In this document: in pieces, positions 1 through 64,000 of the stretch | Layout: every line of letters begins with the position of its first letter | How positions within the stretch are numbered: position 1 is the first letter of the stretch | From: Isoetes taiwanensis | Lineage: Eukaryota; Streptophyta; Lycopodiopsida; Isoetales; Isoetaceae | DNA length: 64,000 nt | Direction of reading: 5' to 3' | NCBI GenBank assembly: GCA_021234155.1 | Contig: JAJEKV010000010.1 | Coordinates: 6,796,871-6,860,870, forward strand | Program-made: the position numbers and the translations under genes | The notes under the pieces: model-generated | The model's input: the letters and a program-made list of their open reading frames with translations, nothing else | What the model was told of the DNA's origin: nothing | Database searches by the model: none

Positions 1-590
1 CGGAACCATATGTTCTTCAACAACTGTATCAAACAATAAGTAAAGAAGCTTGAGTTTGAGAGCTGATCTATCCTCCTAGGTGGAGCCCTTTCCTTTCCCG
101 AATACAATTTTATTCAATACCATACTTATTTCATGCGTAGGACATGGCTTGAATAGTCTTACCCTGGATTGGATCCCATCCTTGGGGATCCCCACATGGA
201 TTCCTGCGAGACTATAATACTCAGCTTGAAAATTGACCCCAGCAAAGTAATTCAGGATGCCATGTGTGTAGGATTTTCTGATGCAACATGAGATAATGAC
301 TTTGAGTCGCACAGGTTATACTCATGGAACTTTAGTATATCAAATTCTATCACCTCAATTGTTGTTCCACCGCGTGCTAAGCTAGATGTAAAAAAGAAAA
401 GCAGCATATTTGTGCCAGTGGTAGCTGCTCTCATTGTTGCACTCATTTCCATTTCATTGCTAGCTGCAGGATGTGTATGCTACAAAAGGAGGAAAATGGA
501 AGGCCCCAATGAAGAAATTCGGCTGCCTATCACTAAATTCATATACACACAACTGAAGGCAGCCACCAGGAATTTCAGATAGATCAACTC
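1..590 (+). pseudogene. L-type lectin receptor-like kinase fragment (end of lectin domain, membrane segment, start of kinase)
   Basis: Read on the plus strand, about 265-350 gives a lectin-domain ending (a VGFSDAT-like strand, then ESHRLYSWNF), the usual C-terminal pattern of plant L-type lectin receptor kinases. It is followed by a linker, a hydrophobic membrane segment (about 411-475), a CYKRRK stop-transfer stretch and a juxtamembrane segment ending LKAATRNF (about 575-588), which normally opens the kinase domain. An in-frame TGA interrupts the lectin part and the sequence loses kinase homology after about 590. This is therefore a truncated relic, or one exon next to a rearrangement. The same membrane and juxtamembrane sequence recurs on the minus strand at 24.4-24.7 kb, so the two are close paralogues. 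Active family members sense extracellular signals at the plasma membrane; this copy cannot. Confidence 0.75.
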
Positions 591-671
591 TCGCAATGGA
601 CTAGATCTATGTCTATTTCGGCATAGGACACCTGATCCACTTCTCTGGGGACATCCACATTCATGGTAGAA

Positions 672-843
672 GCCATAACAATCTCCGTCTCCAAAACCAA
701 ACAATTCTTGAAGTCAACAATAACCATTGCAGCAGATGAGGCAAAATACCTCCATCTGCCATAACAATCTCCGTCTCCAAAACCAAACAATTCTTGAAGT
801 CAACAATAACCATTGCAGCAGATGAGGCAAAATACCTCCATCT
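672..843. repeat. 86-bp tandem duplication, two copies
   Basis: 672-757 and 758-843 are essentially identical head-to-tail copies beginning GCCATAACAATCTCC. It lies directly after the point where the kinase homology breaks off. No function is apparent. Confidence 0.9.
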
Positions 844-2990
844 CTGGTTTCATGGGAAGAGTGTTTTAAGAGCATCATCTCTGGCTCTAATGGGGGCAGA
901 AGGTTGGCAATACGGTCCACGGATCAGGGTACAAAATAAAGAATTAAGAGGTTAAAACAAATGCAAACCAATCCTAAGTAAGCTCTTTGAATGAGATACT
1001 TACTTTTGATGAAGGATTCGAGGGCGAGCTAATATGGGTTGTAGCTCACGTGATGCGTAGATTGATAGGAGTTGAGGCAATGATCCCCCCTTGCCACCAT
1101 ATGTGTGAGACCTACGTTCAAAATGGTTCAGGAATAAGACACACTCCTACACACAGAAGTATAACTTTGTTGTCAAATTTCTCTCTACCACTATTTAGAT
1201 TGCTCGGATGGTCCAAGAGTTTGGCCATTTCATTTTGGACTTTATGGCCAAATCAGTCAAGGATTACAGATACCTAGGGAGATTTCCGCAACTTCCTTTC
1301 CTTGCAATGTCATGAAAGCCTGAGGTGCATTTTCGTAACTATTCCCATTGGCTCAAATATGATAGCATAGATCAAGAACAAGATTCAAACGAATCTAGAC
1401 AAAACCATACGTTATCATGAAGCATGCCCTGAGATTTGGATGTGCTATACAAGCAAAGCTCAGTTCATCGAGTGCAATGGGAATGTCTGGGTTTGCCGTG
1501 AAGCACAAGAAAGCTGCAGAATCAGGCTAATGAGAGAAAAGCTCTAAACCCCCCAACTTAGTTTTTTGTGGATGTAGAAGTTTGGATTCTTTTCTTATTT
1601 CGATGGAAAAGTTATCCCGTATAATTCAAATGAAACGTCTATTTTTAAAATTGAGTCGGTTTAGGCTAGTTTATGGGTGGCGATTAAGGAAACTATTACA
1701 TTTGCAAATGCTTTTTACAAAATATTAGTTGGAAAAAAAAAGCTTTAATAAAAAATGCTACGATTGAAAAAGCAAAACCATCGGTAATATGTCAGTCATT
1801 AAAAATAAAATGATGTGGAGACCATTGTGCAATTATTATTAATAGGGCGATTATTATAGTCTATCTATTATTAACATTAGAAAGTCGAGACATTTTTTAA
1901 GATAAAGCAAAGAAAGGATCAACTATCATTGAGAATAGAATAGAATAGTTTTTTTAACAACAACATAAAAGAAATAAAATAGAATTGAGAAAAAGGCAAC
2001 AACATAAAAGAAATAGATGTCAAATATAAAAGGCAATACCTTTTGCAACTAAAAAAGGGACACATGGCATTGGGTATATCATTGCGGGAAAATGGCATGC
2101 AACAAAAGAGGGAAGCGATAACGCTACCTATTTTCATAAAAAAATGTACTTTTAAGAATAAAAGAGAACTTCGGGTATTTAAGCACGGACTGTCGGCCAG
2201 TTTGCTAGAGGGACCAACAGTGACAAGCATCTATCTCCCTCTTGCGATGATCTTCATACAATAGCGACCAAACACGAAATTCATCAGTGATACTTTGGTC
2301 CAAAGCTTTTTTAGATACTCTACGGGAGTTCCTTTCTATCTTTTCCAGATATCTATTCTATTGATTAGAGGCTATGGTGAAGTAGCATTGATCATTCCAA
2401 AATTCAATAGTTAGAGCTAGTGTGTAAATTTGCCATAGCAGATTCAGAGGCGGATCCGGTTGGGTGGTTGATTGTAAGCTGATATCAATTTCTTGAATCA
2501 TCAAAAGTTATATCAATTCGATAATCAGTTTCACTCTTACAGCTACTGGTTTTTTATTTCTTAAAAACTAGTTTTAGGGGCCGATTCAACAGAAATTGCA
2601 TCTGGATTGGGAAGAGCAATGGCAAATATTATTGCTATATATACTATTCATGGTGGTACTGCTACTAGATTCAACCATTAAGCCAGAGAATTGAAGGGGC
2701 AAATTCTCAGGAAGCAAGCTCCGGTGGCAAAGTGGGCACATTGAATCCCATCGTTTCTGCCATTAGTGACCAAGAAAATTTGAAATCTTTAGTTGTGGTG
2801 GTGTAAACTTTTTAGTTGTGGTGCATGGGAGATGTTTATTTTTTGGTACGTAAAGTTAGAGGGGAGGAAATTTCAGTGTATTATAGGCCTAGATTAAAAC
2901 CTATAATGTTCCTGCGTGCAATGTTAAAAGGGATGGGCAGTATCTTCTTAAATTTGTGGTCAATACAATGCCACATGGCATGAAATCCCC
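844..2990. other. No supported gene
   Basis: Only short open frames without recognisable motifs (for example 987-1277 plus). AT-rich, with no clear repeat or RNA gene. Confidence 0.6.
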
Positions 2991-3015
2991 CAAAAAAGAA
3001 AACTTTACGTGGGAA

Positions 3016-3150
3016 AATGTGTCGAAGGGGGCAATTTCGCCTGGTAAGGGCCTGACGAGCCCGTTAGGGCGAGCGAGGTCCGAACCAGGCGGACCTGGCG
3101 AAATTGCCTCCTCCGGCACATTATCCCTAATGGAAAAAAAAAAAAAAAAC
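3016..3150. repeat. Imperfect inverted repeat (hairpin) followed by poly-A
   Basis: Arms at 3016-3045 and 3093-3122 are about 30 bp each with about five mismatches. The core is GGCAATTTCGCC against GGCGAAATTGCC, with a 47-nt GC-rich loop. A run of about 16 A follows at 3133-3150. It could be a small foldback or MITE-like insertion or a retroposed hairpin; no target duplication is evident. Confidence 0.6.
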
Positions 3151-3159
3151 AAGGTGCTG

Positions 3160-5570
3160 CGCACGAGGGTTGCCCTCCGGTGGCCCGAGAGTGTGTTTTC
3201 ATGTTTCTTGTTGTGTTTTCGTTTTCATGGTTCTTGTTGGATCATTTCTTATGTCGGGGCTTATTAATGGTTTGAACAGGGGGTTTTGTTATGAATTGTA
3301 CATGGACCAAGAAGAGGCTTGCGAAGCTCAGTGCCTAGACCAATTGTGATTGACAACATTATGTTATGTCTAAAACATATTAGCCATTCATGAACGTTAC
3401 GAATCTTTTGGAGTATGCGCGTATAAGTGCTTTGCTAATGTAGTAATCCCATTTCTAATATGTGCATTTAAGTTGGTTCAATTAATTTTGGGTACAAACT
3501 ATCAAGAAATTTAACAACATGCTGAAAGCATTTAACATATTAATGGAAAACCAAATGCCATTGTTACAGGATAATGCCATTGTTACAATAAGTTGTAGCC
3601 TATACAGCAAGGAGCGGGGACTTGTATACACGCCACTTGAGCCTTTGCAAGAGAACTTTAATTCCCCATAAGTTAGAAGGTAATAGACAATGCAAAAGGA
3701 CTTAGAAACTGTCAATGGTTTTGCATCTCAATTTAATTGAGGACATGAAGGAAGAACTCCATATTATAAAATAAGATTGCTAAGAACTTAATAGCATCAA
3801 ATACATGAAAGTTGAAAGCAAAGTAAAGCTACTTAAAAATGCAAATACATGTCTTTTGTTGCTTAATAGGCTCGAGTTATGAATAATACATATGATATCT
3901 GTTGAGTAAATTTAGGTTATATGTTTTTCGAATACGTGATGAATGAGCGTAGGCCCTGTCGAAGGCAATGATTTGGAGTCCGTATGTAAAAGAAACGGAT
4001 CATCAGTTGCATTTAAGATGGAAATGTATGTGACCTTGTTAGGTTTAGCACCTTGGTTGGACATAGTTTAGTCTCGTCGATCTATCCAAGTTTAATATAT
4101 GCATTTATCAACTTTTAACTTGATGTAATAGCGTGGTTTTACAAGAATTGTCCATAGTGGTGCACGAGCGCTATCAAAAGGACCACAGATGGGCATACAT
4201 AGCATTCCGAGAAATGCTAAACAAGAGAAAACAAGGGAAAAAAATAAACAATGATATTGCATTATATACGAAAGCTAGTCGTTGAATGTTACCTGAAAGT
4301 GTTGTTGAATGGTACTTGAAAAGCATGCCCTTGTGTTTTCGGATTTGCTTTGTAGTCCATGGACTTCTGCTAGTGTGCTTTTCCTAACTCTGGCAATAAT
4401 GTTCTATTGTGACAAGTAATATTAGATGAATGTTAATTTTGGTGTTGGAACAAATGAAATAAAAAATAGAAAATTAAAATTTTACAAAACCTTCTGTTTC
4501 TTAACATGTTATAAGATATTTCTCTGTCCCCATAGAGTAAAAGGAAAAAGAATAATCTACATAATTACACTGTAACTGGTAACAACAGGTCACCTAAGAA
4601 TGGCAAAGCCATTTGTCATTCTGAGATAGAATGGTTGCCACATGGCAGCCATTCATTGGATAATAACCAAGAATATAAATTAACTTACATTGACGTAAAC
4701 GTAAAAATATGGGGCACATAATTAAATCTGCTTTAGATTCGAAAAGAAAATAGTGCAAGATGGGACTCATGTAGCTATCCCCATCTCGTATTCGTAGATG
4801 GGTGCACCCCTTGTATCATTTTCTCGGAATAAATAACATCTATTTTTTATCCCTTGAAAACAAAAATTCAATCTAGCCTTTAGACAAAGTAAATATGTCT
4901 ATGAAACAAAAGTGTTACTTTAAAGTAACATAAGGTTTTATTCAGAACCCTCCACCTAATAGTTAAACCATTAATACTGCTATATTGATGATAATACACA
5001 TGGCAATAAAAGGGCAGATTACTCCAAGCAAGATTACTGCACGCAAGACAGACAGGTTAAGCAGACAAGCAATAGCTAAACTAGCAATGAGATGGTGCAA
5101 GCATGTGTGCAAGGATGTTAACATTATCCGCAATTTTCCAGGCAACATAATTACGGCAAACTATCACACACAAGAATTTGAACCACATTGGTGAAAAGAG
5201 CCTAGCGTGTAGCAGTTAAGGCCAATTGGCCATAAAAATAGCAACAAGATGCATAATCTATTAATTTCGGCAATAAGAAGCATGACCTTTCTTGCATGGA
5301 TCTCACATTTTAGACTGTAGCTTAGCAATTGCTTCCATCCCTCTCTCGTTCTCCTTTTGGTACCTTGAGTCAGCCTTATATAGAATTGAATGCACTTCAG
5401 CAAAATGTGGAGACAATGCACTTTGGACTGAGAAAAGCCAATTAGTAATGCATTTTGTCACCAATTTTGACATTTCGTCTGCACCAAGTAACTGGACATT
5501 TACCAGACAAATATCATCAGGTGATAACTTTACAGCAAAGATACATGCAATCTGTGATTACAATTTAAAA
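3160..5570. other. No supported gene
   Basis: AT-rich DNA with short open frames only. I see no domains, tRNA or repeat array here. Confidence 0.6.
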
Positions 5571-5576
5571 AGCTCT

Positions 5577-5995
5577 TGTGACGTTCCAGCACAGTATACG
5601 GTCCCAGGACGTATACTGTACTGCCCCTCACGCGTACACGCCACCCCGACTGACGTGTACGCCGACGTATAGCCAGGCGGGTAGCCCCTAGGGGGCAACT
5701 TGCAAGGAGTGTGCATTTATTAATGTGCACATTTATCCATGTGCACATTTATCTAGGTGCACATTTTCCCATGTGGACACTTTATGCCAAGTGGGCCATA
5801 CCCAAGTGTGCAATTAATGTGCACATTTACCAATGTGCACATTTATTAAGGTGCACACCTTTCCATGTGGGCACATTTTGCCACCTAGCCATTAAAGGCA
5901 AGTGGGATAATTGGAAACCCTAGCCAACCCCCTTGTCTATTTAGGAAGGGAAACCCTAACTTGCCCATTTTTCGTTTCTAGGATTTTAGAGCTCT
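5577..5995 (+). repeat. LTR-like segment with GTGCAC minisatellite and paired hairpins
   Basis: It starts TGTGACGTTCC, resembling gypsy LTR starts. Two short palindromes follow: arms 5592-5600/5610-5618 (CAGTATACG) and 5632-5639/5655-5662 (GCGTACAC). From 5711 to about 5875 degenerate 16-18-bp units of the form GTGCACATTTATCC repeat. A TATA-like TCTATTTAGG occurs near 5936-5945 before an AACCCTAAC stretch. No second LTR or primer binding site was found, so this could be a solo or truncated LTR, or simply a repeat. Confidence 0.4.
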
Positions 5996-5999
5996 GTTT

Positions 6000-8180
6000 T
6001 GGCTGCTCCAAGAGCCAAAACCGCCTCCCAGACTCTGTCTGAGAGAATTGCACCATTAGTTTCCCTTGATTCGAGCAGCATCAAGGAGGAGAATATTCCG
6101 CTCAAACAAGAATTCCGGACCCAGAAACATCTAGAAACCAAAGGAAGGACGACTTTACTACGTCAGCCAAGGAGTGCGAGACTCGAATGGATAAGACCCA
6201 AGTGACGGAGGAGACGACCTAGCCAGCAAGTACAAATCACGCAAAGGCGACCAGAAGGAGCTATGGTAGGCGCAATGGAGATAACCACACTTCCAGGCAC
6301 AGGAGAAGCACCTCGGAATGAAGCAAAGCCCAAGCAACAGGAGTCGCACTCAGAAATTCAACCTGCGGAGGAATGACAATGCCTGCCTACCGACCACGGT
6401 CTCAGAGCTTCGAAGACATTCAAGAATGCCCAACTGCAACAGCCAAGTGATCCTACTCAAGCGATCAGAGGCACCGCACATCGGCAACCTTGCAACGACA
6501 CACCGCATGTAGGGACGTTGGGCGGTCACCGCATTCCTCACGACGAACATACACATTAAGGAGGAGCATCTTTTTCAAGGGATCACATCGACGAACACTC
6601 TTCGCAACTTGGCGTGACGAGCTCGGATCAGACATGAAGCTCAACAATAGTAGCAGCATCTCAAAGGAATCCTGGAGTCAACCAGAACGAAGAAGATGCA
6701 GCAAAACCGAAGGATCAAACGCGATAGGAGGAGGGGAAACCCTAAAGGAGTATAAACATTTAAGTAGATCTTCGTAGTTGTTTTGAAAAAGTGGATGAAT
6801 TAAAATCCCAATGTAAATGCGTATATGTCTATTGTATATCTCGGGTGCTCACATATATAGTGGAGAAACATGAGTTTAGAGTCATGTTTTACGGATTTAG
6901 CGCTTAGATCATGAAGCTCCTTCACTTCGACTACCAAATGAGGAAGCAAGAAAGCACAACTATAGCCCAAGATCAAAATGGAAGAGCAAGTACGAGGGAG
7001 AAAAGACCAGAGGCCAAGCAACCTTCGACTCCAAACACTTCCGGAAGTGCCCTCAAGTAGAAGACCGCTCGTCCACCCAATGTCAGGATAAGAGACAACG
7101 CCGGTCATGTCAAGATCATCAACGCGGCACCAGGACATCGTCAGGGCGCAACACTACCTCTTGTAGCAGTGGCAGCACTTGACGACATCATGACACGTGT
7201 CCTCAACAATAGGAGGAACGCGCAAACATCTTCAGAAGCCGCGGCCACGACCCAAGCCGGCAGACGTCGAGAAAATTCTTAGGAACGACCCGACATCAAC
7301 GAACCAACTAAGAAGGCAACATCTCGACGACCATAATTCCACCTTGTGGTAATATAGGGTGATGCGCTATGACACGTGTATTAGATGGAGATGCACTTAC
7401 GAAAGGCACTGCGACGAGGAGATATGCCTTCAACAGCTAGGTGATGGCTTCGTCAGGTACTCCTACCAGTAATTAGAAGAAAAGAAGCCGATCGTATCTC
7501 CGACATGGGCACATCAAATGCCCAAGGTAGAAGCATTCGACACCTTAACGACAAGGATAGCAACTGAAGCACCTTCGGCAAAAAGAGAGTTCAAGATAAT
7601 AGCCAGGCTATAATTCTAGAGATAAAACAAAAATAACAACATACTAAGAAAGAAAATATCAAAGAAATAATAAAAGAGAATGAGTACCTGACAAGAGAGA
7701 TCTGTAGAAATAGAATGATTGCACTTCCCATTGTGAAAAATTCCAATCTTTGGCATACAATAGAATTTCATCTAATGACATGTTGCAAATGTACCCAAAT
7801 CGAGGTCTTTTCTGTTGTTGACGACACACTATAATGCCATTATTGTACCTTCATTAAGCAGAAGAGATACATGAGGAAAATAATTAGCAGCAAGGTTCTT
7901 GGACTTCTATATATTGCAACAACTTATACCAGACCTGATCTATCTAGCCAATTATGTGTTGATCCCAAGCATTCTTCCTTAAACTTGTCTCCTCCTCTAT
8001 CTTGCTGAAACAACTCCTCGTAACTTATTCCATTAGAGCAAAGGCGCTCCTTTCTTGTAAGTATATATGATGATGTAAGTGTGCAAAAACCTTATCATTA
8101 TCGTCCGACCACAAGAATGGAATTTAGATTGCTTCCAGGTGAAGGCGAAGGAGATGAAGCATTGGCACATGAAGTCTTAA
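6000..8180. other. No supported gene; possibly decayed retroelement internal sequence
   Basis: This stretch is moderately GC-rich, purine-rich and full of short overlapping open frames. A plus-strand frame near 7142-7290 reads like a charged gag-type segment (LDDIMTRVLNNRR) but has stops and no diagnostic motif. If 5577-5995 is an LTR, this would be its leader and gag remains. That is inference only. From about 7600 to 8180 I see nothing. Confidence 0.3.
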
Positions 8181-8185
8181 TATTA

Positions 8186-8208
8186 TGAGAGTTAGAATGG
8201 GGGGCATG

Positions 8209-8244
<36 letters not shown>

Positions 8245-8366
8245 ACTATGTATATATATTGAATAGAAACAAAAAACAATATAATATAACTAAAACACGA
8301 CTCTTTGCCTACTTGGACGCCACATCATATGATATGCTGAGTTCGTAGGGTTGTTATATTCTAACA
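8186..8366 (-). repeat. 3' LTR of the small LTR element (Helitron-free copy)
   Basis: 181 bp containing a (GA)n run at 8212-8240 and a shared block CTTTGCCTACTTGGACGCC. It is the uninterrupted counterpart of 10376-12469 and so serves as the empty site for the Helitron insertion there. Confidence 0.6.
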
Positions 8367-8905
8367 CCCTCCCTCAAACCAACAACTCAGCCATAATCAG
8401 AATCAGCTTCATATCTCAGAATCTGGTCCTTCCTGCATCTTCTAATTTTCTTCTAAATATTCTTGTTCTTGAATCTTGTATGAACAATTCTTCTCTTCGT
8501 GTGTGTTGGTGGGATACTTCCAATAATACTTACAGCTTCATTTATGAATAAATAATTATTGATGCCTTCGAGAATTAACTGGACCATTTCATGATCATCA
8601 ACAAAGTCGTAACAAAGATCCCATAAATCTGATTTCTCTCGCTTGCATGCCAAGGGAGTGATGTCTTCTTTCATGTTCGTATTTAGATTGCTCACATCAT
8701 CTGGTCTCCCCTCCCTTGAGCATCTAAAGCTTATGCCATTTTCTTAAAAAATCAAATGAGTACCTTTAGAATAAGCGTGCAATCTGAGTTTTGGGCCCTC
8801 CCTTGATATGAGGAGCTCCAACGTCCACTTGTGCAGCAGCATCATTGATTGGCATGTGGGTTGTATTATATTCTGTAATATGGTGGTACTCCTCTTCATC
8901 ATACT

Positions 8906-9660
8906 CTAATTTGACTCCATCTTCTTTGTCTTGAATTTTATATTGAAATTCTGTACACCTGTAACGGCTTTACTCGTAAATTTATCCTTGCATATTCTGG
9001 GCATTCTTAGGTCTTCAATCAGAGCCTTTTCTTCCTCAATTAATTCAAATTTTGGGGCTTCAAGGACCTCTGTAGCATCGGCTTCAGGAGGCTCTTCGTT
9101 CTCAAATCTTGGGTTCCCTTCATGACAAAATCCTTGTTCTACAAGAAATTCTAGTTCAGACTTTTCCTGCATAGAAGGACCATCAATAGATATGACACAA
9201 CTTCCTGATGGGATTTGCTCGTGAACATGTATAAATTCTTCGAGTTCTTTATTCTGACCAAGACTATTGGAAGATTTGGACTCATCTGACTGCTCGTTAT
9301 GAGGGGTAAAATTAGTGGATTTCGAGCTTGCAGGCTTCGCCCCTTCCTTAGCTTCATAGCCACTCTGCTTTGCTTGTTCTGCCTTGTCCTCGCACTCACA
9401 GCTTCCTGATAACTCTTTGATAGCCCAAATAGACGACTGTCAAAATCCTCGGGCATGGTCTCGTTGCTACAAACAAATATAAAACCACCAAGCGGTTTGT
9501 TAAGCCTGAGCATTTCTTCTAAAATTGATCGCCGGTCTCGCTTATCAGAATTGGGCATTATACCAAACTTATGGAATGGATAAAGCCTCCGTCTCTCTTC
9601 CTGGTCTGCTTCCCCTGTTAAAGCAATTTTGTTCTTTCCCATTCCCCTATGGACAATCAC
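8906..9660 (-). pseudogene. DCD-domain protein exon and downstream open frames
   Basis: The minus-strand frame 9660-9151 contains, near its middle (about 9516-9447), GGFIFVCSNETM followed 10 residues later by FGL. This is the signature of the plant DCD (Development and Cell Death) domain found in B2/NRP-type stress and cell-death proteins. The basic stretch before it (KRDRR) also fits. DCD homology stops after QEA at a GTGAG, which would make a good splice donor. The remaining DCD core (LFLYN...LHGIF block) is absent, so only one exon is present. A further minus-strand frame (9172-8906) is acidic and unrecognised. This is most likely a captured gene piece rather than a working gene. Confidence 0.5.
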
Positions 9661-9683
9661 CAGTAACTTTGCTCTTTCTTAGA

Positions 9684-10223
9684 TCAAATTAATGCCAGAA
9701 ACGCTGAAATCATCCATCTTATAAAATTTGACGATACTGGGTTCTTGATATTGGATTTACGCAAAACTTGGGGAGGCGCCCTCAGGTTCTTGTGCAATGG
9801 CATAGCCTTTGCTGGCGCCGTCACCGCCGGACTTGGAATGGTCCCTTTTGGCCGTTTGGCTTCTGCAAATAGATTTTTGAAGATTTGGGCATCTGCAGAT
9901 GATTTCTTCGCCCATACTTCGTCTTCTTCCGGATTACAAGCCGTAATAGAAAAACAAGCCGTTATTACGGTTTTAGCTTTTAAAGCGAATACCTTCAAGC
10001 TTTTCTTCAATCTGGAATTCTTGAATTGGGGAGATTGTGTATTATGGCATGCATTCTTCCACCAGGTTTTATCAAAATTCTTCTTCTTTGTTGAGGGAGG
10101 AGGCTCTCCTACTTCCTCTCTCATTTTTGCTTCGCCCAGGATCAAATGCAACACAGCAGGAAAGCCCACTAAATGGGCTTCCCTATAACGTGGAGGAGAG
10201 TTAGGTGATATTCTGCGCGCCAC
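9684..10223 (-). CDS. Open frame upstream of the DCD exon, unrecognised
   Basis: A 179-residue minus-strand frame, basic and low in hydrophobics, with tryptophans in a KTWWKN motif near residue 53. It has no domain I recognise. It lies just upstream of the DCD exon in the same orientation and could be the N-terminal part of the same captured gene; DCD proteins often have variable N-termini. It might equally be non-coding. Confidence 0.3.
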   Translation of the reverse strand: MARRISPNSPPRYREAHLVGFPAVLHLILGEAKMREEVGEPPPSTKKKNFDKTWWKNACHNTQSPQFKNSRLKKSLKVFALKAKTVITACFSITACNPEEDEVWAKKSSADAQIFKNLFAEAKRPKGTIPSPAVTAPAKAMPLHKNLRAPPQVLRKSNIKNPVSSNFIRWMISAFLALI

Positions 10224-10417
10224 ATGTCAACAATCTCTTGGCTGGAGCAGAGAATTGCCACAAAAAGATTGAACATTTTGTCAGTGTACTTTCTGGAAAT
10301 GAAAGTGTGCTAAAAATGGCCACGTGGCGGCATACGGTTGGACGAGGGGGTAGAACAGCACCTAACTGTTCTTTACGAGAGTTAGAATAGGGGAGAGAGA
10401 GAGAGCATTGGACGACA

Positions 10418-12356
10418 CTAGTAATGGTGCCCAGCGTTGCTGGGCATAAGTTGAGAGCCTGTAAATGCTTTGGGATGCAGCGAGAAAAGCCCTATCCCTT
10501 TCCCTTTCCCTTTTGCTCTATCCCGCATTTCATTTTTTCTTATTTTCTCTATTTTTTTTTCTTTTCCTTTTTTTTCCTCGTCTTTCTCACATGTTTTCTT
10601 GTTTTCCCATCCCTTTCCTTCCCCCTTCCCTGTTCCCGATAATTTTTTTCCCTTCCCTTTTGCTCCTTTCTCCACCTTTTCCTTCTTCTCTTCCCCTTTC
10701 TCTTTTTTTATGCCTTCTCTTTTCCCCACCTTTTTTCCATGTCTTCCCTTTTTCTCAACCTTTTACTCTTTCGCCCTTTTCCATGCCTATTTTCCCTTCT
10801 CTTTTTCTCCTTTTCCCACTCTTTTCCTCCTTTTTTTGTGTGCCCTTTCCCCTTCCATTTTTCTTTTCTCCCTCCCGTTTTCCATGCCTTTTTTACCTTC
10901 CCTTTTTTCATCTCCTCACCCTTTCCCTCTTTTCCTTTTCCATGTTCCCTTTTTCTCTTCCCCTTTTCCATTTCCTCATTTCCTTTTTCCCGTGCCTCCC
11001 CCCTTTTCCATTCTTTTTTCTTTTCTATTTCCCTTTTCCCATGCCCTTTTTCCCACCCTTTTCTTCTTTCTATTTTTCCCGTGCTTCCTTTTCCTCCTTT
11101 TCCCACCCTTTCCCTCTTCCCGTGCAATTTTCCCTTCTTTCAACCCTTCCTTTTTCTTTTCTCTTTTCCTTTCCTCATGTCCTTTTTCCCTTTCCCTCCC
11201 CTCCATCACTCCCCTGCTTCCCTTTCCCTTTCTTCCCGTTTCCTTTTCTTGATGGATTTTTTTCTTTCCGTTTTCCTCCTTTGTCGATCCTTTTCCTGCG
11301 CACTTTTTCCCTTCCTTTCCTTTTCCTTTTCCCTTTTTCCATGCCTTTTCCATATTTGTTTAATTCTCTTATTTCCTATACCCATTTTCCTCTTTTCCCC
11401 ACCCTTTCTCTCTTGCCCCTTTTCTTTCCCCTTTTTTCTTTATTCACCATTTTCCTCTTCCCTTTTCTCTCATGCCCTTCCCCCCTTCCCTTTTCTCGTT
11501 TCCCTCTTTCTTTTTTCTTGTGACCTTTACCTAGGTTCCCTTTCCCCCTTTTCCCTTTCCTTTTTCTTTCTTCTCACTTTCCCCTTTTCTTTTCCCCTTT
11601 TCTTTTCTTTTCTGTGGTGTGTGGTCACATGTCCAGTTGGATGCTGCCTAGTGGTGTGACGTTAAAATATGCTTCCTTCCTTCCTTCCTTCCTTCCTTCC
11701 TTCCTTCCCCATCCTTTTCTTGTTCCCCCTTGTCCCTTCCCTTTTCCTCATTTTTCCAACCTTTCACTCTTCCCCTTTTCTTGATGCGTTTTTTCCCTTC
11801 CCTTTCCCTCTCTTTTTTTTTCCCTTTTCCTATGCCATTTGTCCCTTCCTTTTTCCTCTTTCCCCAACGCTTCTCTTTTTCCCCCTTTTCCCATGCTCCT
11901 TCCTTTTCCCATGCTGTTTTTCTCCTCCCCTTTTCCATGCTTTTTCTCTCCTTCATTTTCTCCTTTTTTCAACCTTTTCCTCTTTCCTTTTTTTTTCATG
12001 CCCTTTCCATTTACCTTTTCCACTTTATCTCTTCCTCCTTCCCTCGTGCCCTTTTCCCAGGTTCCCTTTCCCTTTTTCGTTTTTCATGCCTTTTTCTCTT
12101 CTCTTATCCCCACCCTTTTCCTTTTACCCTTTTCCCCTTTCCCCATGCCTTTTTGCCCTTCACATTCTCTCTTTCCACTTCCCTTTTCCTTTTTCCCCTT
12201 TTCATTTACCCTTTCCCCTTAAGAGATCGAAGCATGACCAATCACAGTGTTGGTAAGTCGTGCAATAAATCTAGGCCTTTGGATGCATCTAGATGATCTC
12301 GGCCATTCAAATTAGGGCTTGATGCACTACTTACGGTATAACATTATAATATAAGA
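10418..12356 (-). mobile_element. Non-autonomous pyrimidine-tract Helitron (copy A)
   Basis: On the minus strand it starts TCTTATATTATAATG and ends with the hairpin GCCCAGCAACGCTGGGC, then ACCATTACTAG. It is inserted between A (10417 complement side) and T (12357) with no target duplication. These are the hallmarks of a Helitron: 5' TC, 3' hairpin about 10 nt before CTRR, A/T target. The interior (about 10495-12220) is almost pure pyrimidine on the plus strand, built from CCCTTTTCC-type words with CCATGCC punctuation. It contains a (CTTC)n run at 11669-11708. It sits inside one LTR of the small LTR element, whose other LTR shows the uninterrupted site. No Rep/helicase is encoded. Confidence 0.85.
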
Positions 12357-12469
12357 TAGAAACAAAAAAAAAAAATACAATATAACTAATCGTAAGGACA
12401 CAACTCTTTGCCTACTTGGACGCCACATCATATGATATGCTGAGTTGGCAGGGTTGTTATATTCTAACA

Positions 12470-14100
12470 TGAAGATGAATAGGAAGCTGATTGGTTGCTA
12501 TTTATGTACACACGGGATTGCATTTGAGGCAGGGCTTCATTTCCCTTGAGGACATTGCAGCATTTTCTCACACACTGACCCCAGTTTTTGGTCCACAGTT
12601 GGTTTTTTAGTTGTACGGAAGTGTTGTTTTATGCCAAAAACAACAGCAAAATGGCCCCAAAAGTCCACGTGGCCCGTTTATCCGGATTTGCACAAAGAGA
12701 CAGTGGTTTTTTGGCAAAAATTTCCCACGGTGGTCTTTTGGCAGAAAAATCCACGCGTAAAAAAAATTGATATAGTTTTTGTGAATTTTTGTCAACGTAT
12801 ACTTTTTTCCTTCCATGTTGTTTTTAGTGGAACCATGCATTGTTTATCTTCAAAATTACATGCATAGGTCTCGATATTACCATATGTGAAAAGCTAAATT
12901 ACAATGTGAAAGTAAGATTGTTTTTAAAAATAGTTACATGTTATTTAACAAAGTACTACATGTGTTATTGAAAGGAGCCACGGGTTGTTTGTTTTCTAAA
13001 TAACACATGTATGTTTAGATATTACTACATGTGAAAAATAAAATTACAACGTCAAAGTAAGATGCTTTTTTACAAAAAATTACACGTTACTTAGCAAAAT
13101 ACCACATGTTAATTAAAGCTAGCTATTGTTTTCATTACTACTAAATGTTGTTTTTCTAAAATAAGGACATATAGAAAAGCATTATTATGACACATAGAAA
13201 ATGCGAGGTGTTGTTTATGATGTGCTTTTTAACCAATAAAATATTAACACGTGTCATACTTTTTTAAATGACAAAGCATTATTTTAACTAATGAAATGTC
13301 GACACGTGGCATACAAATGGAAAAAATAAAATAGGAAAAAAATAAAATAGTATATACCATAATTTAAAAGTCAATACATCATGAATAGTTTATTGATTTT
13401 GTTTATTTCAGAATAAGGAAGCCTTTTGGGAATCGAACCCAAACAAACCCACAAGGCATAATAATATTAGATTGTAATCCAAATTCTAAGATTCTATATC
13501 ACTAATTAATAAGATGGAGGTACCAACCATTAGATACAAATAATTTAGATGTCACTAAAACCATTGAAATTCATGGAATTCATAATTTTTAAGGCAGAAA
13601 ATGCAATACAATCCTTTAGATGGGATGCTATTTTAATTTCCCAATTCTAAACTTTTGTTACAGGTGCAGAGGTATTCTCACAATTAAATGTTGCTTAATT
13701 TAGAAAAGGAACGGTTTTCTGCATCATGGGATCCATTGCTTTCAAACTACTTCATGATCTTCATAAGGGAAAGATAATCATGTTTAAAAAATGCCTAGAT
13801 CATACAAAAAATGAAACGAGTTCAATGAATTTTACCTGTTCCAGAATATGCACTGATGTTAAGCTCGTGCATACCTGTTGTTAGAGAACAATGATTATAG
13901 ACATAACCGTACTTAAAATAGAAGCAAATGCAAAAGAAAGAAAATCATGCCTGATACCTGTTTTTGGACTTGTAAGTATATCAGCATCTGCATTCGAGCT
14001 TGTAAGTAGATCTGCATCCGGATTGGGACCAACCAAGCACCTGTTGCTATGTGTCTGTTAATCTTTAACGAAAAAAGGTAGCGCCTTTGAATACATTCAT
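12470..14100. other. No supported gene; short lectin-kinase 3' homology
   Basis: 12566-12595 matches, in inverted orientation, the sequence at the end of the lectin kinase pseudogene near 23.73-23.75 kb (core ACCCCAGTTTTTGGTCCAC). Otherwise this is AT-rich DNA containing repeated ACACGTGKCA words near 13250-13310, with no gene. Confidence 0.5.
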
Positions 14101-14123
14101 TGCTGCATCTCCTGGCCATCCTA

Positions 14124-14381
14124 ATGGCAAAACTGGAAGGCTCAACTCTGCTAATCTGCACCATTATTTCTACTATGGTATTAACGCCGTCTGTCATGGC
14201 CATGCATAAAGCAGTCCCTGTCCTTTTCCTGTTTGGAGACTCCCTGCTTGATGAGGGACCAACAATTATCTGCCCAATTCTTCAATGCTGGCAAATTTTC
14301 CACCATATTATGGCAAAACATATTTTCGCAGACCCACAGGGCGCTTCACTAACGGCAGAACTGTTCCAGAAAATGAGGTAA
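14124..14381 (+). pseudogene. GDSL esterase/lipase first exon, frameshifted
   Basis: The ATG at 14124 opens a signal-peptide-like stretch followed by FLFGDSLLDEG, the GDSL block I with its catalytic serine. One base appears to be missing near 14254-14258. In the next frame the family pattern continues (TNNYLP, ANFPPYYGKTYF, RPTGRFTNGRT). The exon ends at a GTAAAG donor at about 14382. No later exons (blocks II-V) follow, so this is a broken fragment. Intact relatives are secreted hydrolases of acyl esters in cell wall, cutin or lipid metabolism. Confidence 0.8.
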
Positions 14382-14389
14382 AGTGGTAA

Positions 14390-16600
14390 TAAATAGGAGA
14401 AAATCCAGTCAAGAACAACTTAGATTTAATTTTACAAGCCTTTAATTTTTTTTAAATGAAATAAACACAAACACAATCTTGAAGATTCTTGACGAAAATT
14501 CTTACCTCTTTCTTGGCCATGGCGCCATGGAAAAACCAGCAAAAACTACATTATTTAGCTGATTACTTCACCATTTTGTCTGCCTACAGATTTTCTTTAT
14601 GCTATTGAGGATTCCTGCCCTGCATGTCCGCTGCTACAAAAAGCCTATTTTGCCAGAAACGACATAACTCATTCATGAAAGAGGATCTGAGATCCTGGAA
14701 GAAGGAAAACAAATCAGAGATCCCATTACATATTTTTTGCAGAAAACCAACAAAGATGAACTCAATTTTAAAGAAAGAGAGCAAAAAAAAAAATCAGACT
14801 TTCATGAGTCAAACGATTGCGGCTTACCTCTGCTCTGCTTGCCACTCACCTGCTGCATATGAGATCCCCTATTCTTAGAAGCCAGGCTTTTGGCAATCCT
14901 CGACCTAGCTATGGCGATCAGCCGTTTATGCAAATAGTCCTGCCATGGCTGGTTAATGTCGGAAGAGAAAAGCTATCTACCATAGCAGAGATGAGCTGGA
15001 GCGGATCTGCAAGGAGCGCTGGGCCGGATTTGAGAGCTGCGATTCTGTGAGGGCATGATCAGGAGCGGAGAAGATCTGCTTCCCGCCATTCGTTCCCACC
15101 TTCCACCGAAATCCAAAAAGAACCAATAAGAATGAAGGACTCGGATCGAAATCTGAGCCCTTCATTATTTTTTGATCTCAACGGCTCACATTTGTTTCTC
15201 AAATTTGTTTTGAAAAGGTTACATTTTTTGTTTCTTAAAAACATATGCCCAATTCAATGGTGCTAAACAACCATTACTATACTATATTAAAGAGAGACTA
15301 ATGGATTATTTATTCTTTCTTAGGTAGTTCTGTCGTTGTAGCATGGGAGAAGAGGAACCTGCAAGAAAAAGTTTAAGGAACATCAATCCTAAAACACGAC
15401 CTATGGGAATTGCTGACACATGCAACCGAATTGAAAACCTCTAACGCCTCCAATATCAATTTGCCACACTGACACTATTGAAAGATTATGCATGCGATGA
15501 ATTCAATGGCAGTGAAAACCGAGACAACTTTGGAGCGATCCTATACAAACCCTGTATTTTACCTCTGTGGTCGATTCTGCTCTTTGGCCGATTCTGCTCA
15601 AGTATGGTCCTCATATCGACCGCTAGTATTGATGTATCCCAAGGCTGGCCTAGGCACCACTTGATCATTCTTTCTTGTAACGAGTTTGATATTTTAAAGG
15701 CCACTCTTACGTCTTATCATTGGCTTGCATGTCTCATTAATTTAAAGGTATTGTGCATCAACAATGTCGAAATTATGGCCAGAAGGACTAGACCATTGAA
15801 AATTTCAAGTTTGGTGGCCTCTAAGGGACACACTTATTCAAAAACCAAAGTTAGTTTTTAGGCATAGTTTCATGGATTACCATTACATGCAACAAGGGTA
15901 TAGACAATACCCATGGATATCAAGTTAGAACCGTAATATCTCCACACTATGCTAGACATTGACAGCAATTTTTGATTAGATTATAACAGTAAATTAAGAA
16001 TTTCGTTCCCTCGTGATTAGACAAATATTCAGATCAAGTTGGGATCCTCATGCATTAGAGTTATCATGGCAAAAAGGAGTTATCATGTGGCAAAATATGG
16101 ATGGATGGAAAAATGAAGAATTTGCCTAGCCTACTTTGCAACTTTTTAGAAGAAGCATATTTCACTACGACGATATGGCATTTTCTGGATGATGTGCCAT
16201 GTCACATGATGATTAAGCATTTTAGGCACTTTTGGTAGAAAATGACTAGATCTTTCTAGACCATGCCTAACGCGGACCAATGAATCGGATTCGCATGAAA
16301 CTCAGATTGCCAGAAGACGGATCCTTAAAACCCCCCGAAAGTAGCTTGCCCTAGCTACATGGTTCAATGGGCAAACATAATCTCATGCATTTTGTTCATT
16401 CTTAGGTGCTTTGAAGATATCATGGCAGGTACATCAATGTGCCATAATTAAAAATTGTCGGTTTGAAATATAGACATTAAATGTATGAACAAAAGTCAGT
16501 TGAAGAACTATATTTGGATATGGTGAATGACACGGCAAAAGTGGCATGATGATGTGGCGCAGGCTATTTCTTGCAATCTCCATGAAATGAGTGGAGAAAA
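14390..16600. other. No supported gene
   Basis: A plus-strand frame at 15478-15861 (127 residues) matches nothing I know. 15268-15300 carries an ACTATACTATATTAAAG string, reminiscent of plant Helitron 5' ends but lacking the leading TC. Confidence 0.5.
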
Positions 16601-16619
16601 TTGAAATTTGCAAAAGTTG

Positions 16620-17115
16620 ACATACGCATGATGATGTGGCATGCCATTGGTGACATGCCATGCCAAGTAAGCAAGGCCAACTTTTGACTAGGCCAAAAAA
16701 AAATGTGCAACTTTTGGTTTTCAATGGGGGCGATGTGGCAAATTTTTGGTGACATGGCAAGATATGTATGATGTGGACATGATGATGACCTTATGAAAAC
16801 TCTTGCGCGTGTTGTCTCCACCTCGATGCAAACAAATGTAGGGTTCACGTTATGAGATGTTCCCCTTGCCACAAGTGGCCAGGATTTGACAGCGCATGTC
16901 GTTACCTTTGTGGCACCAACAAATAGCATGGAAAAGATGATGTGGCACTCCAAGTTGTGATATGGCATGCCAAGTAAACAAGGTCAAGTTTTGACTAGGC
17001 CAAAAATGAAAAGATGTCCATCTTTGGTCTTTTCATTGGGTGATATTGGCAACATTTGGGTGACAAGGCAAGATGGTGGTGACGTGGACAGGATGACTAG
17101 AAATATGACAACCTT
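16620..17115. repeat. Degenerate tandem repeat, two units of about 170 bp at 320-bp spacing
   Basis: About 16620-16790 and 16936-17105 share GATGTGGCATGCCAAGTAA-type words, TTTTGACTAGGCCAAAAA, GGCAACATTTGGGTGACA and GGACATGATGA blocks, with many substitutions. GATGTGGC recurs throughout. No coding capacity is apparent. Confidence 0.6.
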
Positions 17116-17160
17116 TGGAATTTTTGGTAGAGTAGTTTGGCAAGGGATAGAATAGAGGGC

Positions 17161-20100
17161 CTTTGGGACGAACTTCTTCTGGAAGGTTTTAGGGCTCCGT
17201 CTTCTGGCGTCAACGCCCTCCCACTACCTCATGACATTGTGCAAGATCCTGGTCCAATCTGACCAGGGTATGGCCTCCAAAACGTAAACCCTGTGGGTTG
17301 CTAGGTTATTGTAGGGTTTACGTTATGGAGGTCGAGTTTTATTCAGTTGCACTTGAGACATGGTCGAGAAGCTGCAGTTGAAAACCAGAAGCAATAGAAA
17401 CTGACGAAATGGGGTTTGGATTTACCGAGGCAGGCTTTCCTACCAGTGCTCCTCCGGGAGGGCAAATGCCAATGCCTCCCTTCCCGGAACACGGTTTCCC
17501 TATCCGACCGTTGAATTCTCCATTCAAGTAACTTGCTTCGAACAGGCTCAAAACAATTCAAGATCTGTCCGGGAGAACTTATAAAACCGCAAAGTGTCCT
17601 GCAGTCGACGGTGTAGAAAACCAAGTGTTTTGTCGTTCGGCCAGTACAAAGGCCCTGGAATCGAGATTTGACTTCGCCATGTCGTCCGAAACAGCGAAAT
17701 TACCCTAGGGACCAAGTTACACGGTCATTTTTTGCAGCAAAAGAAACACGAACCCTCTACATGGCAGTATTCTGCACCCTTCGCTAAGGCCAATTCACTA
17801 CGAACGTGTTGGACATGAGCTACTTTGGCGCGTCCGGGAGCAGGGGTGGTCTTCTACCCACGAAACTTGGTCTCCAGGGTAATGTCGATGTTTCGAGTCC
17901 GTTGGAAGAGTCAGATCATAGTTCCGGGATGGGAGAGTTGCCCGTCCGTGGCCAAGGACCTCCCAGAGAGGACCTTTGGGACGAACTTCTTCTGGAAGGT
18001 TTTAGGGCTCCATCTTCTGGCGTCAACACCCTCCCACTACCTCATGACATTGTGGAAGATCCTGGTCCAATCTGACCAGGGTATGGCCTCCAAAACGTAA
18101 ACCCTGTGGGTTGCTAGGTTATTGTGGGGTTTACGTTATGGAGGTCGAGTTTTATTCAGTTGCACTTGAGACATGGTCGAGAAGCTGCAGTTGAAAACCA
18201 GAAGCAATAGAAACTGACGAAATGGGGTTTGGATTTACCGAGGCAGGCTTTCCTACCAGTGCTCCTCCGGGAGGGCAAATGCCAATGCCTCCCTTCCTGG
18301 AACACGGTTTCCCTATCCGACCGTTGAATTCTCCATTCAAGTAACTTGCTTTGAGCAGGCTCAAAAAAATTCAAGATCTGTCCGGGAGAACATATAAGAC
18401 CGCAAAGTGTCCTGCAGTCGACGGTGTAGAAAACCAAGTGTTTTGTCGTTCGGGCAGTACAAAGGCCCCGGAATGGAGATTTGACTTCGCCATGTCGTCC
18501 GAAACAGCGAAATTACCCTAGGGACCAAGTTACACGGTCATTTTTTGCAGCAAAAGAAACACGAACCCTCTACATGGCAGTATTCTGCACCCTTCGCTAA
18601 GGCCAATTCACTACGAACGTGTTGAACATGAGCTACTTTGGCGCGTCCGGGAGCAGGGGTGGTCTTCTGCCCACGAAACTTGGTCTCCAGGGTAATGTCA
18701 ATGTTTCGAGTCCGTTGGCAGAGTCAGATCACAGTTCCGAAATGGGAGAGTTGCCCGTCCGTGGCCAAGGACCTCCCAGAGAGGACCTTTGGGACGAACT
18801 TCTTCTGGAAGGTTTTAGGGCTCCGTCTTCTGGCGTCAACGCCCTCCCACTACCTCATGACATTGTGCAAGATCCTGGTCCAATCTGACCAGGGTATGGC
18901 CTCCAAAACGTAAACCTGTGGGTTGCTAGGTTATTGTAGGGTTTACGTTATGGAGGTCGAGTTTTATTCAGTTGCACTTGAGACATGGTCGAGAAGCTGC
19001 AGTTGAAAACCAGAAGCAATAGAAACTGACGAAATGGGGTTTGGATTTACCGAGGCAGGCTTTCCTACCAGTGCTCCTCCGGGAGGGCAAATGCCAATGC
19101 CTCCCTTCCCGGAACACGGTTACCCTATCCGACTATTGAATTCTCCATTCAAGTAACTTGCTTCAAGCAGGCTCAAAAAAATTCAAGATCTGTCCGGGAG
19201 AACATATAAAACCGCAAAGTGTCATGCAGTCGACGGTGTAGAAAACCAAGTGTTTTGTCGTTTGGGCCGTACAAAGGCCCCGGAATGGATTTATCCTCCT
19301 CCCAGTGTCGCAATTAGAAGTCAAGAACACATTTTGTAGTAGCAAATTTTTTTGGAATGATTCGGGATCGCCAATAGATCCAAAGTCTGTTATTTCAGTT
19401 GCCATGGCTCCGCATGCATGTTCGAAAAAGGTACACCAGGTCCCAAGTGCAACTGACCACGTTTTGGCCTCCATAACGTAAACCCTACAATAACCTGGCA
19501 AGGCACAGGGTTTGCGTTTTGGAGGCCATACCCTAGCCAGATTAGACCAGGATCTTGCACAATGTCATAAGGTAGTGGGAGGGCGTTGACGCCAGATGAC
19601 GGAGCCCTAAAACCTTCCAGAAGAAGTTCGACCCAAAGGTCCTCTCTGGAGGGTCCTTGGCCACGGACGGGCAACTCTCCCACCCTGGAACTGTGATCTG
19701 ACTCTGCCAACGGACTCGAAACATCGACATTACCCTGGAGACCAAGTTTCGTGGGTAGAAGACCACCCCTGCTCCCGGACGCGCCAAAGTAGCTCATGTC
19801 CAACACGTTCGTAGTGAATTGGCCTTAGCGAAGGGTGCAGAATACTGCCATGTAGAGGGTTCGTGTTTCTTTTGCTGCAAAAAATGACCGTGTAACTTGG
19901 TCCCTAGGGTAATTTCGCTGTTTCGGACGACATGGCGAAGTCAAATCTCCATTCCGGGGCCTTTGTACTGCCCGAACGACAAAACACTTGGTTTTCTACA
20001 CCGTCGACTGCAGGACACTTTGCGGTTTTATAAGTTCTCCCGGACAGATCTTGAATTGTTTTGAGCCTGTTCGAAGCAAGTTACTTGAATGGAGAATTCA

Positions 20101-20299
20101 ACGGTCGGATAGGGAAACCGTGTTCCGGGAAGGGAGGCATTGGCATTTGCCCTCCCGGAGGAGCACTGGTAGGAAAGCCTGCCTCGGTAAATCCAAACCC
20201 CATTTCGTCAGTTTCTATTGCTTCTGGTTTTCAACTGCAGTTTCTCGACCATGTCTCAAGTGCAACTGAATAAAACTCGACCTCCATAACGTAAACCCT
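17161..20299. repeat. Tandem array of a 793-bp terminal-inverted-repeat unit (813-bp period), last full copy inverted
   Basis: Full direct copies lie at 17313-18105 (793 bp) and 18126-18917. There is a 3' piece at 17161-17293 and a 5' piece at 18938-19289, all with an 813-bp period and 20-nt spacers. A full inverted copy lies at 19507-20299 (again 793 bp), with a divergent inverted piece ending at 19486. Each unit begins AGGGTTTACGTTATGGAGG and ends with its near complement (CCTCCAAAACGTAAACCCT), giving inverted termini of about 20 bp. The internal open frames (89-93 residues) are conserved only as DNA and show no known domain. It could be a MITE-like element multiplied in place, or a satellite built on one. 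Confidence 0.85.
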
Positions 20300-20795
20300 A
20301 CAATAACCTAACGAGATGGCGATCACCTTCGACAGCCGGCTCTTCTGGAGCAACAAAAGCCCTCGGCTCACAAATAATATCTGTGTCGCAGCCACTCCCC
20401 TGCTCTGTTTCCTCAGCGGCCACCTGGCTGCAACCAACATGTCCCTCTTCTGTGCGAGGCATTGCCACATCGCAGTCCTCAATCATGTTCACTTCAGCCC
20501 CAACATCGAAGCCAAGATTTGCATTACTTATGCGCAAATGCCGCAGATAATCTGCACGCCTAAAAGACAAGCCATGGGGATTGGCAAGAATACACCTTTG
20601 GCATTGGCAAATGCAATCCCTCACAGCAGTGTTGGATTTGCGAAGGCTTGCCCTGAATGATGCCCATTTGGACTCTCTATCGTGATCCCACCATGTTGAG
20701 TACGGAATCAAGACACCAGCTGGATTCTTGGCTTCACACTTCTGGCAGAAGCAAAGCTTCAACTGCCTCTTGCTTGTGGATTGTGGCTTCTTCAA
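20298..20795 (-). CDS. Unrecognised cysteine-rich ORF (CFCQKC and CICQCQRC motifs)
   Basis: A 165-residue frame starting at the ATG at 20795. Residues about 15-20 read CFCQKC and about 61-68 CICQCQRC. Between them lie IPYSTWWDH and a tryptophan/serine region, so a zinc-binding fold is plausible. The C-terminal third is acidic. The stop lies almost at the edge of the inverted 793-bp unit, suggesting the reading frame was truncated when that unit arrived. I do not recognise the family; a DNA-transposon-associated protein would be a guess. Confidence 0.35.
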   Translation of the reverse strand: MKKPQSTSKRQLKLCFCQKCEAKNPAGVLIPYSTWWDHDRESKWASFRASLRKSNTAVRDCICQCQRCILANPHGLSFRRADYLRHLRISNANLGFDVGAEVNMIEDCDVAMPRTEEGHVGCSQVAAEETEQGSGCDTDIICEPRAFVAPEEPAVEGDRHLVRLL

Positions 20796-20829
20796 ACCTA
20801 AACCTCTGTTACTCTATGTCATCTGGTAG

Positions 20830-22285
20830 CTAGGAGAGATAAGCTTCGAACGCCTCACTCCGTGACACTTCTAGCTTGCTGAATTGCAGTTCCAGCTGCA
20901 CAAGATTGGCAAGTGCAAGGTCTTTAATACAAGAAAAAATGCATCGTGCTTTAAACAACTTGCCTACATTACCAAGTCGACAGTATGCTCCTTGGAGATG
21001 AGGTGCCTGAGATAGGAAGAGAAACAATCAGTACATGTATTTCTTACTAGAATTTAATTTGAATCATGTATTGGTTTCAATGGCCAGTTTTAACAAGTAA
21101 AAACAACCAAAGTTGTAAACTATGTAATTTCAGGAAAATACAAGAGGTTGCAATACAAGAGGTTGAAGGAGCGAACCAGCAATTGAACTAATATTATCTG
21201 AAAATATTTTAAGTAGCTTCTACTTGATAGGTTTGTACACACCCAATTAGTTAGCCAAGTCCAATTGCCCCTAGGCAAAGAAAGTAGTCCCTTTTGATCC
21301 CTGATGGAACCCCTGTGCCATCTATAATTCTTTACTTCCTATCAAGTTCTAAAGGGCATAAATAACTTCACTTAGGGTCCTCCTTCCTTCGCATTCATGC
21401 ATTCGAGCACAGTATGGTGCAGCAATCCTGTTTGTCATAAGCACCAAACATTCATGCGGATGTGGAGGTTCTCTTAGGAGTCTTAACAATTGTTTGCTTG
21501 TTGCATAAGTTGTCTAAGATATTATGATTCTTCATACAGTCATGTCTTTGATATAAAGTTTTCTATGGAGATTATAACCTGTAAAAAAGGAAGAAAGCAC
21601 TTATAGCAGAACTCCAGCAAGATTGCCATTTAAACAAGAATAAAGGCCCTTAAGAGATAATCTTTCCACCCAATTCAGGTTTGCAAAACCTACATATGCA
21701 TAATGCAATATCATCCATAAGCATATTGAGAAATCCTCAAACGAAGTATCTTAAAAAAGGAAGTTACAATGAGAAAGAATTACATAGTTAGGCATTACCC
21801 ACTAATCTAAATACGAAGAAAGTTAGTGGATAAGACTGCAGCAGGTTACGATAGGCTGAACATTCCTGATGGGACACGAGCTGTAATTTTCACCATCGTC
21901 TAGATAAATCACACTAAGTCTAGACCGAGAAAATAATTTCAGATAAACAAATTAAGTAGTGCCAAATGGATAGTTAACTGTTTCAAATAGGAATTGTCAA
22001 TTCTATTGCATCCATACTCCTTAAGAAGCTTAGTCAACGATTTAAAGGATTCCTATGCAGAAGTATGACAAAGATATTCTGATGCAATTGTTTGGAATTG
22101 GGGAGCTGCCAAACTATAATGTCTAGCCACTAGTTTAGAGGATTACCATGCAGAGGAGCTCTGATACCTTCGTGCACATGACTCGGAAGCAAGGTTTTCC
22201 CGAGCAAGGTTTTCCCGAGTTTGTGTTTAGGTTTAAGGTGTTAGCTGTGGTATTTTGCTTGATGGCTCCAACAATTACATCTCTA
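20830..22285. other. No supported gene
   Basis: Short open frames only; AT-rich. Nothing recognisable. Confidence 0.55.
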
Positions 22286-22288
22286 ATT

Positions 22289-22405
22289 AAGTGCAATAAG
22301 TTATCTTGTTTTTCAAAGAACCATTGGATTCTTAGTGCAAATCATCTAAGTGCAATAAGTTATCTTGTTTTTCAAAGAACCATTGGATTCTTAGTGCAAA
22401 TCGTT
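22289..22405. repeat. 59-bp tandem duplication
   Basis: Two copies beginning AAGTGCAATAAGTTATC at about 22289 and 22348. Confidence 0.85.
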
Positions 22406-22508
22406 AGAAAGAACCATTGGATAAGATAAATTAGATACAATTAAAACCATTGGATGACGTGGATAACTATTGGATCGTCTATAGCGAACCTTAGTACCAA
22501 CTAGATAT

Positions 22509-23030
22509 AGGCATGGTTTAATGGTGTTCCACTAATGATATCCAAAATGGGGGGATAATGTTAGGATATTGCGTAGTCTTGCCATTTTATAATGCTTGGG
22601 GATTTGTTGCAATGGTCCTATTCCCCATAAACAATTACATCTCAAATTCTTAATGGTCTAAATTATACCAAGATGTAGGAACGGTTTAATGGTGTTCCAC
22701 TAACGATATCCAAAATGGGGGAATAATGTTAGGATATTGCATGGTCTTGCCATTTTAATGCTTGGGGATTTGTTGCAATGGTCCTTTCCTCCATAAAGAA
22801 ATACATCTCACAATTCTTAATGGTTTGTTATGCAAAAATGTAGGCGTGGTTTAATGGTCTTTCTCTAACAATATCCAAAATGTTAGGATATTGTTAGGAT
22901 TTTGCGTCGTCCTATGACATTAATGCTTAGGGATTTGTTGCAGCGGTCCTGCATCCCCTCAAGGAATACAAATCAAATTCTTGATGGTTTTGTTATGCAA
23001 AAATAGGCGTTAAGTAATTGAAGTAGTTGA
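22509..23030. repeat. Minisatellite, about 167-bp period, three units
   Basis: Units begin with GGTTTAATGG at 22515, 22683 and 22848 (periods 168 and 165). They share TATCCAAAATG, TGTTAGGATATTG and CTTGGGGATTTGTTGC blocks. Confidence 0.8.
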
Positions 23031-23103
23031 AGTAACTTGTCTTACATGGAATACTAGTATAAGGACATGTGATCGTGCACGTGCATCACATGTAGCAAAT
23101 CAA

Positions 23104-23565
23104 GTACTCTGTCCTACCACTATAAAGGCCCGTGATATGGAAGGATAGGACATGTAGAGAATCAAGTATTCTTTCCTACTTCTATAAAGACATGTGACAA
23201 TAGAAGTATTACACATGTCGTAATTCATGTATTCTTTCCTACAATGCCTTAGCAAATAAAGTACTCTGTCCTACTACTATAAAGACATCTGACATGGAAG
23301 CATACGACATGTAGAGAATCAAGTATTCTTTCCTACTTCTATAAAGACATGTGACAATAGAAGTATTACACATGTCGTAATTCATGTATTCTTTCCTACA
23401 ATGCTTTAGTAAATAAAGTACTCTGTCCTACTACTATAAAGACATGTGAATGGAAGCATAGGACATGTAGAGAATCAAATATTCTTTCCTACATCTATAA
23501 AGACATGTGACAATAGAATTATTAGACATGTAGAAATTCAAGTATTCTTTCCTACAGTGGATTGT
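23104..23565. repeat. Minisatellite, 157-bp period, three units
   Basis: GTACTCTGTCCTAC recurs at 23104, 23261 and 23418, exactly 157 bp apart. Each unit contains two TATAAAGACATGTGAC-like blocks and ATTCTTTCCTAC. Confidence 0.85.
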
Positions 23566-23709
23566 ATTATAAAATGACATGTCACAATAGAGGAAACTAC
23601 AAAACAACAGTGGATGTTTTAGTCCACTGAAAAAAGAACACCATTATCGAACAAAACCATACCTCCACAAGTCCACATGTAGGATTCTTTGAAAACAGGA
23701 CATGTAGAC

Positions 23710-24720
23710 CTACCAAAACTGATGTTTTCCACAGTGGACCAAAAACTGGGGTGAGTGTGTCATGCTAGGCCTGTGGTGTGGATCTTCTTGGCAACACAAT
23801 AGCCCCAACAACAAAAAAACTCTTTTCATCTCTCCTCCATCAAAACAATTTTCCAACTTTGGATCAGCAGCATCCAACAGTTTGTCCTCTTCATGCTTTA
23901 GCCATATCCATTCCAACAAGAACTTGTTCCGAATTGTATCTAATACCTTCCTTCCAGATCCCACCTCCAGAGCTAATATCCCGAAACCGTAAACATCAAA
24001 TTTGTCACTTGCTTTACCAGTGTATACCAGCTCCGGAGCTATGTATCCGAATGTACCTGCCCTTATCATACTTTGCTCTGTTTTTCATAATCCAAAAGCT
24101 TGGCTAGGCCAAAGTCACCTAAAATATGCTCTAAAGTTACTGTCAAGGAGAACATGGGATGCTTTCACATCTCTATGCACGCTCTTTTGCTCCCATCCTG
24201 TCTGGAGATAAGCAAGCCCTTCTGCAACTCCCAACAGTATTCATAGCGCTGTTGCCATGGAAGAAAGTTGCACAGGTGCTAAATAGGTAGTTATCCAAGC
24301 TGTCGTTGGGCATGTAGTCATAGTTCAAAATCAGTTTTCCTTTTGTGTGGCACCATCCTGTGAGGCTCAGCTCACATGGCTTATCATAGAAAGTTCTGCA
24401 ACCAATTGCAGCTCTTCTACAGTCGTCTCTTGAAAGAGAACCTTCACAGCTACTGTATTATCATCTGCAAGTACTCCTTTGTAAGCTTTTCCAAATCCTC
24501 CCTTGCCAAGCATCTTATCTGTGATGAAATTCCTGGTGGCTGCCTTCAGTTGTGTGTATGTGAATTTGGTAATAGGCAGCCGAGTTTCTTCATTAGAGCC
24601 TTCCATTTTCCCTCCTTTTGTAGCGTACGCATCCTGCAGCCAGCAATAAAATGGAAATGAGTGCAGCAATGAGAGCAGCTACCATTGGCACATGTATGCT
24701 GCTTTTCTTTTTTACATCTT
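23710..24720 (-). pseudogene. L-type lectin receptor-like kinase, membrane segment plus kinase domain, disrupted
   Basis: Reading down the minus strand: a hydrophobic segment from about 24700; KGGKMEG and LKAATRNF at about 24620-24540; then the N-lobe with GKGGFGKAYKG (glycine loop) and VAVKVL (ATP lysine) to 24370. The frame then shifts. The catalytic loop [12 protein letters not shown] and the DFG-region LAKLLDYEKQSK survive in other frames (about 24190-24080). The C-lobe 24069-23710 is open: GTFGYIAPE, DVYGFGILALE, RPSMTH near the end. This order matches L-type lectin kinases. Several frameshifts plus the chromovirus LTR abutting at 24725 make it non-functional. Its lectin ectodomain should lie beyond the far end of the chromovirus, outside the readable part of this window. 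Confidence 0.85.
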
Positions 24721-24725
24721 GCTTA
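24721..24725. repeat. Target duplication half of the chromovirus (GCTTA)
   Basis: GCTTA directly abuts the LTR end. On the kinase strand this is TAAGC, which is present once in the homologous uninterrupted kinase copy at 378-382. The partner duplication should lie at the other end of the element, not visible here. Confidence 0.6.
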
Positions 24726-26378
24726 TGTCACGCTCCCTACAAAATATACAGCGTCCAGCCGTACACTTCGCAGGAAATCCCACATCCGTTCTTCCAACCG
24801 CACGGGCCCTCCGTCTATCCCGAACTCCAGGGTACCTCTAGTGCGGGAAGGGGACACGAAGGTGTCTTGCGCGCCCCTCCCCTATGGGCTCCTATCACAA
24901 TGGAAGCATAAACAACGTCAGAACTAGCAATAACAATACATTGAACTAACTCGAAGGGTAGCACATCCATACATCCATAGATACAATAGAGATATAGACA
25001 TGCCGTAAAATATGAGATCTCCTACCCAAGGCTCAGACTCATGGGGAGGTAGACTGACGGCTAGGCCTCAAGATAGAGCAGACCGAGTCATAACAATGGC
25101 GGGGCTGGCTTGAGACAATGGCTAGGGTTCACCACTCCATCCGCCCTCCTATGCATACTTTGCAGATGGGCTAGATCGGGCTCTGGCATGACTCTAGCTT
25201 TCCGGATATGCAATCTCATGGTATCACCCATCGAGACTACTCCAGGTTACATCTCCCCGGTCTGTCGAGGCAGGAAGGGTTGCATCTCCCCTTCCCGGGG
25301 TCTAGAGGTTCCACGGGCGGCTAGAGAATCGCGGTGACACACGATTCCTCCCCGACTTAACCTCCCAAAACAAGAGCTAGGCCGTCACCTACAGCTCTTG
25401 AGAGGCAGGGGCAACACCATTGCCTCAGGAGGTGTTGGACCTATGCCTGGCCCACAAGAAGTGACCGGCCATAAGCCTAGCCCACTATGGGGTCCCCAGT
25501 AGCCACGCTCAGCAGGGACCCTCCCTCCGCATCTCCTCTAGCCCCGTTGTGTAGTGCTGAGTCACATCATAGCCCCCGAAGCCCGCTGGGTTCCTATGCA
25601 CAGGCCGCAATATAATAGGAACTAAAGGGTCTAACTAGGAGCATCACTAAATAAGGCTACTAGGTGTGTACCCCCCTTCCCAATACAAGAGGAGCAAACA
25701 TGATCAACCATCATCACGTAACTTCATAACATGATAATCATCATAATAACATCTAATCTAATCATACATATCTAGCTTATAGTTAGGGTTCCTTGATTAG
25801 GGTTCAAGATGTTGAATAAGGGTTCTAGGATGGCTCTACTCTAGATACGAAATACTAACTCATCTAGAGTGCTAACTTCCAGATGAACTACTAAGAACAC
25901 TACTCCAAATACCTGCTCCCGAAGCGCTCCCTCCTATTCCTGGCATCTCCATGATCCTCGAAGTGATCGAAGTAGCGCTCACTCCAAGATCGTGCACGCA
26001 TTTTGGTCGCTGTTGCACTAGGCTATGCCACAGCAAACGACGGTCGAAACGGAGTTTCGAGTGCGAACAAGGTTTTCAAGGTGTTGGGTCAGGAAAAGAG
26101 GTCTAGGGTTAGGGTTTAGGTTAATATAGGTTAGGGTCCACATGGGATGACATGTGGCTCCACGTGGCTCCAATGGAACATGGCCATGTGGCACTTGCTC
26201 AATAGGATAAGGCCATGTGGAAAATGGACCTCATCCTAAGGTTATCTAAGTTATATACTTAACTTAGATGTGCACCCATGCCACTTCCTAAGGTATACAA
26301 GGCTACGAAAGTAGACTTGTATAGTGATGGACCCAGAAATATACGTATTTATAGCGTATATTTCCCTGGAATGTCCCA
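24726..26378 (-). repeat. 3' LTR of a Ty3/gypsy chromovirus (1653 bp)
   Basis: On the minus strand it runs from TGGGACATTCC to GGGAGCGTGACA (TG...CA). It is preceded by a polypurine tract AAGGGGGGAAGAA and followed by kinase gene sequence. It holds a telomere-like AGGGTTAGGGTTTAGG stretch near 26104-26119. The matching 5' LTR is not in the window. Confidence 0.7.
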
Positions 26379-26391
26379 TTCTTCCCCCCTT
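26379..26391 (-). other. Polypurine tract of the chromovirus
   Basis: On the minus strand, an uninterrupted purine run (AAGGGGGGAAGAA) ends exactly at the LTR start. It would be the primer for plus-strand DNA synthesis. Confidence 0.7.
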
Positions 26392-27616
26392 AGAATAATG
26401 CTGTCCTTAGCATTGTGCTAAGGTGATGAACCTACACTATCCCGGCAAAACAACATAAGCATACAACTTCGACTTTACTGAAATGATCAACTTCCTTTTA
26501 AACAGTTAACATGTAATATAGGCTATATTTGTACCTATACAAAATTATATAGCCTTAACAAGGTTACTCCTTTTAATAACTCAAAACATTATCAGAAAAG
26601 TTATTAGGGTTCATAATTTAAGTCTAAACCATGGCTCCCCACGTAATGCGCTCCTCCTCCATGCTCCCCTATCACTGGTTTTAGGGGACCACCCCCCTAA
26701 TTACCTCCTTGAGCCGAACTATTAGCTCAAGGTTACCCTACTATCTTGCACTCGATCAAGGATTTGAGCTTAAGGACCATTTAAGATGATCCTATCATTG
26801 CCCATGATCAAGTGCTACCTTGTACACGATCCCCTAGATCGAGTACACCCCAGTGCCTCATGCCCCTGAGGGTTTTAAGCTAGGGAACGTCTCACGATCC
26901 CATCATCGCGCATGATCACTCATTCCTCACCATGAACCCCCTATGGTCAGGTGCGCGTGCCCCGCATCGTCGCATAGAGATCATCCGAGAGATGTCCCAT
27001 CATCGCCCATATTGCTTTCCTTCCTCTCTCACATGACCCTCCTGGTCATGCGCACCCTTGGTGCGTTTTGGCCTAGAGAATGCCTTTGGGGCGTATCTCA
27101 TCATCGCCTACACTTCCAAGGTTTCAGGGATAGGTTCTGTACGTATGAAATTATTTTTTCAGACGTATAAAGTACAAAAATACGTATTTTTCGTATTTAA
27201 TACTTTCGCCCGGCCGGGAAAAAATTTCACGTAAAGCGAAACCTTCATTTAAACTTTAAACTTTTTTCGCGTAAAGCGAAACCTTAGTTTAAACTACGCG
27301 AAATATTTTTTTTTTTTTTAAAAAATTCGGCGTGGCGAAAACCTTCTGTTTAAACTTCTGCGCGAACTATTTTCAGCGTCGCTTACGCGAACCAAAAAAA
27401 AAAAAAATAAAATAAAATTTTTTTTCTGTTTTACGCGAAATTTTTTCGACGCCGGAAATTTTTTTGGACGTATTTTTGACGTATTAAACGTCAAATTTGT
27501 GCCGTATCAAACGAAAAATCATTGTGCGATAAAAGCGATATCTGATGTTGAACCTATCCTCAAAAAGGTTTTGGCACATGCACTCTACTAACTAGAATGC
27601 ATATGCCCCACTCAAG
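26392..27616 (-). other. Chromovirus 3' untranslated stretch with AT-rich repeats
   Basis: No coding sequence between the pol stop and the polypurine tract. About 27220-27440 repeats GTAAAGCGAAACCTT and TTTAAACT words around long A and T runs. It also holds ACGTATTTT words near 27160-27200 and 27470. It looks like a degenerate minisatellite able to form AT-rich hairpins. Confidence 0.5.
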
Positions 27617-28211
27617 CTAACTAAGGAACACACTTAGGTAAGCACCTGGCAAGTCGGCGTCGACGAACTTGAAGACGACTCGACCATCGAACTCCCTCAT
27701 GAAGTCCGGGTATTGCTTCTCAAGATCTTGCTTCAATACCCACGTTGCATCTTCCATGGACAAGTGCTTCCACTTGACCAAATATTGGAGAAACTGAGAC
27801 CTTCTGGTCTTCTTGAATGCCTTATCAGGAATCAATTCCGGCACAATTTCAACTTGTTCCTCCGTCATTTCCAACAAGGTTGGAGTTTCCAAATCCTCAT
27901 CGGGATTTGGATTGTGCCTTTTTAAGAGGCTCACATGGAAGACCTTATGGACTTTGAGGTGTGCAGGGAGATCTAGCTTGTTGGCATGGGTGCCCACCCG
28001 CTCCAAAATCTTAAAGAGACCTGCCCACCTAGAAGTGAGCTTCTTGCAGTTCCCTATGCCACACACTATCGCCTACCTTGAATTCTCTTATGGTCCTGTG
28101 CCTGTCGGCCACACTCTTTTGCCGACTTCTTGCCGCTAAAAGATATCCCCTTACCTCTTCAACCGGCTGCTGCATATCTGATAACATTTGCTGGGAGACT
28201 TCTACCTTTGA
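27617..28211 (-). pseudogene. Chromovirus integrase C-terminus with chromodomain
   Basis: It begins mid-protein at SKVEVSQQML (28211) and continues RSRQKSVADRHR and EFKVGDSVW. It then shifts frame and reads the GPY/F-like RWAGLFKI, KVFHVSLLKR and a chromodomain, FLQYLVKWKHLSMEDATWV, ending at 27617. The chromodomain directs integration to heterochromatin by binding histone H3 marks (family knowledge). It is one continuous gene with 50556-51065, now 22.3 kb away. Confidence 0.85.
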
Positions 28212-28215
28212 CACT

Positions 28216-28237
28216 GGGTAAAAGCACGCTGTGGTGT
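28216..28237. repeat. Left terminal inverted repeat of the 22-kb element
   Basis: 22 bp, an exact reverse complement of 50530-50551; begins GGGTAAAAGC and is abutted by CACT. Confidence 0.9.
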
Positions 28238-28481
28238 TCCAATTCGGCTGTCCCCCCTGTCCCCCCAAAATGTGGCGTTGCATCCGCCACTTTTGTGGTA
28301 TGAAAGTATAATTATGGCACCGCTCAACTGCCGTTATTTAAGAATGGAGTCCCAATTTGTGGGGGAAATTCTAATTTCAAAAACTAAAATTCAAGTTCCT
28401 ATTCTTTGGCCCCTTCCTGTTCTTTGCCTACGTCCTGTTCTTTGGCTCCGTCCCTATTGCAAGCTCCAATCCATTGTGGAT

Positions 28482-31400
28482 ATGGATGTCAATGAGGTAA
28501 TCTGTCCACAAACCGGCATTTCAGACAGGAGAAAACGAAGAAGAACCAAGGAAGAAGAAATGTTGAAGAAAAGACGCCAGAGGAAAAGAAGAAGAGAAGA
28601 AAAATTGGAGCTTGCAGAATTGGCAGAAGGATCCGGTTCATCAAGAAGTGCAAGCAGTAAATGCCGTATTGTCCTTAATTTGCTAACGTCTTTCCATAAA
28701 CAGACCAAAAGAATTGAGGATAGCATGAAGAAAGAAATTTTATTTGAGTTTTTGAGAGATAAAACATTGAAAAAATTCATAGGTGAAGAATTAAAAGATT
28801 TGGAAGCCAAGAGCATCGTTATAAGGAGCCTCTGGTACTCCATGCAGACTGTCAAACTCTCTACCAGCAATGACTACCTAGCAGGCAAGAATAGCTGCCT
28901 TGCAATGTCTGTACCATGTCGTGCAGATTCTGAAACAAGTGACAAAATCAGCCAGCGAGATCTTGGAAAGGTATTAGGTGCTCACCCAAGAAATCTGCAA
29001 AAGGCAAAGAAAAAGAGGGAAGAGATCGATTACAATGGTGGGAAATGGGTTTCTTACAAGAGGGCTAAAAGATTCGATGCAATTTCAGATGAACATATAG
29101 AAAAGATTCAAAATTGTTGGATTGAGAACACCAGAGTGTCTCCTAACACAAAGGATGTTAGAACTAGAAGATTGGAGAGAAATGTAAGAGAAGAACATGC
29201 TGCCCACTATCTGGAGGAATCACAGGTTAGTTTATTTCTGTTATTCATATTTTCTTAGTTATGGTGCTTAGTGTGGTGGTGGCGTGGTGCATGTGGTGGT
29301 TATTGTGTTGTACAATGATTGTGGTGTACTGTATGCAGCATGTGAATTGTGTGTAGTTGACTCTAGTCTGAAATGCAATATTTATTTGGAATATTAGAAC
29401 ATGACAGAATTGAATATTCCTTTACTGGGTGTGTGTACAGTCTAAAAATATTTGAGAATGATAGATAACTAACTGATCCTAAGAAGTACAAATTTTTGTT
29501 GAATAAAGACAATTTTTTGTCAGATTCAAGCACAGCTCTGTTGGAAAGTATAATATATTAAAAAAAGGATCTTACAAAATTTGGCTTTACAAAATTTGGC
29601 TTTTCATTGAAAGCTCTGTACCTGAGAACTAAATTCACATGCATGTATGACTGGCTCGAGAATTGGTGCATCCAAAATTATTGTTTTCTGCACTAAAGCA
29701 TCTAAGCTTTCTGTAGTCATCCCAGAATTTAACAGGATGAGGTTTGCCAGTGCTTCCTGCATCCCCTGGTGGTAAGAACGCAACCCTGCCAGTAATTCCC
29801 CCTGTCGCGGACTCAGAGCGGGCAAGTGACAGAGAACAAATAAACCATCTGCCTTTGCAGCAGCATGTAACATAAGGTCATGGACCTTGTCTAAGAGCTC
29901 ACCTTTTTTTTTTTTTTTTGGTACATTATTGAGTCTAGAACTAAATTTTTGATACATATGCAAACGACACTAGGCTTATTTATATCCATGATCTTATAAA
30001 TATGAACAGCAATGCATGTGCATAAATGATACTACTTAAGATATTTGTCGAAGGATATACTTAAATGTGATCTAGGCTTCTAGTTTCTTTATTAATCCAC
30101 AACGTGGCTTTTAAAGTTGGCAAAAAAAAAGGAAGTATATCTAATACTGGGTTAAAATAAGGGCGAGAATTCTTTTGCAAAATTGAATGTTTATTTATCT
30201 GAATTTTGAAAATACACGTTATGGGTAAAATAAATGGCTTTGGATATAGTCAACTATGCAGTGCGGCATGCATTCACTAGATCTTTTCTGCAGATCCATG
30301 TACTCCACATATAGATTTCTTACAGATTTAAGCAGTGTACGATTCTGCTAAAGATGGAATGCCGAGTGTCTGATTGCTTCGGATTCTAGTTTTGGAGGTA
30401 AGCCTTGCATTAAAATTACAGATTCAAGCTATAAAGTTTGATCTCGGTATGTGTTCCACCACTGACGTGAGGTTTTATAGCGCAACTGCTAGGTTTAGAC
30501 ATGCATTTTTAGACATGCAGTTCCACACAGACAGTCCTTTTCCCGGGCTTTTCTTAGTCATACAGTATATAGAATGGAATTCGATTCCACACAAAAGAAA
30601 TATTTCTGAACTTCATAACAACCAAGCTTCCCTTCTGTGGGTCTGATTCAGAAGCCGAGTTTTTCTTGTTAACACTTATAAGGTTTTACCCAGCTCATAA
30701 GCTGGCCTCCACAGAGTCCCTCCAATTAAGTCTTAAGTTTAAGACATACAATGCTGCTGCGTTTAGGAAGGATACTGCCTCAAATAGATTACCATATGTG
30801 GCTTTTGAGCGACAAATGTAGGAGAGCTTTTGGTTGTAGTGGCGCAACCTTATCTCTAAAGACGTTGATGATGCATAAAGCAACAAGAGGCAATGGCATA
30901 TGCTTCACAACAAGATCAAACAGGTTAAAGAGGCAAAAGACTGCCATTGGAACAAGCATGTCGGGTGGCTCAGCTTGAAAAGACATCCCAAGAACAATCA
31001 GGTATTGGTGTGGCTCTCTAATTTTTGTTTTACTCTTGCAAAACATGGCCTTAAACAAGGCCCTCCCAACTTGCTAAAGTATTGCAGCATATCTTTAAGT
31101 ATGGCTTTTAGATGGAATACTTTTAGTGAATAACTATGGCTTATTTGCTGATATACAGTTGGTAAGTGTCATTGGGTAAAACTCTTGTGGACAGCATGCG
31201 CTTTCTTTTCACATTTATCCACTTGTAAAAAACAGGTGATAAACAAGCAACCTGGGGTCTGCTTCTGGTATTTCTAATTCTATATTCCTTAAGTTCTGCT
31301 AATTATTCTGAGATCAAGGTCTAGAAGTGCCATCATGAACTTTTACAGTTCTTGTACGGATAGATAATACTACCAAGGGATTTTTTTTTTTTTTGAAGAA

Positions 31401-34400
31401 CTGTATCATCAATATATTAAAAGAATGGTAATATTACAAAGCAAGTGAGGAGGAAGGAGAACTGCCCCAAAGAGACAGCGATACCTCGACACTCCACAAC
31501 AAACTCACAGAAAGACTGCAACTCTACTGCTGTACAAACCGACCATCACCATCTACAACACCCAAGAAGTCCCGCCAAATGGCAAACTTCCGCTCTACTA
31601 CTCCCGGGAATACCAGAAAGCTTTGAAATAGCTTGTACCTGAGTCGAGGAATCAGAGAGGCTGCAGGCTGCTGAATCCCCTGAAAGATCCACAACCGCCG
31701 CCGCTTCCAAATCAGCCACACCAACCAAGCCGTCTGTGCATGTGGAGTTGCCCTGGGCACTGTTGTATGGTCTCCGGCCTTTCCCACATGCATCCCCTTT
31801 TCTCACTGGAGTGTTGCGGGCTTGGGACCATGTGCGTGTGCTCTTCCAGCTAGATTATGCCTCAGTTTATCAATACTACCAAGGGATTGACCGAGGTAGA
31901 TGTTTTTTCTAGCTGGCTTTTGTCAAGGCTAGGGTAAGCTGGATTTTTTTTTTTTGGGAAGGTAAGAGATATTTTTTCCATTAATTAATAAAAGCTATAC
32001 ATAGGTGTTACTGATGAGAGGTGATCTCATTAGTTCCATTACAACAGCATCACTTGTCTAAAAAGTAGCAGTAGAAAGTTATTCAAATGAGTCAGTTAAA
32101 ACCCTGCTTGAAATAGTTAAACATTGCATAAGGAAAGATTATAGGTTCTGCCATGCCCCTATTGAAGGAGCTGATATGTAAGCCTGACAACAGCATCAAT
32201 GATGAACAGTCGATCCCAAAATTCCTGCAAGGACAAAAATGCTTTCCAAGTGCTTGAGCAAAATATTAGACGAGCAAGATTAATTATTGAGCAGTAGCAA
32301 ATATCAAAATGGAAGTTTGAGATCAGGCTTATGGAGAGTGATAAAGATGATGGCTATGTTGTTGGGGATTGTATGACTTGATCAAATATGGCATTTTAGA
32401 CCCAATAGAAACCTGAGTCTGTTCCAAACCTATAGTTGTTGAATTCAGATCCATTCTCCATTAGCAGCTGGTGTATATCTTGCTTACCCATCAGAAGCAA
32501 TAATGTACCATAGAGGTCTGCCAACATCTTGTGTGAGTAGTATAATTCCCTGTATCTACTCAGCTGCCTATCTGTCAGTGAGTAGTGGTACATGAACAGA
32601 AAACTGTACATACAATACATCTGCACTACTTCCCTGCAATAAATTCTGGCCCATGATGACTCATTGCTGTTGCTTCTCACATTGTAAAGCTTAATCTCAT
32701 CCAAAGTTGCATTTGGCCCTGGTGGCACTAGATTTGATACCCCTGAGCTATTGCAGTATAATGTAGCTTCCTGGTATGTAAGCATGGTATCAAACTTGTT
32801 CCTGCCTTCCCCTTTCAGAAACTCCAGATATTCTAACAAAAACCATCAGAGAAAGGAGCATTAGAATTGATGACATGGAGATAAGAAGTGAAGAAATTGA
32901 AAAAACCAGAGAAGTTACCAATGGAGTCCCATTTCCTGTCATAATTGTCTCCATTTTTATTTTTGTGAGTGACATAACTTTCCAAGTCTAGCTGGAAATT
33001 CATTTTGATCCAGAAAACAGAGACTTTTTTCTTACCATGTACTATCCTATTTCTTGCCTTCCAAATGTTCCAAAGGGCAGTGAAGACAATGGTATTGAGG
33101 AAAGCATCATTGTTTTGAATTTGCTTGAGCAAGTCCCCATGATTTCGAGTAGAGAAATGATGATTAAATTTACAATAGAACCAGGACCAGAAGTCAGCAA
33201 TTTTAGGACAGTTAAAGATATGTTGCAAAGTTTCATTATGAGAGCAATTCAATTGGCAAGCTGGGAGCACAATGGAAATTCTCTGAGAAAGGGAGACAAG
33301 GTTAGGCAGACTTTTCTGGGCAATCAACCAAATGAAGAAATTAACCTTAGGAGGACAATATGAGCATCAGATATTTCTATAAAGAATTTTACACTCCTCA
33401 TCCGAAATAGACCACTTGAGTTTAGCTTTGGCAGAATTATCTCTTTGATTGAGAATGGCATAGACAGAGCTAACTTTATATTTGTTATGGCCATTAATTT
33501 TAAACAGAGCCCCACAGTCATTGCCAATCAGATTGTTAGCTTGAGTCTTGAGATAAGATGCTTTTGAAGTGAAGGTACATGGCTTTGTCACTGGAAGTAC
33601 CATGAATAATCCTCCTAAGATTGGTCCAAGAAATAATGTGATCATTCCTATATAAATCCTTTACATGGGAGATACCATGAGAGGACCATTTCCTATAAAT
33701 CTTAGGATGTCTAAGAGCAGGGATATTATCAGCACAATCTTTGAATAGGGGAGACTAGAAAAGGGAAGAGTGCATATGAAGATCATGATTGACAGGTGTA
33801 TCAAAGCTACCTTGCACAATATTCCAAGCCTTGATCATGTTTTGCATCAAAGGGGAGGTATTTTTGCCAGGGTGCAAAGTATTGAGGGCTGAATCAGGTA
33901 AGCGATGCTGCACAGATGGATGGCCATCAGGATAAGACCTCTCAATCCAATATCTAATGAAGATCGATGCCATGGAATTGCTACCAGTCAGGGTTCTCCA
34001 GATGAATTTGCCTGCCAGGTCACAAGCTTGCAAGTATAGATTTTTGCAGCCCAAGCCACCATTTGACTTAGATCTAGTGACAGTATCCCAGTTAACAGAA
34101 TGAGAACCTCCCCATATGAAATTTCGGATAGTTTTCTCCAGCTCATTGTAAATGGATTTTGGAGCAACAAGAGCTGATGAGAAATAATTGTGCTTCCAAA
34201 AAAAAAAAAAAAAAAAAGAAATAATTGTGTGATGCTCCAAGAACCGAGTTTGCAATAAGAGTTCTGCCTGCCATAGATAAAGTATTTCTGAAGGTATTCA
34301 ATTTCCTCTTAATCTTTTGAAGAATTGGATCCCAGAGCCCTTTAACATTAGGATTCAGGGATAAGGGCATCCCAAGCAGCTTAGTTGCTTGTAAAGCATT

Positions 34401-37400
34401 TAAAAACTTAATGTCACAGAGGAAATTCTCAGTAGAGTCACCTACAATAACACTTTTGGCAATATTTAAATAAATTCCAGAGGCTGCAGAAAATAGATCA
34501 ATAATGTTTAAGAATTTGGCAATATTGTCATGATTAGAGGCCAAGAAAGCGAATGTAGGGGGCAGGAAGTTTTAGACCTTGCAAATTCCCACAATATTGA
34601 TGAAAATCCACTGCCCTAGTGAGCAACTCAGCAACAACCAGAAAAAGGTAGGGGGCAAGAGGACACCCCTGCCTTACACCCCGATCCAATTGAAAGAAAT
34701 TTGAAGGTGAACCATTAATTAAGACAGCTGAATTTGCCATGGAATTTAATCCAAGAATCAAGGAGATTATCTTGGAATTGAAGCCAATTTTTTTCAATGC
34801 AAATTCTAGGAAATCCCAATTTACAGAATCAAAGGCTCTTTTAAAATCTAGTTTTAAGAGCACACAATTTTGGCCAAAAACCCTATTCCAATGTAACCCC
34901 TCCATAGCCACAATATAGTTATCCAAGTTAAATCTATTGGGTAAGAAAGCAGACTGCTTAATATTAATTTTATCTTGGAGGAAAGGCTTGATCCTGTTGG
35001 CAATTAGTTTAGCACAAAGCTTGTAGGTAGAGTTGGTCAAAGAGATTGGCCTCCAATCAGGGAAAGATAAAGGCCTATCTATTTTAGGGACTAAGGTGAT
35101 AAAGCCAGCAGAAATTGAAGAGTGTAAATGCTCAGATCTCCAGAAGCCATGGACCAATTTAATGATATCATCCTTTAGAATATCCCAGAATTGCATGTAA
35201 AATTCTGGAGGGATCCCATCTGGTCCAGGGGATTTGCCTTTGCTAAAACTCAAGATTACCTTGTAAATTTCTTGCTCAGAGGGGATAGAGGCAATCGATT
35301 CATCCATCAAGCTATCAGAGTTTGGAATGATTTGGTCAATGAGTGAGACAAAGTCATCCCTTTTTGAAGTGGAGTTACTCATGGCATTGGCACAGTTACT
35401 AAACAGGGAAGCATATTTCTCCTGAAAAAATTGCTTGATATCTTTAGGAGCATCAATATTTAAACCATTGTCAGATAATACTTGAATGATGGAATTGTTG
35501 AGAAGCTTGTTTCTGGCAGTAAGAATTTTGAACTTCCCAGATCCATTTCTTTGTTGAATTTAATTTTGCATTTAATTGTATAACTCTTGGCCTCCATTTC
35601 CTCAATTGATTTTATTTTCTTTACCAAAACTTCTTCCCCAATTTGGAGAATAATATCATAGGGATGGGAATGGAGCAAAGCTCTAATATTCCTCATTTGT
35701 TCAAGATAGCAATCCTTCTGCCTGGTTTTCTCTTTAAAGATTGCTTGAGACCAGTTCTTGATCCAAGATTTAACTTGCTTGATCTTGGAATAGAAATTTT
35801 TCATAGAATGCTGACCATTGGAGCACAGATTAGCATCTAGCCTGTTTTGAATAGAGAGATAAAAATTCTTAAACTTTTGACAGAACTTATCATTATGCAG
35901 GAGGGAGCAGTTAAATTTGAAAGGAATATTACCCCCCAGGAAGATTCAGAAGATGCTTAGTATGAAAGAATTGAGGCTGGTGATCAGAGATAGAAATGGA
36001 TTCATCACTGACCACATAATAGTTATCCCAAAATGAATTGGAAGAATTTGAGACATAAAACCTGTTGAGAGCACAAAAAACTCTATTTGAGTTTTTTTGC
36101 TTGTTTGACCAAGTATAGATGGCAGTTGACGAGGGAACATGAATCAGATTAGAGTCAAAGATCAGGGAAAATCCCAGTTAGCTCCCTCAGTGGTGGACAT
36201 ATTTATTCTGTTCCCTAATTTCATATCCCAATTAGGGGTGTTATTAAAATCTCCAGATACAATCCAATCAATTGCAGGTTGGGATGAAATCCAATTATTA
36301 ATTTCTGGCCATAATAATTCTCTATCCTTTGGACATGTTGGAGCATAGATGTTGAGAACACCAAAACTAGAATTGTTAATGGAGAAAACTACAGCCTGCC
36401 AACATTTACTAGGACTATTATAAAAGGAGGCAAATCATGATGAGCCCCCCACATGTACCAGAGGATTCTATCCAAACAAAAGAAGCCCCTGGGAAAATCC
36501 AATCAGCCAGACTAGAGCTCTCAAATTTAGGGAGCTTGGTTTCTTGAAGCAGGATGAGGTCAGCCTTGTAATGTCTAAGTTGAGAAATTACTCTTCTTCT
36601 CTTGATGGGGCCTTTCATCCCCCTAACATTCCATGTCATAATCTTCATGAGATAAGATAGGAGGTGTCAAAAGGATCAGATAATTATCTGTTTCTCTTAT
36701 TCTTTTTACTCCTAGTGTTTCCAGCAGGTGTTTTGTAAAGATAAGAGGAGATATCAGGCTTGGCAAGACCTTTTTTCTTTTTAGATTTGGATTTATTCTT
36801 GACATTATTAGTCATAGAATCTTATATTATAATGTTGTGTAATGGACCACGCCCTAGATCTGACGGTCGAGATTAGATTAGAAAATTGGACGGTCGAGAT
36901 AGCCCTTTTATTTTCGTTCTAGCGATTTAGGGCTTCCTCAGCTATGGCGAAGCGGTGCAACAGCCATGGAGCCAAAGCTCGGCATCACCATCCGCCCAGC
37001 ATGGCCCTTGAAGAGCTTTGCCGCCCAGCATGGCGCTTTTGGCAGAAACGCCTGGTTAGATTCAGCCATAGATCCATAAACTCAGATTCAAGGGCTGGAA
37101 AAAATCACAAATAAAGAGAAGGATAAAACATAATCCTATGAGCGAAGATTCTACGAGTCGGTCTGTGCTTAACGAGCCAGTCTGTGCTTATTAGATTTGG
37201 GAAGATGGTGGATTGCTTTGTGGGCAAGATATTGTTGTTGGTTGGGTGAAGACAGGAAGGCTTCAGGTCAAAGGTTCTTTTGTCCAGGAACAATCCTTCC
37301 AAGTATGCATTTGGAGATTTGCTTGAAAAGCAGAATGGCTTTTGCTCGAGATTTTTAACTCTGTTTAACAGGTATTTCATTTTGCTGGCCGTTTCTGTAG

Positions 37401-40400
37401 AAACAGACCAATTTTGGATAGAGGCCCTTGCAAGAATCATTCTTCAGTCCGGCAGCAGACCTTCTCCTTCGCCTAAATGTGAAGAAATGTCCGGCAGCGA
37501 TATTCTATTGGGCAAAGCATGGCTTCACGATAAAACCCAATGTAAGTTTTTGGTTGTGTAATGATCTTAATGGTTTTTTTCGCAACCTTCGATCTTATTG
37601 TTTACATGTAGTGCTCTACTTCCCTTTTCCCCAAAACGGATTAGAACCTTAACTGGTCAGTTGCACACTGGTTATTTACCCGTGGTTTCAGAAAAGCTAT
37701 TCATGCAGAGCATCTTTTAAAGTATAGTATTTTTCAACGAAGGTAAGATTCGTTGCAAACCATAAATGAATTTGGATGATTCTAAGCAAATAGGGTCTTA
37801 ATCTAGAAAGATCTTAAGCTGTGGCGTACAAATTTACATCTTGACTGTTTTACGCATCTGCCTTCCTATTTATCCCTTTATTATGATTTATCAATAGTGG
37901 GTATGCTTAGTTCTGTACATTTTTTATTATAATTACAAGATTGGTAGATACTTCAGTTTCTGCCTTCCTATTTATCCCTTTTTTAGGATTTATAAATAGT
38001 GGTATGCTTAGTTCTGTACATTTTTCATTATAATTACAAGATTGGTAGATACTTCAGTTAGAACGCTTATGTTAGTTACATGACATGCAAGGAATGACAT
38101 TAATAAATGACAAAGGCTTTTGCTAGGCTTTTGCTAGGGTGTATGAATTATATATGTCCATTTTTACATATTCAAACATTGGGCTTTTTGAGTTTGAAAG
38201 GCATTGTATCCATCTGCAACGTATTACTTTGACTAGGCGTCCAATTCCAGTTTTCTTAGGTCCATGAAGTCTGTATGTCATGGGTCTGAAGTCTTAGGTG
38301 CAAGGTCTGTCCTTGAAGCACTATTATTGTTTGACATGCTAACTATGGAGTAAAATTTACAGGATCTCCAGGAATTACATGGACCATCCATTGCAGAATA
38401 TGGTGGCAAGCAAACAGAGAGACAGAAGGAAATTCATGCAGCATGACGGAAGGAAAAAATATTGGATGCATTTTCATTCCTGTCACATATGCACATTGCA
38501 TAATTTTCCCTTTTTAAAATTAGTGCAGATACGAGTGTAGCTCGCTAATTGCTAAGTCATTCCACTTCAAAATCAATCTCTCTCAACTCTATTGATGGGT
38601 AACTTCCTTAGTTTAGCGCTGATATATGATTGCCGCTCATATGTAATTAGTTCTGGAGTATTTGTATAATTTATTTTCTGCTCCAAGATGATGCATAAAT
38701 GTGCAGCAAATTGCAACTCAGCCTCAGCATGGGGGAAAGCTGTTGCTACCTCAAACACAGAACCATCGATGTCTTAAGCTTTATCAAATTTGGCATTTTG
38801 ATTGGACATGTAAATTTATTGTTCTGTTATGTATATTTGATGTAGACTTTAACAGCAATACTGTTTCTGTATATAACGATGGATGAAAGTAGGCAAAGTA
38901 TTTTTCACATGTGGCTCTGGTCGCGGTTCCGGAGGTCTAAACAAAGCTGCAATTAATAAACAGAGTTTAGAAGAATTGGCTTGCTTTGAATCTTGATAGA
39001 CATATGTGCAACTGGCTGCTGTGCAGCAACACTGGAAGCAGATGCAAGTGTGGTAAATGTCTCATAAACATTCTACTCTTGACATAGAGTCTAATTCTGT
39101 TACATGTACATTACTCTCCTTAGTATTCCATCTGGTTCATGCATATCTCCCTTATATAGGGTTGTCTTTTAATTCTATTTATCAGCTTGATTCTAAGTAT
39201 GCACAGGCAAGTCAAGGGTGCAAAATTTGGTGTTTTTGATAAGAAGAAGTTAACCTAATCTGAAGACCAATAATCAATGTTATTGAACTTGAGACCTTTT
39301 AATTGCAACATATGTGCCCGCTCTTAATATGGAAGCCCTATATAAATGCACCTCTGACAGTCGTTGATGGATCGCAACACAGTGAAAGTGCATAAAGAGA
39401 GACAATTTTTGCAATTTAGGATTGGTTACCCAATTAATTGTCTTTAATGCGTTTTCAAATTGGTAACATGAATTTGCCCTCATTGTCGAAGCGTCATTGT
39501 TGCACACTCATGTAATAGAAAAACAATGACACAATTGGTTATTCTACTACTTACAAATGAGTGCATTATTCTTGGACTTTTACTTCTTGGCACAAGGTCT
39601 ACGAAAATACATGTGTCTACTTATGGGTATAAATTGTATGTTTGTTCGTCGCGATATATTGTTATTCTTGAGCCATGAATGGTAACAACTCTTCTAAGGA
39701 TCAATTTAAGATTTAAGATGCTCCTACTTATATGTGACAATGCCGTGCATCCATTTACTTTGAAAATCCATCATTTAACTGCAAAGTTAATACATTGATG
39801 ATACTGCCACTAGACAATTTCGACAACAAAAATATTTACATAAGCAAATCATGTCCATTCTTGCAAGCATCAACCTGTGATGTTCACGGAAGTTGTAGAA
39901 TGAACATTAAATGCCAAGTAAAAACATAAGCTAGGACATTAGCCCGGCAACGCCGGGCACACGTCTACTATCATACCATAGTGTCAAGCATCCCTTAGGA
40001 CATATGGGGGCCTAGGAGTTACTCTTTCATTTCAAAAATGATCCAAGGGACGAGACATTAATCTACAAATGCACAAGTTCCCAAGATTTACAGCTTTCAA
40101 ATTATGCCTAGCAACGCTGGGCACTGTTACTAGTTATCTGATAAAAATTTTTCCTTTCCCCAATTTTCTTTATCACTGTCAAACTCGTTATCAGAACAAC
40201 CACCAGGTATAAATTCAAATAAGTTTAAGGGATTTTCTTTAGTAACATCCTCATTAGAGAGGTACTTGCCTTTTACATATGTCTTCATTGTTGCAACTTA
40301 GTGGAGTGCTCGAGTTATGAGAATATATAGCATAATAACAGGGGGTTTTCTTTGTGTTTTTGTACGCTTTTCACAAAGGTTCTCCTAAGATTTCATGGCG

Positions 40401-43400
40401 TATTCGAATGGATGTACTAATGCGTACATCTAGAGTGCACCATTTCTTAGTCGTTGATTTAGTTTTTTTTTTCAATGGTCCAACATCCAAGGGCTCACAA
40501 CAAAAACCCTCTTTTTATTTTAGGGGCTGAACATGCAAGCCTCGTGGATAGCATTTTAGGGCACGAAACAGGGCTTGCAAATCTGCAACAACAGGGATTA
40601 GCAAGATAAGATTACAGGCCGTGAATATGCTAGCAAGAAGAGAATACAGTCTGCTTTAAAGCAAGAAAGGCAATTGACGGAATGAGTACTCCAGCATTCA
40701 CTAGGATCCGGCAGCATCCTTTCAAGTCTTGGTGAGGGTTGGAGCGGCCGTTGGTTTTGTTGAAGAGGAGAAATCATGTGGTTGTAAGCGTCCTTTCTTT
40801 GTTTGCTTGCTTTTCCTTTCCCCCTTCATCAACAAATCGAATCCCACACGACGAATTGCCTGATGGATGCAATTTTTCAAGCTGTAGGTCATTTTTGAGC
40901 TGAGCGCCATAGCTCAAGATGGACGAGGCAGCGGGATACCTAATACACCATGGCCACCGGACTTGGCTGCTTCATGGATCCGCCATCACCATCAACAGCA
41001 ACGCTATTACAACCGTCTCTGTTGCCGACTCACATGCCAGGTTCAAGAATTTTTTCCATCCCTAAAATGCAGCTTCGGTAAATCTCTTTTGGTTTTAATT
41101 CAACCCAGATCAAAGCATCAAACCATTTTCCCGGATCAAAAAATGGTTTCCACAAGATCAAAAACCTCAAAGCGGGGTTTTTTTGGCCGATTTAGGCAGT
41201 TCGATGGAGCAATTTAACCAAGAAGAAGAAACAGAGGAAGAGCAAATGGTGGACATGGTGGTTCATTTCGTCTGGAGAATACTCCAGATCACAATGCCTT
41301 CTCTAGCTCACCATACACTCTCTGTTTTTAGCCCCAAACATGCAGGTTTTCCTGAGTCTCCTGCTCAATTGAAAAAGGTTGAGCCTGACAAGATTCAACC
41401 CAGGAGATTAATTGCACTTGAATCCACAGCTGAAGATAGTGAAACATTTTGTGATGCTGCTGACACGCTTGATCAGAATGACACCATAGCCAGTACTTGC
41501 AAAGTAAGCTTGGATGAAAGATTAAGCTTGGACCAGCAATAAGATAATCCTTTACAAATTCCTACTGAGTTATACAATGATCCAGCTGCCAGAGATTTTA
41601 TTATGAGAAGATTTTTGCCTGCTGCTAAAGCTATGGCTGATGAGCCTATGAATCCTTCTGCCATGCCATCCATCACACAGATAGTTCCTTCCATGGTTAG
41701 AAGCCAGCCTGCGCGGGGAATGCAAAAAGTCACGTTGGCACCTACTCCTCCAAGGCCTCCTCCTAAGAAACCCAGTCCTGGTATATTTGATACTCTTGTT
41801 CATAGAAGGTTTCGTAGCTGGGCAAAGCACATTACAGACGGATTTAACAGCATTGGTTTCTTTGAAAAACTCGTTGAGTAATGCCGATGGGAAATTAAGG
41901 AGCTGGAATACGGCAGCAAATGGTGCACCTTGTTTGTGGAAAGGAGTATCTTGTTCAGAAGGAAGAGTGGTCGGGCTCCGCCTTCCTGGACTGGGTTTGC
42001 AAGGAGATGCAACAGGTACTCTACAACTCTTAATCATCTAATGTTTAAGTTTAATTGATGCAAAATGACATGGGTAATCCTCGTTTTTTGAGCAGAGTTG
42101 GGGAAGCTTGATGCTCTTCAGAAGCTGAGCCTTAGATCAAATCGCTTCAATGAAACTTTACATTTTCTGGCTAGCTTGTCCAACCTTAGGCTAGTAAACT
42201 TGAACGACAATAACTTTCTTGGAGGTATTCCTTCTAACATAAGCTTTCTTGGACGGCTTGAGGCCTTAAGCATTGGTCACAATTGACGGAATGAGTACTC
42301 CAAAATTCAGTGGCCCACTCAGAAGAAAAATGCAGCAAGAAGCAGAGCAATCAATCCCAAATCTCTCCTTCAGTACGTCTTCCTCTCTACCTAATGTAAG
42401 TCCTCTGTTTTATTTTTGTTTATGCAGAAATAAAGCCGATTTAGGCAGTTCGATGGAGCAATTTAACCAAGAAGAAGAAACAGAGGAAGACCAAGGAAGG
42501 TTAGATTTCAATGCACCTATAAGGTCCCTTCGCACACGCAGAAATGGTGGACATGGTGGTTCATTTGTGAAACATTTTCTGATGCTGCTGACACGCTTGT
42601 GAAACATTTTCTGATGCTGCTTACACGCTTGATCAGAATGACACCATAGCCAGTACTTGCAAAGTAAGCTTGGATGAAAGACTAAGCTTGGACCCTTTTA
42701 CCATAGAGTCAGTGTGCCACCACAACACACAGAGTTGTTTATTGTTGCGTGGAAATGTTGTTTTGCATCATTATTATTTACCTTGGTTTCTTCAAAGTCC
42801 TACTACAGCAAAGATTTCTATAAGATATGTTTTTTCACATTCTATTGCTTGTTGAGCAAGAATTTATATATATGGTGTTTGAACTTGTAATAGTGCTGAA
42901 TGGATGTTTCTTCATTTCTCGATGTTAGGTGGAAGATTTTCCCATTTTCTTTCTACTTTAGTTAGGGCCCGAAGGGCCCAAAATTTTTTTTAATATAACA
43001 ATCAATACACAACTACCATTAACATTATTAACATTAACCATTGCATTTGACACATTTAAATTAAAATCCCCCTTAAACCCCCTTTGGTTTGGGTGCATAT
43101 TCACACGGGGGGTTACGTAGGGCAGCGAGAGCTCTAAAAATATATTTACAATACGTGTATAAAATTAACACCATTAAGTACATTCTCTCAAACCTTATAG
43201 TATTTTGCAAATTTTAATATACAGTATACAAAAACTTGTACATGCATACCCCACAAACGAGGATCACTTTGCACGGTCCAGATCTTGGAATAAAGGGTAA
43301 ATATGCCCATCCGACAGCTCTCGTTGCCCGGAGTAACCCCCCGTGTGAATATGCACCCAAACCAAAGGGGGTTTAAGGGGGATTTTAATTTAAATGTGTC

Positions 43401-46400
43401 AAATGCAATGGTTAATGTTAATAATGTTAATGGTAGTTGTGTATTGATTGTTATATTAAAAAAAATTTTGGGCCCTTCGGGCCCTAACTAAAGTAGAAAG
43501 AAAATGGGAAAATCTTCCACCTAACATCGAGAAATGAAGAAACATCCATTCAGCACTATTACAAGTTCAAACACCATATATATAAATTCTTGCTCAACAA
43601 TCCCAATCTGACATCTGCAGAATCCTGCTCAACTGCCAACAGCCCCTGCTCTGGTGTCTCCACCACCACTTGTTCCTCATTGTCCTTGTGTACAAAAGTT
43701 GCCTCAGTAGCTGCCAAGGGCTCAGTATAATTGGGATCAGTTAACAGACCAGCTTGCAGAGTGGCAAGCTATTCTGCAATTTCCTTGGAGACTGGAGAGG
43801 TGACTAAAGGGGAATGACAAGACAAGGTATTCAAGTCAATTAAGGGGTCAGAGAGGTTTGGATGGAGAGGGGAGATATATTCTGTAGGAGGGAGAGGAAT
43901 GTCCATGATGTGGAGGCTAGAATTGTTGCTCAGTAATAAATCAGACTCTTGATCTACATTTAAATAAGCAAGTACCTGAAATTGATTAAAGCAATCAATT
44001 TTGTCCACAATGTTGTCAAAAGAATATGCATGAATAAGATCCTGAACTTTGGGAGGAGCTAATGAGACCGAGTCATTAGCATTCTTGTCTTGATTTGCTG
44101 ATGTAGAAGTACCTGGATTAATGATTTGGAGTTGCCTTTTGTGTTGCCATTGGAAACTTTATCCATAGCAGTGGTCGATGTTTTGGAAACCCTTTCCAAG
44201 TCAGTGTGCTTTGTTGAAGCAGATTTCTTTGGCTCAAAATGTATGTCATTTCCAAAGTTTTCCTGCCAGTATTTTGTCACATATTTTCAAGCCTTTAAGA
44301 ATGGCTGGTTGCTGAGAGGTATGGCTTTTAATAATCAGTGGAACACTCTTATGTTTTGGAAGATCCAAGTGATCAGCTGATTTCTGTGGTTGGAGGATGT
44401 AATTTCCTTTGGCTCCAGCCATGACCTGATTTAACAAGTCATGAAGTTTTTCTGTCTGCAGTTCATTATGCTGAATTGGTGCTTTGCCTTTGTCTTTGAC
44501 ACTTTCTTGATTCTGCAGGACTTTTACCCCTGAATCATGAAATCCTTTGGAGTATTGAAAACCTTTACCATTGTTGAACATTATCTGGAGAGCCTTTTCC
44601 ATTCTTTTCGTTTGTTGATTTCTGATTCTCCTGCTACTGCCATTTTCTCTATTCCATTGGAACTTTTGACTGAGGTCTTTATCTTGAGAAGTCAAACTCG
44701 AGTTGACTGACTTGTTGACTGACTTCTCTGGACCCTGCATTTCATTGATCTTGTTTGTATGGCCATTATTAAAATTTGGAGCACAAATCTGTTGATCTAG
44801 TACAGCTCTGCACGAATCTTCCTCCTTTTGTGGACAATCTGTGTACCAGAAATGTCTCTTCATACAATGCTGACAATGTGGAGGTAATCCTGACCATCTC
44901 AGAGATAGACAGGTGGATTGGCCAAAGGCATCAGAGAAGGGAATGGATGTAGGGATAGTTTTGGATAGATCTAGCTGGATGAAAGCTCTTGGGGATCTCG
45001 AGGGTGAAAATTCAGTGCAAATATAGTTACCAATTGAGTTGAAAAGAAGTTTGAGGCAATCTTCAGTCCAGTAAATAGGATTTAAGCCTTGCAGAGTAGT
45101 GGAGGCCACACACAAATTATCTATACCCTCAGAGTTGAGTTTGGGGTCCCATTTTAGGAATGAAAGTTGATATGACTCATAACTATGGGAACCAAGTTTT
45201 AAGAGATAATTTGCAGTCCTCTGGTTGCCACATTCTACCATGATATAGAGATAGGTTAGCCAGTACATAGCATTTATAAGAACTCCCTTTTGAAGATTTA
45301 GGCAGAAAGACCAGAGCTTATCTAACTGAATGCCAGATCTAGAGACCTTAATGAGGACAGCTGTATCTTTGAGAGAAGCAATTTTAGAATGAACATAAGG
45401 TAGATCAAGAGAAATACCATGGTAGATCTTTTGCTTGCTCCCTTCAATTGGTCGAAGTTCCTTTAAGGCAGCATCATAGTTTTCATCTGGCAGGATCTCG
45501 GCAGTTGGTTTCGGGACCCTATATGGCAGAGGAACTTGGGTAACTGGATCAAGAAGAGGAACCCGGCCCCACATATCAGGATCTTTCGAGAAATTATCCC
45601 AAACAGGAGTTTTGAAAGTTTTTGGATCCATGCCCTGATATTGATCTGCAAGGTTAGCGAAATTGCCAAAGAGAATAATTTCTTCTGGATTGTTATGGAA
45701 AGAACTTAACTTTTTGAGGACCACAGATCGATCTTCAGGCGATAGAGCAGAGAAAGAGTGAAGAAAAGGCAAAATTTAGGGCATGTAATTTTTATTTTCC
45801 ATATAAGAAAGAGCAGGAGAAAACAACAAAGGGAAATTTGAAAAAGAGGAGCTCGGGAAGAGAACAAAGGGGAAGAAGAATAGAAAATTTGGACACAGGA
45901 AAGACCTTAGGAACTATCTATCAATGAGAATGACAAGTTAACTCCACAAAGCCAGAATTATCGAAGTTGAGCAAGAGTTTCCCTTTAATTTTCAGAGAAA
46001 TCTCCCAATTCCACTTCTGAGTACAGCTTGATGGTAATTTTAGAATCAAATTGATCACTGTATGCTCTTATGGCAGTTGTTGCTTCAATGTTCTTGGAAT
46101 CAAGAAACTCCTCAAGCCAGGAATCAATTATCTGTAATTCAAATTCTTCACATCCCGGGACAAAGGAGCTTTCGGGTTGAAAAGAATTGTAAGGAAATAA
46201 ACCTCTGAAGATCAATGAGTTTCACAGATCAGAGGAATGACCAACAAGAAAACCACAAGTAAGTCTGTGCTCCTGTTTAAGAATTGCAAAGATTTGGGTA
46301 TCCATGGATAGATCTTTGCATTCTAATTTCAAGGAAATGCTAGCCTCTACAAGGTTAGCTCACGATCCAGAGGAGATTGTGGTTCAATCCGGGTAGATCA

Positions 46401-48135
46401 AGCAATTTCTCACAGAAAATTGCCAAGAAAATAATTCAAACCAAATTTGGAGGTAAAAGACAAAAATCAAGAGCTCACTTCCTGTCAATCCGACCCCAAG
46501 CATAGCCATTGAAGGCCCAGCATCCAGTCTGCTGTATGGCTTTAGGGTGGATTCGAAATCAGCAAAGAAGGTGGATTTACGCATTTCCACCTTCAGAGAT
46601 TGGTCACGAGTCCTATTTAACATATGCCGAATGCCCTCCTCGCTCACTCGAGCGAGGCCGTAGTGATCTCTGAACATCCCTACCATTGCCGGAATGATCT
46701 TGTTCGAATTGAGAATGAAACGCCAAAAATCAGACGCAGGAACAGGATTTAAAGGAATGTAATTATTATCAGGGTGTATTTCAGAAATGTTTATGAGAGC
46801 AGGCTAGGCAGATTTTTTATGTCAGACGAAATAGGATAAAAGTGATGTGATGTGATGTGTGGTGTGGTGTCGTGATGGTGTGGTGTAGTGTGGTGTGGTG
46901 CATGGTGTGGTGTGGTGTGTGGTGTGGTGTGGTGTGGTGTGGGGTGCGTTATGCCTATGGTGTCATGTGGGTGTGGGCATGTTAATGTATGATATGTGTG
47001 GATTCAATTTTATTTATTCTCCCCCCTCACCCCACCACACCCCACCATCTATCCTACCACCATAGACTACCACCACATCTTTGCGACCACCACATTACCA
47101 CCACATGCACCACATTGTCCATTACCACCACACTCCACCACACTCCATCATATATCCCACACCACACCCCTCCACCACCACTACACTCCACCACCACCAC
47201 ACTCCACCATATCCACACCACACCCCCTCCACCACCACCACACCACCACCACCACACTCAACCATCTACCACACTCCACCACCACCACCACCACACTCCA
47301 CCACACCATATCACACCACAATCCACAACACCACACCCACACCACCACCACCACACCCCCCACCACACTCCACCACCACCACACTCCACCACACCACACC
47401 ACCACCACCACCACACCCGACCACCACACCACATCATACCACCACACACCACTACACACACCACCACCACCACCCCCACCACCACACTCCACCACCACCA
47501 CTCCACCACATTCCACCACCACCACCACACTCCACCACCCTGCACAATGTCCTACAACTCCTTGCTACCACCACACATTTGGTGTATGGTGTGTGGTGAA
47601 TGGTGTGGTGTGTGGTGGGGTGGGGTGTGGTGTGTGGTAATGTACACAGCACTAAGGTGCTCGTTCTGGTGAATATGATGAGTGTGGGGCATGGTATGGT
47701 GCATGATTTGGTGTGGTATACACATCCTAACAAATTAGTGTTCATTTCATGCAGATGCTATTGTTCAAGAGGTTTCTGGACCAACATCCAGAAATTAAGA
47801 TTCGTCTTCGAGCTTTTGAGAAGTTAAAACCCTGGTTTGTTGTGAAATTGACGGACTTCAATAGTTGTTGTTGTATTCAGCACGTGAGGATGCAAATGCT
47901 AGTGGATGGACTCAATGGGATGAGAACCAAACATCCGAAGAATTGCACTTGCACCTGCGATGTTTGTAGATCACATGAACTTGGTCAATGCAGGGCACAC
48001 CAGCATAAAATTGCAAGTACAGGAAGCTTGTGGAGATCTATATTGTGTCCAAAGAGTGAATTAGATGAGTTTCACAAGAAGGCGTGCATCCTTGGAGATT
48101 GTGAGCTATGTGGAATCAAGAAGTTTCAGACCTGA
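28482..48135 (+). CDS. Gene A of the 22-kb element: Lys/Arg-rich, cysteine-cluster protein, two exons, possibly its transposase
   Basis: Exon 1 is 28482-29225 (248 codons, donor GT at 29226) and exon 2 is 47755-48135 (acceptor TTTCATGCAG); both junctions are phase 0. The start chosen is the ATG before MDVNEVICPQ; an earlier in-frame ATG at 28272 would run into the subterminal repeats. Features: a strongly basic stretch at residues about 16-42 (nuclear localisation likely), GAHPRN and TRVSPNTKDV motifs, HYLEES at the exon junction, KPWFV, a CCC-x2-H cluster at about 286-291, CTCTCDVC at about 312-319 and CELCG near the end, suggesting zinc binding. I recall similar uncharacterised proteins from seedless plants and algae (memory only). 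The frame ends soon after the cysteine region, so it may be truncated. The 18.5-kb intron contains a LINE and other nested elements. It is the best candidate for a mobility protein. Confidence 0.6.
29260..29345 (+). repeat. Short GTGGTG-rich run in the gene A intron
   Basis: Imperfect GTGGTG/GTGTGG words directly downstream of the exon 1 donor. It is of the same type as 46841-46980 and may be part of the same original repeat, now separated by the LINE. Confidence 0.5.
29604..29963 (-). CDS. Exon-like ORF in the gene A intron, unrecognised
   Basis: An open frame of about 100 residues after a poly-lysine artefact (poly-A at 29905-29922). It reads ELLDKVHDLMLHAAAKADGL, LSPRQGELLAGLRSYHQ, with amphipathic helices, and breaks at a CAG|GTACAG donor near 29621. 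It looks like one exon of a captured helical protein. A distant likeness to the DOG1/TGA-factor helical domain crossed my mind but is not convincing. Nothing recognisable lies around it from 29.97 to 31.36 kb. Confidence 0.3.
   Translation of the reverse strand: MHMYQKFSSRLNNVPKKKKKGELLDKVHDLMLHAAAKADGLFVLCHLPALSPRQGELLAGLRSYHQGMQEALANLILLNSGMTTESLDALVQKTIILDAPILEPVIHACEFSSQVQSFQ
31383..31871 (-). mobile_element. 5'-truncated LINE insertion (489 bp) with 17-bp target duplication
   Basis: On the minus strand it ends in poly-A (poly-T at 31381-31394) and is flanked by identical copies of AATACTACCAAGGGATT (31366-31382 and 31872-31888). Its sequence encodes the tail of an L1-type ORF2 (WLIWKRRRLWIFQG near 31700). 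Target-primed reverse transcription is thus well supported. Confidence 0.9.
32396..32839 (-). CDS. Third open frame downstream of LINE ORF2, unrecognised
   Basis: A 147-residue intact frame after ORF2 and before the poly-A end, starting MLEYLEFLKGEGRN. It contains a Tyr-rich centre (MYCMYSFLFMYHYS) and YSHKMLADLYGTLLLLMG. Plant L1 elements do not normally encode a third protein here. It could be transduced or captured sequence. No domain recognised. Confidence 0.35.
   Translation of the reverse strand: MLEYLEFLKGEGRNKFDTMLTYQEATLYCNSSGVSNLVPPGPNATLDEIKLYNVRSNSNESSWARIYCREVVQMYCMYSFLFMYHYSLTDRQLSRYRELYYSHKMLADLYGTLLLLMGKQDIHQLLMENGSEFNNYRFGTDSGFYWV
32833..36648 (-). pseudogene. LINE ORF2 (endonuclease-reverse transcriptase), inactive
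   Basis: It starts at the ATG at 36648 with MTWNVRGMKG and LLQETK, the AP-endonuclease signature. A linker follows (35804-35460). RT from 35382 has KSPGPDGIPPEFY, LKLDFKRAFDSVNW and RGVRQGCPLAP. The catalytic F/YADD box is missing: the frame passes from LPAPYIRF directly to LASNHDN near 34550-34535, a deletion of about a dozen residues. The thumb and C-terminal zf-RVT (NCSHNETLQHIFNCP, ALWNIWKARNRIVHG) follow in shifted frames to 32833. Frameshifts, the poly-A insertion at 34193-34217 and loss of the active site make it dead. Confidence 0.85.
34193..34217 (+). mobile_element. Minimal poly-A retro-insertion with 12-bp target duplication
   Basis: CTTCC plus about 20 A is flanked by identical GAAATAATTGTG copies at 34181-34192 and 34218-34229. 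This is the footprint of a target-primed insertion that retained essentially only the poly-A tail. Confidence 0.85.
36690..40297 (-). pseudogene. LINE ORF1 C-terminus, interrupted by Helitron
   Basis: The frame VATMKTYVKGKY (40297 down) to GKEKFLSD (40134) continues after removal of 36820-40133 as NSMTNNVKNKSKSKKKKGL and stops near 36690. It is also in frame with VRLG at 43601. The basic C-terminus is typical of ORF1. Confidence 0.75.
36820..40133 (+). mobile_element. Helitron (3314 bp) inserted in LINE ORF1, plus orientation
   Basis: It starts TCTTATATTATAATG (36820) and ends with hairpin GCCTAGCAACGCTGGGC (40106-40122) then ACTGTTACTAG (40133). It is flanked by A and T with no duplication. 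Excision restores the LINE ORF1 frame exactly. The ends match the pyrimidine-tract Helitrons, so it is the same terminal family, but the interior is unrelated AT-rich DNA with no Rep/helicase. A second hairpin, GCCCGGCAACGCCGGGC at 39952-39968, resembles an older internal 3' end. Confidence 0.85.
41160..41800 (+). pseudogene. Captured fragment of a DUF688-like gene
   Basis: An open frame gives SMEQFNQEEETEEEQ, then DTLDQNDTIAS near 41490, and RDFIMRRFLPAAKAMADEP at 41592-41650. The last is a close match to the conserved RDFMM-RFLPAAKAMA block of the plant DUF688 family (function unknown). A proline-rich PRPPPKKPSPGIFD follows, then an abrupt switch to LRR-kinase sequence near 41790. A TAA at 41540 interrupts one frame. 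It is a chimeric, non-functional fragment. Confidence 0.6.
41787..42286 (+). pseudogene. Captured N-terminal fragment of an LRR receptor-like kinase
   Basis: Exon 41787-42015: signal-like start, then TDLTALVSLKNSL, LRSWNTA, CLWKGVSC, GRVVGLRLPGLGLQG, a classic LRR N-terminal cap. Intron 42016-42095 has clean GT..AG ends. Exon 42096-42286 carries LGKLDALQKLSLRSNRF and LSNLRLVNLNDNNFLGGIP repeats, ending at IGHN. The pattern resembles subfamily III kinases (RLK902-like). No membrane or kinase part is present. Confidence 0.8.
42849..43600. repeat. 752-bp near-perfect palindrome (285-bp arms, 182-bp centre)
   Basis: Arms at 42849-43133 and 43316-43600 are reverse complements almost throughout (TTGTTGAGCAAGAATTTAT against its complement at the outer edges; GTGTGAATATGCACCC near the centre). 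The right edge coincides with the junction to LINE ORF1. Such a structure would extrude as a long hairpin and give hairpin RNA if transcribed. It may be a foldback element or an inverted duplication made at insertion. Confidence 0.9.
43601..45772 (-). pseudogene. LINE ORF1 (RNA-binding protein), N-terminal and middle part
   Basis: A 508-residue open frame (45772-44246) carries FGNFANLADQYQGMD near its start, TIPFSDAFGQSTCLSLRWSG, and a zinc-knuckle CQHCMKRHFWYTDC near residues 305-318, as in plant L1 ORF1 proteins that coat their RNA. Downstream in shifted frames (44280-43601) the acidic tail continues. A TAG at about 43770 interrupts it, then SKEIAE and VVVETPEQG lead to VRLG at 43601, where the 3.3-kb insertion starts. 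Confidence 0.75.
45985..46686 (-). CDS. Open frames upstream of LINE ORF1
   Basis: 46686-46384 (100 residues) and 46215-45985 (76 residues) are in the LINE orientation. They may be the LINE 5' untranslated region or a decayed leader ORF. No known domain. Confidence 0.25.
46841..47640. repeat. GTGGTG / CCACCA minisatellite before gene A exon 2
   Basis: 46841-46980 is GTGGTGTG-rich. 47021-47577 is its complement type (CCACCACAC words) and 47578-47640 returns to GTG type. It lies in the gene A intron, ending about 115 bp before exon 2. Long open frames here (His/Pro/Thr or Val/Trp/Gly only) are artefacts. Confidence 0.85.
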
Positions 48136-48421
48136 TGGAAGAAAGTGGTAGTAACAGGATACTTGTTAAGGCACTTACTTGTGTCTATTGGTTCTTGTGG
48201 TACCACTCGAACACCAAAAGCCAAAAGCCATGTCTCAGTCATAATGTGGGCACAACTGGGGCTGCAGCAGGTTCTAGAGTGTCTGCAAAACAAATTCAAA
48301 ATCAATAGAGTCTTTAGACGAGGGTTAGAGATGATAATATTTACCTCAAATGGTGTGATAGACATGGAATGTGATACTGGTGACTGCATTCTGCTATCAC
48401 AACTGGCAACATTTTACCCTC

Positions 48422-50334
48422 CTATTTCAGACAACGTCCACAAAATGGACAACCTTCATCACCCTCTTGTTCTGCCTCAGGAAGCATTGGAAGTGCAGGG
48501 TCTAAAGGAGTGTCATGACCACTACGCTCAGAAAAAATCTCAAATCTTTGCATTCGAGGTTGCAGCTCCAGCAGTAAGTCTTCACATGCCTTTAGCTCAA
48601 TTTCAGTTTCTGCTAGTTCCTTACTTAATTGATTCAGCCCAGGCAACACTGTACCATTTAGCTCTTCATCCTTTAGCTCGCTTACAACCCGAACACCCTC
48701 TGCTGCTTTCGGATTTGCTGTCATGATTAATTGCCATCTGTGCAAATCAGCTCTAATTTCTGATGCTTTATGCTCCATCAACTCAATCTTTCTTTTGATA
48801 TCATTTTTTCTATCCTCGTTTGCTTGCAATCGTTGCTTGCATCTATCAAACCTAGTTGATGTTGCAGCCAACCATTCCTTCACAAGTCTGCCATAGTCTG
48901 CAAAACAAAACACTACGTATATGTCAGCCTCCTAACATAGTAAGCCACGTACTGATGGAAGACCACAATCATACACCACACAACACAAGGTACTCTCTAC
49001 ACACCACCACATACCACACACCACACAACATACGCTGCACAATACACACCACACAACACGCTGTGGTGGTAGCAAGGAGTGGTGGGACATTGTGCAGGAT
49101 GGTGAAGTGTGGTGGTGGTGGTGGTGTGTGGTGGTGGTGGGGTGTGGTGGTGGGGTTTGGTGGTGGTGGTGATGGGGTGTGTGGTGGTGGTGGAGTATGT
49201 GGTGTGGTGGTGGTGGAGTGTGGTGTGGGACATGGTGGAGTGTGGTGGTGGTGGTGGTGGTGGTGGTGGTGGATTGTGGTGTGGGACATGGTGGAGTGTG
49301 GTGGTGTGGTGTGGTGTGGTAGTGGTGGAGGAGTGTGGTGGTGGTGGAGTGTGGTGGAGGGGTATGGTGTGCGACATGGTGGAGTCTGGTAGTATGGTGG
49401 TGGTGGTGGTGGTGGAGGGGCGTGGTGTGGGACATGGTGGAGTGTGGCGGTGGGAGATGGTAGAGTGTAGTGGTGGGAGATGGTGGGGTGTGGTGTGGGA
49501 CATGGTGGATGCCAACAACTCACCACTCACCAGACCACACATACCTCATCTACCATTCTGGCATCCATTGCACGAAATGCCCCACAGATGGCATCATAGA
49601 GACGCAACATGACAATACAGCCAACATGATGCAAAATGGTAGTAGACATACCTAATTCTTGAAGTGGATTCGAGGTTACCTTTTCTGTGTTGATAGAAAC
49701 AATTTAGGTCAAGCTTGAGATTTTTTTCTGTTGTAACACAACTAATAATTGAACATACCTGCAATGGCATGTTTTGGTCTCAGAACATTGCTCTGCTTTT
49801 CTGTTTTGATTGTGAGTTCGGATTGAATGTGTGGTCTAGAGGAACTTGTTGATTTGGTTCTTTCCCTATCGTCTTCATCATCCCTGTCACTTTTACTATT
49901 TTCCTCCTGGTCAGGTTGGATTTGCCTATGCTTTCTCTTGGGTCTAGAAGAACTGGCCTCTGCTTTCTCATCGGGAGTTTTATAATAATCTGAGAAGCTC
50001 TTCCAATTAACAGCCTCCCCCTTTATATGCAGATAATAAGCCACTGCCCAGGTTCCAGGAGCCATTCCACCCCCATGTATGTGGCTTCCCTGTAATTCTT
50101 TTGTAAATTTGCATGAACTCTTTGGATTGTTCATTGCTCAGATTCTTCAACATGTACAAGAAAACATATGCCTTAATTTTTCAGTTTGAACAAAACATTT
50201 GGGGGAAAATACCTGTAGCCAGATTTATTTGGAACTCTGTCACCCCAAAGCTTCTTTAGATCTTCATGGAGCACAATCTCTTGTTTGAGGAGAGATTTCA
50301 TCGTGTAACCAGTGGCATTTAATTCTGACTCCAT
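48422..50334 (-). CDS. Gene B of the 22-kb element: coiled-coil protein, three exons, convergent with gene A
   Basis: Exons 50334-50213 (ATG at 50334, MESELNATGYTMKS, KKLWGDRVPN), about 50136-49759 and 48898-48422. The last junction joins ...HAIAG to DYGRLVKEW in phase, with good donor (CAG|GTATG) and acceptor (TTTTGCAG). Exon 2 carries KSFSDYYKTPDE and an Arg/Lys/Ser-rich acidic-basic region. Exon 3 is about 158 residues, predicted coiled coil (heptad-rich, many E/K/L), ending in CPFCGRC. Exon 1 splices into a frame that needs a one-base change in the five-C run at 50017-50021 to join the exon 2 frame, so it is either slightly broken or a consensus error. Its intron 2 contains the GTGGTG minisatellite. 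Function unknown; a partner of gene A is inferred from shared residence only. Confidence 0.55.
48960..49515. repeat. CCACAC / GTGGTG minisatellite in gene B intron 2, inverted relative to 47.0-47.6 kb
   Basis: 48971-49060 is CACCACAC type and 49063-49510 GTGGTG type. Around the switch it has TAGCAAGGAGTGGTGGGACA, the complement of the sequence at 47540-47577. The two arrays are thus inverted copies, about 1.4 kb apart, flanking the convergent 3' ends of genes A and B. Confidence 0.8.
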
Positions 50335-50529
50335 TAGGGTTCAATCGGCAAGAAGCGGCAAAAAAATAGAAGAAGAGGTGATTATTTCTTAATTCAATGA
50401 CGTTGCATAAAATTCAAAATAACCGACGCTCATTAATTTGCACTCCCGCAATATCCGCTTCGGTATGCACCACCTGATTCTACCACAAAAGTGGTGCCAA
50501 AATGTGGCGTCAAAATGCGCGTTTTTGAT

Positions 50530-50551
50530 ACACCACAGCGTGCTTTTACCC
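50530..50551. repeat. Right terminal inverted repeat of the 22-kb element
   Basis: 22 bp, ends GCTTTTACCC, followed by the duplicated CACT at 50552-50555. Confidence 0.9.
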
Positions 50552-50555
50552 CACT

Positions 50556-51065
50556 GGGTTGTGCCATGTATCAGGTGTCAGACACTAATACTCATAATTA
50601 ATCATAAAAGGAGACATTTGCGACGATTCCTGCTTTGTGCTGTTGTAGGCGAACTCCACTGTGGATGAAACCATCCCATTTAGACTGCTTATTCCAAACA
50701 TAATTCCTTAGCATGTCTTCAATGATTCGGTTGGTGCGCTCTGTCTGACCATCCGTTTGAGGATGATAAGCCATGCTCATGGAGAGCTTGGTCTGAATGA
50801 TGCTAAACAAATCCTGCCAGAATGCACTCATAAATTTTGAGTCTCTATCCGAGATTATTTCACGAGGCATGCCATGGAGTCTAAAAATCTCCTTGGTAAA
50901 TAATACGGCAGTATTTAGTGCCGTGTCTGTGGTTCTACAAGGCACAAAGTGTGCCATCTTGGACAACTTATCCACAACCACCATCAATACATCTTTGCCT
51001 CTTATAGTTCTTGGGAGTCTCGTAATGAAATCCATACTTATGACTTCCCATTTTGCATTCGGCAC
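50556..51065 (-). pseudogene. Chromovirus integrase core, cut by the 22-kb transposon
   Basis: The DDE triad is visible: Asp in ISMDFI, Asp in IISDRDSKF, Glu in TDGQTERTN. After a frameshift near 50660 the reading continues in another frame (EFAYNSTKQES, MSPFMINY) up to WHNP at 50556, where the transposon duplication begins. The protein resumes with SKVEVSQQ at 28211 downward. Intact integrase joins the DNA copy to the chromosome. Confidence 0.85.
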
Positions 51066-51093
51066 GGATAACGGCTCTAAAGCTCCTGGAATT

Positions 51094-51900
51094 CAGAGTT
51101 GCTCTGCTTTGGTCTGCTGATATAACTGACACTCTCGAATATATTTGGCTATTTGTTTCTTCATGCCTGGCCAGAAATAACTACTTCTGATCTTGAAATG
51201 GGTCTTCATGAACCCTGCATGCCCGGCTATGGGACTGTTGTGTGTATCGTGGAGTATCAACTTCCTTACTTCCGAAGATCCTAGTACACACAACTTATTC
51301 TTATGATATAGCAGGTTACCTTCCTTCTTATAATGCTTGAAGGTCTCCCTTTCCTTATCTGTTCTTGCCTCTTTAGAGAGGCTTGCCCATCTTCCTTAAA
51401 GTCGTCGTCTGATGGCAATGTCTCTTCAATCCTCTTGGCATACTCACTTGTGAGAGTCGATATGGCGTTGCAATGGGTTCTTGTCTCAAATGGCCTCCTG
51501 TAGAAGGCATCTGCGACTACATTCAGCTTGCCAGGCTTTAGACTATTTCGAAGTCGTACTCTTCGAGAAACTCCATCCACATCCTTTGTCTTAAATTCAA
51601 GAGTCGTTGCATAAAAATGTACTGGAGACTTTGATGATCCGTATCTAATTAAAACTTTCTTCCCAGCAAGTAGTATCTTCAGATTCTTAAGGCCTTTACA
51701 ATGGCCAAAAACTCTTGGTCATGAGTCGGGTAACGTTGCTCTGCATCATTCATCTTCTTGGAGTCGTATGCGACTACCCTCCCTTCCCTCCTGCATGAGG
51801 ACTGCTCTCGTTGCTAACTTGCTAGCATCTGTTGCCACAAGCTTATCCTTTCTTGGATCCGGTAGGATGAGGACCGGTGCTGTGGTTAGTGCCTCCCTGA
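51094..51900 (-). pseudogene. Chromovirus RNase H and integrase zinc-binding region, degraded
   Basis: RNase H remnants (KLVATDAS, KMNDAEQRYPTHDQE) lie in shifting frames between 51890 and 51700. A post-RNase H GKLNVVADA segment follows near 51530. 51293-51094 holds the H2C2 zinc finger: the histidines are present (HDTHNSPIAGH), but the last cysteine is Tyr in ECQLYQ. Confidence 0.65.
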
Positions 51901-51905
51901 GCTTT

Positions 51906-53040
51906 TCAAAAGAAGGCTTGGACATTCTCGAGCCAATGCTTTGTCCAATCCTTCACCTTCTTATCTTTGGTGAGGTCCGATAGAGGGGACGCCCACCTCG
52001 CGAAGTCCTTTACGAACTTCCAATAATACCCTGCCAAGCCGAGGAAGCTTCTTACTTCTCCCACATTCCTAGGTGCCGGCCAATCCATTATGGCTTCAAT
52101 CTTTGCTAGATTTGTGGAGATCCCTTCTGCTGACACCACATGTCCCAAGTACTCCACTCGGCCTGTTGCGAAGTGGCACTTGGAAAGCTTGCCGTACAAT
52201 CGATGCCGCCTTAGCTTCTCCAAAACCCTTCTCAGGTGCTGATAATGCTCTTCTATGGTCTTGCTATAGACTAGGATATCATCAAAAAATACGATGACAA
52301 ATTTATCCAAGCATTCTCTGAAGATATCATTCATCAAGCAACGTTGCTAGGGCGTTCGATGAGCCGAAAGGCATTACCGTGAACTCATAGTGCCCATACC
52401 ACGTTCTGAAGGCGGTTTTGTGGATGTCTTCTTCCTTGATCCTTATCTGATGATAGCCCGACCTTAGATCAATTTTGAAGAAGACTTTTGCTCCCTGGAG
52501 TTGGTCCATCAAGTCATCTGCCCTTGGCAGAGCATATTTGTTCTTTATCGTTTGCTTATTAAGCTGACGATAGTCAATGCACATCCTTAGACTTCCGTCT
52601 TTCTTCCTGACGAAAAGGATGGGTGCTCTAAAGGGAGACACACTTGCTCTTATGAATCCGAGCTCAAGCAGTTCTTGTAACTGCTTCTTAAGCTCTACCA
52701 GCTCTGGAGTGCTCATCCTATAGGGGGCCTTGCTGGTAGGCGTAGCATCTAGAGCTAGTGTGATTTCACACTCTACACCCCTATAAGGTGGTAGCTGACG
52801 GATTTCATCCGTGAATACATCATGAAAGTACTTTATGAGCCTTGCTATTAGCTTAGGCAACTGCTTTCCACTTGGCTCACTTCCCTTTGCTTGACTTGGG
52901 TCGACTGCCTCTAATCTGAAGATGTAATCCACCTTATTTCTTATTATGCTTTTCCTCAACTGCTTCATAGAGATGCATTGCATAGCTGAAGTTACCTTCT
53001 TACCTTTTACTATGTATCGATTGTCGTCCGGCGCCGTCAT
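51906..53040 (-). pseudogene. Chromovirus reverse transcriptase
   Basis: Frame 53040-52327 carries [54 protein letters not shown] and [10 protein letters not shown], the ordered RT blocks of Ty3/gypsy elements. A frameshift near 52330 then leads into frame 52337-51906 with the catalytic FFDDILVYS box intact, LGHVVS and the SFLGLAGYY connection. It copies element RNA into DNA when intact; here it is split by the frameshift. Confidence 0.85.
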
Positions 53041-53373
53041 AGAGATTTTGTTGCGGTCGCAACTATCATAGCTTTTGCTGGCCTGAGGAATTCCATTCCT
53101 ACTATGAGGTCATATTTCCCAATGTCCATCACTTCCGCCCCTATGGGCCACTTGTTTCCACTAAGCTCTATGTCAAAACTAATTCTCCTCCCTTTAGTGT
53201 GGCGAATAACACCACTTGCCATGCTAACTGGCCTGGGCTTGGACTTCAAGATCTTATTCCTCATGAGAGCAACAAGCTTTGGAGAGGCAAAGTTGTGGGA
53301 ACTACCTGTGCCTATCAATACTACATATGGCTTGCTATCTATGATTCCTTCCGCCGAGATGACCGTATACTGA
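53037..53373 (-). pseudogene. Chromovirus aspartic protease
   Basis: VLIGTGSSHNF at about 53325-53290 corresponds to the active-site loop, whose normal form has Asp where a Gly now stands (GGC in place of an Asp codon). The later [10 protein letters not shown] block is retained. The catalytic Asp is missing, so it is inactive. Confidence 0.65.
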
Positions 53374-53499
53374 TTCTTAACCTCTTCTGACTCAGTGGCT
53401 GCACAAATTTTACACTCACCTTCTATGAAGTCTTAAGGTTCCTGTTGGTCGCCTTCTTCTTCATCTCCCTCGGCTGGTGATTCCCAATCGGCAAGTTCA

Positions 53500-54511
53500 G
53501 CTAGTGCCGTTTGCATAACAAAAGGGCAACTTGTGTGTTCGGTGCCCTGGCTGTAAGCACCGAAAACACAATTTCTTCGTTATGCATTCCTGTCTTTTCT
53601 CCTTTGGGATGCTGTCTAGGAGAAATCTAACTGACTTGCCCTCTGATCCTTCCTGTGGCTTGCGGTCTCCAAAAGACTTCCCCTGAGGTTTTCCTTGGAA
53701 CTGGCCGCCTGCTAGCGTAGCACCTGTCTAGTCTGATATTGCCCTGTTGTCTTTCCTTTGTATGGAAGCAATTTCTGTGTTGGGGTCACTGGTGCCTCTT
53801 CTAAACTGACATCTTTATCTTCTGCTTCCCCAACTGTTCTCGGGTTGATTGCCCTCGCTAGCCTTTTCATGTTGCTATTAAGGCCCTCGATATACCCATC
53901 TACTGCATGTCTTTCCATTATCCATGGGACATTCAATCTCAACCTCATGAACTCTTCTGCTGGTGTGGGATCTCGGGACATAGTGCTTACGAAATGCCTT
54001 GCTGAATGTCCTAAACCTGCAGTTGTTTATTCTTAACTTGTTTGACTTTGCGTATCCCTTCCACCATATTCTGGCTGGCCCTATCAAGTTTGATGACCTT
54101 GCCTATATCTTTGTCTTTCATTCCATAAGAATTCCCAAATTCTTCCATCTCATCCAGCCATGCTTCGGCCTCCATACCGGACCTGTCCTTATCCGAGAAC
54201 TGCCCTAGCTTTCTTGTCTTCCAGACGTTGCTCATTGCACTGTCTATCTTCTTTTGGTAGTCATTTGTTTTTCTGTTCTTGTTTCTGCCCTGCGATGTGT
54301 CTGAGTCACTCTCAGATCTACTGCTGGATCCACTGTCTGAGGTCTCTGATTTGCTAGAGCTGGAAGGAGATGGACTCCTCCTGCCTTTTCTTTTCCTCTT
54401 TCTATCCTTCTCGCTAGCCCGGTTTTCTTCCCTTTCTGGCTGAAGGGCTTCGTCAATACCCCCTAGAGGTAGTGGAGGTGGTGGTGGAGGTCCATACTCT
54501 TGGGCATGCAT
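53500..54511 (-). pseudogene. Chromovirus gag
   Basis: It starts at the ATG at 54511 with a proline run and a long Arg/Lys/Ser-rich region. It then has the capsid-like stretch EAWLDEMEEF with KVIKLDRASQN. After a frameshift, ARIWWKGY and PTPAEEFMRLRLNV (53981 on) continue the retrotransposon gag pattern. A zinc-knuckle-like C-x2-C-x4-H occurs in a shifted frame near 53575-53530 but lacks normal spacing to the final cysteine. At least two frameshifts. The intact product would form the virus-like particle. Confidence 0.65.
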
Positions 54512-54852
54512 TAGTGGTGTTGCCCACTATAGTAACTCCTGCATCTGATTCCTCATCTGAGCCAACCTTGCATTTACTGGTTCAACTGTCATGTCTTGTT
54601 TGTCGTCGTGCTCCCAACCGAATAAGTTCCTAGGTTGCCACTGGTGCTGTCGGCCTTGGCCTTGAGACCCTGAACCGGTGTTCCTGGCTGCAAGTATTGG
54701 TCATCAATGTTCTTACTTAGGTTATACATTATCCAACCTTATTTACAAGTCAATTATTGTTTGGCATAAAAGAAATCATGTTAAAATTTCAACTTATAAG
54801 TCAAAGACAAGTTATGGCAATTAATATACGAGACTTATACATTATAGAAAAA
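54512..54852. other. Chromovirus leader remnant, no gene
   Basis: AT-rich from 54720; no LTR or primer binding site recognised before the first array unit. Confidence 0.4.
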
Positions 54853-57800
54853 CTAGTAATGGTGCCCAGCGTTGCTGGGCATAAGTTGAGAGCCTGTAAA
54901 TGCTTTGGGATGCAGTGAGAAAAGCCCTATCCCTTTCCCTTTTGCTCAATCCCGCATTTCATTTTTTCTTATTTTCTCTACTTTTTTTTTTCTTTTCCTT
55001 TTTTTTCTCGTCTTTCTCACATGTTTCCTTGTTTTCCCATCCCTTTCCTTCTCCCTTCCCTGTTCCCGATAACCTTTTTCCCTTCCCTTTTGCTCCTTTC
55101 TCCACCTTTTCCCTCTTCTCTTTTTTCTTTTTTCTTTTTTTTTTTCTTTTTTTCTCTTTTTTTTTTATGCCTTCTCTTTTCCCCACCCTTTTTCCATGTC
55201 TTCCCTTTTTCTCAACCTTTTACTCTTTCGCCCTTTTCCATGCCTATTTTCCCTTCTTTTTTCCTCCTTTTCCCACTCTTTTCCTCCTTTTTTTGTGTGC
55301 CCTTTTCCCTTCCATTTTTCTTTTCCCCCTCCCGTTTTCCATGCCCTTTTTACCTTCCATTTTTCCATCTCCTCACCCTTTCCCTCTTTCCCTTTTCCAT
55401 GTTCCATTTTTCTCTTCCCCTTTTCCATTTTCCTCATTTTCTTTTTCCCATGCCTCTCTCTCTTTCCCCCCTTTTCCATTTTTTTTTCTTTTCTATTTCC
55501 CTTTTCCCATGCTCTTTTTCCCACCATTTTCTTCTTTCTATTTTTCCCGTGCTTCCTTTTCCTCTTTTTCCCACCCTTTCCCTCTTCCCGTGCAATTTTC
55601 CCTTCTTTCAACCCTTCCTTTTTCTTTTCTCTTTTCCTTTCCTCATGTCCTTTTTCCCTTTCCCTCCCCTCCATCACTCCCCTGCTTCCCTTTCCCTTTC
55701 CCTTTTTTCTTGTTTCCTTTTCTTGATAGATTTTTTTCTTTCCGTTTTCCTCCTTTGCCGATCCTTTTCCTGTGCACTTTTTCCCTTCCTTTCCTTTTCC
55801 TTTTCCCTTTTTCCATGCCTTTTGCACATTTGTTTTATTCTCTTATTTCCTATACCCATTTTCCTCTTTTTCCCACCCTTTCTCTCTTGCTCCTTTTCTT
55901 TTTCCTTTTTTCTTTTTTCCCTTTCTTCACCATTTTCCTCTTCCCTTTTCTCTCATGCCCTTGCCCCCTTCCCTTTTCTCGTTTCCCTCTTTCTTTTTCC
56001 TTGTGACCTTTACCTAGGTTCCCTTTCCCCCTTTTCCCTTTCCTTTTTCTTTCTTCTCACTTTCCCTTTTTCTATGCCACTTTTCTTTTCCCCTCTCCCC
56101 ATCCTTTTCTTGTTCCCCCTTGTCCCTTCCCTTTTCCTCATTTTTCCAACCTTTCACTCTTCCCCTTTTCTTGATGCGTTTTTTCCCTTCCCTTTTCTTC
56201 TCTTTTTTTTTTTTTTTCTTTTCCTATGCCATTTGTCCCTTCCTTTTCCTCTTTCCTCAAGCGCTTCTCTTTTCCCCCTTTTCCCATGCTCCTTCCTTTT
56301 CCCATGCTTTCTTTCTCCTCCCCTTTTCCATGCTTTTTTCCTCCTTCATTTTCTCCTTTTTTCAATCTTTTCCTCTTTCCCTTTTTTTTTTCATGCCCTT
56401 TCCATTTACCTTTTCCACTTTATCTCTTCCTCCTTCCCTCGTGCCCTTTTCCCGGGTTCCCTTTCCTTTTTTTCGTTTCCATGCCTTTTCTCTTCTCTTT
56501 TCCCCCACCCTTTTTTCTTTTTCCTTTTACCCTTTTCCCTTTTCCCCATGCGTTTTTGCCCTTCACATTCTCTCTTTCCACTTCCCTTTTCCTTTTCCCC
56601 CTTTTCGTTTACCCTTTCCCCTTAAGAGATCGAAGCATGACCAATCACAGTGTTGGTAAGCCGTGCAATAAATCTAGGCCTTCGGATGCATCCAGATGAT
56701 CTCGGCTATTCAAATTAGGGCTCGATGCACTACACACTTACGGGATAACATTATAATATAAGATATATAGTAATACATGGAACTGAGGACATTACTTTAA
56801 TAATATACTAGTAATGGTGCCCAGCGTTGCTGGGCATAAGTTGAGAGCCTGTAAATGCTTTGGGATGCAGTGAGAAAAGCCCTATCCCTTTCCCTTTTGC
56901 TCTATCCCGCATTTCATTTTTTCTTATTTTCTCTACTTTTTTTTTTCTTTTCCTTTTTTTTCTCGTCTTTCTCACATGTTTCCTTGTTTTTCCATCCCTT
57001 TCCTTCCCCCTTCCCTGTTCCCGATAACCTTTTTCCCTTCCCTTTTGCTCCTTTCTCCACCTTTTCCCTCTTCTCCTTTTTGTTTGCCCTTTTCCCTTCC
57101 TCTTTCTCATTTTTTATGCCTTCTCTTTTCCCCACCCTTTTTCCATGTCTTCCATTTTTCTCAACCTTTTACTCTTTCGCCCTTTTCCATGCCTATTTTC
57201 CCTTCTCTTTTCCTCCTTTTTTCTTTTTTCCCTTTCTTCACCATTTTCCTCTTCCCTTTTCTCTCATGCCCTTGCCCCCTTCCCTTTTCTCGTTTCCCTC
57301 TTTCTTTTTCCTTGTGACCTTTACCTAGGTTCCCTTTCCCCCTTTTCCCTTTCCTTTTTCTTTCTTCTCACTTTCCCTTTTTCTATGCCACTTTTCTTTT
57401 CCCCTCTCCCCATCCTTTTCTTGTTCCCCCTTGTCCCTTCCCTTTTCCTCATTTTTCCAACCTTTCACTCTTCCCCTTTTCTTGATGCATTTTTTCCCTT
57501 CCCTTTCCTTCTCTTTTTTTTTTCCCTTTTCCTATGCCATTTGTCCCTTCCTTTTTCCTCTTTCCTCAACGCTTCTCTTTTCCCCCTTTTCCCATGCTCC
57601 TTCCTTTTCCCATGCTTTCTTTCTCCTCCCCTTTTCCATGCTTTTTTTCTCCTTCATTTTCTCATTTTTTCAATCTTTTCCTCTTTCCCTTTTTTTTTTC
57701 ATGCCCTTTCCATTTACCTTTTCCACTTTATCTCTTCCTCCTTCCCTCGTGCCCTTTTCCCAGGTTCCCTTTCCCTTTTTCGTTTTCCATGCCTTTTTCT

Positions 57801-60800
57801 CTTCTCTTTTCCCCACCCTTTTCCCTTTTCCTTTTACCCTTTTCCCTTTTCCCCATGCGTTTTTGCCCTTCACATTCTCTCTTTCCACTTCCCTTTTCCT
57901 TTTCCCCCTTTTCATTTACCCTTTCCCCTTAAGAGATCGAAGCATGACCAATCACAGTGTTGGTAAGCCGTGCAATAAATCTAGGCCTTCGGATGCATCG
58001 AGATTATCTCGGCTATTCAAATTAGGGCTCGATGCACTACACACTTACGGGATAACATTATAATATAAGATATATAGTAATACATGGAACTGAGGACATT
58101 ACTTTAATAATATACTAGTAATGGTGCCCAGCGTTGCTGGGCATAAGTTGAGAGCCTGTAAATGCTTTGGGATGCAGTGAGAAAAGCCCTATCCCTTTCC
58201 CTTTTGCTCTATCCCGCATTTCATTTTTTCTTATTTTCTCTACTTTTTTTTTTCTTTTCCTTTTTTTTTCTCGTCTTTCTCACATGTTTCCTTGTTTTCC
58301 CATCCCTTTCCTTCCCCCTTCCCTGTTCCCGATAACCTTTTTCCCTTCCCTTTTGCTCCTTTCTCCACCTTTTCCCTCTTCTCCTTTTTCTTTGCCCTTT
58401 TCCCTTCCCCTTTCTCATTTTTTATGCCTTCTCTTTTCCCCACCCTTTTTCCATGTCTTCCATTTTTCTCAACCTTTTACTCTTTCGCCCTTTTCCATGC
58501 CTATTTTCCCTTCTCTTTTCCTCCTTTTCCCACTCTTTTCCTCCTTTTTTTGTGTGCCCTTTTCCCTTCCATTTTTCTTTTCCCCTCCCGTTTTCCATGC
58601 CCTTTTTACCTTCCCTTTTTCCATCTCCTCACCCTTTCCCTCTTTCCCTTTTCGATGTTCTATTTTTCTCTTCCCCTTTTCCATTTTCCTTATTTTCTTT
58701 TTCCCGTGCCTATCTCTCTTTCCCCCCTTTTCCATTTTTTTTCTTTTCTATTTCCCTTTTCCCATGCTATTTTTCCCACCATTTTCTTCTTTCTATTTTT
58801 CCCGTGCTTCCTCTTCCTCCTTTTCCCACCCTTTCTCTCTTCCCCACAATTTTCCCTTCTTTTCAACCCTTCCTTTTTCTTTTCTCTTTTCCTTTCCTCA
58901 TGTCCTTTTCCCTTTCCCTCCCTCCATCCCCCCCTGCTTCCTTTCCCTTTCCCTTTTTTTTCTTGTTTCCTTTTTCTTGATAGATTTTTTTCTTTCCGGT
59001 TTTCCTCCTTTTGCCGATCCTTTTTTCTTTCTGCACTTTTTCCCTTCCTTTCCTTTTCCTTTTCCCTTTTTCCATGCCTTTTGCACATTTGTTTTATTCT
59101 CTTATTTCCTATACCCATTTTCCTCTTTTTCCCACCCTTTCTCTCTTGCTCCTTTTCTTTTTCCTTTTTTCTTTTTTCCCTTTCTTCACCATTTTCCTCT
59201 TCCCTTTTCTCTCTCATGCCTTGCCCCTTCCCTTTTCTCGTTTCCCTCTTTCTTTTTTCCTTGTGACCTTTACCTAGGTTCCCTTTCCCCTTTTCCCTTT
59301 CCTTTTTCTTTCTTCTCACTTTCCCTTTTTCTATGCCACTTTTCTTTTCCCCTCTCCCCATCCTTTTCTTGTTCCCCCTTGTCCCTTCCCTTTTCCTCAT
59401 TTTTCCAACCTTTCACTCTTCCCCTTTTCTTGATGCGTTTTTTCCCTTCCCTTTTCTTCTCTTTTTTTTTTTTCCCTTTTCCTATGCCATTTGTCCCTTC
59501 CTTTTTCCTCTTTCCTCAACGCTTCTCTTTTCCCCCTTTTCCCATGCTCCTTCCTTTTCCCATGCTTTCTTTCTCCTCCCCTTTTCCATGCTTTTTTCCT
59601 CCTTCATTTTCTCCTTTTTTCAATCTTTTCCTCTTTCCCTTTTTTTTTTCATGCCCTTTCCATTTACCTTTTCCACTTTATCTCTTCCTCCTTCCCTCGT
59701 GCCCTTTTCCCAGGTTCCCTTTCCCTTTTTCGTTTTCCATGCCTTTTTCTCTTCTCTTTTCCCCACCCTTTTTTCTTTTCCTTTTACCCTTTTCCCTTTT
59801 CCCCATGCGTTTTTGCCCTTCACATTCTCTCTTTCCACTTCCCTTTTCCTTTTCCCCCTTTTCGTTTACCCTTTCCCCTTAAGAGATCGAAGCATGACCA
59901 ATCACAGTGTTGGTAAGCCGTGCAATAAATCTAGGCCTTCGGATGCATCCAGATGATCTCGGCTATTCAAATTAGGGCTCGATGCACTACACACTTACGG
60001 GATAACATTATAATATAAGATATATAGTAATACATGGAACTGAGGACATTACTTTAATAATATACTAGTAATGGTGCCCAGCGTTGCTGGGCATAAGTTG
60101 AGAGCCTGTAAATGCTTTGGGATGCAGTGAGAAAAGCCCTATCCCTTTCCCTTTTGCTCTATCCCGCATTTCATTTTTTCTTATTTTCTCTACTTTTTTT
60201 TTTCTTTTCCTTTTTTTTCTCGTCTTTCTCACATGTTTCCTTGTTTTTCCATCCCTTTCCTTCCCCCTTCCCTGTTCCCGATAACCTTTTTCCCTTCCCT
60301 TTTGCTCCTTTCTCCACCTTTTCCCTCTTCTCCTTTTTGTTTGCCCTTTTCCCTTCCTCTTTCTCATTTTTTATGCCTTCTCTTTTCCCCACCCTTTTTC
60401 CATGTCTTCCATTTTTCTCAACCTTTTACTCTTTCGCCCTTTTCCATGCCTATTTTCCCTTCTCTTTTCCTCCTTTTTTCTTTTTTCCCTTTCTTCACCA
60501 TTTTCCTCTTCCCTTTTCTCTCATGCCCTTGCCCCCTTCCCTTTTCTCGTTTCCCTCTTTCTTTTTCCTTGTGACCTTTACCTAGGTTCCCTTTCCCCCT
60601 TTTCCCTTTCCTTTTTCTTTCTTCTCACTTTCCCTTTTTCTATGCCACTTTTCTTTTCCCCTCTCCCCATCCTTTTCTTGTTCCCCCTTGTCCCTTCCCT
60701 TTTCCTCATTTTTCCAACCTTTCACTCTTCCCCTTTTCTTGATGCATTTTTTCCCTTCCCTTTCCTTCTCTTTTTTTTTTCCCTTTTCCTATGCCATTTG

Positions 60801-63800
60801 TCCCTTCCTTTTTTCCTCTTTCCTCAAGCGCTTCTCTTTTCCCCTTTTCCCATGCTCCTTCCTTTTCCCATGCTTTCTTTCTCCTCCCCTTTCCATGCTT
60901 TTTCTCCTTCATTTTCTCTCATTTTTCAATCTTTTCCTCTTTTCCTTTTTTTTTTTTTTATGCCCTTTCCATTTACCTTTTCCACTTTATCTCTTCCTCC
61001 TTCCCTCGTGCCCTTTTCGGGTTCCCTTTCCCTTTTTAGTTTTCCATGCCTTTTTTTTTTCTCTTCTCTTTTCCCCACCCTTTTCCCTTTTCCTTTTTAC
61101 CCTTTTCCCTTTTCCCCATGCGTTTTTGCCCTTCACATTCTCTCTTTCCACTTCCTTTTCCTTTTCCCCTTTTCATTTACCCTTTTCCCCTTAAGGAAGA
61201 AAGAAGCATGACCAATCCACGGTGTTGGTAAGCGATGCAATAAATCTAGGCCTTGGGATGCATGAAGATTATCTCGGCTATTCAAATTAGGGGCTCGATG
61301 CACTACACACTTCGGGATAACATTATAATATAAGATATATAGTAATACATGGGCGGGGACATTACTTTAATAATATACTAGTAATGGTTGCCCGGCGTTC
61401 TTTGGCATAGGAGTTGGAAACTGTAAATGCTTTGGGATCTTTGAGAAAAGCCCTATCCCTTTCCCTTTTTGCTCTATCCGCATTTCATTTTTCTTATTTT
61501 CTCTACTTTTTTTTTTCCTTTTTTTTTTTTTCGTCTTTCTCACATGTTTTCCTTGTTTTCCCATCCTTTTCCTTCCCCTTCCACTGTTCAGATAACCTTT
61601 TTTCCCTTCCCTTTTTGCTCCTTTCTCCACCTTTTCCCTCTTCTCCTTTTTTCTTTTGCCCTTTTCCTTCCCCTTTCTCATTTTTATGCCTTCTCTTTTC
61701 CCCACCCTTTTCCATGTCTTCCATTTTTTCTCACCTTTTTTACTCTTTAAAGCCCTTTTCCATGCCTATTTTCCCTTCTCTTTTCCTCCTTTTTCCCTCT
61801 TTTCCTCCTCCTTTTTTTGTGTGCCCTTTTCCCTTCCATTTTTCTTTTCCCCTCCCGTTTTCCATGCCCTTTTTACCTTCCCTTTTTCCATCTCCTCACC
61901 CTTTCCCTCTTTCCCTTTTCGATGTTCTATTTTTCTCTTCCCCTTTTCCATTTTCCTTATTTTCTTTTTCCCGTGCCTATCTCTCTTTCCCCCCTTTTCC
62001 ATTTTTTTTCTTTTCTATTTCCCTTTTCCCATGCTATTTTTCCCACCATTTTCTTCTTTCTATTTTTCCCGTGCTTCCTCTTCCTCCTTTTCCCACCCTT
62101 TCCCTCTTCCCGTGCAATTTTCCCTTCTTTCAACCCTTCCTTTTTCTTTTCTCTTTTCCTTTCCTCATGTCCTTTTTCCCTTTCCCTCCCCTCCACCACT
62201 CCCCTGCTTCCCTTTCCCTTTCCCTTTTTTCCTGTTTCCTTTTCTTGATGGATTTTTTTCTTTCCGTTTTCCTCCTTTGCCGATCCTTTTCCTGTGCACT
62301 TTTTCCCTTCCTTTCCTTTTTTTCCTTTTCCCTTTTTCCATGCCTTTTGCACATTTGTTTTATTCTCTTATTTCCTATACCCATTTTCCTCTTTTCCCCA
62401 CCCTTTCTCTCTTGCTCCTTTTCTTTTCCCTTTTTTCTTTTTTCCCTTTCTTCACCATTTTCCTCTTCCCTTTTCTCTCATGCCCTTGCCCCCTTCCCTT
62501 TTGTCGTTTCCCTCTTTCTTTTTCCTTGTGACCTTTACCTAGGTTCCCTTTCCCCCTTTTCCCTTTCCTTTTTCTTTCTTCTCATTTACCCTTTTTCTAT
62601 GCCACTTTTCTTTTCCCCTCTCCCCATCCTTTTCTTGTTCCCCCTTGTCCCTTCCCTTTTCCTCATTTTTCCAACCTTTCACTCTTCCCCTTTTCTTGAT
62701 GCGTTTTTTCCCTTCCCTTTCCCCCTCTTTTTTTTTCCCTTTTCCTATGCCATTTGTCCCTTCCTTTTTCCTCTTTCCTCAACGCTTCTCTTTTCCCCCT
62801 TTTCCCATGCTCCTTCCTTTTCCCATGCTTTCTTTCTCCTCCCCTTTTCCATGCTTTTTTTCTCCTTCATTTTCTCCTTTTTTCAATCTTTTCCTCTTTC
62901 CCTTTTTTTTTTCATGCCCTTTCCATTTACCTTTTCCACTTTATCTCTTCCTCCTTCCCTCGTGCCCTTTTCCCATGTTCCCTTTCCCTTTTTCGTTTTC
63001 CATGCCTTTTTCTCTTCTCTTTTCCCCACCCTTTTCCCTTTTCCTTTTACCCTTTTCCCTTTTCCCCATGCTTTTTTGCCCTTCACATTCTCTCTTTCCA
63101 CTTCCCTTTTCCTTTTCCCCCTTTTCATTTACCCTTTCCCCTTAAGAGATCGAAGCATGACCAATCACAGTGTTGGTAAGTCGTGCAATAAATCTAGGCC
63201 TTCGAATGCATCCAGATGATCTCGGCCATTCAAATTAGGGCTCGATGCACTACACACTTACGGGATAACATTATAATATAAGACTAGTAATGGTGCCCAG
63301 CGTTGCTGGGCATAAGTTGAGAGCCTGTAAATGCTTTGGGATGCAGTGAGAAAAGCCCTATCCCTTTCCCTTTTGCTCTATCCCGCATTTCATTTTTTCT
63401 TATTTTCTCTACTTTTTTTTTCTTTTCTATTTCCCTTTTCCCATGCTCTTTTTCCTACCATTTTCTTCTTTCTATTTTTCCCGTGCTTCCTTTTCCTCCT
63501 TTTCCCACCCTTTCCCTCTTCCCGTGCAATTTTCCCTTCTTTCAACCCTTCCTTTTCTCTTTTCCTTTCCTCATGTCCTTTTTCCCTTTCCCTCCCCTCC
63601 ATCACTCCCCTGCTTCCCTTTCCCTTTCCCTTTTTTCCTGTTTCCTTTTCTTGATGGATTTTTTTTCTTTCCGTTTTCCTCCTTTGCCGATCCTTTTCCT
63701 GTGCACTTTTTCCCTTCCTTTCCTTTTTTTCCTTTTCCCTTTTTCCATGCCTTTTTCACATTTGTTTTATTCTCTTATTTCCTATACCCATTTTCCTCTT

Positions 63801-64000
63801 TTCCCCACCCTTTCTCTCTTGCTCCTTTTCTTTTCCCTTTTTTCTTTTTTCCCTTTCTTCACCATTTTCCTCTTCCCTTTTCTCTCATGCCCTTGCCCCC
63901 TTCCCTTTTCTCGTTTCCCTCTTTCTTTTTCCTTGTGACCTTTACCTAGGTTCCCTTTCCCCCTTTTCCCTTTCCTTTTTCTTTCTTCTCATTTTTCCTT
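54853..64000 (-). mobile_element. Tandem head-to-tail array of pyrimidine-tract Helitrons (at least six units, B-G)
   Basis: Units: B 54853-56763 (1911 bp), C 56808-58070 (1263), D 58115-60020 (1906), E 60065-61335 (1271), F 61378-63283 (1906), G 63284 to beyond the window. On the minus strand each starts TCTTATATTATAATG and ends with hairpin GCCCAGCAACGCTGGGC then ACCATTACTAG. B-F are separated by the same 44-bp spacer (42 bp between E and F, altered); F and G abut directly. Short units are long units with an internal deletion; G has a different deletion. Interiors are nearly all pyrimidine on the plus strand. No protein-coding capacity. Confidence 0.88.
56764..56807. repeat. 44-bp spacer between array units (first of four)
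   Basis: Identical spacers at 56764-56807, 58071-58114 and 60021-60064; a 42-bp altered one at 61336-61377. On the minus strand it begins TATATTATTAAAGTAATG, which resembles a Helitron 5' end lacking its first bases. Confidence 0.85.

Follow-up and report, generated by a model that had tools for sequence, protein, structure and literature searches.

A probable multi-copy family of cut-and-paste DNA transposons in Isoetes taiwanensis with an internally deleted member, and the predicted D-D-D transposase and Ulp1-bearing convergent gene of its full copies

We analyzed 64,000 nucleotides of the Isoetes taiwanensis genome (contig JAJEKV010000010.1, positions 6,796,871 to 6,860,870; hereafter the window) containing an element that a preliminary description had called a giant two-gene transposon. 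Its inverted ends (28216–28237 on the plus strand and 50530–50551 on the minus strand) start with GGGTA and match each other perfectly over 22 bp, an inverted-end pattern without a match in 100 shuffled versions of the window, and both are bordered by the 4-bp target-site duplication CACT (28212–28215, identical to 50552–50555). Inspection of the sequence revealed two subterminal palindromes, CCACTTTTGTGG at 28287–28298, with its reverse complement near the right end, and CCACAAAAGTGG at 50483–50494. On these features the exact ends and the earlier assignment to the DNA transposons held. The host is a minus-strand Ty3/gypsy pol gene, and the insertion separates its integrase core from its SH3/chromo end. 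Joining the flanks without the element gave a single reading frame across the junction with one stop about 10 codons away, in agreement with the earlier observation that removal restores the host integrase frame. The joined flanks were uninterrupted at the junction in all 40 genomic matches scored, drawn from 4054 first-look candidates; these empty sites belong to related gypsy copies rather than to the corresponding locus of a second plant.

The element carries two convergent genes. On the plus strand, gene A consists of exon 1 (28482–29225), an open frame encoding the basic N terminus of the predicted transposase and followed by a GT donor at 29226, and exon 2 (47755–48132), which is homologous to exon 2 of the full copies, encodes the CCC-H and CxC cysteine clusters noted earlier, and runs into a TGA without a catalytic domain. 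The predicted splice (29225/47755) was supported by a relative running across it, and the family exon 1 aligned to residues 484–626 of the Klebsormidium relative (E 2.6e-14). On the minus strand, gene B comprises exon 1 from the first ATG (50213–50334), a lysine- and acid-rich exon 2 (49759–50136), which has a frame slip in the window copy and is open in the sister copy L060 (L060:3-383), and exon 3 (48425–48897), which encodes a coiled coil and the first cysteines of a RING finger and then meets a TAG. The earlier statement that both genes are spliced had the support of the relative for gene A, and for gene B it depends on splice sites read by eye. Past the gene B stop we found a probable second RING half on the same strand (AECSHQYHIPC, 48344–48421); the RING region, read with an X for the stop, gave a weak zf-rbx1 match (E 0.0017, below the curated cut-off). 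Exon 3 of L060 is open through both RING halves and reads AEYSHQYH where the family and the window read AEC, and its frame gave no RING match in the profile scan. The coiled coil and the convergent orientation of gene B were confirmed, but CPFCGRC, given previously as the end of the gene, is not its natural terminus; it is the leading half of a probable RING finger that the stop interrupts.

The ends of the element lie 22,336 bp apart, and this distance is what speaks for a 22-kb giant in its own right. However, 16.6 kb of it (29903–46468, minus strand), within intron 1 of gene A, is taken up by an L1-type LINE and further material nested in it, foreign to the transposon and containing ORF1 (44249–45775), a reverse transcriptase (34537–35559; RVT_1, E 1.5e-21) and a zf-RVT domain (32836–33366; E 5.1e-8), as well as a DUF4283 match (8.3e-5) below its cut-off. 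The LINE insertion has its own 10-bp duplication, two copies of AAGAGCTCAC at 29893–29902 and 46469–46478, and eleven full copies of the transposon are 9.5–10.6 kb long; we therefore reject the 22-kb giant as exceedingly improbable. The interior is indeed swollen by nested elements, as had been proposed, and removal of the LINE leaves a transposon proper of about 5.8 kb in the window rather than the 7 kb estimated. Compared with the eleven full copies, the window copy lacks about 4 kb that hold the catalytic part of gene A together with the last portion of the gene on the other strand, and the scar of this deletion is seen at 48149–48172, with family positions ~3338–7395 gone. By this comparison the window copy is internally deleted and predicted to be non-autonomous. 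It retains a C-rich minisatellite in intron 1 of gene A, just before exon 2 (47157–47539; reverse complement GTGGTG), where the family and the sisters L060 and L059 also have a GTGGTG-rich array. The intron of gene B contains a G-rich minisatellite of GTGGTG type (49100–49490), inverted relative to the first.

The genome search with the 22-bp ends proposed earlier recovered many loci with the same ends, giving 791+732 matches with at most three mismatches in the Isoetes taiwanensis genome and 2+1 for the control; the first refuting outcome named in the preliminary description, a lack of other such loci, thus did not arise. Identical 4-bp duplications, varied in sequence, bordered 19 of the 21 end pairs examined (the window pair, 11 of 12 in a first set and 7 of 8 in a second), the two exceptions being C208 and C908:3752298-3778920. 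Two TACT duplications on C919 have common flanks and may represent one event. Among 12 fetched copies, 11 were complete by modules, and in each of these tblastn gave matches to the whole set of nine modules, with order and strands unchanged; the remaining one, C208, had only the end parts of the family. On their opposite strand, the 11 copies matched the coiled coil with its probable RING finger, a domain of FCP1/NIF type and a protease of Ulp1 type, and the term two-gene undercounts what the full copies carry on the gene B strand. The shared ends, duplications and modules characterize the family as a real cut-and-paste DNA transposon, multi-copy in Isoetes taiwanensis.

In the full copies, gene A is predicted to encode the transposase, as had been suggested for its longer relatives. 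We found 44 relatives (E 2.7e-62 to 2.7e-12), which comprise charophyte, mollusc and sea cucumber proteins as well as unnamed proteins from metagenomes. The check for an acidic triad proposed at the outset was positive: a D-D-D triad was kept in 45/45 sequences of an alignment with all 44 relatives and in 46/46 of a second alignment, with spacing of 84 and 40, which took only sequences with the first motif and left out P0044 (reading DFAEK), a protein included in the first. Klebsormidium nitens KFL_005820050, Mytilus trossulus LOC134726055 and Holothuria leucospilota HOLleu_11877, known here from proteins alone, belong to the same catalytic family, with 41, 29 and 25% core identity to the transposase and the same D-D-D positions. 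The named members of the family are annotated as hypothetical or uncharacterized, and some of the animal-type relatives end in an OTU-like stretch (weak, E 0.045). The scans made gave no convincing match of the transposase to Pfam transposase models and none to solved structures; the truncated gene A and gene B as protein queries returned nothing at E ≤0.01, and the viral, prokaryote and phage collections gave no confirmed match. One genomic copy of gene A is open for 593 codons, 451 of these from the start of exon 2 onward, and none of the copies examined was found open throughout.

We compared the element with the superfamilies that the preliminary description had named and with others that carry proteases. 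Ginger1 elements have 4-bp duplications and Ulp1 or OTU protease domains accompanying the transposase and are described with CCGG or CCGT duplications, TGTNR ends, 40–270-bp inverted repeats and a gypsy-type integrase (PMC2836005). In contrast, none of the 19 Isoetes duplications was CCGG or CCGT/ACGG, TGTNR ends were absent, the inverted repeats measure 22 bp, the Isoetes Ulp1 lies on the opposite strand instead of forming a C-terminal domain of the transposase, and rve, the gypsy-type integrase model, was matched neither by the relatives scanned, 10 out of 44 (E ≤10), nor by the Isoetes catalytic pieces (E ≤1). Ginger1 membership was rejected on the duplications, the ends and the lack of a gypsy-type integrase core in these scans. 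Among Mutator-like elements, the Ulp1-bearing ones (KIU/Kaonashi, VANC type) carry Ulp1 outside the transposase gene, and in this group it has been linked to hypomethylation at noncoding motifs (PMC13317346). The Isoetes element resembles them as a plant DNA transposon with Ulp1 on a non-transposase gene but differs in its 4-bp duplications and its additional RING and NIF domains; no MULE transposase domain matched in the Isoetes pieces or the relatives scanned, and membership was rejected on these scans. The nearest approach was a single relative scoring E 0.13, short of the cut-off, with Zea_mays_MuDR, a MURB-like family. No Pfam match to the CACTA/Chapaev transposase domain was found either, in single-protein scans that can miss distant members, and the proposed comparison with Ginger and Chapaev-type domains yielded no match in the scans made.

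Within the libraries searched, the earlier description of the superfamily as unassigned stands. To our knowledge Pfam has no Sola model, and none came up in our scans. The chances are evenly balanced that the element belongs to a named superfamily, likeliest Sola (Sola1 or Sola2), with a profile merely missing from the libraries searched. Compared by description only, Sola1 and Sola2 are similar in their 4-bp duplications, short inverted ends and DDE/D type, the first two features being given for Sola2 in PMC3627910, and a mollusc is among the sources of our relatives, with Sola1 and Sola2 reported from bivalves (PMC10294476). There is no direct evidence for the assignment, however; the Dictyostelium Sola2 families have AWWT duplications (PMC3627910) whereas those of Isoetes vary, and the RING/NIF/Ulp1 set is not mentioned in the accessible portions of the Sola descriptions.

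The opposite-strand domains were associated with the transposase also beyond the fetched copies. At least 61 of the 150 transposase matches listed had a Ulp1 match, itself among 150 listed, within 12 kb; among these 61 listed pairs, Ulp1 was on the opposite strand in all, downstream in 59 and at 1.5–2.6 kb in 51. The sister L060, with 74–89% DNA identity by piece, has the same gene order and strand and matched NIF (E 3.6e-15) and Peptidase_C48 (E 1.2e-4, above its cut-off); the family-majority Ulp1 (E 0.0011) fell below the Pfam cut-off. FCP1-type enzymes have a D-x-D motif. Since the motif here is D-x-N (LDFNGVL), catalysis by the NIF-like domain is doubtful.

The NIF-like and Ulp1 exons could be captured host passengers without a role in transposition, an explanation that we consider rather unlikely. 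Plant transposons carry transduplicated genes, Ulp1 among them (PMC13317346), the Ulp1 dN/dS was 0.96 in the single pair compared (116 codons), with no constraint seen, and the literature searched (titles and abstract starts, with few subscription journals) held no NIF-bearing transposon and no description of the present element. Against capture, the order and strand are constant in 11 of the 12 fetched copies and in L060, dN/dS was 0.53 for NIF and 0.39 for the coil and RING, and next to L061, a 67% sister transposase, the expected strand carries a NIF-like piece (E 9e-7). Ulp1 left a marginal trace beside L061 (E 0.024), and the 10 kb examined at the sister L059 yielded nothing beyond a poor Ulp1 stretch of 33% (E 0.005). 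For the transposase, dN/dS was 0.30 between two branches (439 codons) and 0.175 for exon 1 against a farther sister (234 codons, dS 1.7), while dS was saturated for L043 exon 2 against L059. All these values are rough and without confidence limits, with a majority sequence on one side and frame breaks bridged by local alignment, and gene B exon 2 was partly out of frame in its alignment. We regard gene B as the second gene of the transposon and probably accessory, as the preliminary description had it.

Same-strand full copies were 91–93% identical. Outside the arrays, columns with three or more of 11 copies deviating were about three times as frequent at CG (0.295 versus 0.091) and at CAG/CTG (0.319 versus 0.083) as elsewhere, an excess compatible with nanopore errors where DNA is methylated or with genuine deamination. 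Much of the variation between copies lies at these sites and may be sequencing error; for another quillwort, I. sinensis, a HiFi assembly is available (PMC10541799). Dating by copy identity was discarded because the variable columns concentrate there.

Altogether, the window element very probably belongs to a lycophyte DNA transposon of the cut-and-paste kind that is present in many copies, and is itself internally deleted and non-autonomous; the full copies would move as follows. The transposase would use its basic, cysteine-rich N-terminal half to bind the element ends, excise the element with a D-D-D core that is presumably RNase-H-like, and join it to the target DNA by way of cuts staggered by 4 bp. 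By analogy with the Ulp1-bearing Mutator-like elements, the opposite-strand gene, be it one polyprotein or several genes, would most likely act on the host SUMO/ubiquitin system and so may help transposition or counter silencing. The window copy would be mobile only if a full copy provides the transposase. More speculatively, the transposase might found an unnamed eukaryotic superfamily of D-D-D cut-and-paste elements, spanning charophytes, lycophytes, molluscs and echinoderms, in which the lycophyte branch carries on the convergent gene a ubiquitin/SUMO toolkit (RING ligase, SUMO protease and phosphatase-like domain) that protects it from silencing, perhaps by recognizing the GTGGTG arrays in both introns; we consider this reading rather unlikely.

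Animals, a land plant and an alga related to land plants share the transposase family, which no Pfam transposase model matched in our scans. The element adds a further case to the recurrent pairing of a transposase with a Ulp1/OTU-type protease, here combined with a phosphatase-like domain and a probable RING finger, and its many copies would allow tests of what a transposon gains from such proteases.

Both the perfect 22-bp inverted ends of the element at 28216..50551 and the CACT on either side, as claimed in the preliminary description, were confirmed in the window (G000:C908:6796871-6860870 of the genome). Pfam places a gypsy protease, reverse transcriptase, and integrase core in the right flank and an SH3 and a chromodomain in the left one; since the gypsy domains are divided between the two flanks, the element interrupts a chromovirus-type gypsy pol gene. 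The host frame had been said to be restored on removal, and the joined flanks do form one continuous frame, but a stop lies about ten codons off. The junction was uninterrupted in all 40 scored genomic gypsy matches (84-93% identity), which are related insert-free copies rather than the orthologous site of a second plant. Separately, the window contains a long pyrimidine-rich tract at 54838-64000, where the GC skew is between -0.45 and -0.69 and blocks as long as 300 bp recur at 87-99% identity.

We searched the genome (1,658,258,908 bases in 1110 contigs) with the 22-bp ends, as had been proposed, allowing at most three mismatches, and found 791 matches in forward and 732 in reverse orientation, against 2 and 1 for the reversed 22-mer used as a control. 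End pairs were taken from the 100 places listed, with 12 plus/minus pairs fetched along with the tips of eight more. Identical 4-bp duplications flanked 11 of the 12 fetched pairs and seven of the eight further tips, as well as the window copy (AAAA, TTAT, CATG twice, CAGT, AAAG, ACGT, AAGA, TTCA, TACT twice, TTAA twice, ATCA, AAGG, ATAA, AAAT, AATC, and CACT). The neighboring copies G000:C919:7894453-7905686 and 7925168-7935263 have TACT and near-identical flanks in common and are therefore probably a single event, one insertion duplicated with its surroundings. Eleven of the 12 fetched copies (9.5-10.6 kb) carried matches to all nine tested modules in constant order and on constant strands. 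A 12-kb stretch on C208 resembled the family only in end parts, differed in its interior, and was not flanked by a matching duplication; it is either a derivative or two unrelated ends. The copies L009-L025 differ from one another, by indels among other changes, about three times as often at CG and CAG/CTG sites as elsewhere, which reflects either deamination or misreading of methylated sites during sequencing; broken frames in the assembly therefore call for caution.

Alignment to other copies revealed a foreign block at 29903-46468, bordered by two copies of AAGAGCTCAC and showing a run of Ts at the left end, whose minus strand encodes a reverse transcriptase, a zf-RVT, and an ORF1 with a subthreshold DUF4283 match. 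The block is an L1-type LINE that lies in the transposon's intron 1 and is flanked by a 10-bp duplication. The interior is thus swollen by nested elements as described earlier, but the element proper measures ~5.8 kb after removal of the block, not ~7 kb. The window copy lacks family positions of about 3338-7395, where a 24-bp scar is found, and in the module test it was without the catalytic part, the C-terminus, and the NIF and Ulp1 domains. The LINE region also carries nested pieces: a likely leucine-rich-repeat gene fragment, recognized by eye, near 42080-42290; duplicated pieces at 41186-41534 and 42435-42694; and an inverted-repeat element at 42849-43600, whose two 285-bp arms are 99% complementary and separated by 182 bp.

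Full copies extend the window's exon 2 of the plus-strand transposase gene with the motifs VDFAENY, FSDG..SQFK, and HGKGEHDG. Among the best 150 of 5269 first-look candidates scored in the genome, one frame had 593 open codons; the first 142 belong to the intron array, and the other 451 begin with exon 2. Residues 376-610 of the assembled transposase matched 44 proteins (E up to 1; worst E 2.7e-12), these being metagenomic proteins plus Klebsormidium nitens (E 1.3e-49), Mytilus trossulus (E 8.1e-24), and Holothuria leucospilota (E 3.4e-16). The Klebsormidium protein aligns on either side of the exon 1/exon 2 junction and so supports the predicted splice. The acidic triad that was to be sought in full-length relatives appeared as three aspartates in 45 of 45 aligned sequences, all 44 relatives included, with spacings of 84 and 40. 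Pfam transposase families gave no match in the Isoetes pieces and nothing above chance level in the 10 of 44 relatives scanned, and no solved structure matched. Three animal-type relatives, P0033, P0034, and P0035 (the last from Mytilus), have a long, OTU-like C-terminus, seen in Pfam for P0033 only (E 0.045, below the cut-off) and by eye for the other two.

The opposite-strand exons were best read in L060, a sister copy with 74-89% DNA identity by piece and better frames. A single frame at 1471-2052 runs from the coiled coil through the two halves of the probable RING, followed by NIF (PF03031, E 3.6e-15; motif LDFNGVL) and Ulp1 (PF02902, E 1.2e-4, above the cut-off). The RING had no Pfam match in this frame and was called from the window read-through (E 0.0017) and from visual inspection of its cysteine/histidine pattern. 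In the Ulp1 pieces, His, Asp, and Gln-Cys motifs resembling the consensus can be recognized by eye. Pairing the best 150 matches each of transposase and Ulp1, we found at least 61 transposase matches within 12 kb of an Ulp1 match among the matches listed; Ulp1 lay on the opposite strand in all 61 of these pairs and 1.5-2.6 kb downstream in 51. Between branches, dN/dS was 0.30 for transposase exon 2, 0.39 for coil and RING, 0.51 for gene B exon 2, 0.53 for NIF, and 0.96 for the Ulp1 part. Beside the sister transposase, a frame at L060:4809-5456 without a Pfam match resembles by eye a LINE-region frame of the window near 32396-32845.

Two farther sister loci have 67% transposases within or next to them. 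L059 has an element start of GGGTGAAAGCATGGTGTAGTGG, the subterminal block TGTCCCCCCTGTCCCCCC in common with the family, and, in the 10 kb covered, a poor Ulp1 stretch (E 0.005) as its sole accessory-domain match; LINE-like frames were seen by eye downstream of the transposase. On the expected strand, L061 has one NIF-like piece (E 9e-7) and, marginally, a trace of Ulp1 (E 0.024), both of which look decayed. A GTGGTG-rich tandem array stands directly before exon 2, within intron 1, in the window, the family, L060, and L059, with units differing among them, and an inverted array occupies the gene B intron in all of these but L059. The family's 22-bp end repeat contains GTGGTG as well, whereas the L059 end repeat does not. 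Counted in the majority sequence, the two arrays hold 63 and 76 GTGGTG matches and positions 2900-8150 a total of one (both strands); we speculate that the arrays are binding sites for element proteins.

The ends, the duplications, and the triad suggest that a D-D-D transposase would cut at both ends and that the element would be joined to the target with a 4-bp stagger. The second gene might have a role analogous to that in the Ulp1/OTU-bearing Ginger1 and VANC-type systems. Passages of PMC2836005 describe Ginger1 transposases as carrying Ulp1 or OTU domains; here an OTU-like stretch ends some animal-type transposase relatives. According to parts of PMC13317346, Mutator-like elements have VANC-type genes with Ulp1 that are linked to hypomethylation of elements of the same kind. 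The features of Ginger1 and of Mutator-like elements that were sought in this element were not found. The 4-bp length of the duplication fits Sola, to which the element may be related. As far as can be judged from sequence, the element behaves as a standard cut-and-paste transposon; what is new is the gene set, and a new superfamily is possible.
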